Assembly (NCBI RefSeq): GCF_963678975.1
Contig: NC_089275.1
Location: 12,369,682 to 12,433,681 of the forward strand
DNA length: 64,000 bases
Source of the DNA: Dysidea avara
Taxonomy: Eukaryota > Porifera > Demospongiae > Dictyoceratida > Dysideidae
Direction: 5' to 3'
The translations under genes were made by a program, and so were the position numbers. The notes under the pieces were generated by a model. The model was given only the letters and a program-made list of their open reading frames with translations. It did no database searches and was not told the origin of the DNA. Position 1 is the stretch's first letter, and each line of letters opens with the position of its first letter. Below are positions 1-64,000 of the stretch, in pieces.

Positions 1-402
1 CTGCAGTTTAAAGTGAATACAGTAGTATTAACAGTATCAGATTTTACAAAACTGATATAAATTGCATGCACATCAGGAAAAATCAAACGCCACCAGAGGG
101 CAGCCGCACTACCATACTAGTGCATGATTTTGAGCTCAAACTACTTGAGGCTGGCTTTAATGGTGCAGGTTATGTGAAAAGCTCAATGGAAATTTCTGGC
201 CTTGGTAAGGTTGATCGTCTTGGGTTGACAGAATTGGTGGAAGGCCAATTTTAGTTCCCCAACATATTCTGTGTTGATTTTGCTGCATATATATCAGGCA
301 CTAAGGAGCCAGCACTGCTCTGTAATGTCATGCATGACTCCTCTACATCCCACCTTCCACCCCTTTGTGAGCAGCCATGATACTACCTCCGCTGCTACAA
401 TA
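1..402. other. Unassigned sequence, no gene recognised
   Basis: The only open frame is a 62-codon one on the + strand (66-254). It shows no motif or splice signals that I recognise. I see no repeat structure here. Confidence 0.3.
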
Positions 403-732
403 CACTGTGAAAAAAGAGGGATGGTATTTCCAGTGGCTTATTGAATACAAAAAAACTTGATATAACCTGTAGTATACTAACAATCTCATGTAAGACTTTA
501 GTTAATGTGTTAAACATACTGAAACCATATATGTGATGGTAAAGTGTGGGTATTATATTCGATATAAGCTATTTCAGGTAATGTGGTAAATAAACTGAAA
601 CCATATATGTAATAGTATAGTATGCATTATACTAAACTATAACATGAGTATAATACAGGGTTTATATTAAGGCTTATTTGTATTCAATAAGCCACTGGAA
701 ATACCATATTATATCCCACATTTTTCACAGTG
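403..732. mobile_element. Non-autonomous inverted-repeat element (MITE)
   Basis: The ends are inverted copies of each other: CACTGTGAAAAA starts at 403 and TTTTTCACAGTG ends at 732. Similarity continues inward about 45 bp through the segment reading GGTATTTCCAGTGGCTTATT. The interior carries two direct ~38-bp units (503-540 and 580-617). There is no coding capacity. TA flanks both ends or nearly so, which would suit a TA-targeting superfamily, but this is uncertain. Confidence 0.75.
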
Positions 733-812
733 ATAAAAAGTGTATTTGTGAATATATGATATGCTCTAAAAACATGTTGTACAAAACATGCACTCCTGTG
801 GTGTATGTGATA

Positions 813-875
813 TGTAGGAGATGATAGTTCACATTTGTCTCACTAAATAGCAAATGTGAACTATTATCTCCTACA
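813..875. repeat. Foldback hairpin
   Basis: Two 25-nt arms (813-837 and 851-875) are inverted copies with one mismatch, around a 13-nt loop. Weaker pairing extends outward to about 796-894. Probably a small MITE remnant. Confidence 0.7.
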
Positions 876-901
876 CATTATATGCCCCACCTAAGTACGT
901 T

Positions 902-1190
902 TTAGAGCTCATCACATATATTTGTATAAATATTATGAATTTTATTGTAGTGTATAGCTAGCTCGCTCATTAAATTCATTAGATTTTCTTTCTTATTTGA
1001 ATTGGCAGCAACTCTACAAGTATTTGAAAGGTAATAAATTGCGGATGCAACTCTGCATGGTGCAAATTTCATATGTGTGCCTTGGCAAGTTACAATAGAA
1101 ATTAAATCTAAATCATTTATCTCAAAACTTCTAATGTGTGATTTGGATTCGTTTTCCAAACAATAGTTGCATAAATGCTTTTCCATTGTG
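902..1190 (-). CDS. Candidate 3'-terminal coding exon, unrecognised protein
   Basis: On the minus strand an open frame of about 96 codons ends in a stop at 902 (last residues NICDEL). A good acceptor (pyrimidine-rich TTTCCTTCAG) precedes it at 1191, so it reads best as the last exon of a minus-strand gene, starting near TMEKHLCNYC. It is unusually free of stops for such AT-rich DNA. I recognise no domain; the Cys pairs at the start may be chance. No upstream exon was found to its right, where a decayed FDPS exon lies, so the gene may be truncated. Confidence 0.3.
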
Positions 1191-1289
1191 CTGAAGGAAA
1201 CTTGTTTACTATGCATGAAGAGCTGCACTTCTGCATATAGGCAGCATTGATAATCAATGCAACTTCATTTCATTGATGAGGTGTAATGG

Positions 1290-1760
1290 GAACACCCTTT
1301 GCACCTACAAGTGTATTTCTGTGAATGAAATCCCACAATTAAAAGTTTCTTTGGTAGTTATAGTTATTGCAATTTACATATAAAGTGTAGAAAGACAAGC
1401 AGGAAAGTGTATTTGAATTACTGTATTTCACAGGTCATTATGTGTTTCCTAAATAACCATCAATGAAAATGAAGGGATGAGAATAGCTCCACCCTACCCC
1501 CCCATCCCCCACACACACACACACAAAAGTGTCGGAAATTAAAATGAAGGCAGTGTACCCCACCACACACCCTAAATTTACACCTCTAGTAGCACCTTTA
1601 CACTCTGGTGTTATACATCTTACAGCACCTTAGCACTCTTCTTACACACCCTCCAAGTGTCACTACAGCACCCTTTTCTAACACCTGAAGGGAGTTGCTT
1701 TTAAACATGCAACTGGACACCCCTAAAGGTGCTTTGTTACACCTGAATTTTAGCAGTGAA
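1290..1760 (+). repeat. Dispersed repeat R1, copy A
   Basis: This stretch is clearly related to 5085-5500. Shared landmarks in order: AAATCCCAC near the start, ATTACTGTATTTCACAGGTCA in the middle, TGTTTCCTAAATAACCAT, and a 3' part rich in AACACC/CACC triplets. A (CA)n tract near 1510-1524 is specific to this copy. No coding capacity. Class unknown. Confidence 0.65.
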
Positions 1761-2105
1761 ACATTCTTTAAGGTTGCATGAAGTGTATAGTCTGATAGAT
1801 GAATGCATACATTGAATTATGTTGGTTCCATGTAGCCAATGTACTTTTGAACTTTGGTAAAATACAGCCTGAGTATGTGGAAAATGCAAAGGGGTTTTAT
1901 ATATGTACACAGACTATAGAGTATATATGTAGCAACAAAACTACACAACTATCCACTTATTCTACATACTATTACAACTACAAGCAGTGGAATACAACTA
2001 AGGGAAAGGGAGATTATCAATGCCCTGAATTCATGAAGTGCCCAATTCCTCAAGATCTACTGGCATTGTTCAACCATAGTGCAACAGAAAATTACTGAAG
2101 TACAG
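1761..2105 (+). other. Unassigned; contains a 99-codon open frame
   Basis: A + strand frame at 1799-2098 could encode 99 aa rich in Tyr and Asn. No domain, signal peptide or splice context is evident. It may be chance in AT-rich DNA. Confidence 0.15.
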
Positions 2106-2312
2106 TACCATAATTCGATTTATTTTCATGCAAAAAAGTTCGTGATAAACATTTTCGTGTAAAAAATGGTTTTGTATGATTTACATGAATGACTGCTCTA
2201 TTACTAGTATTAGAGTAGTTCGTTCTTGTGTAAAAATTTTCATGTAAGAAATTTTTGTACAAATTTCGCATACGAAAATTATTTTACAACGAAAAAAAGG
2301 CAAATTATGGTA
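2106..2312 (+). mobile_element. Inverted-repeat element R2, copy A
   Basis: The element starts TACCATAATT at 2106 and ends AATTATGGTA at 2312, with AT-rich, partly palindromic arms. A related copy lies in reverse orientation at 20554-20736. The centre carries the recurrent motif TGACTGCTCTATTA. No coding capacity. Confidence 0.6.
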
Positions 2313-2550
2313 TGTGGAAAATTGAAACATACATACCTGATGTTGTTTACATACCTGATGTTTTTTAATAAACAGAGGGAGCAAACACTAACTAAGCTCT
2401 GGACCTCAGCTTGAACAGCTTCTCTCCTGAATCAGCCAATTGCAATATTCTTCTGGATTACCACAAGATGTTTAATTATACTGTACTTATGTATTGTGTA
2501 TACTTACTACACTGGCTGAATTAAACATATATCAATAAAACAAAATAATT

Positions 2551-2733
2551 TTTCGATTTTGTAAATTCTATCCCTCATCTTCAGGAAGACATGTACTGGT
2601 AATAGGTGACTGTGTTCATCAATTAGTTTACTAATGGTGTGGTAGCTCTGATCTTCATATTCACTGCAAGTGTCTCAGGTTCAGTGACTCATACACCTCC
2701 TTTACCTCTACGCAACCATCATCTGACCTACCT
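2551..2733 (-). pseudogene. Decayed FDPS last exon (third copy)
   Basis: On the minus strand this matches the last exon of the two FDPS copies (24226-24426 and 48448-48648). Recognisable stretches are [13 protein letters not shown], a remnant of the YEEQSYQTI block, SKLIDEHSH and RDRIYK. It is broken: about 9-15 bp are lost at the 5' end just after the acceptor, and an indel near the LY-EYEEQ position shifts the frame. Flanks on both sides (2480-2550 and about 2860-2940) also resemble those of the FDPS copies, so it came from a genomic duplication rather than a processed mRNA. Confidence 0.85.
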
Positions 2734-4116
2734 GGAGGAGGGAGCAAATAATATTTACCTACAAGACAAAGACAACCGTGCCGTGTAATTTGTTCACAAA
2801 CACAGAATCAGCTGTTAATTCAAAATGGTTTTAACACAAATCTATACACTATCAACTCTCTCAATTGGTTCCTTTTACTCCAATAGAATGTACATGCTAC
2901 CAAAATACTCTAATTGAACAATCACATCCAATGTATGAGGTAATACATGTATTATTGCAATTTCTGCATTGCCTCCTAACATAGCTTAGATGCTTAGCTA
3001 TATTTCTTAAAAGCAAATTTTCACCTCTGCCTGCAATGAATAAAAGACAATGCATATACCTTGGTAGTAAATTTCATGATATGTTTGTTGACAAAAGTAC
3101 AAAACGTCAGCTGAATATATATTAATATGTGTTTCAACAAGTACATCACATGGGTTCACAGCCCTAGTAATTAATGCATAGCATCATAATTATGATGAGT
3201 GTATAGTAATTAATAAAGGCGATTCCATTGTCAGTATTTGAACTAGCAACTCAACTAGGATAACAGTGAAATGCACTCATACACTCTGCCTCCTGTATTG
3301 CGGTTAGCAATGAAATCTACTAGATATAACCAGGTAACAAGCACTTCCTTACAAGTATTATGTTGACATTGACATAAGCTCAATCCAATTAGTAGTAATT
3401 AATAATGTTTGGCAGACAGGAAAATGTTTGTGTGGGAAACTTATCTGGATGGCATGCATAATAATGGTTAAATGGATGTTGAGCAAATGAGCATATTGCA
3501 GTGCATGAAGAATGGGCCTGGTTATATACATAGCAGGAATCTGGGTGTGGAGATCTGATGACATAATTTTGAGCATTTGAATGAATTCACTCATAACACC
3601 AAAGGACTAGCTATAGCTATGCACACTAAAGTGTGACATGATCAGAATATACCATAACTACAATGAAATCATTTTGGATATTCTTTATATTGACTGTTTG
3701 ATTGTTCTATTAGAGTATTACAAACCTAGCCGGCTTTATAATTATTAAGCTAATAACCTGAATAAATTTGACCACCTCTCATTGATTCCATCTCAGAAGA
3801 CATTAGCTCTTCTTCTTGCTCTTTCCATCATTTCATTATCTATGCTTAAAATACAATTGCACCTATAGCTAATTTGGTCAGCCTTTTAGATACAACACAT
3901 AGCTATAGCTAGTAAAACTTTTTAGAGGGGCCCCATATCCTTTGCTTGACTGCAATAACTAAATCTTTATTGAAAAGGAATTTCCTAATATCCATATTTA
4001 TATCCCTCTCTACACCCATGGATGTAACTACTGTAACTAGTTATAGTCACATATAACAAGAAGCATGCAGTTTAAGGCTATAGCTATAATACAGTACACT
4101 GTTCACAAACAATATA
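2734..4116. other. Intergenic sequence, remnant of FDPS intron plus unassigned DNA
   Basis: About 2860-2945 resembles the FDPS intron upstream of the last exon (compare 24540-24640). The rest is AT-rich with no convincing exon. The recurrent TCTAATAGA-type motif occurs near 3700-3720. Confidence 0.35.
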
Positions 4117-4960
4117 TACAAAATGTTATAAACAAATTCTTGACTTCATAAAACTTCAACATGATCTTGGCTAACTGGTGCAGATATTGGAACAAATTTT
4201 TTACCATCAACAAGTTTATACTATCGTTATCGTTGAACACTTTGACACAAAATTTCCCATATCCTATTTCATAGACGACACTATAATCAAGTCTAGTACA
4301 GATGGTAGTAGTACTCACTATGATCTTTATCCACAGATTTATCTCAGAAAAATCATTATGACTACAAAGCTTGCAGAACCCTTGGACTACTGTGACGTAT
4401 CTTCAGCCACTCAATTGACGTTTCTACCAAGAAAACTTTGTATTTAGCATTAGTTAGATAACAATTACTTTATTGCTCTCCCCTATGGCACCCTTCCTAA
4501 TTTGCAAAATCTCTGCTCTGCAATTCCATGCTCTTAATGATTATATAATTGACTATAAAACACGTCTTTTCAAACTTAACATGCTACCATTACTGTACAC
4601 CTATGATCTCATGGTACTCTTTTTCATAAAATCAGTCCAGCTAGCAATACCAGCATCCATCAAATCATTTCAACTATGTTACCTTTTGTCACCATCCTAC
4701 CAGATCCTCCATCTCCAACAAACTTCACTGAACAGAATTATACTTCATCCAACAAACAAAGCAACTTTTATTTCAACAGATTACCAAGAATTTATAACCG
4801 TCTACTTCAACCACCATAGTAAATCACAGTTATACTCAAGATCTTCTGGCTGCAGTAGCACTTCCACTAATAACTTGACTCTGACAATCTTTATACAGTT
4901 TCCACTTCCAGGTCCCTGCATCACCTTTTACTTTTCTTTAAGTTGTAAAATAAATAATTT
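4117..4960 (+). pseudogene. Decayed non-LTR retrotransposon, RT C-terminal part
   Basis: Reading across frames on the + strand gives the familiar tail of CR1/L2-like reverse transcriptase proteins: a YDYKACRTLGLL-like block near 4355, LALVR-QLLYCSPLWHP near 4445-4490, ALNDYIIDYKTRLFKLN near 4530-4575, LPLLYTYDL near 4585, NKQSNFYFNRLPRIYN near 4755-4800 and DSDNLYTVS near 4880. Stops and frameshifts separate the blocks, so it is dead. A 187-codon open frame at 4473-5036 is largely the residue of this element and not a host gene. The same fragment recurs at 35946-36370, at the duplication joint. Confidence 0.75.
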
Positions 4961-5084
4961 TATAATAGGATATTTTAAATACATATGTATACTGTTAAAA
5001 TTAAGGTGGTACCACAACACCTATATTTTTTTTTGAAAATTCTAGGGAGTATTATTACAGCATCCCTGACACCTTAAGAAGTGT

Positions 5085-5500
5085 CATAGTCACACCGGTA
5101 CATCTGTAACACCCTTATGAATAAAATCCCACGATTAAAATTTTGGTAGTTAGATTATAAGTACACTTTGCAACTTGCATAAAATGTAGCAAGACAAGGA
5201 AGTAAGTGTAATTGTAATCCCATTGAATTACTGTATTTCACAGGTCAATTGTGTTTCCTAAATAACCATTAATGTAATATAGATGAAGGAATCAAAGTGG
5301 CTCCAATCCCATCAAAGCATCGGGCGGAAAATTTAAATGAATGCCTATAGTGTGTCACTATAACACCGATATTACAACCACCTCTTGTAACACTTTAGCA
5401 ATCCTCTATAACATCTTGCGAGTGCCATCATGGCACCCTTTCAGCTATACTCCCATAGGGTGCTGAATTTAAACATTAACGTGGACACATTTAAAGTGTT
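5085..5500 (+). repeat. Dispersed repeat R1, copy B
   Basis: Diverged copy of the repeat at 1290-1760 with the same order of landmarks, including ATTACTGTATTTCACAGGTCA at about 5225. No coding capacity. Confidence 0.65.
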
Positions 5501-5579
5501 ATATAATTACTCCTGCATGATGTAGCTAGCTAATTTTATTATGTCTAAGTATACATAGTATAGCTAGTAGTTACATAAT

Positions 5580-6260
5580 TATATAATAAGCTAACCTATA
5601 CATAATTTACATTCAATTGTAAATAAGTTGTACGTGTACTTTTTCTGGCTGAGAGCACAATAAGTTTCCCCCAGTGCAGTAATGCAGGCCTTGTTTGCAT
5701 AAAAAAGTGAAAATGAAATGAAAAAAAAAACTGACAAAAAGTGGTTCAAAAGTGTCATTCATGTTCTTTGCTATTACAGTACTCATGATTACTGAGTTTG
5801 ATAAGTGTATTTCTGAAGGCAAGCATTATAATTACGGAAATCTATACATAGTTATCACAGTGTCCACTATAAGACTAGCTGTCAAATGTGCTACTATATA
5901 GCTATGTGCGTGTGCTAATGAATTCATTGCTGTGGAATGGATCACCTTATAAGGGACTTTTACTACTTAGGCGAAAGGTGATTACCCCAATGCAGACCAA
6001 GCGTCTGTCGAAAGCCGTATGAATGCATTTAGCATGCAGGGGGTTTTAGGTGGCTCGCGATAGCTACAGTTTCCATGCATTATGGCTTCACCATTGCAGG
6101 CCTGAAAAAAGCATGCTATCTACTATATTAGCAGAAATTAAATTTTTTCTCAGTCTACCCTTTACAACAAACAGGAACTCTCTGGGACGCGTGTAGCGCG
6201 AATTCCAAGTTTAGTGCTTCAGAGCTGGCGAATATACTTGAGCCACCACTAATTCACTTG
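5580..6260 (+). repeat. Spacer segment shared with 38540-39280 (duplication unit 1)
   Basis: Long colinear similarity to 38540-39280: ACATTCAATTGTAAATAAGTTG, then TTCTGGCTGA-AGCACA, CATTCATG, then CTACCCTTTACAACAAACAG and GATTCACGC. With the reverse transcriptase fragment just to its left, it forms the left part of the duplicated unit. Unit 1 keeps CpG sites in this stretch (GGACGCGTGTAGCGCG near 6185) that have decayed in unit 2. Confidence 0.7.
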
Positions 6261-6839
6261 ATTCACGCGTGCTATTAGCCATGCACTATACCTATACTAG
6301 TTGTGCGGCTTCCGTTTAATGCTTGCCCATCCAAAATTTGACAGTCTGAAAAACTCGCATTGTATCGAGGCTCGTGAACATAGCTAGCTATTATCATGGT
6401 TACATTCAGGGCCGGCAAATGCCGGACAGGAACTGGTGGTCAACCACACTGAGTAATGATTATCAACAGTTAATCTGATTGCTTACACAACACTATTGAA
6501 GCCTTATGAAAACTGTACCGAGATACATTGATTAAGGGTTTATAATAACAGCAACCACTTCCGCTCATTGTAGCTAACCATGCATGCAGTATTTCTAAAA
6601 TATTTAGGAGGCGCTACTTTTTCCGGGGGTGCCAGCACCCCTATTAAGATCTCTATAGGTGCATTTGACGTGACTGTAGTTAATACCGGTAGTCTCGAGT
6701 CGTGGCCAGACCACTTTATCTCCGTCACTGCGCTTACAGATTGGAAATTGTAAGCGCCTATTTTTAAATCGATACTAAGCGCCGTGACAAAAAAAAAACG
6801 GTATGGCCACCCACGTGAGACTAATAGTTAAGGACCCCA

Positions 6840-6940
6840 CTCTTTTTTTGGAAGTCAGAATACAGAAGTTGTTTTCTTTGTACAGTGAGAGTTGGTGGAA
6901 CTGAACGCATCCAAGGCGACTCGCTTAAGCCTGGCGCCCA
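6840..6940 (+). promoter_or_regulatory. Possible 5' UTR exon/promoter of the death-domain gene
   Basis: A locally GC-richer stretch ends in a strong donor (GCCCAAG|GTAAGC near 6940), about 500 bp upstream of the proposed start codon. An acceptor-like site (TGGATAG at about 7417) precedes the start codon. Together they would make a non-coding first exon. No TATA box was identified. Inference only. Confidence 0.2.
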
Positions 6941-7438
6941 AGGTAAGCATGTAGCTAAGTCAGTTTGCGCCGATATACTTCGTCCTCAGTTACCGTGACG
7001 AGGTTTAGAATGAATATACGTACAACGCAATGACTTTCCTGCGTGGAATAACACATTTAGTGGTTAATTATTGGATCGTTGGCTAGCTACTTCGATTGTT
7101 ACAAACCGGTCAACTGACACCTCGACTGACACCGCTGTGACTGGGAACTGCTAAACTGACTCGGTGTATAGCTGGCAGTAATCTCTAGTAATGTCTAGGC
7201 TAGCTTGTGTGGTACGACTGCAACCACCCGAGCCGGCTGAGTTGCTTTTTTTTTTAGGGAGAGGGGAGAAAGAGAGACAATTGTGACTGCCATGATGACT
7301 ATGCCGGGGCGTAGCCGCTATTTGAACCACGCCCAATTTGTGATGGTCTTTAATTAGATTATAGCCACTCAGTGTACAGTATTACTAATTATATTGATTT
7401 TACACTGCATTGGATAGGTACAGTAGCTGCATATAGCT

Positions 7439-10400
7439 ATGGATGGAAGCTACACAGATAGCGGCACACTGGATAAAGGATCAGGTAATGTCACTGTTGA
7501 TATAGCTAAGTTGTAAAACTTGTACCTGTTAAGTAATGATTGCAACACATAGTGTATATAAAAATTAATAGTTGCGGAACACTTTAAAGTTACAATGTGT
7601 AATTAATGGCATATAAAGTGGCTTACTATTAACTAGGCATGCAATTTAGCTTACGCTGAGGTAGATATTTTTAGAGTGGCAATAGCTAGTTGTAAATAAT
7701 TAGCTATGTTAGCTATTATACTGTAGGAAGCATCTTGTCTGATGATAAACTAATAGAAAGTTTATGTATCCTTAAAGTCTATTGCTTTCTGATGCAAGTT
7801 TAAATTGCTCTCCAAGTGAGGTTCTAGAGGGCTCCACTGGTTCTTGTAAGTATGTCATCTTTATAACACCATGATAAAACAAGACATGGCATACTCTAAT
7901 AGTACAAGCAATTACTCTAATAGAACAATCACTTGGGTTTTAAATTTGCTTGTAGGATACCCATGAGACATTGTGTTTTGGTATTAGTTTTGTGTATAAG
8001 AAGTTTGGCTATCTGCATGAATACTTTGATGCCAAGTTGTTTATACAAAACCAAGGAAACTGTGCAACTTGCGCTTTAAAACAGTAAAAGATATAATACT
8101 ATTTCAGGGCTCAAAATAGTGTTTGACAATCAGCCAATTTCCAGTCAATATTGTGCAATGACTGGTTAATTTTATTGTTGTCTGGTCAGAATGCTACACT
8201 ACTGCTGGGGAGCAGCCTTACAAATGCAGCAGTATTTAATTAAGCTGTTTGTTTATGGTTTGTGGCCACAAGCTTTACCTCAAGCCAAAACAGTGATGTT
8301 TGAACACCAGCCTACTTGTACTTGTCAGCTATATGAATGTGCAAAATGTATTTAAAACCATGTTATCCAGTGTTACCTTTGACTTGTGGGATGCATAAAG
8401 TGCTAATAGACTGTTGTACTGGACTAGAAACAGTGTTACATTAATTTATGTTACTTTGGCATGACTACATCTTTAGTACTGAAAGCTTAATACTGGGTAC
8501 CAGTACATTTTTGTGTTTTGACAGGACAAAATCTGAGTCGTACTGGCAGTTTGACAGTACACTCAAAAAAATTACCGGGAGCCCTGTATTTGTGACCCGC
8601 TGAGCGAAAACCTGACTTATTTACATAATTCTGTTTTGAGATCAATGCCTGGGAAGTACATTGGGTAAAAAACTTGTTCTGCATAAATAATTTTATGTAC
8701 ATTTTAATCACTTCAGTAAACAGTGAAGGAAGACATGAATTGAAATATCTAATATTCCCCTCATCATGGAGAGTACGAATATCATTGTTTTGTTTCTGTA
8801 GCAAACATGAGTTTCATGTGTTTATTTACATTGCAGTAAAACCTAACTTTTAATTATTATCAGCTTTAACAGACTTCTTGTTTGATAGCATAGGTATATT
8901 TAGGCCAAAAATTATACCTTGATAAATGTCCCAGTTCATGATGAATAAAGTGACACAAGTCCCAACTCTATAGTCCATTGCACTCAAGACTTATATGAGC
9001 GCCTGTAATTTTTTCGACATAGGCACTGTACAAATTGATTGTTTTGCTACTCTTGTTGTCTATCGCTATAACTCCAAAAGCTCTTACCAGATAATGTTGA
9101 AACTTAATTTTAACTGCCCATTGGTTTTCCCCCTAGACAACAAAAAGTCAGCTTGAGGAAAATGCGGATTTTCGCTCATCGGATCACATTTTGTTCCAAG
9201 TCAGTGTTGTTACAGTTCATTACAAAAATTTGTCTGCCATCTAAGAATACAGTAGTTCAAAGCTCTATGTACAAGCTAGTGTTGTTAGTATTATTGCTGT
9301 ATTGTGATTATGGCACGATAGTGGCCACAGCAAGAAGGCTCAGTTGATTGACTGGTGGTTTAGTTCAGGGGCATAGGAAGCATGAGTGCTTGGGCATGTA
9401 CAATTATCATGTAGTACAATAGTATTATGAAGATTTGGGCTTTTCTGGGTAAAATTATCAACCCAAAATTAGCCTCACAATACCTTCATGGTATCTTGTC
9501 AGTATTGGTGGTGAGATATAATCAAACACAGAATTGTCTTCAGAGTGGCCAAAAATACTTCCAATAAGTTGCTATAGAATTTCAAAAATTTTGCATTTAG
9601 CAGATTTTTTACTGACTAACTACCTGTCTGCCTGTCTGATGCCTTCAGACAACTGTAACTCAATAACGGCTAAGGCTACTGGCTTGATGTTTTTACTTCA
9701 GGCACATCATGGACTTACCTTTGTCCTCCTTTGTGACCCAGTTCTCTTAGATGATGGCGATTAGCAGTAGCATGATAATATGTCTTACCGGTGTCATTTA
9801 TCACCTGTATTTTCTGTAGTGACTAGGTTGATTGAAAAGACAATTCTTGTACTGTTCTTCAGAGTGTGGTCTCTATTGGACATGAGCATGGTACTACGGG
9901 ACTTAGAGACCACGTTTTCAGCCAATAAAAATTCAGTATCGATCTAAAAAATAATAGAATGCAAGTCCATACATTCTTGATGTATTTATCCTTGATCATA
10001 CGATAGGGCACCCTTAAGTGAAATATCTTCATATGCTACTGATTATATTCAGAGTATGCTGCCAGGCTAGCAATGGCAGGTGTATTTTCACAAAGTGTGA
10101 TACTCTCTCCATTAAACTGTACATGTTATGGATACATACTTACTGCAATCAGTAGATAGCAATGTTGCAAGGACAAACATGACATACCTATCAGATAATT
10201 TCCATGTATTTTAGTAAGCCAAGAGTAAACGATAACTGTCTTCAGTATTTTGTCACTACGTCAAGTACTGTAGTGTGTAAACTACATGGCACATTGGGCA
10301 GGGCTACTGATAACCAGTGGTTTACAATCCAGACTTTTTGTAGTACCAGGGCCTAGCTACATAGCATTAACAGTAAATCCATCCCTCTTGGAGGAGACTG

Positions 10401-13400
10401 AGTGTGGCGCTCAACTGGGCATTGGGTGGCCTGCAGTTCAAATCCTGGGGTAGGAGAGATTTTTTTCCTTTCTTGGCCCTTTTCTGTTTTACCTTATTGT
10501 TAGCTAGGTTAAGTATTAATTTTTAAAGTCTCCAGTTCTTGTTATCCAAAGGCTGCAACACATGTTGCTGTCAGACCTTCAGTGCTGGTCACTGTAAAGT
10601 ACTAATTATACAACCAAGTACTAAGAATAATACAAAATGCGGTTAAAATTACATCATAAATAATAATGAATAAATAATGTTTGAGAAAACTACAAGGCCT
10701 AAGGCTTCGCACTCACCGGGAATAGAGTCCATCTTGAACGAAGAGGCAATGATATAATGGGCGGGAGTTCTCGTGGAGGTGATAGAAACCGTACGACTAT
10801 TCTATTTAACGCCGATCAAAACAACTACCACATGATGCCCACTACAATATAATCTATGGTTAATTGACCAACAGCAATTTAGACGAATGAACTACTGATC
10901 ATTTGTTTTTGGAATTGTTACCAGCTGGCACACCAAGTCTCAAGTCGTCATGCCAGCTGCCAGTGGATGCGCTCCACTCCTCGCTCCACGCAAAGGAAAG
11001 TTATTAAGGTGGCCACGCCCAACACAAAGTTCACCATGCCAGCTGCACAAGACCAGGAAAAGATTAATAGCGGTATGTTTGTTTGTATTATTTTGTACTT
11101 ACACCTGGCTTGCTAGGGTGTAGTTGGCTTGGCTACCTCTAGTGTTTGTAAATGTATTGTAAAGAGCGTGGTATGTTTTCTTGTATTGTACATTTTGCCT
11201 TCTCCTGACTTAGGATAGTTTGGCTGTCTCCCTTTATTGGCTTGCATACAGTTTTGTGTATCACCTGCATTGTATTGTGTATCTCCTACTACTGTGCCAT
11301 TGCCACACCACTGTAAATGTAATTTCATCTTGTAGTATATCATGTTATCATTTTAGGACATATGGCCCAGCTCATAAAAAAACGTAAGATAACTGTTTCT
11401 AGTGAAATACCCTGCTTCTTTTATCATTGACATCTGCTCTTGAAAACTTCAGCAGCCATGCATATCTTAATCCAGTACCCTCATTCATCCTCATTAAACA
11501 TTATAATTTTAGGACTGTTTAATGGATGTATAAGCTTCATTGCTAGCAGGCATGAATGACTCATGAGATTTAATACCATAGATATGAGAGCATACACTTG
11601 CACCTCAACTTGTGAGAATCATGCAGGAGGGACGGTGACAATGCATTATGTGGTCTTCCATGGTCGGGTATTCAATACAACATAATAGTAGCAGGTCCTC
11701 ATGATTGTAATTACATATATCACTTATGTTTACTGTATGTGCATCTTTTTCATCCACACACACTGTGCTGGTACATCCTCACATCTCCATGGTCGGATAA
11801 TCACTGATTGTAATTGCGTACTAATACATCCCTTATGTTTATGTGCCATTCAATTCCTCTACAATTGTATTACTGTGAATCTTTTCTACCTGCACACACT
11901 GTGTTGGCCATTCACTGTTTGTACATGCCCCATCAGTAGGTTATCCCGTTGGTGATTGTACTTGGTTGTATTTGTCCCGGGCCTAGTAATAATTATACAA
12001 CAAAGTACTAAAGATAATATAAAATGCGGTTAAAATTACATCATAAATAATAATAATTAATTAATTAATTTTCTCGAAAACTACGAGATCTAGAGACATG
12101 AACTAACCGAGGAAAGATTCGCCTGTGAATGAAGGCACAAACATATAATCGTCATACCCATTCGTGCTGATGACTTGACCATAGGTGTAATTCTATATAA
12201 CGTGCAGTACCACACCCTTGCTTATTTACAGGTTTCGTGAAGGAGAAGATTAGCGATACCCGTGGAGTGCCACTTTACGTGTAAACAAGAAGATTACAAG
12301 TAAGTTTTTATGTTTGTAACGTCTCAAGTCTCCATGCCAGCTGCCAGTGGATTCACGTAAATAAACAATACAAGAAAACATTAAAACATATGCCACGTGC
12401 ACACTCTTTACAATACAGTTACATATAAAATACAAGCAAACAATCTTGTCTTGTGCAGCTGGCATGGCAAACTTCCCTTGTGTTGGTGTCAGGCAATTCA
12501 ATACGTGCTTAATCTTTTTTTGCCTTCACCTGGCTTAGCTACTAGGCTTTGGCTGGCTTGGCAGTCTTCCTTTATCTAGTTCATCTGGCTTGCATACTCC
12601 TACAGTATTGTGTAGCTATCTCCTGCAAGTTGTGTATGCATAATTATAGTGTGTCACCATCACTGTGCCATTGCTACACCACTGATGAACCCTATGTAGC
12701 TCTAGTTGATGTTGATATACTGTGCTATGTATTGGCTAATAATATTTATCTGGTGGTGTTGCCTATAATGTATTGCTGCATACAATACTGCAATAATGTA
12801 TAGTTCTCTCCTGTATGTTTTGTATACATATACTGTGTACGCATCACTGTGCCATTACCACACCAATGATGTACTGGCACTTAGCTACTGGTGGCCTTTA
12901 GTTATGATGCCACTATTGTGTTATATCTGTCACTACTGTGACATATTGGGGATCGTGCCTTCACCACCTAATAGCCTCACCAGGGGGGCTGTCACGTTGG
13001 TGTATGTACTTGGTTGTATGTGACGCGGTCCTAGTAATAATAATAATAGTATGTAGAAAAGATATACATTAGTGTAAGAAGCATGCTAGCATGCAAACCA
13101 TGTCAATCTAGGGCTCTGGGGACATAGTTCCAGGGAAAATTTGAAAGTTACATCCTCTAAAGTTGAGCAATTTCTGCAGTTTATCAAATACTATTATTAT
13201 TTTAATATATCCTTCACTGTTGTATTAGGTTGAGTGCTCTATTTACAGTGGACATATCTTGATGTTGTTTTATCAGTTTCTGAAAAATCTCAGAAACCCC
13301 CTGTAACCATAATCACTGATAAAATATCATTAGTTTCTTTGTAACTGCATGGATTATTGCTACACTACGTACTTGTCTGCGACTGCTTTATTAGGGTATT

Positions 13401-16400
13401 TGAAGGTTCTACACATCACAGTGTTGCATACAAACACCTCTGGTAGGGCACCAGAGTTCTATGGTGAGGATAAGGCCCTACATGGCCCACTCCTAGATGC
13501 ACCAGCACTTTATAGTAATTAAATACTGATTCACAGCTGATATGCAATTGTATGAATGTAGTAATACTATGTGGATATAGTTTAAATAGTTTCCATAGAA
13601 CCTTACATAGCCACTACAGTACACTTCTTTAGATCATGACAAACTGCGATTAAATTTAAAAAACTTGAACAATGTGATGAGACAAGAATCTGGAGTAGCT
13701 ACCAGATGGTATGAGCTTGGAGTGGAGTTACTGGATAGTAACACTGCTGTACTGGATGTGATACAATCTGAGCATCAAAGTGATAATGTTCGTTGTAGTA
13801 AAATGCTCAAGACATGGCTTGAGATGAAACCTGATGCCAGTTGGAGTCAACTAGTTACAGCATTGAACAATATTGGATTGAGAACTGCAGCAGATAATGT
13901 TAAAATGAGCGAACTATCTAAAAAAGGTAGCCATGAGGTTTATGCCATATGTACAATATTGCTGGATGTTTTTACATTTACGTCACAAGTAAATTGCAAA
14001 TAAACAACTCAAATAAATTGATAGGATTGCACTTTGCAAGCAGAAGTTTAGTGTGTACATAACTGACTGGAGCTTATTACTTTCATTAATATTATTCTTA
14101 TACTAGATGTTTTTGCTGTTGGTAAAATTGAATCATAGGGTTTAAGTAGCTATAGTGGGTAGAAAGTAAATATAGCTAAGGAAAGTTTGTGGGATCCTAA
14201 AAGTACTGTTTGTTTAATTAACTTGCTTATTAGGGCAGGTGCTATATCAGGAAAATCATCCTGTTACGCACATTCTAAAACTCTTACATTATTATCAAAG
14301 GTTTTTATGAAACAAAACATCAAAGTGCTGTCACTAAAAGTACAATTGATCATATCATTTTAGTGTGACTACCCTAATAGAATAAATGATCAAATGTCAG
14401 TTGTTTTGTTGTTGAGGAAGTTCATAATATTTGACATGCAGAATATAATTAATCTCTGCATATTAAACATAGCATGACAGTAATACAACAAAGCAAGTAT
14501 GTTTGTGTAAAGCACAATCACTGCGTACATTAGAATATTAGCATGGGTCATTATTGTAGGGCTAAGCCTTACGTTTACATACATATAGCACATGTAGCTA
14601 CATATTTACTGATTTCCACAGGCTCTGTAAATAGGCAATTGACTAATCTCACTATAACCAATTGCAACACACCTGAGAAGGCCAGTACAGAATTTGGTCT
14701 TCTTCTTATTGAAATTTTGAATGTGCTAAAGCAAAATGAAAGTGATAATCTTGAAAAATTGCAAATAATATCATCTACCCTAACGGTAAAAGACTCGTCT
14801 GGGGTTAGGATATTCAGCGATAGTGAACTTGAAGATATACAATCCTGTACAAGTATCAAAACACTTCTAATCAATAAACTACGTCACTGCTACAGATGGG
14901 ATGACTACTCCATGTTGACTGTATTTATGTCATCATTAAATGCGGGGAAGTGTTTGAAGTTACTACATTTGTTTGAAATTAAAATCTATAGTCAAATTAA
15001 ACTCCAACAGATATGTGAACAACTTCCACAAGAAAGCAGCACAGTGCCAGAAGACTATAAAAAAATGATTGCCATTGTTGATAAAACATTCTCATCCATC
15101 ACAAAGGAGGAGTATGATGAGTTGAAATACTTCATTGCAGATCATTGTGGAGTAGAGCCTTGTGTTATATCTCCATTTCTTAAAGCTCGCCCATTTTTTT
15201 CAGTTGCAATAGAATGGTGCATTCCTGTTAATGCAGTTTCATGCATGATAGAAACAGCCAGAGCCAACACTCACAAGTTTTGTAAGGAAACATTCAAGTA
15301 TTTAAATATCTCATCAACGGTGATATTTGATTACAGAAAAAATGTAAGATATTACAATTGTTGTATGTGCAACATGTTGCATTCCTTAATATTACTGTAT
15401 TGAGTAGTGTACACTGTTACTTACCTCTGTTTCCCTCTTCCCTTGGGAAGGCATAATTGTCTAGGTCGCATAGTATCAAAAATTGTTTTTGTTCTATGTG
15501 ATATTCATTTTGTACTTGGTGGATAATTGATTGGCTTTATGTACACTTTACACACATGATACTATGAAACGAAACAAAGCAACTCTGAAACTACTGTACC
15601 AAAGGCTACAACAAATTGTTGCCAGTTATATAATATGAATAGTAAACAGCATACATACATATTATCCAGTTCATTTCTTTATCAAATCTAGATCTGTTGG
15701 ACAATCTTCATGCATTACATATAAGTGCACCTGCATGTGCAGCCTGTTAATATAAAATTATAGTCTATTGATAAATATGTATATGTTCAGTTAAGGCTCC
15801 AAAGTAGTGCAGGACATCTTAACCCATGCAGTGGTTGGTCTCATGTGCTAGTGGTTATAAATGAAGTAGGGTTCCAGTGATAAGAAGTTGTAAAACAAGA
15901 GCTATGATACTAGTAGTTTTACAACTTAACTATATGTATGTAGGAAATCCCTACATTGACATATTACCACCATCTGTTCAATGCCAAAGTATACGTAGGG
16001 ATTTTCCCATGTATAGCTATCTTGTATAAACTACCATCATTCACATATCATGTTTGCTGGAAACCTACTTTATTTTTAAATTAATAATACTAGAATTACA
16101 GCATAACTATATTCCAAATTTCTAGGTTTGACATTCAAACTCATGATTCACAACCCGATCCTTATGTGTTTAACCTATCATCTTAAAAATGCACCCAGAT
16201 GACTAAATTTCAGGCTGGTATTCACAAATCAAGTTGTGGGTTGCCAAGTGCAAATAATTGGGAAGGCTACAAGACTGCTTTTTGTAGATATTGTGCACAT
16301 ATACGTTATAAATGTGTGGCTGTGACTGGTATCTCAAACTCCTGAGTGAGCTACACAATAGATAGTTTGCGATGTCTAGTAATATAACTATAACCTACGA

Positions 16401-19400
16401 TTTTGTACTGTACAATAACACCGCAGCTGATTACAGCCAGAACATGCTGCCAACCCCTTAAAGATCAGAGAGCATGTAGCGGTCCAAGTATGAAGGTGTA
16501 TATTTCAGTGGTGACCATGTAGGGGTGTGGTCGGACTCCTCTAGGGAAAGTGTCGATGCGAAAAATTAATGCCTTGCTATGATTTCCTTAAATGAAGATA
16601 AAACAACCACGTAATTGAAGATAAAAGGAAAGGCAAAGTGCAGAAGGAAGACTCTCATCAGAACCAGAAAAGGCACATACCACTAGTGATTTTGTTATGG
16701 CATGAAATGGTGGTCGTGTGCTGCTTTGTTTGGCTTCTATTCTTGTGACTATGGTCAGGCAGGCAGACAAACAAACAAACCAAAAGTTGAGTTTTGGTGA
16801 TTTTTTAGCAATTTTCAATATCCAGCTGTCTTTGAGTGTTTGCTATGCACCAACTAAAGGCTATGCAATTTTTGCCACGTATCATATTTCCATGATGGTT
16901 TTTAATGGCAGCATTTTAGGTGGTGCCTGGAACCCTGCTAAACACTACTACTGTTGTTTGATATTAACCTGTGATGCCATAAATGTTAATACCATAAATG
17001 TCTTCACAATGTCTTCTCATGTACTGATGCAGAAGTCAGACTGTGATCAACTACTACAAGCAATTTGGTCATGGGATGTTGCTACTGTGGAGACACTAAT
17101 AAACACCAGATACATTGATGTGAACACTGTTAATGAGGTTAGTGGCTACTGTAGATATATATTATGGAGTGGCTCAAGAGTTTTCTATTCATGCAAAGTA
17201 TATACATATCCCACAACATAAATGCAAGTTTCTGTCACATGACATCCAGACTCTTTTATTAGAGATGGTCACCCTGGGAAGAAATATTTATTGACAGCTG
17301 GAAATTTCAAATCATAGCTTTTGGCCTTGCTAAGCTATAATGGATTGAAATAATTATTTAAATTGGCATATCTCACAATCTATTGGTATGTGTACATTGA
17401 CGGTTTTCCCATATTAGGTCACACGTGAATGATATAAAGCCACAAGCATGTATTACTTACCAGTTCTTACCTAGATAACCATCCCACACACATGCAATCC
17501 TTGAAAAGCTTACAGACAGGAATAATGAACTGCTGTGATCAAATCATCTCACGTGATTCCCACAGATTTCTTCAAGTGTGACCAAACTTTTGAAAATCTT
17601 TGATTTACGCACACACCATTGAACTTGACTTTTCACCATGAATTGATAGCCACACACCGCACATTCATACCACAGCCATATGCCACTGAGTTTCTTGGGC
17701 TGCTTTTCACGAGTGGATCTGTGTCAGTCACTGGAAACACTCTGACACTTTGGACTGCCACTGACCAGCTGGAACGCACAGCTAGAGGCATGGACACCCT
17801 TGGACAGATTAAAAACTCAGGAAGTGTAGTGAAGGCACTTTACTTCAAAGGAATTTACCACCCACTAACTTGCCACCCACTGAATAGTTTTATTACATGC
17901 ACAACTTCCATTTCCAATCAATCCAATTTATTATATTTGTGATCTTACGTAACTCATGGTTATATATGCTGTTCCTTTGGAACTGATTGTATTTCACCAG
18001 ACCCTTACTTTTAGCAAAGGTGCTACTAGGAGTGCACATGAATTATGGCTAGTTTCAGGTTATATGTATGTACCCTTAGCACTGAGTTTTATTAACACAG
18101 ACCATTTAAGACACGTACCTGCTATATACACTTGCTTGATAGAAATATATGTGGTTCCACTGGTTTAATATTTTGCCATCTCAACAAGCACTAAATAACA
18201 ACGAATTCATCCCTATGTCATCCTTCACTTCTGTCTTTAGTGGGATAGGTTCAACTGTTATTTGTGTAGGATGATCATGCACCTATTAAGTTAATTAACA
18301 ACGACAATATACATTTTAATGAATCGTGCAATGATTAATTTGAATTTGAAATTTATCTCTTAAGCTATATAGCACCAGACTAATCAGTAAACATGAAGTT
18401 TGACCACTCAAAAACAGGTTGATGGAAACATTAACCTGTAATACATCTCTCAAATGTGTTTAACAACTGTAGATTGCCCACTCTAAGTTTTTGCTCTCTA
18501 TCAGAATGGTGAGGATTAGGAAGATACTCTGTTCACAAATTAAATTTCAAAATGTTGTATGTGAACAAGCATGGACCTAAAGAACTTAATAGGTGGAGAC
18601 TTTAAGAAATTCAAAAATTGTGGACAAATTTTCAACTTACTGTGTGGTATGCAAGCACTCTTGGAATTGGTAAAAAAAATATGAGCAGCTTATCATGATA
18701 AATATTACCGACTTCTTTCATTTTGAGCAAGATAAAAACTGAGGTTTTAAGGCTTTGGAATAAACCTTTTTGCAAATTAATGTACTTTATCTTACCATTA
18801 CTATATACTGTACGTACATATAGGATGGGTCAACTCCTTTACATGCTGCTGCATGTACTGGAAATTGTCAAATGATAGAAACGTTGATCAAGTTAGGAGC
18901 AAACATGAATCCTGCAACGGTAAGGAAATACAGCATTTATGCAGCAACTTCAGTGTATTTTCTTGACATTATAAATAGTCTGGATGGACTCCACTACATG
19001 AAGCTGTGCACAAAAACAGAGTTCAAGCAGTGGAATTACTGATCAAATTTGAAGCAAACATTAATGCTGTTACTAAAGTAAGGAACATTATGTACAAAAC
19101 AAAACGTACAAAATAAAACATTGTACATACAGTTCACAGGGGTGCAGTCTCAGTGTGTGTATATTAAGCATGAGCTGTAGCTGACAAAAAGTGCATGAAA
19201 CAGATAGGATACAGACAGCATAATACATTTTCTCGCTATAGGATGGATGGACTCCTTTACATGATGCTGCACATGAAGGCCATCCTCAGGCTGTTGAGGC
19301 ACTGATCAAGTCAGAAAATATTGATATCAATGCTGCCATTTATGTGAGGCAACATGCAGCAGCAGTATTGATATATTCAGTTCTGCTGTTCATTTAAGAT

Positions 19401-22400
19401 AACATGTCAATGAGTATTGTTGAAAATAGAATGGATGGACTCCTCTACATGCTGCTTCAAACTGGAATCACATTGAGGTCGTAAAACTTTTGATCAAGTC
19501 AGGAGCAAATGTTAATATAGCTCAGCATGAAGTAAATTTATTATTTAGTACTTTGGTACTAATTTATGTTGTGTGGCTGTTTGTCACTGTAGGATGGGTG
19601 GACTCCTCTTCATTGCGCTTCGCGATATGGAAACGTTGAGATAGCAAAGATGTTGATCACTGCTGGATCTAATATCAATTCAATCAGCAAAGTGAGCAAA
19701 TTAATGCAGCTATTATCACTGTTCATGTGACTGGATTTTCAAGTCTGATTCAGGTCACAAATAAATCATGTAGCTACTTAAACCAGTTAAAATTTGTTAC
19801 ACTGCCAAACACTATACAGTGGAACCCCAATTAACCGAACACTCGATTATCTGAACGTCAAATTGACTGCTCAATTAGAACATTTTGTCAACAAGTCTTT
19901 GTTAGATTAGTTGAGCAAAGCATATATATAAATGTACAGCTATTCGATTTTACATACTATGAACACCCTTTCTCCCAATTAGTTCAGATATTCAAGATTC
20001 CACTTCTGGAGATGCTGACTTCAGGTCTTGTAATCATCTACCCTTACATTAAAATGGAGCCAGCACTGGCTTTTAATTGCGGTTTTATTTCCATTTTTGA
20101 TTCTGAATCCTTACCACATTTTATTTTGAAAATGTATTATTGACTTAGAATAATGTTTAAGCCTATTCAGCCGTTATCATAATTTCTTGAACTCTGAACA
20201 TGTATCAGACATATTACTTATTCACCATGTGACGTTGCAGAATAGTTATTGGAAAGTTATGACTGATAAACTTTGTTAAATAAAATACCAGTTACCATTA
20301 TACCAGTTATCCAAGTTCTAATTTAATTTAAACTTCACAAAATAATCACTTTCTTAGATTCTTTCAGAACAGTAGAGCAGCTACTGTGCAGACTTTAATA
20401 CAATGATTACAATGTGTTAATTGAAAATGTATAATTATGGGATATATGTAAGATGTAGTAAGTAACAAAGCATTATACAGCCGATCAACTTTGGTTAAAT
20501 CTTAGTGGCATCCATGACTTTGCTGTGTCTGCAAATTGTTCAGTAGAGTACAGTACTGTAATTTGCTCTTTTTTTCATTATAAAATAATTTTCATATGCG
20601 AAACTCGTACGAAAAGTTCTTACATGAAATTTTTACATAAAATCGAACTACTCTAATAGAGCAGTCATCTGAAAATATTTTTACACAAAAAAGTTTATCA
20701 TGAAAATGTTTTGCATGAAAATAAGCGAATTACAATTTTGATTGTGTTAATTACATTGCAGATAGGATGGGTACAATATTACCTTAATTATCACTTAATA
20801 CAAAACATTAAAGGGTGATTATATTCATAATGAGATTTCTTATAGGGTGGTGATCTTCCTTTACACCTTGCGTCAAGTAATGGTCACACTGAAGTAGTCA
20901 AAATTTTAGTCAAGGCTGGAGCTGAGATTGGCATTTCCAACAAAGTGAGTTTCCAACAATATGCATAGTGCCAATAACATTAACACATAAGTCGCCTTGA
21001 CAACGCAATGCTTTTGTTCTAATATTATTGGAGAGAAATCATCTGACATAACCAGCAGTTACTTGTGCTATCTAATTGAAATGATATCAGATCTGTATTT
21101 CACCAGACCTTTAATTTTGTGAATGAGTAGGCAGCACCAGACTAATAGCTCCTTAGGACTACCAGATTCAAATAATAGCCACACCATTTATTCAAGGGTG
21201 GCGTTTACGCTCTGACTTTAAGGACACAGTATGGTCACTATTCAAATGCAACAACTATTAAAGGTGTGGTGTTTAACCAAGGAAATATTGGCATAAACTG
21301 AAAACAGTACTATAGATGTCAGGCATGCATTAAATGGCTAGCACAGAATTTTAGTGCTAAAGATGATATGGGATCTGCAAATCCTTACTTTTTGTGAATG
21401 GGCAGGCGGCGCTAGGCTACTGAGTTATCTGCTTGTCCTTGGGTTAGAAAGGTGAAGTAGACTATCCTGCAGTGTTATTCAGTACTGTTTACAGAGGGGA
21501 AAGAACACTAGTCATTCTAAATTGTGTATCTGGAGGTAGTGACATTGTACCATTTTTAATATTTGTATTTTTTGAATATTTCACATTCCAGATTTTCAAA
21601 GGAACTTTTATTAAAAGAATACCAGGTCTGATTCAATATCTTATTATCTTATTGTATTATCACTTTATGGCTTAAAACGCTTGACAATGTAAGACATTTT
21701 TGTAGAGAGTTTCCCAATAGGAAAAATGGCTGCTACAAAGTTTACCTGACTGGTCATACATACTCCACAGAAATTTCTGAAAGTAAAATTTTAGTCCTTT
21801 GAGATAAACAATTTAGATTGAAAGTTACCAATACAAAATGAAAATACCATAATTCAAAGAATTTTATCATAGCTATCAAGAAAATAAAGTTATGTGAGAA
21901 TCTTTATATTCCAAGCAGTGTAAATAGTACAGTATGTTACAGGATATCAGAATTGGCTTTTTGTAGCTGAGAAGTTAGCTCAGGCCCTATATGAAAATAA
22001 ATGTATACTGTATGGTATATGTACGTATGTATGTATGTATGTATGTATGTATGTATGTATGTATGTATGTATGTATGTATGTATGTATGTATGTATGTAT
22101 GTATGTATGTATGTATGTATGTATGTATGTATGTATGTATGTATGTACGTACATATTCTCATGTCAGTATATAGCAAATTGTTTATCTCATGTTACATAC
22201 AAATTACTCAGAAAAACAGACTGCCAATACAAGAGGCACTGAACTGTAAGCAACATCATGTTGTGCGTTATTTTGTGAGGGAAGCAGAAATGGATCTTAC
22301 AGTACTAGACCAGGTTTAATATAATAATGAACTCAGATTGTATTACAACTGTACATATAATGTAGGTAACAAGACACAAAATCAGAATATTGATGAAAGG

Positions 22401-22605
22401 AAGATCTCATGGCCATTTAGCTTATGAATATGGTATGAATTATTAATAGTGTGTGCAGCTAGACTCTAATAGTTATGTTGAGTAATCTATATTCTAGACT
22501 CTGATCAGCACTCCGATGCCAACTCTAGTGCAAGTTCAGGCCATGAGTCAAGTGATACAGAAGGTGAAAATAGTCATAGTAATATCGTCATCACACACAC
22601 ACACA

Positions 22606-22637
<32 letters not shown>

Positions 22638-22726
22638 CACACACAGAGTACACTGCACATACATCAGTTTTCTTATTCCTTCATTGCATTTCATAAATCG
22701 ATTATTGTATTTTTGCAGAAGAATAA
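7439..22726 (+). CDS. Death domain-ankyrin repeat protein (14 coding exons, 668 aa)
   Basis: Proposed exons: 7439-7484, 13633-13926, 14622-15343, 17033-17137, 18824-18919, 18979-19077, 19242-19343, 19430-19531, 19593-19691, 20846-20944, 22212-22313, 22366-22432, 22498-22563, 22719-22726. All have GT-AG borders, phases agree, and the total is 2007 nt. Order of parts: short N-terminus (MDGSYTDSGTLDKGS), death domain (about residues 30-110), an unrecognised 240-aa region, eight ankyrin-like repeats, acidic Ser-rich tail. Death domains bind one another in apoptosis and innate-immune signalling; ankyrin repeats bind partner proteins. With no signal peptide or membrane segment the product is probably cytoplasmic; its partners are unknown. 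The 6.1-kb first intron makes exon 1 the least certain part, though its phase matches. It converges on the truncated FDPS copy. Confidence 0.75.
7485..9529. other. Intron 1 of the death-domain gene, left part
   Basis: AT-rich intron sequence. The recurrent TACTCTAATAG motif occurs twice near 7892-7932. Open frames here are short and show no conserved features. Nothing else is recognised. Confidence 0.4.
9530..9900 (+). repeat. Dispersed repeat R4, diverged copy
   Basis: Matches R4 copies at 29140, 48760 and 53140, with shared blocks CTGATGCCTTCAGACAA, ATAACGGCTAAGGCTAC, CATGGACTTACC and GTGTCC/GTGACCCA. It contains a short open frame in the frame that is also open in other copies. Inside intron 1. 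Confidence 0.6.
10385..10610 (+). mobile_element. tRNA-derived SINE-like element
   Basis: A pol III A-box-like block (GTGGCGCTCAACTGGGC, about 10404-10420) is followed about 15 nt later by a B-box-like block (GCAGTTCAAATCC, about 10433-10445), as in tRNA-derived SINE heads. A T-rich stretch follows, then a tail containing AAAGGCTGCAACA. A similar tail (AAAGGCTACAACAAATTG) recurs near 15600. It does not fold into a full tRNA cloverleaf by eye. Confidence 0.45.
10600..13045 (+). repeat. Two diverged tandem copies of a ~1.2-kb repeat
   Basis: Copy 1 starts near 10600 and copy 2 near 11980. Both begin with AAATGCGGTTAAAATTACATCATAA and then share CTCAAGTC/CTCAAGTCTCCATGCC plus AGCTGCCAGTGGAT. 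The 3' parts (11100-11345, 12520-13030) share CACTGTGCCATTGC-ACACCA blocks, themselves repeated. A smaller ~130-bp tandem pair lies at about 11655-11930. All within intron 1. No coding role is seen. Confidence 0.5.
13633..13926 (+). CDS. Death-domain exon
   Basis: This exon encodes the death domain. Visible hallmarks are TRWYELGVELL, DVIQSEHQ, MLKTWLEMKPDASWSQL and VTALNNIGLRTAADNV, the usual helix 1-6 spacing with the conserved Trp in helix 1 and the W-x-x-L-V-x-A-L block near the end. The acceptor is TTCTTTAG before 13633. The donor G|GTAGCC follows 13926 and gives phase 1, which the next exon (GC TCT...) completes. Confidence 0.8.
14622..15343 (+). CDS. Large exon encoding an unrecognised 240-aa region
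   Basis: A single 722-nt exon, open throughout, lies between acceptor TTCCACAG and donor AAAAAT|GTAAGA. The product is mostly predicted-helical (many Leu/Ile/Lys) with scattered Cys, including DHCGVEPCVISPF and IEWCIPVNAVSCMIE. It sits where sponge-type death-domain proteins often carry uncharacterised helical segments. I cannot assign a family. Being ended in frame by a donor and followed by ankyrin exons in phase supports it as coding. Confidence 0.7.
15885..16005. repeat. Two small inverted repeats in an intron
   Basis: Arms GAAGTTGTAAAAC / GTTTTACAACTT flank about 20 nt (15885-15930). Just downstream GGAAATCCCTAC / GTAGGGATTTTCC flank about 40 nt (15943-16008). Likely a MITE remnant. Confidence 0.5.
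17033..20944 (+). CDS. Ankyrin-repeat exon cluster
   Basis: Seven exons (17033-17137, 18824-18919, 18979-19077, 19242-19343, 19430-19531, 19593-19691, 20846-20944) are each 96-105 nt, phase 0 at both ends, and encode one 32-35-aa repeat. From the second exon on, each starts at the same place in the repeat: D/N/S-G-W/S-TPLH, then A-A or close, then V/I-LLIK-GAN-N. An eighth, weaker repeat follows at 22212-22313 (NRLPIQEAL start). The symmetric exons allow repeats to be gained or lost without a frameshift. Confidence 0.85.
17200..18780. other. Intron with an open frame of doubtful meaning
   Basis: A 107-codon + strand frame at 17619-17942 has no splice sites fitting the gene and no recognised motif. 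Relics of a repeat reading CACCAGACC-TTACTTTT occur near 17995, 21100 and 21380. Confidence 0.3.
19817..20004. mobile_element. Pogo/Tigger-like MITE
   Basis: The left end reads CAGTGGAACCCCAATTAACC and the right end is its inverted, diverged copy (ends ...AAGATTCCACT). This end type is characteristic of Tc1/mariner pogo elements. The interior includes the recurrent motif GACTGCTCAATTAGA. Intron of the death-domain gene. Confidence 0.6.
20554..20736 (-). mobile_element. Inverted-repeat element R2, copy B
   Basis: Reverse-orientation relative of 2106-2312. It shares the AAAATAATTTTC-TATGCG block and a central CTACTCTAATAGAGCAGTCA. Intron of the death-domain gene. Confidence 0.6.
22025..22146. 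repeat. (GTAT)n microsatellite, about 30 units
   Basis: A nearly perfect tetranucleotide tract of about 120 bp lies just before the exon at 22212. Long open frames on both strands here (YVCM and YIHT repeats) come from the microsatellite and are not genes. Confidence 0.95.
22587..22648. repeat. (CA)n/(GCAC)n microsatellite
   Basis: CA dinucleotides with an inner block of GCAC repeats, in the last intron of the death-domain gene. Confidence 0.9.
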
Positions 22727-23652
22727 TTCTTCATATGCTGCTACAAAGCAAGAAAACAACTTATTTTGTGATGGGAGCAACATTATTATGCTATAATTAT
22801 AACTTTATGCATTCAGTAGAAATTATTTTGTTTGCATAATATGCTGGTAATTCCTGGTATAGTATCATTAGTCACTGCTAGTATGTTCTACGTATGTAAT
22901 TATTATTTCTAAATGCACGTAGCCCTTTGAACCAATAATACACGCACTTCACCTGATAGGTATAAATTGTGATAAAACGTTGTAGCAGGGTAAAAGCTTA
23001 GCCTGGCCCTGCATACATTTTCATTTTTTTATTCTGGCCTAAATGACAGTTCTATCCTCCCCGCATCGCTATGCCTAGAAGAACACCTGTCTTGTGACAA
23101 CTGGCAAACCCCTTCTTTTTTTTGGAGATTGTCATACAACAGGCTAGACCCAGGTCTAGGTCATCTCTCGTTGTTGAGCCAATATGTGACCAAATATTGG
23201 AAAATCACCCTTATAATTACGAGTTTTTGAAATTAGCATGGTGCTGTTAATAGCAGAAAACACTTCAAATATTTACTAAAATTTTTCTTGCAATTCAAGT
23301 ATATAGTATCTATGGTTTATTCTACTCTTTATGGGTAGGAATTAAAGTTATAATGCTGTGTTTCAGAACTTTATATGTCAAATGTCCCCATGAGGGTGAT
23401 TTTCCAAGGCCTCGTAATTGCATGGTCATATTACATAAAAGATATTTATATGAGTCATGAGTTTCAATAAGTAAGCTTTGCAAATTTTATATGTCCTATA
23501 TTTTTGCACAGCCTGTCACGTACACTGTATGTTGGTACAGAAAATTCCACTTTCATAATAATCCCTTTCAGCACAAGCTAGAAATTAAAGCACATCAAGT
23601 TACGTTGTGTTGACATGCTCTAACATAACAGTTAATTATCCTGCCTAATGTC

Positions 23653-23690
23653 AGGAGTGCATCGAATCCTATAGGATTCAATGCACTCCA
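23653..23690. repeat. Short palindrome between convergent genes
   Basis: GGAGTGCATCGAATCCTA is followed at once by its inverted copy with one mismatch. It lies between the ends of the death-domain gene (22726) and the FDPS copy (24226). The equivalent region of unit 2 (near 46690) does not have it. Confidence 0.6.
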
Positions 23691-24459
23691 GCTAATACAT
23701 GGCATGTTATAAGTACATGTATATAAGTAAAGCATATAACTGGGAAGGTTGTGAAGCATTGAAGTGATGACATAGATTTTACTTGCAATTGGTAGATCCT
23801 TTCCGGTTCAACATGAATATATATATAATTATGAATATAATTATATACAGTTGTATATCTTCCATGTGTATGTACTGTAATTAATGTCCCTAGTAACATG
23901 TAAAACATAGTTATACATTAGAGCAACTCTTATGGCATTATTGTCCTTATTATTTTGTGAGGTGTGTGTGGGGGAAAGGTTTAACTGTACATTGAAAAGA
24001 TTGGTTATCTTGATACTAGTTGTAAGGTGAAAGGGTGCCCCTGTATATCAGCCTCTCTTGGGTACCCAAACACATAACAATCCATGTGTACAGTAGATAT
24101 TTTTAACCTGCATTTAAATGATACCAAGTACCATTATACAAGAACATTTGTACTGCATATACCTACTGTATAGTGTGTACTACTGTATATATGCTGAATT
24201 TAAACATTTACAAATAAAAATAATATCATTTTTCTCTTTTGTAAATTCTATCCCTCAGTTCAAGGAAAATTGGTACTGGTAATATGTGACTGTGTTCATC
24301 AATTAGTTTACTGATGGTCTGGTAGCTCTGTTCTTCATATTCTCTGTACAAGTGTCTCAGGTTCAGTGACTCATACACCTCCTTCACCTTCTCTACACAA
24401 CCCTCATCTGATCTACCATAGTTAGCCTGGAGGAGGGAACAAAAATACACACATGTTAT

Positions 24460-27140
24460 GGATACAACTGTACAATTTACCTAACTATCACACTATTATA
24501 GAGTCAACTATACACTCAATTTGGTGTCAGTTTGATTAACCTTCACACAGCTAAGTAACCATTTGACAACAATTACTCCAATAGAGCAGACGTGTTAACA
24601 AATTCTAATTGAATGATCACATCCAATAGATGACTATGTATACAAAATGATGGGATCATACATTTCAACCTGTCTTAGTGGTCACCTCCATAGAATAACC
24701 ACCCCTCTTATATAATTAACTCCCTCACCACCAAATTTGTAGTGGCTCCAATTACTGCTTCTAAACTGCTACAACTTACACACCATACCATATAATCCTA
24801 CATCAATTTACTCGCTATAGAATAAGGAATTCAATTATCGAGTTGCTGTTTACACAAGAGCAACCACAAATCCATTATATAACTTTAAAGTGAAAATTTG
24901 GCCTAAGTGAAACCAAACATGAAATTTCACTACTTTACAGGCTAGGACTGTTTATAATAACACACCTGTGTGCCAGCTGAATCATAAAAGTGTTCAGATA
25001 AGTGAATTTGTTTGGATAAACGAAGCCCATTGATTTATATACAGAGCTCTGTTGAATTACTCTAATAGAACATACACCTGTGACAAAATACCCTAATAGA
25101 ACAGTCACCGCTACTGTTCAGATAATTGAGGTCCTACTGTACTCTAATAGAGCAGTCAGGCACTCTAATATAACAGTCACTTAGCTGTAGCGGAAACCCC
25201 TTTTCAAAATTCCTGCATATGCCCCTGTTGCCTCCAATTGTAGCCCAGCATTTATTTCTTAAACTCAAATGACACCACTTGACATATATTTGAGACCTGG
25301 TGTTTATTCAAAAACTTCTGTAGTGATGTTCCCTACCCTTGGGGACCAGGTGTTTATGCAGGAACAGCCATACATCAGTATATACATACATGTATGGCAA
25401 TTTGGTACACGTACACACTGTCCTGGATCATGTACTGCTATTGCTATCCAATGAATTAACACTTTAAACTAAATAGCTATGTACTAACAGGAGCTCATAA
25501 GTGCTGCAAGGTGCCTTTGGTGCTTATAAGCTCCTGGTGCTAAAATGCACACAGCAGTAGGATGTTATAGGCCACTTTGTGAGAAGCCATCGCCGCAACA
25601 ACTTGATTTCAAATTGTGTGCAATTGAAAATATAGGAGTCCATGACTGCAGTCTAGCAGTAAAACCTCAGTAGGCTGAACTCCTGAGGACTGCCTGTTGT
25701 TCAAATGTATGTATATCTGACATTGCAAGTAAAATTGTTGTATGCTATTAGAATGCCACCAAAATGCTCTAATAGAACAATCATTTTGACATGAGTGTAA
25801 CCATAGATAACAGACACTCCATACTGGATTGAAAACTTCTAAGCTCCACCTAATCTATCCATGCTTCACACCCCTTATACTGTACACAGTACCAGGAATA
25901 GATTTTATAAACACACGTTTTGCTTACTGGTGAATAAAAAATGTAAGATTGGCTTATTCATAGTAGGTGTACTGATGTACAGTAGCTAGAAGTTTAGCAA
26001 ACACGAAAGATTGATATGAGAGGTGGGAATTGTGTACTTGACTAAACTGGAGCAAATATACCATGAAACACATACCAGTACATGTAGCGATAAACACCAG
26101 CCTTAACCTACTTTTGTTTGCCTCGCTGTTTTCACAAACATGTGCAAATACCATTTATACAGAAGGTGCCTATACCAGTAGAAGGCCAATTGCCACCAAA
26201 GAAACAATCTACTAAACACAGTAGCTAAAGCAATCAAGGCAGCAAGCCAGCATCTTCAAATGAAAAAAAAGTGTTTCAAAACTTCAGGCATAAAACACAG
26301 ATAGACAAGTAGTTTTGCATAGGCACTAACATGTGCTTCCAATCCAGGTAGGGGTGTCTATTATCTACGATAATGGCAAATACATAGTAACATAAATGGG
26401 TGATTAGAAGTTGTAGTTACCAGAACAATAATACATATATGTGACCAAATCTGTGAAAACCCAACACAATCGTCCATATTTTGAAGCTCTTGTTTGTTAA
26501 CTATTCATATTCTACTGTGCTTAGCCAATTGTACCCCTCTGGCCAAGTTTCAGCCTCATATGCCAATAGCTTTCAGAGTTACAGCCCTCAAAGTAGTAAC
26601 AACAGAAAGATCGACTTGTACAGCAAGTATAGGGAAAATAATTTACAGGCGCTTACTGAAACAGTTGCAACTTACAAACAAACAGAATGATGTACGGAGT
26701 TGAACTTTGCACCATCGCGTTTGCCATGAGTAGGGGAATCGATTACTGGGTAAGTTTTTCCTGTTATCACCTTTCTTCACTGCATATGTACAAAAGTGAA
26801 ATTTGTGAATAAAGATCGATCGCATACGATTGTTTTGATGTGACATAAACAAATTCCCATAACTTGCATGTCCTTGGGCCTACTGCAATGAAACAACAAT
26901 TTTCTAACTCCTCTTGAGCAGGCAGATAAGATGATATCCAGGTTTTCATTGTTAGTCCCTTCCTTCACTAAGAAAAAGGTGTTCAAAAATTTATGGAATT
27001 TTTTCAATAATATATTTCACCCATTGTATTCAATGCTTTATGCTGTAACGTTAGACTTATGCAATTGTGTTGGGTTTTCGTAGATCTGGTCACATATGGC
27101 AACTTATGTGGAACACAGGTAAAAACTACATACTCCTCAT
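24460..27140. other. Last intron of the truncated FDPS copy
   Basis: Contains MITE relics with the recurrent TCTAATAGAACAGTCA motif (25055-25180, 25760-25785). Stretches about 24740-25215 and 25300-25790 are absent or replaced in unit 2. The R3 element (26440-27094) is listed separately. Confidence 0.5.
26440..27094 (+). mobile_element. TIR element R3 (TGTGACC ends), copy 1
   Basis: Starts TGTGACCAAATCTGTGAAAA and ends with the inverted form (TAGATCTGGTCACA); about 30 bp of terminal inverted repeat includes CCCAACACAAT. About 650 bp, no transposase frame seen. Orthologous copy at 51040-51671; independent reverse copy at 60541-61165. Confidence 0.75.
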
Positions 27141-27339
27141 TAACTGATCTCACCTCTAATATTGCTCTTTGTTCATCACTGGCTCTCTTCAATGCTTGTA
27201 CTATCAACCAGGTACACTTGTTACCCTGAATGTCTTTACCAACCTTGCCGACAGTGATTGGGTCTCCAAAACAATCTATAAAATCATCCTACAGTAGTGC
27301 AACATGTAAGAGTTGTACCCAGTACGTGATTAGTTAATT

Positions 27340-27369
27340 TGTACACCACACACACGCACGCAAGCACGC

Positions 27370-27431
<62 letters not shown>
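27340..27431. repeat. (CA)n microsatellite
   Basis: Long CA tract with a few GCAC units. The adjacent inverted-repeat element inserted at its right edge. Much shorter at the matching place in unit 2 (about 51930-51960). Confidence 0.9.
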
Positions 27432-27434
<3 letters not shown>

Positions 27435-27994
27435 GGCTGGGACGAAGCTTCAAATGTTTCGTGGGTCGAAGATTAAGTAAACTTCGAATTATAAAAGTAT
27501 CCTTCGAAGCTTCGTAATGCACTCATAGTCTACGAAAGAATTACAAATAAATGTCGTTATTCCTCTTGCAGCTGTTTATTCCTCTTGTGTGATTAATGTT
27601 CACCTCTTCGCAATCAATCTTCATGTGCCATGCCCACTTTTAAACCATCTCAGTTCAGCTTGCTACCATAGTTGCAGCTTTAAAACACCTTATAAAGTGA
27701 TAGATAATGCATGGAAAACGTTCTTTTACCATTAGTTGGTGTTTACCTGTGCATGATTGTAGTACAGCAGACACGCCCATTTGCAATTGATCGATCGTGT
27801 CATTCAGTACTGCTGCTATGCACTTTCCAAATGCTTACAAACTTAATAAATAGGTTTAGAAAGAGAAAACTTAAGAAGGATATGCATAAACACAAGAAAA
27901 CCTGTAACTTGAAAGCTAACCCTGAAGCTTCAAATGTTCGAACATTTTATTAGCGAATGTTTGAAGGTAAATTTGAATATTCGTCCCAGCCCTA
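27432..27994. mobile_element. hAT-like non-autonomous element, private to unit 1
   Basis: Ends are TAGGGCTGGGACGAA and TTCGTCCCAGCCCTA, perfectly inverted. The flanks are compatible with an 8-bp target duplication (ACACACAC), though they lie in a CA tract. Absent from unit 2. An 80-codon open frame inside (27711-27953) is not transposase-like. Confidence 0.8.
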
Positions 27995-29139
27995 ACACAC
28001 ACACATACAAACACACACTACCGCATATGCAGTAAGTGCACACACAAACAACCATGACAACAAATGCGCTACCTTACCTGGTTTTGGTAATATTCCCCGA
28101 TTTCCAATAGAATAGACAATGCTCCCTCATTGGCAGCTTTATCATTTATACCAGCCTATGGTAGGATAACAACAATGAATGAGCAAAATGGAATATTCTA
28201 CAGTAGGTACATGTAAAAACCATAAAAAGACTTTACTCCTCTTCATTTGCACATACAGTGGAACCTGTCTAAGCCGGTGTCACCTTTGGGGCTGACCTTA
28301 CTAGGCTAGTGGCTGCCGGCTGGTGGATTAGTGTATAAACTTCTCACTTGGGTATTTAAAGTTGGTCTTTTTAGAGAGGCGGTCTTTCTATGCAGGTGAC
28401 TGCTAAGACTGTATAACATTCACATACCATGCAAAATGCAGCTGCCACTGGAAAGTAGAAAGAGAAATATCCAGTCTTGTACTTCACAATACTCTTTAGC
28501 CTGTCATGAACAAATACATGGAGTTGACTGGTATATGTGACTGGACCTGTGAAAGGGATTTCCACACACATCCAAAGAAACCATAACGTTCAAAATAACA
28601 TATACAAATCTGAAATTTTTTCATCCGTCACACTTTGCTGGTTCTCATTACCAATCAAATTTAAGTTAATAGCATTGTTTAAAGTTGTGTATGTATGATC
28701 ATATGATCCAAAGTAGGTAAATTTGATGTCTGTGAAAGATCCCTTTTCACAAATAGAGTCATGCTTGATTACCTTTCCTCTGTAAACTGACTAAGGTCAG
28801 TGATCTTCTGTGAGAATAGTACATCCATTATCTCCCCTATATCTGTATATTCTACAATCTAAAATGCAAATCCAACAGTAACAGAACAACAGAAAGTAGC
28901 AGACATGTATTGTAGCAGACAGTTGACCATCCTAACACCAGTGACTGTTCAATTAGAGTATTTACACAACGGGCATATGATACAGAATTTTGGCAGGAGA
29001 AATTCTTCACATAACTCTGGCAGGCAATAATTATGGTGAATGCTTGTGTCATACTGCATTCTCTCTGTTTAGTTTGCTAGAAAGTGGACAAGAAAATTTT
29101 GGCGAATTGAAAGTTTGCCAAAATTTCTCCCTCCTAGTA

Positions 29140-29690
29140 TCATACAGTATTATAGTACTGTATAGTAGGGACCACAAAGGAGTAGGCATGGCCCACGAAA
29201 TAGCATCACCCAAAAAACCACCTTCAACTTTCCCTGATGACAATGAGGCAGTATTGGTTAGGTAAAACCAAGCTGAAACAAGCTTTCAGATTGACCCAAA
29301 ATGCTTTCAACAAATTGCTACAGTTTTTTCTTTTTAGAATTATTTAATGGAATTTTCTACTTACTGACTGACTGATGCCTTCAGACAAGCATAACTTGAT
29401 AACGGCTAAGGCTACAGGCTTGATTTTTTCACTGCTCGACGTCGCTTCGGCCCGAGGGATTCCTCTTGGCATACCGCAGTATGTACAATGCATTCTTCAT
29501 GGACTTACCAGTGTCTTCCTTTGTGTCCCATTGATCATTGCTGACAGTGAAAAGTATCAATTTGGCAGTGGCCTCCCTTCATAACAGAAACTGTTCGTAT
29601 TTTTCATAGTGGCTATTTTGATTGGAGAGGTACTTTTTGAACAGTCGAAATATTGTGTAACAGCTGTCAACAAAGCGTAATGGATACTTC
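29140..29690 (+). repeat. Dispersed repeat R4, unit 1 copy
   Basis: Long repeat with blocks GGAGTAGGCATGGCC, CTGATGCCTTCAGACAAGC, ATAACGGCTAAGGCTAC and CATGGACTTACCAGTGTC. The + strand frame 29375-29584 begins [18 protein letters not shown], and that start recurs in other copies. Orthologue at 53141-53690; others at 9530, 45650-46330 (reverse) and 48760-49400. Class unknown; lies in an FDPS intron. Confidence 0.65.
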
Positions 29691-29959
29691 AATTTTCAGA
29701 CAATGATTGATATAGCTGGGACGTGCGGCTCCATTTCAGATGCTGTATGTGTGGTTATAATACAATTATTTACAAATAAAAAAGTTAACAAACAAGTATA
29801 TACACAAAAAAATTTGGAGTTTTCAACTAGAGTAGGGACCATAGCATGTCGATAACAAGTTGATGTTGTGCTACTGTATGCTACTTCTAAAAACCAGGCA
29901 CTAGTTGCATAGCTGGAAATGTATGCTTCAGTTTTGTAATAATGCAGTTATTGTAATTT

Positions 29960-31200
29960 TGGATTTCATAATAGGTGAATTATTTCATAATTCTCTAATT
30001 ATGTTGCTATGCATTGCTAAGGAAGCGCATTTAGAGCTTTCAACAACTTATTACACACAGAAGTATTTTCTCAACTGGTTATAGTTTATCTACAGTGCTT
30101 TTTTCCCTCAAATTCTCTCTACAAAACCTCAAGGCTACCCTTTATTTTTGTTCATGTACATAGGGACATGTCCCTTTTCGAGTCAAAGAGATACGCACTT
30201 CCTAGTTGCCTAAGAGGTCTGTTACAGTAATTTTCAGTAGTTAGATACAAATGGGAAGGTAGTTCACGAAGTATGTAGAGTCGCTACACCCATTGAAACT
30301 GCCTCAGTGTAAACTATACCTATCCTCACGTTAAATACGAGCTTCATTAATCTTAGTGTTCAATTTAATAGATAGACTGCTTTTTACCACTAAAAGGATT
30401 TACTCACATGGGTACATATGGACAAGTATAGTAAGGCTCAAACGAATAGTGGTTTACTGTATTCGAATATTCGCTCAGCTCTTACGAAATTAGTCGAATA
30501 ATCGGTGTAAGGCTTCATTACAATTCAGTAATTAAGGCGGCCACTACCAAGAGGCCTACAAATAACCACAAACAGCTTAGTGGCTTTGTATGAATAACGT
30601 TAGTAAGAAAGACATACTATGATGCCCATTCTGAAAGGATTATCACAGCGATACTGTGATATAAAGTGATTGTAACAAAGTAGAAGTACCTGGAGTAAGC
30701 CACAAATCCGTACGAAGTCTTGCGCTTACGGTGATTTACCATGGAATTAGCACATCTTCACCAATTAATGGCTGCCTAATTCTATTACTACTCTTCACTT
30801 TATCACCATAGTCCTTTCCTTTTCATTACTTTGTTAGCATCGTCTTCCGCTTCGTTAATTACTGACAGCTAATCACATGTCACCATATAATGATCACGTG
30901 CGAATAATCGTTTGTTAATTTTATTATTCGGCTACAAAGCAAACGAATAGTAATCCGAATATTTGGCTAATCGTTTGAGCCTTAAAGTATAGATAGGTAG
31001 ATAGGTACACACACATTTTTACGAAAACAATTTTAGTAAACCAGGTGTAAAAAGTTGTGGAAACCATAAAAGTGCAGTGTCCATTACTACCCTTTCTCAA
31101 ACTTGAAATGGAACCATACTGTATGTGTCTGTTGTTGACAACTGCTGTTACCACTAATCATCTGGTTGGCTGAAATGTTAACTCTCTTGAGAAAAGATCT
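29960..31200 (+). repeat. Long dispersed repeat R5, unit 1 copy (interrupted)
   Basis: Colinear with 53930-55130, and in diverged form with 61166-61760. Landmarks: TATGTTGCTATGCA, GAAGTATTTTCTCAACTG, GGGACATGTCCC, GATAGGTAGATAG, and AAAAGTTGTGGAAACC. The element at 30432-30984 interrupts this copy. Confidence 0.6.
30432..30984. mobile_element. hAT-like element with 8-bp target duplication, private to unit 1
   Basis: Starts TAAGGCTCAAACGAATAG and ends CGTTTGAGCCTTA. It is flanked by AAGTATAG at 30424-30431 and 30985-30992. Unit 2 has the undisturbed site (ACAAGCATAGATAGG near 54895). Internal TTCG-rich palindromes, no transposase. Confidence 0.9.
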
Positions 31201-31210
31201 ACTTTTGATT

Positions 31211-31658
31211 AGGATTCCACCAATACAAAAAATACCTACCAATCCAATACCGATACTTAGCAGCAAATTTTCACCAATACAGATACCGATAATTGCCTTA
31301 TAATTTACACACCTCTCAAGTTAGCCTGTGTGACTGCTCTATTAGAATTTTTATTGTCCAGTGACTATTCTATTAGAGTAATTCAATCTTTTTCATGCAA
31401 ACATAGTAAGTAGCAGTTGCTCAATGTACAGTATAACAAAGCAATCCCTGTACCTTTCGCTAGAATAATGCTCAACACTATTTCCAGCCTGTTATACCTC
31501 ATGTTTTGTTAGCATAGCATTTATGATGATAGTTATGATGACGATTGGTGCAAGTGGCTATTAATCGGTATCGGAATACCTAAATAACCGATACCGATCG
31601 ATACCAAAGCCCAATATTGGCTCCAATACGATACCAATCCGACTATCGGTGGAACACT
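31211..31658. mobile_element. hAT-like element present in both units
   Basis: Ends AGGATTCCACC and GGTGGAACACT are inverted, with repeated ATACCGATA blocks inside. The flanking direct repeat ACTTTTGATT occurs at 31201-31210 and 31659-31668. The copy in unit 2 is 55143-55620, so insertion predates the duplication. A filler-free version of the site appears reversed near 46715-46760. Confidence 0.8.
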
Positions 31659-32089
31659 ACTTTTGATTTTTAGCTGCTTTTCAGGATCCAGCTCAACTTG
31701 TACATACTATAGTATAATGTACTCGACATTGAAGTTGGTTTTTTTTTGAAATCTGATATGCATTTTGTGTGGGCAAATTTTCTACAATTATAATGAGTCC
31801 ATTATGAATGGACATTACATCCAACCAAAAAACATGCTGGGACATACACCAATTTTGGTCGGAAAATTCCAGATGCCCGATCATTATTTTAAGCACAGTA
31901 TGTGGTGAATCCTGGGGAACACAGCCAAAAGCTAATCTTTTCTGTATTTATATTAAGTAAGTGATGGAAACTGTGCAGGTACTGTGAGATGTGTTTGGGA
32001 ACACAATAAATATATCATACACATGTATAAGTCTTATCCACTATTGCATACATCACAAAAAATGGCAGTAGCAGGTGGTGGTGGTGGAA

Positions 32090-32110
32090 GGGGGGGGGGG
32101 GGGGGGGGGG
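32090..32110 (+). repeat. Poly-G run of 21
   Basis: Twenty-one consecutive G in an FDPS intron; the matching run in unit 2 (56049-56056) has 8. Confidence 0.9.
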
Positions 32111-32183
32111 ACTTTTGAGTATTGGGAGAGATGGTAGTTTGCTATTACAACATTTATAAACTTAAACAAGGGCAAAGGTGAGG

Positions 32184-32539
32184 TACCGTATTTAACCGTT
32201 TAATAGCTGCTCCACAGCCTAGAATTACTGTCATAAGAGCCGCGGCTTGTATCTGAACATACTGTTGCAAGTGTTGACTAGACACATTTGAAGCAGAAAC
32301 CAGGCAAAGGAGTTGTTTTGCCAGGAAATAGCATTTTTGAGAGAAGTTAAAATGAATGACAGTAATGACAGATGATTAAATAGGTCAGTTACTTGTGAAT
32401 CAGTACAAACGCTACGGGCTGCTGCCACACAAGCTCATAGTGGCCGTCCTCAGATAGTAGCCACCTTCACATAGTAGCCACAGGGTTTTGCTTGTTGAAA
32501 GTTATAGTAGCCACGGCTATTAACTGGTCAAATACGGTA
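32184..32539. mobile_element. TIR element R6 (TACCGTATTT ends), unit 1
   Basis: Starts TACCGTATTTAACCGTTTAATAG and ends with the inverted form (CTATTAACTGGTCAAATACGGTA). Related copies: 56130-56486 and a piece at 63755-64000. No coding capacity. Confidence 0.75.
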
Positions 32540-33073
32540 GACATACTTCAGTATATTTGAGCAACAATTATTAATAATTTTGGTCTGGTTTTGCAAGCTC
32601 CCCTTTGCATTGCTACAATATAATTACTAACTATTTTATGGCTCCATGTCTATTAATCCACACAGAAAATGTTCAGTATGATTGCTGGGTGGTTAACTCC
32701 CTACACTATTGCCAAATATGGCATCAAATTTCATAATGGCAGATAAGGCTCATTACACAAGCATGTACACACACTACTCACCATATGGAATAGTTCTATT
32801 AGTTCAATGTAACAAGGATGATGACGAAACTCTGAATTAAGTAGCACATAAGCTGATGAGATTAACCAGAAACTATCATTTACAGCTATCATCCTAATGT
32901 GATCCTGTGAGAGAATAGGCAGTTACACACTGAGTAGCTTAAATATTACATGCATACATACATAGCACTACCAATGCAAAACCTTGTTCTACATACACAC
33001 CGTAGAAATATTCTAAATCCAGAGCACAATACACTACACACACACACACACAAACTACAGGTTTGTGTACATG

Positions 33074-33606
33074 CGCTTGAAGAGTACGGTCGCAAGATTA
33101 AAATTCAAAAAAATTTGGCGGTTCATGACGTTATTTAGAGGAGCGGGTAGCTTAATTCGATAGTGAGCGCAAGCCGTACCTATCCTTTGTCTTATATCTT
33201 AGAATGGCAAATGGATAATCTTCGATTATCCCTTTGCCATTCATTGAATCATAAAATAGACACTTTATATCTATTTTATGATTCAGAATGTAAGAACTGA
33301 TAAGTATTGCATGGCCGCATAAGTCGATTCGTGAGAAGAGGCGGAGCCAAGTAATTTTAAATGATTATTTGGGATTTGTCAGGTCCTTATGGTCTTTATG
33401 GATAGGGGTTATACCCGCTACATTTCTCTCATTGAGAGGTTCGGAGTGGAGAGTTAAATCTTTCTATGAAGGTGGATTTAATAGTAATTAGAAGTTTCCA
33501 GTTCTAATGAATAAAAAGCATGTTCGTACAAATTGCCCGTCAACCCCGAAAACTCGGGGTAAGTCGTAACACAGTAAGGGTATTGGAAAATGTCCTTGGA
33601 TTAAAT
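33074..33606 (+). rRNA. Nuclear insert of mitochondrial small-subunit rRNA (3' part)
   Basis: Conserved small-subunit rRNA blocks occur in the right order: GAGTACGGTCGCAAGATTAA (E. coli ~885 region), AGCTTAATTCGAT (~955), TTGCATGGCCGCATAAG (~1050), CCCGCTACATTT (~1230), ATGAAGGTGGATTTAATAG (~1325), AATTGCCCGTCA (~1400) and AAGTCGTAAC-CAGTAAGG (~1490), ending near TTGGAT. The form is mitochondrial: short and AT-rich, with two hairpins in place of a variable region. It is inserted in an FDPS intron. Unit 2 has the uninterrupted site (near 57015-57025), so this is a nuclear mitochondrial insert of about 930 bp, not a functional rRNA gene. Confidence 0.9.
33203..33284. repeat. Two hairpins inside the mitochondrial rRNA sequence
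   Basis: 33203-33242 folds as AATGGCAAA.../...TTTGCCATT, and 33246-33284 as GAATCATAAAATAGA/TCTATTTTATGATTC with a 9-nt loop. They are joined by ATTCATTGAAT-type junctions. The second is repeated identically at 33782-33820. Confidence 0.85.
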
Positions 33607-34000
33607 AACATAAAATAACAAAATAGATTTAATTTTGTATTCTGAATTCACAAATTGATAATTTAAATTAGCAATTTGTGGATTCAATGAATACAAAAAT
33701 TGACACTTTGTATCAATTTTTGTATTCAGAATGGCAAATTCTATTCTATTCTATAGAATAGAATAGAATTTGCCATTCATTGAATCATAAAATAGACACT
33801 TTATATCTATTTTATGATTCAATGAATACAAAATGGACAATCAAAGATTATCCATTTTGTATTCTGATTTAATAGCAATTAACAGAATCAATTAATACAT
33901 TAATTGATTTTGTTAATTGTTATTAACAAAATTAAGTGAATTTCTTGAATTCACTTAATTTTGCTAATAAATGGGTATTGCATAGCCATTTATTAAATAC
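33607..34000. repeat. Array of palindromes downstream of the mitochondrial rRNA
   Basis: About eight hairpins in a row fill the stretch: near 33644-33687, 33689-33727, 33729-33778 (a perfect 50-nt palindrome), 33782-33820, 33824-33864, about 33871-33924, 33924-33965 and 33965-33995. Several share termini (GAATAC/GTATTC, GAATGGCAAA, GAATCATAAAA). This resembles the hairpin elements reported in intergenic regions of some demosponge mitochondrial genomes. I recognise no tRNA gene among them. Confidence 0.8.
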
Positions 34001-34733
34001 AAAGTACATCCTTCAGCTGCCACAAACACAGTCATGCCTACATAGAGAAACATATTACACTGGATCCCTTGTGCACTACTCAGGTGCCTATGGGTCAGTG
34101 CTAATTCTCAAAGCAGAACTAGTACCCAGTAAGAGGCTGTACTATATTTGTCACAGGTGAAGCCATGGCCACTCATTACATAACATACCTGTTTGTACCA
34201 ACAAAGTTTATTTCTTCTTGTCAAAGACTTGTCCACTATATCATCAGCAACTAAACTAGCTGCTTGTAGCTATAACAAAGTCACCATTATCAAACAACAA
34301 CGTAATGATCATTGTGTGCTTACTATTTCAATACACCATCCCAACGTGAAGGCGAGATGTTTCTCTCTATCAGACAATGTCCCATCACTATAGAGTTGTG
34401 ACAGTGTAGACACCACCATTAAACCTCTAGTCATCTTCCCTATATAGTAGTAGTACTCCTTAATAATACACACCACTGTGTACAGTACATTTGTGTAGAT
34501 CAATGATTCAATAGACTTAGGAGTTCATACATACAAGTTCAACTACTAAGTTTGTGTACAACAATATACAGGCTCACTGCTTGTGGAAGTTAGCAGAAAA
34601 AGGTTTGACAAGCTGACTAAGACAAGGATAACTTGTATTGACAGCCAAGACACTTAAGTGTTCTAATAAATTAGTGCAGTCAAATGCTGTATCTAAGAAT
34701 TACTTACTTGTACACAGTGTAGACTATTTTACT

Positions 34734-35465
34734 AGATTGTATATAATCACTGGACTGGACTAGTGGACTGGACTGGTGGACTCAGTTTTTTTTGTTTGTT
34801 TTTCATTTTAGCACATATTTGGGCAACTGGTTGTAGCTATTGCTACATTGAATGTAAAATATGCAGGTGAATCTGTCTACTTGGCACTGTCTGTTATCTT
34901 AGAATTGTGTGCAATTCTCTCTCTCTTGGCATAATCTGTATTGTATGACTACCATTTGCTTTATCATGAAGTACAAACCATACAGTACATGTGTAGTGTT
35001 GTAGTATCCATGCAAGTTATAGTCATGGAGTCAGCTAAATTAAGTGGAGACAGTTAACTATCTTGCTATTCAATAGCTGATAAAAAGGTTCTATAGTTTT
35101 TGCATGACGGCAATAACAAGTGAAATCACATGCACAAGATTTTAACCAATCAAATTGATCCATTTTGAACTTTAAACTATAATTACCACATGTGACTTCT
35201 GTTTTAGATTTGTTGACATGCAAGAACTATTAGAACCTCGGTACATAGCTGAAGCTGGGCAATGTTGACAAGTCTGGCATGATCACACCTTTCTTTGGTT
35301 TGTGTGTGGGTTTCTTTATGTGTGGGGGAGTGGTCTAACTACATGAGACTAACATACTTTCAACCAGTTGCCCAAATATTTGGTTAAAAAAGGGAAAATA
35401 CCTGAGTCCAATAGTCCAGTCCACCAGTCCAGTCCACTAGTCCAGTCCAGTGATTGTATACAACC
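34734..35465. mobile_element. Foldback element with 8-bp target duplication, private to unit 1
   Basis: Terminal inverted repeats of about 55 bp contain repeated GGACTGGACTAGT/GGTGGACT blocks. The flanking ATTTTACT occurs at 34726-34733 and 35466-35473. Unit 2 has a single undisturbed ATTTTACT near 57750. About 732 bp; the interior shows no transposase. Confidence 0.9.
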
Positions 35466-35945
35466 ATTTTACTATCACTTTAAGGCCAACGTAGGAATTT
35501 GCAACTCAAACCACTATTAATTTTTGAGGTAAAATCATGTACAATATTCAATGCATGACAGGGATGTTCATAGGTTGTCTGTTAACATAAAGAAGTATCT
35601 ATTGTACAGTGGTTACCAATATACAGTACTGTTGGCAATGAGAGTATATGTAACCCAATACAAGTATGCTGCTTCCAAGTTTGAATTCATGTGAAATTGT
35701 ACAAAATCTAATAGATATCAGTATTGCTGCTGTGTCCATGTTGGTATTATAGTCTCATCACACTGTTGTTGAACACCTTGCCATGGTCCCTACAATGGCC
35801 CATTGACTTTTGAAAGTCAGGTATCATATAGTATGTCAGTAGCATCTTTTATGGTATAATTACACACATATGTGGCACATATTATGACATATTTAGTGGC
35901 CGTTGCTAAGAGATAATTATACGACATCATGTTGTGTGTAATTTA

Positions 35946-36370
35946 GTACAAAATGTTATAAACAAATTCTTGAATATCTCGATTCCATAAAACTTTTATG
36001 TGACCTTGACTCCATGGCTAATTGGTCCTGAGATTGAAACCAATTTTTAAACACCAATTCTAACAAGTTTATACATTTATCATTTAACACTAAATTTCCT
36101 ACATCCTATTTCATAGACGACACTATATAATCAAAACTAATGCACCGTGATCTTGGTATTATTTTATCCACATGCAGATTTATCGTGGAAAAATTAATAC
36201 ATCAGCCAAAGCTTACAGAACCATTGGGTGACTGAGATGTACACTCATCCGCTTAATTGACATTTCTACCAAGAAAACTATTTAGCATTTGTTAGATCAC
36301 AACTACTTTATTGCTCTCCCTTCTGGCACCCTTACTTTATTTGCAACATCTCTGCTCTGGAAAGAATCCA
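35946..36370 (+). pseudogene. Decayed non-LTR RT fragment at the duplication joint
   Basis: Diverged copy of 4117-4520 that keeps some blocks better (AYRTIG, DISTKKT, RSQLLYCSPFWHP, ICNISALERIQR). It begins within a few bases of where FDPS homology stops (35940), and is broken by frameshifts. Confidence 0.8.
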
Positions 36371-37547
36371 ACGCCACACAGTGAAAAATAAATAGTGAAT
36401 ACTGTGGCAAATAGTGAACGTCACTGGAATATTTTAGTGACAGTCACTAAGAATTTGGTGACATTACTACTTGCGACAGTATTCACTACTTACTTTTTTC
36501 TGTGCATGGGACTAAATGCAAAAACAGTCAAGCTGTATTAAAAGGATGCAGCCTTCTAATTAATTATCATCAACATTATTACAGCTATTTGATTGCTGCC
36601 ACCTTTGATTTCACAACTTTTTTCACCCAGGATTTTTGAAGGCCACACCCTTATACAATTTTCCATGAATTTCACTTATTTTTGTATCATGAACCACGGT
36701 AGTGGATCATAGTAGAGATCATCTAAGTTTTTTTGCCAAAATTCTAATAGAGCACACATCTAAACACCACCTTAGGAAGCTCCCCCACCACAAAAGAAGC
36801 CTCAGAAGTGAATTTAGAAGAAGTACATGTCCATTGGAAAATATGAAGTTAAAAGGTACTAATAAAAGTATTTTTAAATATCTGAAATATGCTATTTTGT
36901 TCATCTTCTTAATATTATTTTTTCCACATGGTTAGAGCAAAATGTGAGTACTTTTTGGGAATAAAACATAATTTTCCTTCCTATGTCTTTCTTTACATAC
37001 ATTACTTAATTTTAAATGCATATTACAATGATAACACCCATTCTCAAACAAATTTGCTTCTGGTAGCTAGGTTCATTTTGCCATCAATCTTCTGACTTAG
37101 TCTCGCAAGTGTATAGCTAATGTGTACTAAGTATCCAATCCATTCATGTTAACACATTCATTTGGAAACCCTATATCATTACCTATATTTAACTACAGTA
37201 TATTAAGTTCATACCAGAGCAACAATGTTGTTGTGTACCACTGCGTACTTGACTTAGCTGCACAAGTATGCATGCCTATATGATAAATCAGAAGCCGTAT
37301 TATTGCTGACCACAACATGCTATAAACTGCATGCCGATATGTCAAAGCTGTATAGTACAAAGTACATTCAATAGTAAGGAAACAATACACCGGTGTTTGC
37401 TAACTCTGATATTATTAGCTGACTATAGCTACTTAACAGCTACTGTACATGATAATTAACTTGATATACATGTTAGTACTGTGCAATATCAAGCACCACC
37501 AGCACCTCTTATTATCAGGTTAGCTATCCACTAATGGATTTATAAAA
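36371..37547. other. Intergenic sequence, nothing recognised
   Basis: Between the reverse transcriptase fragment and a foldback element. A 77-codon frame at 36702-36935 has no supporting signals. A TCTAATAGAGCA motif lies near 36743. Confidence 0.3.
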
Positions 37548-38447
37548 GTAAACTAGTGAAAAAATAATTTTAAAATTAAAACATGGGAATAGAGATCGCT
37601 GAAGAAAGTAAAGAAACAAGAGTCAAACAAGCCAGCATGTTAAACACACAGAGATCTCTATTTGGACTCAAATAAACATTTATACAGAAGCATTCTCAGT
37701 ACTTACCTACCAGCGTTGAAACCGGGTCGGGTCATCAGGGTCACATTTTATCCGGGTCATCAGGGTCACATTTTATCCGGGTCATCCGGGTCTGACCCGG
37801 TTTACAATTTATCCGGGTCTGACCCGGATTGGATCACGTGAGAAACGAAATTGTTCGTTTGACGACGTGGAAACTTATAAACGCTATCGCGTAGCTCTTT
37901 CGTGAGCCACGCCCACTTATCGCATTACCAACATACGCTCAGCCACGCTCATTTGTTTCGTAAGTGTAGTATGTAGCACGAAATCGAGGGTATCTATGGT
38001 GAGGGGTAGCTATTGTCAGTAGGTGAAGACCTTTTTTTTTTGGTCTTCAACCTACAGTTAGGCTGAAGTTGCAATATTTACTCAACACGAATCGAACGCT
38101 CAAAATGTAGACTTGTTCGCTCGCTCGAGACTAGCCGAAACACGTCTCGGCTTTAATTAATCCGGGGTCACATCCAGGTCTGACCCGAATTGCTATCCGG
38201 GTCAGTGGGTCATCCGGGTCAGCAGTAGTGACCCGGTTTCAACGTTGTTACCTACCCCTGATTTATGGGGAAACTACTGTTTTTTCCTTAGTTTCTACCA
38301 TATTCAGTGAGTCCAAAATAATAGAGATCTCTCTGCTTTTAACATGCTGGCTTGTTTGACTCTTGCTTCTTTACTTTTTTCAACAGCCTTTATTCCCATT
38401 CTTTAATTTTTTAATTACTTTTACATTTTCAATACTACTGATACACA
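37548..38447. mobile_element. Foldback element interrupted by a hAT-like element
   Basis: Inverted arms of about 110 bp (about 37548-37665 and 38312-38447) share AAGAGTCAAACAAGCCAGCA and AGAGATCTCTATT. The younger element at 37711-38247 sits nested between them. Confidence 0.75.
37711..38247. mobile_element. hAT-like element R7 (CAGCGTTGAAACC ends), copy 1
   Basis: Starts CAGCGTTGAAACCGGGTC and ends GACCCGGTTTCAACGTTG. TTACCTAC repeats at 37703-37710 and 38248-38255 are an 8-bp target duplication. Sub-terminal GGGTCATCCGGGT repeats. A second copy is at 54357-54789. Confidence 0.9.
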
Positions 38448-38539
38448 GTACCCCAAAGCCAATGACTTTAAAATTTGTTTTTACAAATTGAACTAATAAA
38501 TAATAAATAAATAATATACAAATTGGATAACAGTTATGT

Positions 38540-39280
38540 AGCTAGTCTATACTTAATTGTACATTCAATTGTAAATAAGTTGTGTGTAGCTATATACTTA
38601 TTCTGGCTGAAAGCACAGTTTCCCCCAAACCATTAATGCCTGCATTACACCCTGTAAAATGAAATGAAAAATAACATTAAGAGGTAGTTGAAGGGTGTCA
38701 TTCATGCACATTGTCAGAAAATTCATTACTCATGATGTTGTTAGCTATAGAGAATTATTATTTTTGATTAGTGAATATGAGCATCAACGGACATGAGTAT
38801 GAGCCATTGTTGTAGCAAGTGTAGTTACAGTATAAATACATATTTGCTCAACACAGAGCATATAAAGATCGCTGAGATCCAAAATCACTCTCTTTACATG
38901 TACAAACTTGCAGCTAGAAGTAACTGCAGTTTCAAGACAGTTCAGGGATGACTTCCTAATTCCATTGTGCCATTTTTTTCCTTTCATGTGTATGGGGAGC
39001 CCCAGAGAAAAATGTACTTTTAACACTAATTCTAACCCTACAAAATATATTTCTGAGATTGGCAATCAACAATGTATCTATTGAGTATATAAAAAGTCCC
39101 AAATTTAAAAATTGGGCTGGAATGCCTACTAGCTAACAGAAATCAATAAAGCATTTTGTTCTCTACCCTTTACAACAAACAGGAACTCTCTGTGATGCAT
39201 GTAGCATAAGTTCCAAATTATGGTGCTTCAGAGCCAGCAAATAGCTACTATATACTTAATACTTGATTCACGCTTGGTGG
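38540..39280 (+). repeat. Spacer segment of duplication unit 2
   Basis: Homologue of 5580-6260, colinear and diverged; see that entry for the landmarks. Its position between the reverse transcriptase fragment and the ankyrin remnant repeats the order seen in unit 1. Confidence 0.7.
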
Positions 39281-39578
39281 AATTGTCTGTTAGACACTAT
39301 TTTTTGACGTACCTTGTGCAGAGCTACTTTCTTATCGTGCAAGCTGTGTATGTAGTTATAAATAAGGAGATATAGTCTAGTTGGTAGAGGGCAGCAGCAG
39401 GTAGCCAGCAGGTAATGACCTTTTTATGGTCTTCGACTTACAACTAGGCCATGGTATTATCATGCTAGACCCCCAGCCCCCACCGCCTCTGCCAAAAAAC
39501 CATATTAGTGCACCTCTACTCTGTCATATTCTTCCTTTTTTTAAATAAAGTTAATCTTCTAGGGTGGCTTTACTGTTA

Positions 39579-39787
39579 CAGAGGTCCCTACATTATCTGG
39601 ACAATGATTATCCGAACTTTTTGTTATCCAGACTGCGAAGTGATTGTTCTATTAGAGTATTTTTTCTAAAGTGTATGTTCTATTAGAGCATTTCAACTGA
39701 GGTCTGCTTATAAGTGTATGGGCTTCATTTATCCAAGCTTTACCATTATCAAAACACACCTAAGTTCTGATAATGGAGAGACCACTG
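39579..39787. mobile_element. Tc1/mariner (pogo-like) MITE with TA duplication
   Basis: Ends CAGAGGTCCCTACATTATC and GATAATGGAGAGACCACTG are inverted, with TA on both sides. It contains two copies of the recurrent motif (TTCTATTAGAGTATTT, TTCTATTAGAGCATTT). Confidence 0.75.
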
Positions 39788-39885
39788 TACCACCTTAAAG
39801 ATGATTTTTTAAAGGCTTACTCATTGTAAAGTAATATTTTTTCAGGAACCACCGACAGTATATCTTATTTATTACACTTCAAGTT

Positions 39886-40143
39886 TATGGACTCCTTTAC
39901 ATGATGCTACACATAAAGGATATCTTCGTGTAGTATAGAGGCATTGATCAAATCAAAAAAGGCAGATATTAATGCTGCTATGCATGTAGGTAGCAATTTC
40001 ATATAAACTGCACTATTTAACGTGCTATGTTATCACTACAGGGTGGATGGACCCCTCTACATACTGCGACTTACTGGAAATGAATTGAAGTCGTCGACAT
40101 TATGATAAAGTCTGGAGCAAATGTCAACATCGTTAATCACAAA
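39886..40143 (+). pseudogene. Ankyrin-exon remnants of unit 2
   Basis: Two exon-like blocks match the death-domain gene: 39886-39988 matches exon 19242-19343 (GGACTCCTTTACATGATGCT, then AATGCTGC), and 40042-40143 matches exon 19430-19531 (TGGACCCCTCTACATACTGC, then GGAGCAAATGTCAACAT). A one-base insertion near 39930 (GTGTAGTATAGAGG) breaks the first, and the normal donor is damaged. No other exon of that gene was found in unit 2. Confidence 0.85.
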
Positions 40144-41700
40144 GTGATAAAATCCATCGGTCCATATTATATTTATTTACTGTATATTTTGACTCTTAGT
40201 AGCTAGCTACATGTAGTATGCTCCATTCCTTATTTTGAGTCAAGTCAAAATAGGCATTTGTGGTTTACATTACCACCCAAGCAATATCTTTCCTTTTTTC
40301 AGCAACCCATATTCCTAAAATTTTATTTTTTATTCCACAAGTCTATAATTACAAGCATACCCTGCATCCATTCTCCCATTCCTTGTACCTCACATACTCG
40401 CCACTATCAATATTGTTATCAAAGCAGACTCACCCAAGAATTCTGAACTAGCTACAGTGGCTAAAAAAACTATTTTTTACAACTAGCCCAAACCTCAGAC
40501 CGTGGGAAGGGGGGGTGCATATGAACAAAGTTTTCTTTTGTGTTTGAATTACAGACTTTGTGTTCTATTTTATCACAAATGTTGCCACAATTATGTTTCA
40601 ACTATAGGTACCACTGCACTCCCCTGAAATCCCTTCAATCATTCCCTTTACTGACATTTTGCTACACAGCAAGATTGAATCTGGAAGCAATTTGAGATAA
40701 GTGACTGAGACCTGGAACTAGGAAATAGCAAACAAAAACTTACAGTGACGTACAAACCAATTATTTAGATCAAACTGTTGTTCTATAAGATTTTAAGGTA
40801 ATTATTTTATATCAGTAGTGGACTGTGAAAATGGCCATAACTAGCTATAAGTTGCATGCAATTTTAGTGGACCACAAGTGGAAAAATTTTGAAAATGGTA
40901 ATCTTAATAATTATTAAGACTGGATCTTGAGGCATACTTTTAGTCATATCCCTGTAAACATGCACAGCACATGTATGTAATTTTTGACTTTATTCTTTTC
41001 TGTGGTGCAACTTTCTATTTAGTCTGACTTTACAACTATAGCCAAAAGGCATTTACAACTAGCTTTTTGGCCACAACTAGCCCCTTTTTTAGCCTCTGAG
41101 GTCTAGCTATATACTCACTTTTCTGTTCAGCCATTATAGATTCATTGTGGAACAACCTCAGCAAGCTCTCCAACTTTAGAAATGAACACTCTGTGACTTT
41201 TTATAAAGGAACTGTTTGTGCACCCCTCTAATGTTGTGCCACATGAAAAAGTCATGTAACTTCTTTCTGGCTTCATGCATTTGTGTCTGAAGTTAAAGAA
41301 GAAATGTGGATCAAAATAAACCCCAGCCATACATTTAGTTTGGGGCCATACATGAAGAGTGCAAACAGAAATAAAATCTGCACAAAAGCACTTATTGGCT
41401 GTGATAACAGGGTGTTGCATTCAACAACCTGAGTAAAAGGTTGTGACATCAAAGGTGGTGGCCAAGAAGTGGCTGCAATGATCTCAACACTATACTATAC
41501 TGTATGATAAATTTTGTATCCTGGGTGTGAAATCAAAGCCGGGTGGCAGCCAAGAAGGCTGCACCTGTAATTAGTAGGCATGGATCAAACTGACAAAAGG
41601 GTTAATGTGTTGCTCCTAAGCACACAAATAACCCTCCTTAATTTCTTTTTGTAAACTTATAATTTCTTGAAATGAACAATTCTGTAATGTTTATGATAAT
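40144..41700. other. Intergenic sequence, nothing recognised
   Basis: AT-rich, with several short chance frames. CAACTAGCCC-type words recur near 40480, 41055 and 41075. No gene is supported. Confidence 0.3.
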
Positions 41701-41705
41701 TATGT

Positions 41706-41812
41706 AATCCCGTTCGGGTGTGGGGGTGCCGGATCCGGCCCCCAGCCGGGCCCTTCTGCTGCGGCGGGTTCCTGCAGGCGCATTGGGTGGGAGGGCGCCG
41801 GATCCAGCCCAA
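41706..41812. repeat. GC-rich island with an internal direct repeat
   Basis: About 105 bp of mostly G+C stand out in AT-rich DNA. Two related units, GGGTGTGGGGGTGCCGGATC and GGGTGGGAGGGCGCCGGATC, end in CGGATCC-GGCCC/AGCCC. On the minus strand they read as a Pro-rich pair (LDPAPSHP..., PDPAPPHP). Origin unknown. Confidence 0.6.
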
Positions 41813-41889
41813 CTTTATTATATGTAATGGAACTCTCTTGACTTTCCTCGGTGCACGAATATAGACTGCAATCTCTGCAGTAGACCAAT

Positions 41890-42585
41890 GAGTCCGTTAT
41901 ATAGGCGGTTTACAATTTGTATTTATAATCTTATTGCTAATAGAAGGATTCGATTGTGGTAATCATGCATGAAACATATAATACATGAGTGTGTGTCTCG
42001 GGTCGGGTAACGTATAAGCGCTATACTATCAAATTCTCTCAGTGCCAGTATGACTCACGATTCATGGCGAAAAGGCGACGAAGATGACCACCCTGTAGAG
42101 ACTTATATATCTAATTGTGGTTTAAGTTTGGCCGCTCCGCTCTTCCGAGAGCTCTGTGAGTTTCAGCCTTGGCCTTTCAGCGTGACTGAGTAATAATCTC
42201 AGTAGAGTCAACCTAGCAGGCTAGCTGTTTCATTGTACGGAATTCTTGGCGCGAAAGTCTTTCAGCCTGGCTCAGGTAAATGTTCAGTGTTGTCGCGGAA
42301 ACTTCTGCTGGCAACTGAGTCAGCGCATCCTGCATGTCAAAAGTATCAGCCGGGCTACGGGCCAGCTACTACGGCCATATAGATTTATAAACGAGGGCCG
42401 TGGCCGGCCATTCATAAAATCAAGAAAATTTCGAGAACTATTATTACTATATTTGTTCGTACTGTACAGAAATCAAAAAAGCCGGATTGTTGTGCACAGG
42501 TGTGATCATATAATGCGGAATGTTCAGGTTGGTACAAAACTCATCTACTGAAGGTAGGAGAGTAAATCACAAAGGCCGGGGGGCC
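41890..42585. other. CpG-containing intergenic stretch with an uncertain frame
   Basis: Richer in CpG than its surroundings and could be a promoter relic. A 101-codon + strand frame (42246-42551) is open only from a TTG. I recognise no product. Confidence 0.2.
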
Positions 42586-42589
42586 GGAA

Positions 42590-43255
42590 GGGGGGGAGTA
42601 TGTTCCAGAGTCTGATTGTAGACATGCAGGGAAAAGGAAAATTTATAAGAGTCAGTCATATAGTGTCAAGCTGTTTATAATATCTATCCTTCTCTTGATG
42701 GACGATGATTAGGTATAAAATCATTTGTAGGTATACTTAGATTGCCATTAATTATCTTATACATTGTAGTTATCTTAGACTTGTTTCTTCTTTCTTCGAG
42801 GGTAGGTAAATTTAATGATGTCGTCATTCTTGTTACACTATACTATAAATTTAGAAAAATTATTGTAGTAACTGAAATTTGGCTGCTCTCCTTTGGATGG
42901 ACTCAAGTTGGTTTATGTTGGTGTGGGTGTGAGGGGCTCAGACAGAGGATACATATTCAACAATGGGGCAGACTATCATCTTGATTACTTGTAGCAATTG
43001 TTCTTAACAGAAACAGGGCATTGCATGGTGAAGATTATGATGCAAAAATCCATTACCCTGGTTTGCTTTGCTAGTGACTTTTTGAATTAGTTCATTCCAT
43101 GATAGTGGTCAATGCATGTGGTGACCCCAAGATATTTTGTGTAAGGAACCTCAGAGATAATAGAATTCTCCAAATGATAGCTATGGATTTCTTTTATTGG
43201 TAATTCTCAAGTGTTCACATTTCTTAATGTTAAATTCCAGCAAGTATAGTCAGGT
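42590..43255 (-). pseudogene. Decayed non-LTR RT fragment (jockey/CR1-like)
   Basis: On the minus strand, blocks typical of the reverse transcriptase C-terminus appear in order across frames: SEVPYTKYLGVT near 43130, KSLAKQTRVMDF near 43055, a YPLSEP-like block near 42930, and STIRLWNILPP at about 42597-42630. Several stops and frameshifts. A different family from the fragments at 4117 and 35946. Confidence 0.7.
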
Positions 43256-43976
43256 AATTATATCATAAGTTTTTTTTGTTTTTTTTTTTTGTTTGTTTTA
43301 ACCACCTAGCTAGCTATCAAGACTCACTTTTATAGTAGCTAACAGAGTAATCAATGACTGGAATTCACAGGAATTTATTACCCAATCTATTGTTGATTCC
43401 CGTTCTTTAAAACACTGCTGGACAGACAATACAGTAATTGCCTATTTGATTTTGTATAGTAATAATTATTAGTATAGTTCAGAACATAATTATACTATAA
43501 CAATTATAATGGATGTACATGCAGGAGCAAGCTTTTATCCCTATGATCACATATATCATGCATGCAGCATGCCAACAGGTAGCTAGCTGGATCCAAAGAA
43601 CACAAATCAAACTAGCTATAGCTACAAAAATAAACTACAATCAAAATCAGCTAGATTTGAGTGGACTCAATGGTCTGCTTTTCCCAAGCACAATGGCAAT
43701 TTGTACGAGTGGTCTGGGGCCTCAATGTAGTTCTGGCTAGCTGAGCCTGGGGTGCAGGCTGTACAGCTTTGTGGTGCTAAACAAAGACCTATGCTGTCTT
43801 TATCAAGGATCTGAATGTGTTAATCAGGATTGAAACAAAGCTTAAGTATTCAGGCAAGACCCAGCATTGGGGGTCTCAGCTTGGATGATGTTATGCTCTA
43901 ATTTGCTGGCATAGGTTGCATGTGCACTGCCTTCCAAGATGCACTCCCTCACATGAGCTATCTACAGTTATTCATG
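43256..43976. other. Intergenic sequence with a T-rich tract
   Basis: A T-rich tract with two G interruptions lies at 43269-43300. The rest has no supported gene. Confidence 0.3.
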
Positions 43977-44326
43977 CACTATTGGAGATTTTGTCCATGA
44001 AAATCCAATGAAAAAAATGTGCATCTTGTGAAAAGTAAAGTTTTCATTAGATGGCCCAATGAAATTTTATTTTCATAGAAGTTTAATTAACTAGGCAAAT
44101 TAATAAAAAATCAATGAATCGAAAAGTTACCAATGAAAATTCCATGAAAAGCAACACACAGAGTTTTCAGTGGTAATTTTTCATTGGGTTTTCATTAACT
44201 TATCCTAAGAAAATGCTATCAAAATAAAATTTCATTGGGGCCACCAAATGAAAACTTTACTTTTCATGCACACATTGAACATTTTTTCATTGGATCTTCA
44301 TGGACAAATTAAATTCTCCAGTAGTG
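43977..44326. mobile_element. Foldback MITE with CACTA ends
   Basis: Starts CACTATTGGAGA and ends TCTCCAGTAGTG. The arms extend inward about 100 bp (GTCCATGAAAATCCAATGAAAA against its inverse), with a second inner inverted pair. No clear target duplication, so superfamily assignment is open. Confidence 0.75.
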
Positions 44327-45323
44327 TATCACTCTGCATGTTTGCTCATTGCTTGTGTACTGCACTTCTCCCTTCAGATATTCTATCCCCCTTCTTAGCC
44401 TGCCATCTAACAGCTCTGGACAAGCAATCTGGCATTCACCCCATAAGAATTTGTGAAGTTGTCAATGAATTATTAAAAAGGCGGCAGTGGCATAGGTACC
44501 GTGGTTTTCCAATTTGTTGTTTCCACTCACAATGTTCCACACGGTGTAAAATATTGATTATGCTGTAGACATCATAGTGGACACTAATAATGTAATATCT
44601 GTAATCTCAATAATTAACTAAATATGGCAGAGGAGTCTTTTACTGATACTAAATATTAATGAGCATTTTGAATTTTCATTTGCACATGCAATGCATATCT
44701 GTTTATGACAACAAACTGAAACCTTCTCATCTACTCCACCCCTACAATTACAAACACCCAATATACGAGCTCATCTCACTGTGGACTGCATGTTCATACA
44801 TTTTTTACATGACTATGCCTAACTACTGTGACTAAATACACTGCTACATATTAGAGATGAAACAATATATCAATAATATCGTGTATCGTATCATTTTAAG
44901 ACAATGAAGATATATCAAGTTCAACTATGTGTATATGATTGTCTAGCTATACCAAACAAAGTAATATGCAAATTAATATAACTTGCAATTGTGTACTAAA
45001 GTTCCATTCTTCTCCTCTTAGTGGAACAAACACTGCTTTACCCTAAAACTTCTTCCCCCCTCATCCCCCCCAACAGTGTCTCCTATGCTCAGCACCTGGC
45101 TTATAGCATAGAGTAGTGTTATCTTCTTGACTTAATACACAACTTTTACTGTTCCATGTTGACATAAGTGCGCTAAATACTTAAGGGTGTCAATTGGTTC
45201 TAAATTGTCAACACATGCGCATTAGCAAAAAGGCTAATCTTGTTTAGGCTTTGTGAGAAGAAATTTTAGAAACTGCTCACATAAAATCAAAGAAGATCAG
45301 ACTCATGTTAATCCCACAAGTAT
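44327..45323. other. Intergenic sequence, nothing recognised
   Basis: No exon, RNA gene or clear repeat. A 106-codon frame (44248-44568) begins inside the foldback element and is not supported. Confidence 0.3.
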
Positions 45324-45582
45324 ACACAAAAATTCAATTGGAGTTGGGACTATAGCACATCGATAAAAAGTGCTGAAACAGGCTCGATGATAAATCACAG
45401 TAAAACAATAAGTGTTATATCCCTACTGTGCATTCCATTATGGTATCTTGAGCACGGTAGGGATATAACACTTCTTATTGTTTTACTGTGATTTAATATC
45501 ATGCACTACTCCAGCTTGTTTCAGTACTTTTTATTAATGTGCTATGGTCCCTACTCTAGTTGAAAATTCCAATCTTTTTGTG
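45324..45582. mobile_element. Foldback element R8 with nested hairpin, copy 1
   Basis: Outer arms (TTGGAGTTGGGACTATAGCAC / GTGCTATGGTCCCTACTCTAG) enclose a near-perfect inner hairpin at 45392-45494, built on AACAATAAGTGTTATATCCC and its inverse. Related element at 49671-49970. The arms also occur singly beside R4 copies (near 29820 and 53830). Confidence 0.75.
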
Positions 45583-45649
45583 TATTTGTTTGTTAACTTT
45601 TTTTGGAAAAATAAATTTATTATGACTGGTGAACCAACACATACCGCAT

Positions 45650-46330
45650 GAAATGAAAGAAATGGTGCTTCACGCCCCAGCTACCAATTATCATCTGAAA
45701 AGTGAAGTATCCATTACACTTCATTGCCTTCAACCCGTTACACCACAGTACGAACCAAGAACTGTTCGAAAAGCACCTCTGCAATCAAAGTAGCCATTAT
45801 GAAAAATATGGATGATTTCCATTACAAAAGAAGCCATATGCATCACACACTACTACTAAATTAACACCTTTCCTTGTCAGCAAAGATGAATGGGACACAA
45901 AGGAGGATGCTGGTAAGTCCATGAAGACTGCATTGTACGCGCTGCGGTATACCAAAAGGCATGTGTCCAGCTGAAGCAACGTCGAACGATGAAAAACTCA
46001 AGCCTGTACATAATCTGCTTGTCTGTTATTATTATTTTTAGTCTGTATGCATGTTTGTCCTTTTGTTTGTCTCAGCCCACAGCCTTAGTCGTTATCGAGT
46101 TATGCTTGTCTGAAAGCATCAGTCTATCAGTTACTCAGCCAGTCAGTAAAAAATTCCATTTTATAATTTTTTTAAATGCATAGCAACTTGCATTTTGGGT
46201 CAATCTGAAGGCTTGTTTGGGGTTAGTTTTACCTAACCAATACTGCTTCATTGTTGTCAGATAAAAGTGAGCCTAGTTTTAAGTGATTTTTCATGGGCCA
46301 CACACTTTTTGGTTCCTACTATACAGTACT
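45650..46330 (-). repeat. Dispersed repeat R4, reverse copy
   Basis: Inverted relative of 48760-49400 with the same blocks (GGTAAGTCCATGAAGA, TATCGAGTTA, TGTCTGA-AGCATCAG). Directly joined to the foldback element at 45324-45582. Confidence 0.6.
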
Positions 46331-47171
46331 ATTGTACTGTATGATCCTCCCTATGCCTAGAAGAAGACCTGCCTTGTGACAACTGGCAAACCCAACTTTT
46401 TGAAGATCAGTTATAGGGCCATAAGACAACACAGATATGTGACTGGGCCTGCGAAATTCAGCACAAACTACATCTTGTCACACAACAGGATAGGCCCAGC
46501 ATCTCTCAGCATTACATTACTATTATAATAATATAAGTTTGAAAAGTAGGCAAACTTTATGTGCCCAGCACGTGCCCTATTTTTGCATGGCCTGTCACTT
46601 ACACTGTATATGTTGATACAGAAAATTCCACTCATCCTTCTTTCAGCACAAGCTAGTAATTGAAGCACATCAAGTTACATTGTGTTGGCATGCTCTACAA
46701 GTTGAGCTGGATCCTGAAAAACACCTTATAAATGAAAATTAGATTCTTGTTCTCAAGAAAATTAACATTTCAGCCAACCAGATGATTAATGGTGACAGTA
46801 AAAGTGTCAACAACAGACATGTGTGGTTTGACTCCATCGCAAGTTCAGGAAAGGGATACTGCACTTATATGGCTTCCCCATAGGAAATGTATGGTGAAAA
46901 GTTTGATCAATCATTACGTAAATATTGTGTCAGGCATTTGAACAAAAAAAAAATTCATATTATGATGGTGATGCCATGTGCCAAATACCAACACCAATAT
47001 TAATTTTCTAAAATTATAATTACTTAATAAAATACCTCATGAAAATGTCTTTCAGAAAGATAGTTGCAATTGCTTTTACTGGACTCCCAGCTGCAGAGCT
47101 TGAAATGCATGATTTCTATCAATTGATATAGATCCCCTCCAGTTCAACATGGATTGTACATGTATATCTTC

Positions 47172-47521
47172 TAGGGCTGTGCAATAATGGAAAAACCTAT
47201 ATCTCAATAAGTTTCAGTAACAAAGTCCATTTTATCACGGTAATCGATATTATCTCAATAATGCCATAAAGTATTTTTACAAGCACAATTGTGCCTAATA
47301 ATAAAGGCTAGTATCTCTTGCAAAAATTTCTTTTTTCAGAATTACCACAGCTGGTTGTGACCTTACTCACAAAAGTACAATCTGCCTGCTTTTAATATAC
47401 AAAGTCTACAGCAATTTACTATTATCTTAAGTTATTGATAATAGAAAATTCATTATCTTTCATCACGATAATCACATAGATATCAAAATAATCATGTTAT
47501 TGCTATTATTGCACAGCCCAA
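47172..47521. mobile_element. hAT-like element with 8-bp target duplication, private to unit 2
   Basis: Starts TAGGGCTGTGCAATAAT and ends ATTATTGCACAGCCCAA. ATATCTTC repeats at 47164-47171 and 47522-47529; unit 1 has it once (23854-23861). The TAGGG start fits hAT ends. Confidence 0.95.
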
Positions 47522-47575
47522 ATATCTTCCATGTGTATGTACTGTAGTTGATACCCCTCATGACATGTAGTACAT

Positions 47576-48129
47576 AGTGTTGCACCGATAATCGGTTCAA
47601 TAATCGGTATCCGGCCGATATTGGCTACTAGCCGATTAATCGGTTTTGATTACATCAAGGCCGATGTTAATCTCCATTGCGCTGTGTAGTATAATGATGT
47701 GGGGGAGACTAGACATATATAAGTTATTTGGCATTTTAATTAAGTTATGTGTTAATGGTTTAGCGGTGACTACAAGCCATGCCCATAATAAACTGTCAGG
47801 GTTTAGGCCATGCCCAACAATAAACTGAGGTTTTTAGGTTTCTATGTAGTGCCAGCCACTTGTCTCAACTGTATAGCAGTAGTAAAATGTACTTAAAACC
47901 TGTTTACCATGAGTAACTTTTACTTGTGGTATACATCTAACTTTACATTTTAGCCTAGAATGAGCTGTATATCAATGGTTATGTCACTAATATGAGCCAT
48001 TTAATAATGATGAGGATGAGTGTTAGTGTTATTAGTGTATATCGGATCGGTTATCGGTATCGGCTAATTCTGTTGCTTAATATCGGTTATTGGAATAATT
48101 GGCTAATTTGGATATCGGTGCAACACTAG
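47576..48129. mobile_element. Second hAT-like element, private to unit 2
   Basis: Starts AGTGTTGCACCGATAATCGG and ends with the inverse (ATATCGGTGCAACACT plus AG). TAGTACAT repeats at 47568-47575 and 48130-48137. The interior carries repeated TATCGGT words. Absent from unit 1 near 23895. Confidence 0.9.
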
Positions 48130-48447
48130 TAGTACATAGTTATAAATTAGAGCAATTCTCATGGCATTACTGTCTTCTTATTATTGTGTTAGGTGTGTAT
48201 GGGGAGAGAGTATAGCTGTACATGAAAAGGTTGGTAATCTCGATACAAATTTTAGGGTGAAAGCGTGCTCTGTATATTACCGTCTCCTGGGTATCCAAAG
48301 CTACTTAGACACATACGTAATAACCCATTTTTAACCTGCATTTAAATGATACCAAGTACCATTATACAAGACATTTGTACTGCGTATACCTATAGTGTGT
48401 ACTACTGTATATATGCTGGATTTAAACATTTACAAATAAAAATAATA

Positions 48448-51400
48448 TCATTTTTCTCTTTTGTAAATTCTATCCCTCAGTTCAAGGAAAATTGGTGCTG
48501 GTAATATGTGACTGTGTTCATCAATTAATTTACTGATGGTCTGGTAGCTCTGTTCTTCATATTCACTGTACAGGTGTCTCAGGTTCAGTGACTCGTACAC
48601 CTCCTTCACCTTCTCTACACAACCCTCATCTGATCTACCATAGTTAGCCTGGAGGAGGAAACACATGTGTTGGATACAACTGTACAATTTACCCAACCAT
48701 CATCATACAGTACTGCTATACAGTACAACAGTACTGTATATTAAGGAACAAAAAGGAGTAGGCGTAGCCCACGAAATAACATCACCCAAAAACCAGCTGC
48801 AATTTTCCCTGATGACGATGAGGCAGTATTGGTTAAGTAAAGCTAAGCCCAAACAAACTTTCAGATCGACCCGAAACACTTTCAACAAGTAGCTACGGAA
48901 TTTAAAAAATAATTTATTTAACAGAATTTTCTACTGACTGACTGATAAAGCTAAGCCCAAACAAACTTTCAGATCGACCCAAAACACTTTCAACAAGTAG
49001 CTACGGAATTTAAAAATTATTTATTTAACAGAATTTTCCACTGACTGACTGATGCCTTCAGACAAGCGTAATTCGACAATGGCTAAGGCTACGGGCTTGA
49101 TTTTTCACTGTTTAATGTTGCTTCAGCCCGAGACGTGCCTTTTGGCATGCCACAGTACGTACAATGCATTTTTCATGGACTTACCAGTGTCCTCCTTTGC
49201 GTCCCATTCATCTTTGCTGACAGCAAAAAGTGTCGATTTGGCAGTAGTACGTGATGGCTTCCCTTCGCAATGGAAATCGTCCGTATTTTTCATAGTGGCT
49301 ATTTTGATTATAGGGGTGCTTTTCGAACAGTTCTTGATTCGTACTGCTGTGTAACAGGTTGAACATAGCTGACAACAAAGCATAATGAATACTTCATTTT
49401 TCAGATGGTAATTGATTATAACTGGGTCACGTGGCACCATTTCTTTCAGTATGCATGGATCACAGAGAGGTGCTTTCTGAACAGTTCTTGATCTGAAATG
49501 CTGTGTAACGGGTTGAACATAGCTGACAATGAAGCATAATGGATACTTCACTTTTCAGACAATAATTGATATAGCTGGGGTGTGCGGCACCATTTCTTTC
49601 ACGGTATGCGTGAGCGAGTGTGTGAGTTCACCAGTCATAATAATTATTTATTAAAAAGTTAACGAACAAATACACAGAAAAATTGGGAATTTTCAACTAG
49701 AGTAGGGACCATAGCACATCAATAAAAAGTACTGAAACAAGCTGAAGTAGTACACAATATTACATCACCGTAAAAAAATAATAAGTGTTATATCACTACT
49801 GTGCTCAAGATACCATAATGGAAATGCACAGTAGGGATATAACACTTTTATTGCTTTACTGATTTAATATTGTGCTATAGTTTAATATCATACTCCAGCT
49901 TGTTTCAGTACTTTTTATCGATGTGCTATGGTCCCTACTCTAGTTGAAAACTCCAATTCTTTTCTGTGTACTTGTACTATTATAGAGTCAACTATGCACT
50001 CAATTTGGTGTCAGTATGATTAACCTTCACACAGCTAATTGACCATTTGATGACAATTACTCCAATAGAGTAGACATGTTAACAAACTCTAACTGAATGA
50101 TCACATCCAATAGATGATTGTGTACACAAAATGATGGGATCATACATTTCAACCTGTCTTAGTGGTTACCTGCATAGAATGGTCACCTCTCTTAAAAAGG
50201 TCAACCTTAAATTCCCCAAGTGAGAAAATTATCCACCTGGCCACCTGGCTATAATATTTTTGGCCCGAAAATGACTGGTTTACGCATGCATCTCACCACA
50301 CATGTATTGTTAAATTACCATATTACCTCCAATTGTGGCCCACCATTTACTTCTTTAAACTCAAAGGACACCACTTGACATTTATTTGAGACATGAGTGT
50401 AACCATAGATAATAGACGCTACATACTGGATTGGAAACTTCTAAGCTCCACCACGCTTCATGCCCCGTATACAGTACACAGTACCAAGAGTAGATTTTAT
50501 AAACATGTTTTGCTTACTGGTGAATAAAAATGTAAGATTGGCCTATTCATAGTGGGCATATTGATGTACATTAGCTAGAAGTTTGGCAAACGCGAAAGGT
50601 TGATATGAGAGGCGGGAATCATATGCTTGACTAAACTGGAGTAAATATACCATGAAACACATACCAGTACATGTAGTGATAAACATCAGCCTTAACCTAC
50701 TCTTGTTTGCCCCAGAGTTTTCACAAACATGTGCAAATACCATTTATACAGAAGGCGTCTATACCAGTAGAAAGCCAATCACCACCAAAGAAACAATCTG
50801 CTAAACTTGGTAGCTAAAGCAACCAAGCTGTATCAAGGCAGCAAGCCAGCATCTTGAAACTTTAAAAAAATGTTTTAAAACTTCAGGAATAAAACGCAGA
50901 TAGATAAGTGGTTTCGCATAGGCACTATATGTGTGCTTCCAATTCAGGTAGGGGTGTCTATTATCTATGATGATGGCAATTACATAGTAAAATAAATGGG
51001 TGATTAGAAGTTGTAGTTCCCACAACAATAATACATATATGAGACCAAGTCTGCAAACACCCAACACAATCATGCATTTTTCGGATTCTTGTTTATTAAT
51101 CTACTTTACAGTACTTAGCCAAGTGTACCCCTCTGACCAAATTTCAGCTTCATATACCAATAACTTTCAGAGTTACAGCTCTACAAAGCAGCAACAACAG
51201 AAAGATCGACTTGCACAGCAAGTATAGGGAAAATACGTTACAGGCATTTACTAAAACAGTAGTAACTTACGAATAGAATGATGTACAGAATTGAACTTTG
51301 CACCATCATGTTTGCCATGAATAGGGGAATCGATTACTGGGTAAGGTTTTCCTGTTATCACCTTTCTTCACTGCATATGTACAAAGGCAAAGAAAGATCG

Positions 51401-54400
51401 ATCGCATGTGATGTGACATAAACAAATGCCCATAACTTGCATGTTGGGCCTACTGCAACTAAACAACAAATTTCTAACTCCTCTTGAATAGATGAACCAG
51501 ATGATGTCCAGGTTTTTATTGTTAGTCCCTTCCTTCACTAAGAAATAAGTGTTCAAAAAATTTATGGAATTGTTTCAATAATACACAAGTATTTCACCCA
51601 TTGTATTCAATGCTTTATACTGTAAATTTAGGCTTGCGTGATTGCGTCGGGTTTTTGCAGATCTGGTCACATATGGCAACTTATGTGGAACACAGGTAAA
51701 AAACTACATACTCCTCAATAACTGATCTCACCTCTAGTATTGCTCTTTGTTTATCACTGGCTCTCTTTAATGCTTGTACTATCAACCAGGTACACTTGTT
51801 ACCCTGAATGTCTGTACCAACCTTGCCGATAGTGATTGGGTCTCCAAAACAGTCTATAAAATCATCCTACAGTAGTGCAACATGTAAGAGTTGTAATGAA
51901 GGGAACACGTGATTAATTAATTTGTACAACACACATGCACACACACGTACAAACACACACTACTGCATATGCAGTAAGCACACACACATGCACACAAACA
52001 ACGACGGCAACAAATGTACTACCTTACCTGGTTTTGGTAATATTCCCCGATTTCCAATAGAATAGATAATGCTCCCTCATTGGCAGCTTTATCATTTATA
52101 CCAGCCTATGGTAGGATAGCAACAATGAAAGAGCAAAATATTGCATATGTACAGTAGATACATGTAAAGACCAAATAAAAAGACTTTACTCCTTTTCATT
52201 TGCACATACAGTGGAATCTGTCTAAGCCGGTGTCACCTTTGGGTCTGACCTTACTAGGCTAGTGGCTGCCAGCTGGTGGATTAGTGTTACTAGGCTAGTG
52301 GCTGCCAGCTGGTGGATTAGTGTATAAACTTCTCACTTGTGTATTTAAAGTTGGTATTTTTAGAGAGGTGGTCTTTCTATACAGGTGACTGCTAAGACTG
52401 TATAACATTCACATACCATGCAAAATGCAGCTGCCACTGGAAAGTAGAAAGAGAAATATCCAGTCTTGTACTTCACAATACTCTTTAGCCTGTCATGAAC
52501 AAATTGGACAGTACATGGAGTTGACAGGTATATGTGACCGGATCTATGAAAGGGATCTCACACACACATCCAAAGAAACCATAACACTTAAAGTAACAAA
52601 CACAAATCTGAAATTATTTCATCCATCACACTTTGCTGGTTCTCATTACCGATCAAATTTAAGTCAATAGCATTGTTGTGTATGCATGATCATATGATCA
52701 AAGTAGGTAAATTTGATGCCTGTGAAAGATCCCTTCTCACAAATAGAGTCATGCTTGATTACCTTTCCTCTGTAAACTGACTAAGGTCAGTGATCTTCTG
52801 TGAGAATAGTACATCCATTATCTCCCCTATTTCTGTATATTCTACAATCTGAAATGCAAATCCAGCAGTAATAGAACAACAGAAAGTAGTAGACATGTAA
52901 TGTAACAGAGAGTTGACCATCCTAACACCAATGACTGTTCAATTAGAGTATTTAAACAACGGGTATATGCTACCATGATATAGAATTTTGGCAGGAGAAA
53001 TTCTTCATATAACTCTGGCAGGCAATAATTATGGTGAATGCTTGTGTCATAGTACATTCTCTCTGTATAGTTTGCTAGAAACTGGACAAGAAAATTTTGG
53101 CGAATTGAAAGTGTGCCAAAATTTTCTCCCTCCTAGTATCATACAGCATGATAGTACTGTATAGTAGGGACCACAAAGGAGTAGGCATGGCCAACGAAAT
53201 AGCATCACCCAAAAAACCACCCTCAATTTTCCCTGATGACAATGAGGCAGTATTGGTTAGGTAAAACCAAGCTGAAACAAGCTTTCAGATTGACCCAAAA
53301 TGCTTTCAACAAATTGCTACAGTTTTTTTCTTTTAGGATTATTTAATGGAATTTTCTACTTACTGACTGACTGATGCCTTCAGGCAAGCATAACTTGATA
53401 ACGGCTAAGGCTACGGGCTTGATTTTTTCACTGTTCGACGTCGCTTCGGCCCGAGGGATTCCTTTTGGCATACCGCAGTACGTACAATGCATTCTTCATG
53501 GACTTACCAGTGTCCTCCTTTGTGTCCCATTGATCATTGCTGACAGTGAAAAGTATCAATTTGGCAGTGGCCTCCCTTCGTAACAGAAATTCTTCGCATT
53601 TTTCATAGTGGCTATTTTGATTGCAGAGGTACTTTTCGAACAGTTGAAATGTTGTGTAACAGCTGACAACATAGCATAATGGATACTTCAATTTTCAGAC
53701 AATGATTGATATAGCTGGGACGTGCGGCTCCATTTAAGATGTGGTATGCAAGGTTATAATATAATTATTTACAACAAAAAAAGTTAACAAACAAGTATAT
53801 ACACAAAAAAAAATTGGAATTTTTCAACTAGAGTAGGGACCATAGCATGTCGATAACAAGTTGATGTTGTGCTACTGTATGCTACTTCTAAAAACCAGGC
53901 GCTAGTTGCATAGCTGGAAATGTATTTTAACTATGCTTCAGTTTTGTAATAATGCAGTTATTGTAATTTCAGATTTCATAATAGGTGAATTATTTCGTAA
54001 TTCTCTAATTATGTTGCTATACATTGCTAAGAAAGCGCATTTAGAGCTTTCAACAACCTATTTCACACAGAAGTATTTTCTCAACTGGTTTATAGTTTGT
54101 TTATAGTGCTTTTTTCCCGCAAATTCTCTCTACCAAACCTCAAGGCTACCCTATATTTCCATTCATGTACATAGGGACATGTCCCTTTTTGAGTCGAAGA
54201 GATACGCATTTCCTAGTTGCCTATAGAGGTCTGTTACGGTAATTTTCAGCACTTAGATACACAAAGAACCCAATGGGAAGGTAGTTCATGAAGTGTGTAG
54301 AGAGTCGCTACAGTGCTACACCCATTGAAACTGCCTCAGTGTAAACTATACCTATCAGCGTTGAAACCAGGTCGGGTCATCCGGGTCACATTTTCTCCGG

Positions 54401-57400
54401 GTCATCCGGGTCTGACCCGGATTGGATCACGTGAGAAACGAAATTGTTCGTTTGACGACGTGGAAACTTATAAACGCTATCGTGTAGGTCTTTTGTGAGC
54501 CACGCCCACTTATCGCATTACCAACATATGCTCAGCCACGCCCATTTGTTAGTAAGTGTAGTATGTAGTACGAAACTGAAGGTATCTATTGTCAGTAAGT
54601 GAAGACCTTTTTTTTTTTTTTTTTTTTTTTTTTTGGTCTTCAACCTACAGCTAGGCTGAAGTTGCAATATTTACTCAACACGAATTGAATGCTCAAAATG
54701 TAGACTCGTTCGCTCGCTCGAGACTAGCCGAAACACGTCTTGGCTTTAATTAATCCGGGTCAGCAGTAGTGACCCGGTTTCAACGTTGATACCTATCCTC
54801 AAATTTAATACAAGCTTCATTAATTTTAGTGTTCAATTTAATAGATTGACTGCTTTTTACCACTAAAAGGATATGCTCACATGGGTACATATGGACAAGC
54901 ATAGATAGGTAGATAGTACACACACATTTTTACGAAAACGATTTTAGTAAACCAGGCACACGTCAGGTTTAAAAAGTTGTGGAAACCATAAAAGTGCAGT
55001 GTCCATTACTACTCTTTCTCAAACTTGAAATGGAACCATACTGTATGTGTCTGTTGTTGACAACTGCTGTTACCACTAATCATCTGGTTGGCTGAAATGT
55101 TAACTCTCTTGAGAAAAAATCCACCTTTGATCAGGATTCTACCAATACAAAAAAATACCTACCAATCCAATACCGATACCTAGCAGTAAATTTTCACCAA
55201 TACCGATACCGATAATTGCCTTATAATTTACACAACTCTCAAGTTAGCCTGTGTGACTGCTCTATTAGAATTTTTATTGTCCAGTGACTATTCTATTAGA
55301 GTAATTCAATTTTTTCATGCAAACATAGTAAGTAGCAGTTGCTCAATGTACAGTATAACAAAGCAATCCCTGTACCTTTCGCTAGAATAATGCTCAACAC
55401 TATTTCCAGCCTGTTATACCTCATGTTTTGCTAGCATAGCATTTATGATGATAGTTATGATGACGATTGGTGCGAGTGGCTATTAATCAGTATCGGAATA
55501 CCTAAATAACTGATACCGATCGATACCAAAGCCCAATATTGGCTCCAATACGATACCAATCGATACCAAAGCCCAATATTGGCTCCAATACGATACCAAT
55601 CCGACTATCGGTGGAACACTACTTTTGATTTTTTGCAGTTTTTCAGGATCCAGCTCAACTTGTACATACTATAGTATAATGTACTCAACATTGAAGTTTG
55701 TTTTTTTGAAATCTGATATGCATTTTGTGTGGGCAAATTTTCTACAATTATAATGAGTCCATTATGAATGGACATTACATACAACCAAAAAACATGCTGG
55801 GACATACACCAATTTTGGTCGGAAAATGCCAGATGTCCGATCATTATTTTAAGCACAGTATGTGGTGAATCCTGGGGAACACAGCCAAAAGCTAATCTTT
55901 TCTGTATGTATATTAAGTAAGTGATGGAAACTGTGCAGGTACTGTGAGATGTGTTTGGGACATAATAAATATATCACACACATGTATAAGTCTTATCCAC
56001 TATTGCATACATCACAAAAAATGGCAGTGGCAGGTGGTGGTGGTGGAAGGGGGGGGACTTTTGAGTATTGGGAGAGATGGTAGTTTGCTATTACAACATT
56101 TATAAACTTAAACAAGGGCAAAGGTGAGGTACCGTATTTGACCGTTTAATGGCTGCTCCACAGCCTAGAATTACTGTCATAAGAGCCGCGGCTTGTATCT
56201 GAACATACTGTTGCAAGTGTTGACTAGACACATTTGAAGCAGAAACCAGGCAAAGGAGTTGTTTTGCCAGGAAATAGCATTTTTGAGAGAAGTTAAAATG
56301 AATGACAGTAATGACAGATGATTAAATAAGGTCAGTTACTTGTGAATCAGTACAAATGCCACGGGCTGCTGCCACACAAGCTCATAGTGGCCGTCCTCAG
56401 ATAGTAGCCACCTTCACATAGTAGCCACGGGGTTTTGCTTGCTGAAAGTTATAGTAGCCACGGCTATTAACTGGTCAAATACGGTACACATACTCCAGTA
56501 TATTTGAGCAACAATTATTAATAATTTTGGTCTGGTTTTGCAAGCTCCCCTTTGCATTGCTAACAATATGTTTACTAACTATTTTATGGCTCCATGTCTG
56601 TTAATCCACACAAAAAATGTTCAGTATGATTGCTGGGTGGTTAACTCCCTACACTATTGCCAAATATGGCATCAAATTTCATAATGGCAGATAAGGCTCA
56701 TTACACAAGCATGTACACACACTACTCACCATATGGAATAGTTCTATTAGTTCAATGTAACAAGGATGATGACGAAACTCTGAATTAAGTAGCACATAAG
56801 CTGATGAGATTAACCAGAAACTATCATTTACAGCTGTCATCCTAATGTGATCCTGTGAGAGAATAGGCAGTTACACACTGAGTAGCTTAAATATTACATG
56901 CATACATACATAGCACTACCAATGCAAAACCTTGTTCTACATACACACCGTAGAAATATTCTAAATCCAGAGCACAATACACTACACACACACAAACTAC
57001 AGGTTCGTGTACATGAACACACAAAGTACATCCTTCAGCTGCCACAAACACAGTCATGCCTACATAGAGAAACATATTACACTGGATCCCTTGTGCACTA
57101 CTCAGGTGCCTATGGGTCAGTGCTAATTCTCAAAGCAGAACTAGTACCCAGTAAGAGGCTGTACTATATTTGTCACAGGTGAAGCCATGGCCACTCATTA
57201 CATAACATACCTGTTTGTACCAACAAAGTTTATTTCTTCTTGTCAAAGACTCGTCCACTATATCATCAGCAACTAAACTAGCTGCTTGTAGCTATAACAA
57301 AGTCACCATTATCAAACAACAACGTAATGATCATTGTGTGCTTACTATTTCAATACACCATCCCAACGTGAAGGCGAGATGTTTCTCTCTATCAGACAAT

Positions 57401-60400
57401 GTCCCATCACCATAGAGTTGTGACAGTGTAGACACCACCATTAAACCTCTAGTCATCTTCCCTATATAGTAGTAGTACTCCTTAATAATACACACCACTG
57501 TGTACAGTACAATTGTGTAGATCAATGACTCAATAGACTTAGGAGTTCATACATACAAGTTCAACTACTAAGTTTGTGTACTACAATATACAGGCTCACT
57601 ACTTGTGGAAGTTAGCAGAAAAAGGTTTGACAAGCTGACTAAGACAAGGATAACTTGTATTGACAGCCAAGACACTTAAGTATTCTAATAAATTAGTGCA
57701 GTCAAATGCTGTATCTAAGAATTACTTACTTGTACACAGTGTAGTCTATTTTACTATCACTTTAAGGCCAACATAGGAATTTGCAACTCAAACCACTATT
57801 AATTTTTGAGGTAAAATCATGTACAATATTCAATGCATGGTAGGGGTGTTCATAGGTTGTCTGTTAACATAAAGAAGTTTCTATTGTACAGTGGTTACCA
57901 ATATACAGTACTGTTGGCAATGAGAGTATATGTAACCCAATACAAGTATGCTGCTTCCAAGTTTGAATTCATGTGAAATTGTACAAAATCTAACAGATAT
58001 CAGTATTGCTGCTGTGTCCATGTTGGTATTATAGTCTTATCACACTGTTGTTGAACACCTTGCCATGGTCCCTACAATGGCCCATTGACTTTTGAAAGTC
58101 AGGTATCACATAGTATGTCAGTAGCATCTTTTATGGTATAATTACACACATACATGGCACATATTACGACATATTTAGTGGCCGTTGCTAAGAGATAATT
58201 ATACGACATCATGTTGTGTGTACACAAGAGATCTTACCTCCAACAACATTGTACTTGACACACTATAGAGAAACAAATCACAAAATAATAATAATACAGG
58301 TTTTACAAACAATGTAAATATGTATGCATGTACAATAAAATTAGTATAGGTGAATAACAATTATCTGTGTATGTACCACTCTGCGTGGGCAGTTCAAAGG
58401 CACCGCCAGTGCCATAATTTGTATATTGCACTGCTGCAGACCGCAGCGAGTGCATTATAACTTATAACGCACTGGTTGCGGTTTTGTAGACCACAACGAG
58501 CGCATTATAAGTTATAATGCACCGACCGCAGTGCAATATACAGATATTGCACTGGCTGCGGTTTTGTGCAGCATAGCACAAGTGCCGGTGGCGAAGACCA
58601 CTACGACACCTCACCTAATATTTGGACAGACACTACACAGATCACTCGAATCCTTTTATAGCCTGACATGTAAAGGTCGATTGTGGGCCATAACGTCACC
58701 AATACGTATAATGTTTACAAGCAGCCAATGGCGATCAAAAAAGCCAACGTGGGTGGCCACAACTCTAGTCTACATATATATAAACGTACTTGTACACCTT
58801 ACTAGTCTGGTGCCATCTTAGCCCAGATTAAACTGTAGTCCACTTCGACAATGACTCAATACAACAAATATATTCTAAATAATACTAACCTTTACGTTCG
58901 ATTGTGGTAACCAGTTTTGTCATGCCACCAGATTTGAGTTTAGCCAGTGTGAATAGTAAGAATTAGACTAGTATCGTTTAGTAGTTAGGTTTTGTTTACT
59001 TAAACCATCTATTTAGCTGATTTTTTTCGCTCGAGAGAATCACTATGGCGATTAGTCTGGTGCTTTAATAGTCTATATGGCACGTTGGCATGCTGAGCAC
59101 TACATGATGAGAGTGGAACAGTGAATGCAGGTTAGTGATATAACCCATAGCATACTAGCTTTCAATATCTCAAGTGGCTACAGTACTGCAGGGGGGACGT
59201 CATCGCAACGTCAGGCTTGGTTACCCACAATCAATGTTAGAAACCTGGCCTTTATAAGTGTCACAGCTGTCTTGTGAGATTCTCCCCACCTATTAGGTGA
59301 ATGGTACATAACAGTTATACAACGTGCACTCGTGCTCTGCCTGTATAAACGCACTTGCCTTCGGGCCTGACGGCCCTCAGGCTCGTGCGTTTATATCAGG
59401 CAGAGCACTCGTGGCCGTTGTATAACTATATAATATATGCACAGTACAGTGCCTCTCCTGTGTACAGCACAACCTCTTAAAGACACAAGATAGTATGTCA
59501 TGTAGCCCAAGAAGCCATCATACCACTACACCAGTGTGTTATTAACAAGAGAAAATGTGATCTTCACCCGTTAGCTGAATGGAGTGATTATATTGGTGGA
59601 TTTTCCTGTCTGGTGGGGGAGTCCACATACATACCAAATTCGAAGGAAATCACCCTAGCCATTCCTGATATACATGTACAAGTGACCAAAATTTTTCGTC
59701 AATTCTCCTTGTTTTCACACACTTTACAAAATTGCGATAAACACAATGTGAGGAGTCCAATCGAGCTAAAATTTGAAGGACCAAGGAAAATTCCAGTACC
59801 AAGTTTTGTGTGAATCCAATGACCATGTCCAGGGCAGAGTTATGACCAATTGCTCATGCAAAAAAAGAAGATATATTTGTTATCACACCTATACATATAG
59901 CAAATCTTCAACCATACACAAATACAATTCTTTGCAACTCAATTTGCTCAAGTTCACCCCACAATGTTGGTAACATTTGTCTAGTTATCACTGAAAGGCG
60001 TTTCAGTGGTATAGAAGAATCGGATAAAAACTATCAACTATCAACATTCAACAAATGTGCAATCAAGATACTCTAATAGTGCAGTCACCCTATTAGAGCA
60101 TTCAACTGTGTGAAACTCCAGCTAAATAGTATGTCACACTGTAGAACACTCAGCTAAGTAGCAAGTCACCATGTAGACAGTTAAACTATAAACAAGTCAT
60201 CATCCTGTAGAAAGTTCAAATTACATGACTATTAGAATGTTCAGTTACATGATTGGCTCACATACGTAAAAGTACTCAAATATAAAACGCTCCTCTTATA
60301 GGAAAATGACAAGTAATGGTCAAGCCCCAAAGTCAGCTCTAGGCTGGCTATGGAACTTGCAAATACTAATGTCTATGCTACAGTGTGATGCATATAAGCT

Positions 60401-62072
60401 GGTGACATTTTGCTACAGGTGCCATGCAGGTAGCTAGCTTATCAGAAACTAATCTATACATGTACATTGCTATTGTCCAATATGTAGGTTTTGTTTTGTA
60501 ATAATACAGGTTGTACAATGATTAATTAAGTTACTGTAATTGTGACCGGATCTGGAAAAAGGGACGTAATCGCACAAGCCTAAATTTACAGTATAAAGCA
60601 TTCAATACTTGCGTATTGTTAAAAAATTCCGTAATTTTTTAAAACTCTCTTTTTAGTGAAGGAAGAGACTAACAAATATTATTTTATTCGCCTGCTCAAA
60701 AGGAGTTGGAAAATCTTTGTTTCGTTGCAGTAGACCCAAGGATACATAAGTTATGAGCGTTTGTTTACATCATGTTGAAGCGATTGTATGCGATTGATTT
60801 TCCTTCACAAATTTTGCCTTTGTATGCAGTGAAGAAGGGCAAGTAAAGGAAACATGTACCCAGTAATTGATTCCCCTGCTCATGGAAAACAGGATAGTAA
60901 AAATTTTAGCTCAGTACCTCTGCCTCAATCCGTTAGCAAGTTACAACCATTTTTGTAAGTACCTGTAATTTATTTTCGCTATACTTGTTGTACAAATCAT
61001 ATTTTCTGTTGTTGCTGCTTTGTAGGGCTGTAACTTCTGAAGCTATTAGCATAATGAAGCGGAAACTTTTCCAGTGGGTATACTTGGCTAAGTAGATTAT
61101 AAATATTTAATAAACAGGAATTTGAAAAAATGCAATTATGTCCCATTTTCACAGATCCAGTCACAATTATGCTGCTATGCACTGCTAAAGAAGCGTTATT
61201 CAAACAAACCACCTCAAACAACCATATATACAGAAGCATTTTTTCTACTGTTTTACAATTGTCTATCATGTTTTTCTTGAAAAGTTACTTGACAAAGATT
61301 TAAGCTGTTATTCAGTTTGTTCACATATGTAGGGGTTACACCCCTTTCAAGTCAAAAAGATACAGGTTTCTTGGTAGCCTACAAGGCCTGCTACAAGGCT
61401 TTTTCAGTCTGAAAATCACAATGAAAAGACCGCTCACAAAGTTAGTAGAGTTGTTACACCCGTGGTTTAAACTGACAAATGAAACCACCTTCGAGCAGAG
61501 CTTTCCTGTGTATAATTCATCTTTTAATATAGTTTTTGCTCACATGAGTGTGTATACATAGATAAATAGATAGATAGATAGATGGGCGGGTAGACACATA
61601 TTTTTACAAAAAAATTTTTAGGAAAAAGGACAAAGTTCAGGGTTTAAGAAGTTATGAAATCATCCAATTTAATAGCATAATGACTGACATCAATATTAAC
61701 ACCACTGCAACTGGCTGCCACCTTTGATTTGAACTTTTTAGGCGCTATGCCCACAGCTTGACAAGATATGTATTTGCTACCACGCTAACACACAACGGTC
61801 AGTGTATGTTATACACAGTAGCATATAGTGACACACATGCACACTACACTCACCTCTTCCAAATGGTCATAAGCATGTTTGACACGTGGGTGTGATGTTC
61901 TCCTGTTCATCAAGATGGACAACACAGTGGGAAAGAACTGTGTAAATTCCTCTTGGTACTGTTTCATGTACTGTCTTTTTCCCGCTTTATTTTGGTGTTT
62001 CTTAGAATACCACTGTCCACAGCACTTCCATATCACAACAGAAAACATCGTTATTGATGTCAGCAGAGGCAT
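48448..62072 (-). CDS. FDPS: Farnesyl diphosphate synthase
   Basis: Exons on the minus strand: 62072-61854, 58262-58238 (25 nt), 57461-57346, 57291-57211, 56852-56730, 52848-52763, 52489-52417, 52105-52028, 51866-51732, 48648-48448. Phases agree; 1137 nt give 378 aa. The enzyme condenses dimethylallyl/isopentenyl diphosphate to farnesyl diphosphate in the isoprenoid pathway. Hallmarks in order: [31 protein letters not shown] (first Asp-rich motif), [46 protein letters not shown] (second Asp-rich motif), GTDIQGNKC, ending IYKREK. The first ~38 residues ([16 protein letters not shown], then basic) extend beyond the usual cytosolic start and could be a targeting leader; a later Met is possible. 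An acceptor just upstream (62095) suggests a non-coding first exon. Confidence 0.92.
48703..49978 (+). mobile_element. Composite insertion in the last FDPS intron of unit 2 (R4 plus R8)
   Basis: Unit 1 reads straight through here (near 24485-24500). The insert has an R4 body (about 48760-49640, with a local ~70-bp repeat at about 48834-49030) and an R8 foldback at its right end (49671-49970). A 100-codon + strand frame at 49052-49354 starts [18 protein letters not shown] like the frame in other R4 copies. Confidence 0.7.
51040..51671 (+). mobile_element. TIR element R3, copy 2
   Basis: Orthologue of 26440-27094 in unit 2; the left end has decayed to TGAGACCAAGTCTG while the right end keeps AGATCTGGTCACA. 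Confidence 0.75.
53141..53690 (+). repeat. Dispersed repeat R4, unit 2 orthologous copy
   Basis: Orthologue of 29140-29690. The frame at 53374-53583 stays open in both copies with few changes ([18 protein letters not shown] here). Confidence 0.65.
54357..54789. mobile_element. hAT-like element R7, copy 2, private to unit 2
   Basis: Starts AGCGTTGAAACCAGGTC and ends GACCCGGTTTCAACGTTGA. TACCTATC repeats at 54349-54356 and 54790-54797; unit 1 has a single site near 30315. Contains a ~28-nt poly-T run where copy 1 (37711-38247) has about 10. Confidence 0.92.
55143..55620. mobile_element. hAT-like element, unit 2 orthologue of 31211-31658
   Basis: Same ends as in unit 1, but with an extra perfect 40-bp tandem copy (55521-55560 and 55561-55600). 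Confidence 0.8.
56130..56486. mobile_element. TIR element R6, unit 2
   Basis: Orthologue of 32184-32539 with better kept ends (TACCGTATTTGACCGTTTAA; inverse at the right). Confidence 0.75.
58405..58615. repeat. GC-richer inverted repeat upstream of FDPS exon 2
   Basis: TATATTGCACTG...GCATTATAACTTATAACGCAC (about 58426-58478) faces its inverse (about 58490-58545), with outer GCACCGCCAGTGCC / GTGCCGGTGGC words. In FDPS intron 1, outside the duplicated segment. Confidence 0.65.
58616..60540. other. FDPS intron 1, middle part
   Basis: TTAGTCTGGTGC words near 58800 and 59055 look like transposon ends. A frame at 59613-59813 is unsupported. Degenerate tandem words GTAGA-AC-CTCAGCTA and the TACTCTAATAG motif occur at 60062-60230. 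Confidence 0.35.
59312..59427. repeat. Long palindrome (about 50-bp arms)
   Basis: AGTTATACAACG...GTGCTCTGCCTG.TATAAACGCAC pairs with its inverse across a short GC-rich loop (GGGCCTGACGGCCC). Probably a small foldback MITE in FDPS intron 1. Confidence 0.8.
60541..61165 (-). mobile_element. TIR element R3, copy 3 (reverse)
   Basis: Starts TGTGACCGGATCTGG and ends CAGATCCAGTCACA. The interior is the reverse complement of the 26440 copy. Not part of the duplication, so an independent insertion. Confidence 0.75.
61166..61760 (+). repeat. Dispersed repeat R5, diverged copy
   Basis: Resembles 29995-31110 and 53990-55010 in order: ATGCTGCTATGCACTGCTAA, GAAGCATTTTTTCTACTG, CCTTTCAAGTCAAA, a GATAGATAGATAG tract, TTTAAGAAGTTATG. 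Confidence 0.6.
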
Positions 62073-62094
62073 AGCGAGCGTTTCAATTGAAGTC

Positions 62095-62467
62095 TGAAAA
62101 AAATGACGTGGTCAATGAATTCTAACTAATGCACTCCCATCGGAATCACTTACTCATATCATCTACGCGCTAAAGTGGAATCCACACAAAGAAGCATCAG
62201 CATACCTTCTAATACACCAAAGTTTGTTACACACTAAACTATCGTGTTTCGCTGTATAATTCGCCTACAGCCTCAACTGCTAATAATGTCACAACAATCA
62301 ATTAGCAACCTCCCTGCATACTGATTGTGGGATACAGTCACTAATCACGACAAGGGATTTCTGAATTAATGGAATTGTAAATAACTATGCAAATCCTGAG
62401 AATTCTGATTGGTGACGGTGCTAGTGACAGTGTCAAGCGATAATGTGATGTGTGGCTAGGTCTGGCT
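62095..62467. promoter_or_regulatory. Candidate divergent promoter region of FDPS
   Basis: Lies between the FDPS 5' exon (minus strand) and a possible gene on the + strand. CpG-containing. No TATA box or factor site could be assigned. Inference from gene layout. Confidence 0.2.
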
Positions 62468-63118
62468 ATGCCAGACGACGTGATGTTCAGGGTGATGTTA
62501 GCTGGCAGCACTCGAATAGCGGGTGAGTTACACGTTGCTCCACTACATTGCAACTATTTGCGAGCTGTTTGTAGTAGAATCATGAGAATTCGCTTGTAGT
62601 TTTGTTGTTTTTCATGGTTAGGCCACTCCAAGGAAACACTCACATGATTGCGAAGCACCTGCACTTTCTATGAATGCTATCACACTATAGGGACCTGTGA
62701 GAAGGCTATTACAGCCTGTGAATACAGGGAGTCAAAAACATGTTGCACATTTTAGCTTTTATGATATTTTCCACTGCTGATTATTCTCAACTCTTATACA
62801 AGAGAAGTAAAAGATTTTTGCAAGGCGGATTTGTGCAGTGAGCACTTTGGCATTATAATGTTTGTTGAATTTTACAATTAAGAAGTTGAAGGCTCGAAGA
62901 GCTGTCATGAAGGACGATGATATATGCGTAGGTACATCTGAAGTGGACCACAATCTTATGGTTGTTAGGATACTACATTATAATGTAGAGTTATCCACCT
63001 AGCGGTGTAACAACAATGCATTTTAGCCTTTACATCTCTAGGTATTCCAGAGCTGATTGTTGGAATTTCAAGAGAAGTGATTCCAAAAAATATAACTGCC
63101 TGTTATACAGAGGGTTGA
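62468..63118 (+). CDS. Small unrecognised gene (partial model)
   Basis: Two exons fit together well: 62883-62931 (KLKARRAVMKDDDICV, donor G|GTACAT) and 63042-63118, which completes the Gly codon and runs GIPELIVGISREVIPKNI to a TGA. A possible first exon, 62468-62522 (MPDDVMFRVMLAGSTRIA, donor GCGG|GTGAGT), ends in a phase that does not match directly, so an intermediate exon or another acceptor is needed. I do not recognise the protein. The proper splice signals and charged, even composition suggest a real gene divergent from FDPS. Confidence 0.35.
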
Positions 63119-63754
63119 GGTATGAAAATAAGCCTAGCTAGCTATAGACCCTGAGGTGTGGTCTAGCAAAAACCAGAAAAAAGTTGCTACGGCTTCAAGT
63201 TTCACAATAGTTTTATGAGAAAAGTGAGGGCAAAAGTATTATGCTTTCTATTGCAAACATCTTCAATAGGCGGAATAACTCGCCATGCAGCAAATATGTT
63301 ATATACTTTTACCCAGTAACTTACTTTATACCAGCGCTACTCTATCTTTTAGCACAATTCCTTCGTATTAGCATTGAAAAAATTTCATAGGCATGTTTTT
63401 TCCCTCAAAAATGGCGGATGCATTATTTTGATGATGTAATAAAGTGCCATGCCTTAGCGTGCATATTGTTAGCGAAGGAGTAATGAATAGTAGTAATGAC
63501 CCGCCGCCCACACTCTACATTTGAAATTTTCTGATGAAAACCAGAAAATCGCCAAATAGTGGTATAATGAACCATCCACCCGCAAGGTCAATAAGACAGG
63601 AAACGATAAATCTACTTGGAGTGACCTTAGAATTACTTCATTTACATATAAAGAAGTTGTGATATAGTCTGGCAGTGCCCAACCCTGTGCAGAAGGTCAG
63701 ACACTGCCAGACTAGTTGTGGTAGTCCTTAACGTTTAATATAGTATCTGCTGTA
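63119..63754. other. Unassigned; contains a short inverted repeat
   Basis: TAGTCTGGCAGTG (63665) and CACTGCCAGACTA (ending about 63713) form a foldback. Nothing else is recognised. Confidence 0.4.
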
Positions 63755-64000
63755 TCTGACCAGTTAATAGCCACGGCTCATATAATAGCCGCCCCTAGAT
63801 AGTATCCGTACCACAGTCTAGAATTATTTTCATAAGAGCCATGGATTGTATCTGAATAATTATACTGATGTAAGTGATGATAAGACATATTTGGAGCAGA
63901 AACCAGACAAAGGAGTTGTGAATAACGTTTTTGAGAGAAGTTTAAATGAATGATTGTATTGAAGGATATTTGAACAAGGTCGATCAGTCACTCATGAATC
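63755..64000. mobile_element. TIR element R6, piece cut by the window edge
   Basis: Diverged relative of 32184-32539: CAGTTAATAGCCACGGCT, CATAAGAGCCATGG-TTGTATCTGAA, GGAGCAGAAACCAGACAAAGGAG. Confidence 0.65.

Follow-up and report, generated by a model that had tools for sequence, protein, structure and literature searches.

The question raised by this locus is whether a single tandem duplication can account for a block that appears twice within one stretch of DNA. The sequence-only reading had found the order RT fragment, spacer, ankyrin exons and FDPS gene in two units and had ascribed the whole arrangement to one such event. The window is the entire 64-kb stretch analysed (positions 12369682-12433681), in which there are 0 N bases; all positions are given in window coordinates, with negative numbers lying to the left of base 1. 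We added flanks of 90 kb on each side and compared the resulting 244-kb region, and genome-wide searches covered the 550.8-Mb assembly with its 108 contigs.

Self-comparison of the window gave colinear same-strand matches extending from 4111/35940 to 35940/58222, that is, two co-oriented colinear copies, as a single tandem duplication requires. The matches, with unit 1 named before unit 2 and all on the same strand, are the following:

4117-4523 / 35947-36362: LINE, RT part
5589-5763 / 38540-38706: first "spacer" match
6154-6271 / 39162-39276: second "spacer" match
19211-19533 / 39851-40145: ankyrin match
from 23066/46348 up to 35940/58222: FDPS part

The two colinear diagonals and the sharp joint that had been predicted are both present. 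The left matches are offset by 31.8-33.0 kb (predicted ~32 kb) and the FDPS matches by 22.3-25.5 kb (predicted ~22-24 kb); for the ankyrin match the offset is 20.6 kb. The colinear order and its coordinates hold; however, there are more than two units, and the divergence between units 1 and 2 is uneven. These two units contain the following features:

4117-4854, + strand: unit 1, RT part of an old 5'-truncated LINE, identified by alignment to LINE copies of the genome; left edge of the repeated block
5608-5740, + strand: unit 1, 3' end of the 4117 LINE (the first "spacer" match)
5752-5816, + strand: unit 1, flank past the LINE tail, common with 38695-38767
6154-6271, + strand: unit 1, second "spacer" match, mostly a dispersed repeat
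13611-14003, + strand: unit 1, Death-domain open frame (Pfam PF00531, E 2.2e-9)
18979-22592, + strand: unit 1, ankyrin-repeat exons 18979-19706 and 20846-20959 with a downstream stretch 22191-22592
24229-34440, - strand: unit 1, FDPS exons 3-10, without exons 1-2
35940-35947, no strand assigned: joint of FDPS intron 2, six bases and LINE (self-comparison, alignment)
35947-36375, + strand: unit 2, RT part of the LINE, with the same start base as at 4117
38557-38639, + strand: unit 2, LINE 3' end
39851-40145, + strand: unit 2, ankyrin remnant with an in-frame stop
48451-62111, - strand: unit 2, FDPS gene, exons 10 to 1

The "RT fragment" at the start of both units does begin at a shared base, but it turned out to belong to an old 5'-truncated LINE. 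Similarly, the doubled "spacer" exists as matches, but these consist of the 3' end of the LINE and of a mostly dispersed repeat. About 5 kb of unit 2 (40150-45320) has zero blastn matches in the window self-comparison or the flank comparison and zero protein-level matches in the surrounding 244 kb (open frames of at least 25 residues, E up to 1e-6).

At the joint, the FDPS match ends at 35940, which corresponds to 58222; its final 120 bases contain 4 differences, none of which falls within the final 55. The LINE match starts at 35947, which corresponds to 4117 (or at 35940, corresponding to 4111, if six weakly similar bases are included). Alignment thus confirmed that FDPS homology stops at 35940 and that the RT fragment follows within six bases, and self-comparison bore out a head-to-tail repeat whose sharp joint, FDPS intron 2 against LINE, ties the right end of the first copy to the left end of the second. 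The joint region was found once; its FDPS side has no second copy among the 40 scored matches, the 39 non-self matches of which cover the LINE side only, from ~35948 on. Position 4117 was considered as a second FDPS-LINE joint and rejected, as the sequence to its left has no excess similarity to the end of FDPS intron 2 (40 of 200 shuffles scored as high over 60 bases; local match 29/60). A bridging role of the LINE in its simple form was also discarded, because the LINE stands at both 4117 and 35947.

The 27-mer at the LINE start occurs exactly only at 4117 and 35947, which are 2 of the 58 matches with up to 3 mismatches in the assembly. All eight of the other LINE copies examined (6 young, 2 old) extend 5' of the shared start, a count that leaves aside a ninth locus, L035, whose 30-base match is uninformative; the young copies reach ~890 bases further. 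Past the LINE tail, the common flank 5752-5816/38695-38767 was scored as highly by only 3 of 1000 shuffles and 1 of 1000 stretches of the 244-kb region. For the repeat at 6154, the best 40 of 104 candidates comprise 1 self match, 1 in unit 2 and 38 elsewhere, and among the matches listed the one in unit 2 reaches base 532 of the query, the longest other reaching 493 (39 bases less). The shared LINE start and the shared tail flank favour a history in which one insertion would have been followed by duplication. The search for a target duplication of the unit 1 LINE gave nothing convincing (24 of 300 shuffles were as good).

Comparison of the LINE sequences themselves is less favourable to common descent by duplication. 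The LINE pair of units 1 and 2 differs at 16.6% of sites, and the unit 1 LINE is closer to an unlinked copy (12.8%); in the LINE tree, whose support is low (73/100), units 1 and 2 do not form a pair. The two copies agree against the young family at 29 sites. Of these, 23 are silent, which is what descent from a shared active parent would give, whereas the changes private to each copy lack such a codon-position pattern (codon positions 11/14/8 and 11/7/10). No decay common to both LINE copies is visible. Hence, if they were duplicated together, the duplication must have occurred very soon after the insertion.

The ankyrin part was described as exons in both units, but in unit 2 it amounts to the single stop-bearing stretch 39851-40145. 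The remnant shows almost the same identity to unit 0 (71.6%) as to unit 1 (72.3%). Unit 2 may indeed have lost most of an ankyrin gene, as had been proposed, but this equidistance does not single out unit 1 as its source. Unit 0 has its ankyrin gene at about -12.2 to -0.9 kb, one more ankyrin copy lies near -45 to -43 kb, and the unit 1 ankyrin exons and the stretch 22191-22592 all have counterparts to the left of the window. The Death-domain exon gave zero matches elsewhere in the 244 kb, units 0 and 2 included, and a Pfam search with ten open frames left nine of them without a family. Two simple repeats were observed beside these genes: a long tandem array with a period of ~61 bases, seen in self-matches, adjoins the unit 0 ankyrin gene (L010 9881-10000, L009 1-3769), and 33.5 copies of TATG at 22018-22151 immediately precede the final ankyrin-gene match in unit 1.

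In the unit 2 FDPS gene, exon 2 is located at 58236-58259, 14 bases to the right of 58222, and a candidate exon 1 near 61.8-62.1 kb, which is 90.6% identical to another copy, encodes what we take to be an FPPS-like N-terminus. This candidate was better than, and replaced, one at 58888-58962. Neither exon 2 nor the candidate exon 1 has a counterpart in unit 1, which upholds the statement that the unit 1 gene lacks its first two coding exons. A segment at 24160-24417 that was considered a dispersed repeat is the last FDPS exon. Both Asp-rich motifs, DDIVD and DDFID, are present in unit 2, and the best solved-structure matches are FPPS; a PDB search with exon 3 alone gave 0 matches.

Divergence along the block is far from uniform. 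The corrected distance between units 1 and 2 falls from 0.22-0.24 in the LINE and spacer to 0.01-0.02 beside the joint, and within FDPS the divergence descends in steps:

24108-28212: oldest zone, noncoding difference to unit 2 of 0.10-0.11
28213-31313: middle zone, difference 0.055
31314-35940: youngest zone, difference 0.018, up to the joint

For the noncoding FDPS sequence, the BIC was 3204.7 with one rate and 3039.8, 3037.3 and 3037.2 with three, four and five, respectively; the one-rate model is 165 BIC units worse than three rates, and the five-segment fit adds a patch of 0.036 at 24.1-24.55 kb. Because a single event predicts one divergence throughout, a single duplication is not the whole story. 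Furthermore, units 1 and 2 are each other's closest relatives in the FDPS part but not in the LINE or in the ankyrin remnant. Four insertions are unique to one unit and have an empty site in the other:

30432-30984: unit 1 only, 8-9-base target duplication
33074-33998: unit 1 only, ~926 bases, without a clear target duplication
34735-35465: unit 1 only, inverted ends and 8-9-base target duplication
about 54357-54788: unit 2 only, 8-9-base target duplication

The FDPS genes of units 1 and 2 are part of a larger cluster, in which FDPS-like copies or fragments occupy at least 8 places within about 145 kb. The claim of only two units is contradicted by a further ankyrin gene and a broken FDPS exon to the left of 4117. 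Besides those in units 1 and 2, the cluster includes:

2549-2717, - strand: unit 0, broken, frameshifted last exon of an FDPS-family gene (tblastn, blastn with unit 1 and the third copy), with intron similarity extending to 2938
64.8-68.2 kb: FDPS-like copy with stops in exon 3
69.6-78.4 kb: the most FPPS-like copy
115.5-116.6 kb: FDPS-like copy or fragment
126.4-134.7 kb: third FDPS copy
141.2-144.8 kb, + strand: FDPS-like copy without the second DDxxD

One more copy may lie at 147.6 kb, where exon 7 has a weak match (E 0.003). A Pfam family search of the whole assembly, in which 19 of 19 candidates were scored and whose exon-wise design misses more divergent copies, gave 10 matches: 2 share a single place on C3, and the other 8 belong to the cluster, namely to units 1 and 2 and to the copies at 69.6-78.4 and 126.4-134.7 kb.

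Members of this cluster diverge unevenly from one another as well. Between unit 2 and the third copy, differences range from 0/117 to 14/87 by exon (chi-square 49.5, p 2e-8). A 121-base patch around exon 7 (52401-52521 in unit 2, L028 3798-3918 in the third copy) is 99.2% identical, and the introns outside it cannot be aligned; the third copy introns align only in part with units 1 and 2. Another patch, of 161 bases and 96.9% identity, links the last exon of unit 1 to the opposite-strand copy at 68.0-68.2 kb. Gene conversion predicts such local borders between stretches of high and low identity, and exchange between FDPS copies would be the simplest cause of the stepped divergence.

We also compared the coding changes of the two genes over 293 codons, using the third copy as an outgroup. 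Amino-acid-changing against silent changes number 8 to 2 in unit 1 and 1 to 5 in unit 2 (Fisher p 0.035). Constraint has been lost in unit 1, whose gene looks released from selection and resembles a decaying pseudogene, as expected because exons 1-2 are missing; the unit 2 gene looks maintained. Exons 6-10 differ between the units at 13 of 558 positions, against 118 of 1050 in their flanks, which fits either exon-centred conversion or a unit 1 gene that was whole for some time.

The explanation that we regard as probable, by a modest degree, is that the block was duplicated head-to-tail long ago and that gene conversion later rewrote its FDPS part. The window would then contain two units, or three with the left flank, each with ankyrin sequence followed by an FDPS-family gene and arranged head-to-tail. 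Units 1 and 2 would derive from an old duplication of a block starting at most 6 bases from a recently inserted 5'-truncated LINE, and this duplication probably came soon after the insertion. Gene conversion between paralogues would have rewritten the FDPS parts at several times, as the steps and the mosaic suggest, with the latest tract covering ~3 kb of aligned sequence up to the joint; the joint would date from the old duplication, and the direction and number of the conversions are what we infer. We prefer this explanation because of the colinear order and sharp joint, the LINE 27-mer and the shared tail flank, together with the stepped divergence, the exchange between FDPS copies seen independently and the ratios of changes in units 1 and 2. 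Several observations speak against it: the LINE copies lack shared decay and are not joined in the tree; units 1 and 2 are not linked through the ankyrin remnant; the young tract extends right up to the final base before the joint, for which a remade joint is the simpler account; and the conserved unit 1 exons 6-10 would also fit a gene that was whole for a time.

The last two points lead to a rather unlikely alternative, in which the joint is young. Both FDPS copies would have been whole after the old duplication, and a later break between them would have been repaired by copying ~3 kb of unit 2 FDPS as far as intron 2. That end would have been attached to the DNA next to the unit 2 LINE, with no more than 6 bases of filler between them, and unit 1 exons 1-2 would have been lost then. 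The difference of 0.018 beside the joint with 0 of 55 last bases differing, the far stronger conservation of exons 6-10 than of their flanks and the recent look of the surplus of amino-acid changes in unit 1 all agree with such a repair. However, exon-centred patches also occur between other copies, and exon conservation need not mean function; conversion, too, can run to a homology boundary. With one genome to go by, we rate an original joint as more probable than one remade together with the youngest tract.

It is improbable that only FDPS was duplicated and that the left-hand pieces, namely independent insertions from one LINE subfamily, a dispersed repeat and an older ankyrin array, fell into the same order by chance. 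The absence of shared LINE decay, the dispersed nature of the 6154 repeat and the star phylogeny of the ankyrin sequences would all suit such a coincidence, but the LINE start base is identical, unlike in the 8 other copies examined, and the flank past the LINE tail is shared. We consider it very improbable that one tandem duplication made everything and that unit 2 then lost its ankyrin exons. What remains valid of this proposal is the order, the head-to-tail orientation, the joint, the same LINE start and the shared flank; it fails on the fall in divergence from 0.24 to 0.01-0.02 inside one block, on the equidistance of the ankyrin remnant from unit 0 and on the existence of further units and copies. 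An assembly artefact, with two alleles or mis-joined contigs placed end to end, is extremely improbable. Alleles could differ by the 1-2% seen near the joint, but the difference is about 11% and more elsewhere in the block, the insertions specific to each unit have empty sites in the other and the joint was found once, with its FDPS side unduplicated among the 40 scored matches.

The mechanism of the preferred explanation, old duplication with later conversion, is ordinary. Tandem segmental duplication followed by concerted evolution of a gene family through gene conversion is a known kind of genome change, and the head-to-tail units, the truncated gene at the joint and the high-identity patches between paralogues are typical of it. 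The present case does not differ in principle, but its divergence falls in steep steps that can be read unusually well as far as the joint. In the excerpt of PMC7058536, LINE-1-mediated tandem duplications in human cancer genomes have a LINE at the joint only. The present joint resembles them in that it carries a truncated LINE, at most 6 bases away, with the 5' end toward the distant breakpoint, as LINE-mediated duplication predicts; unlike in that excerpt, the LINE is also found at the left edge of unit 1. The expansion of geranylgeranyl diphosphate synthase genes in termites, as excerpted from PMC13143122, is likewise a case of an animal prenyl diphosphate synthase gene that was duplicated serially, whereas the present case concerns the FDPS family in another animal. 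None of the papers listed in literature searches dealt with the present locus.

The residues that bear on product chain length are unusual in several copies. The best solved matches, 1ubv and 1ubx, carry the same Ala-Ser pair as units 1 and 2 and the third copy; entries 1ubv-1uby are presumably engineered forms of avian FPPS, and avian 1fps reads QAFFLVADDIMD at the corresponding stretch. In our sequences this pair is encoded by FDPS exon 4 (34189-34269 in unit 1, 57211-57291 in unit 2, L028 6037-6117 in the third copy) and sits at positions 4 and 5 before the first Asp-rich motif, where the expected bulky residues are absent. According to the excerpt of PMC7887238, these positions have a role in chain length, and the avian FPPS double mutant F112A/F113S makes a longer product. 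The most FPPS-like copy (69.6-78.4 kb) has Ala-Phe. A separate observation concerns the copy at 141-145 kb (L029 7172-9864, L030 640-813, + strand), which has DYNRC where others have DDxxD, strongly different exons 4 and 6 and a last exon close to the others.

In summary, a clean joint does not date a duplication, and parts of one block can differ greatly in apparent age because paralogues exchange sequence. We tentatively suggest, as a possibility, that this locus keeps making FDPS paralogues by block duplication and exchange. Given the naturally occurring Ala-Ser pair in three copies and the loss of the second DDxxD in another, the cluster may yield longer prenyl chains or terpenes and not farnesyl diphosphate. 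The cluster is a lead for prenyl-chain or terpene enzymes in the sponge.
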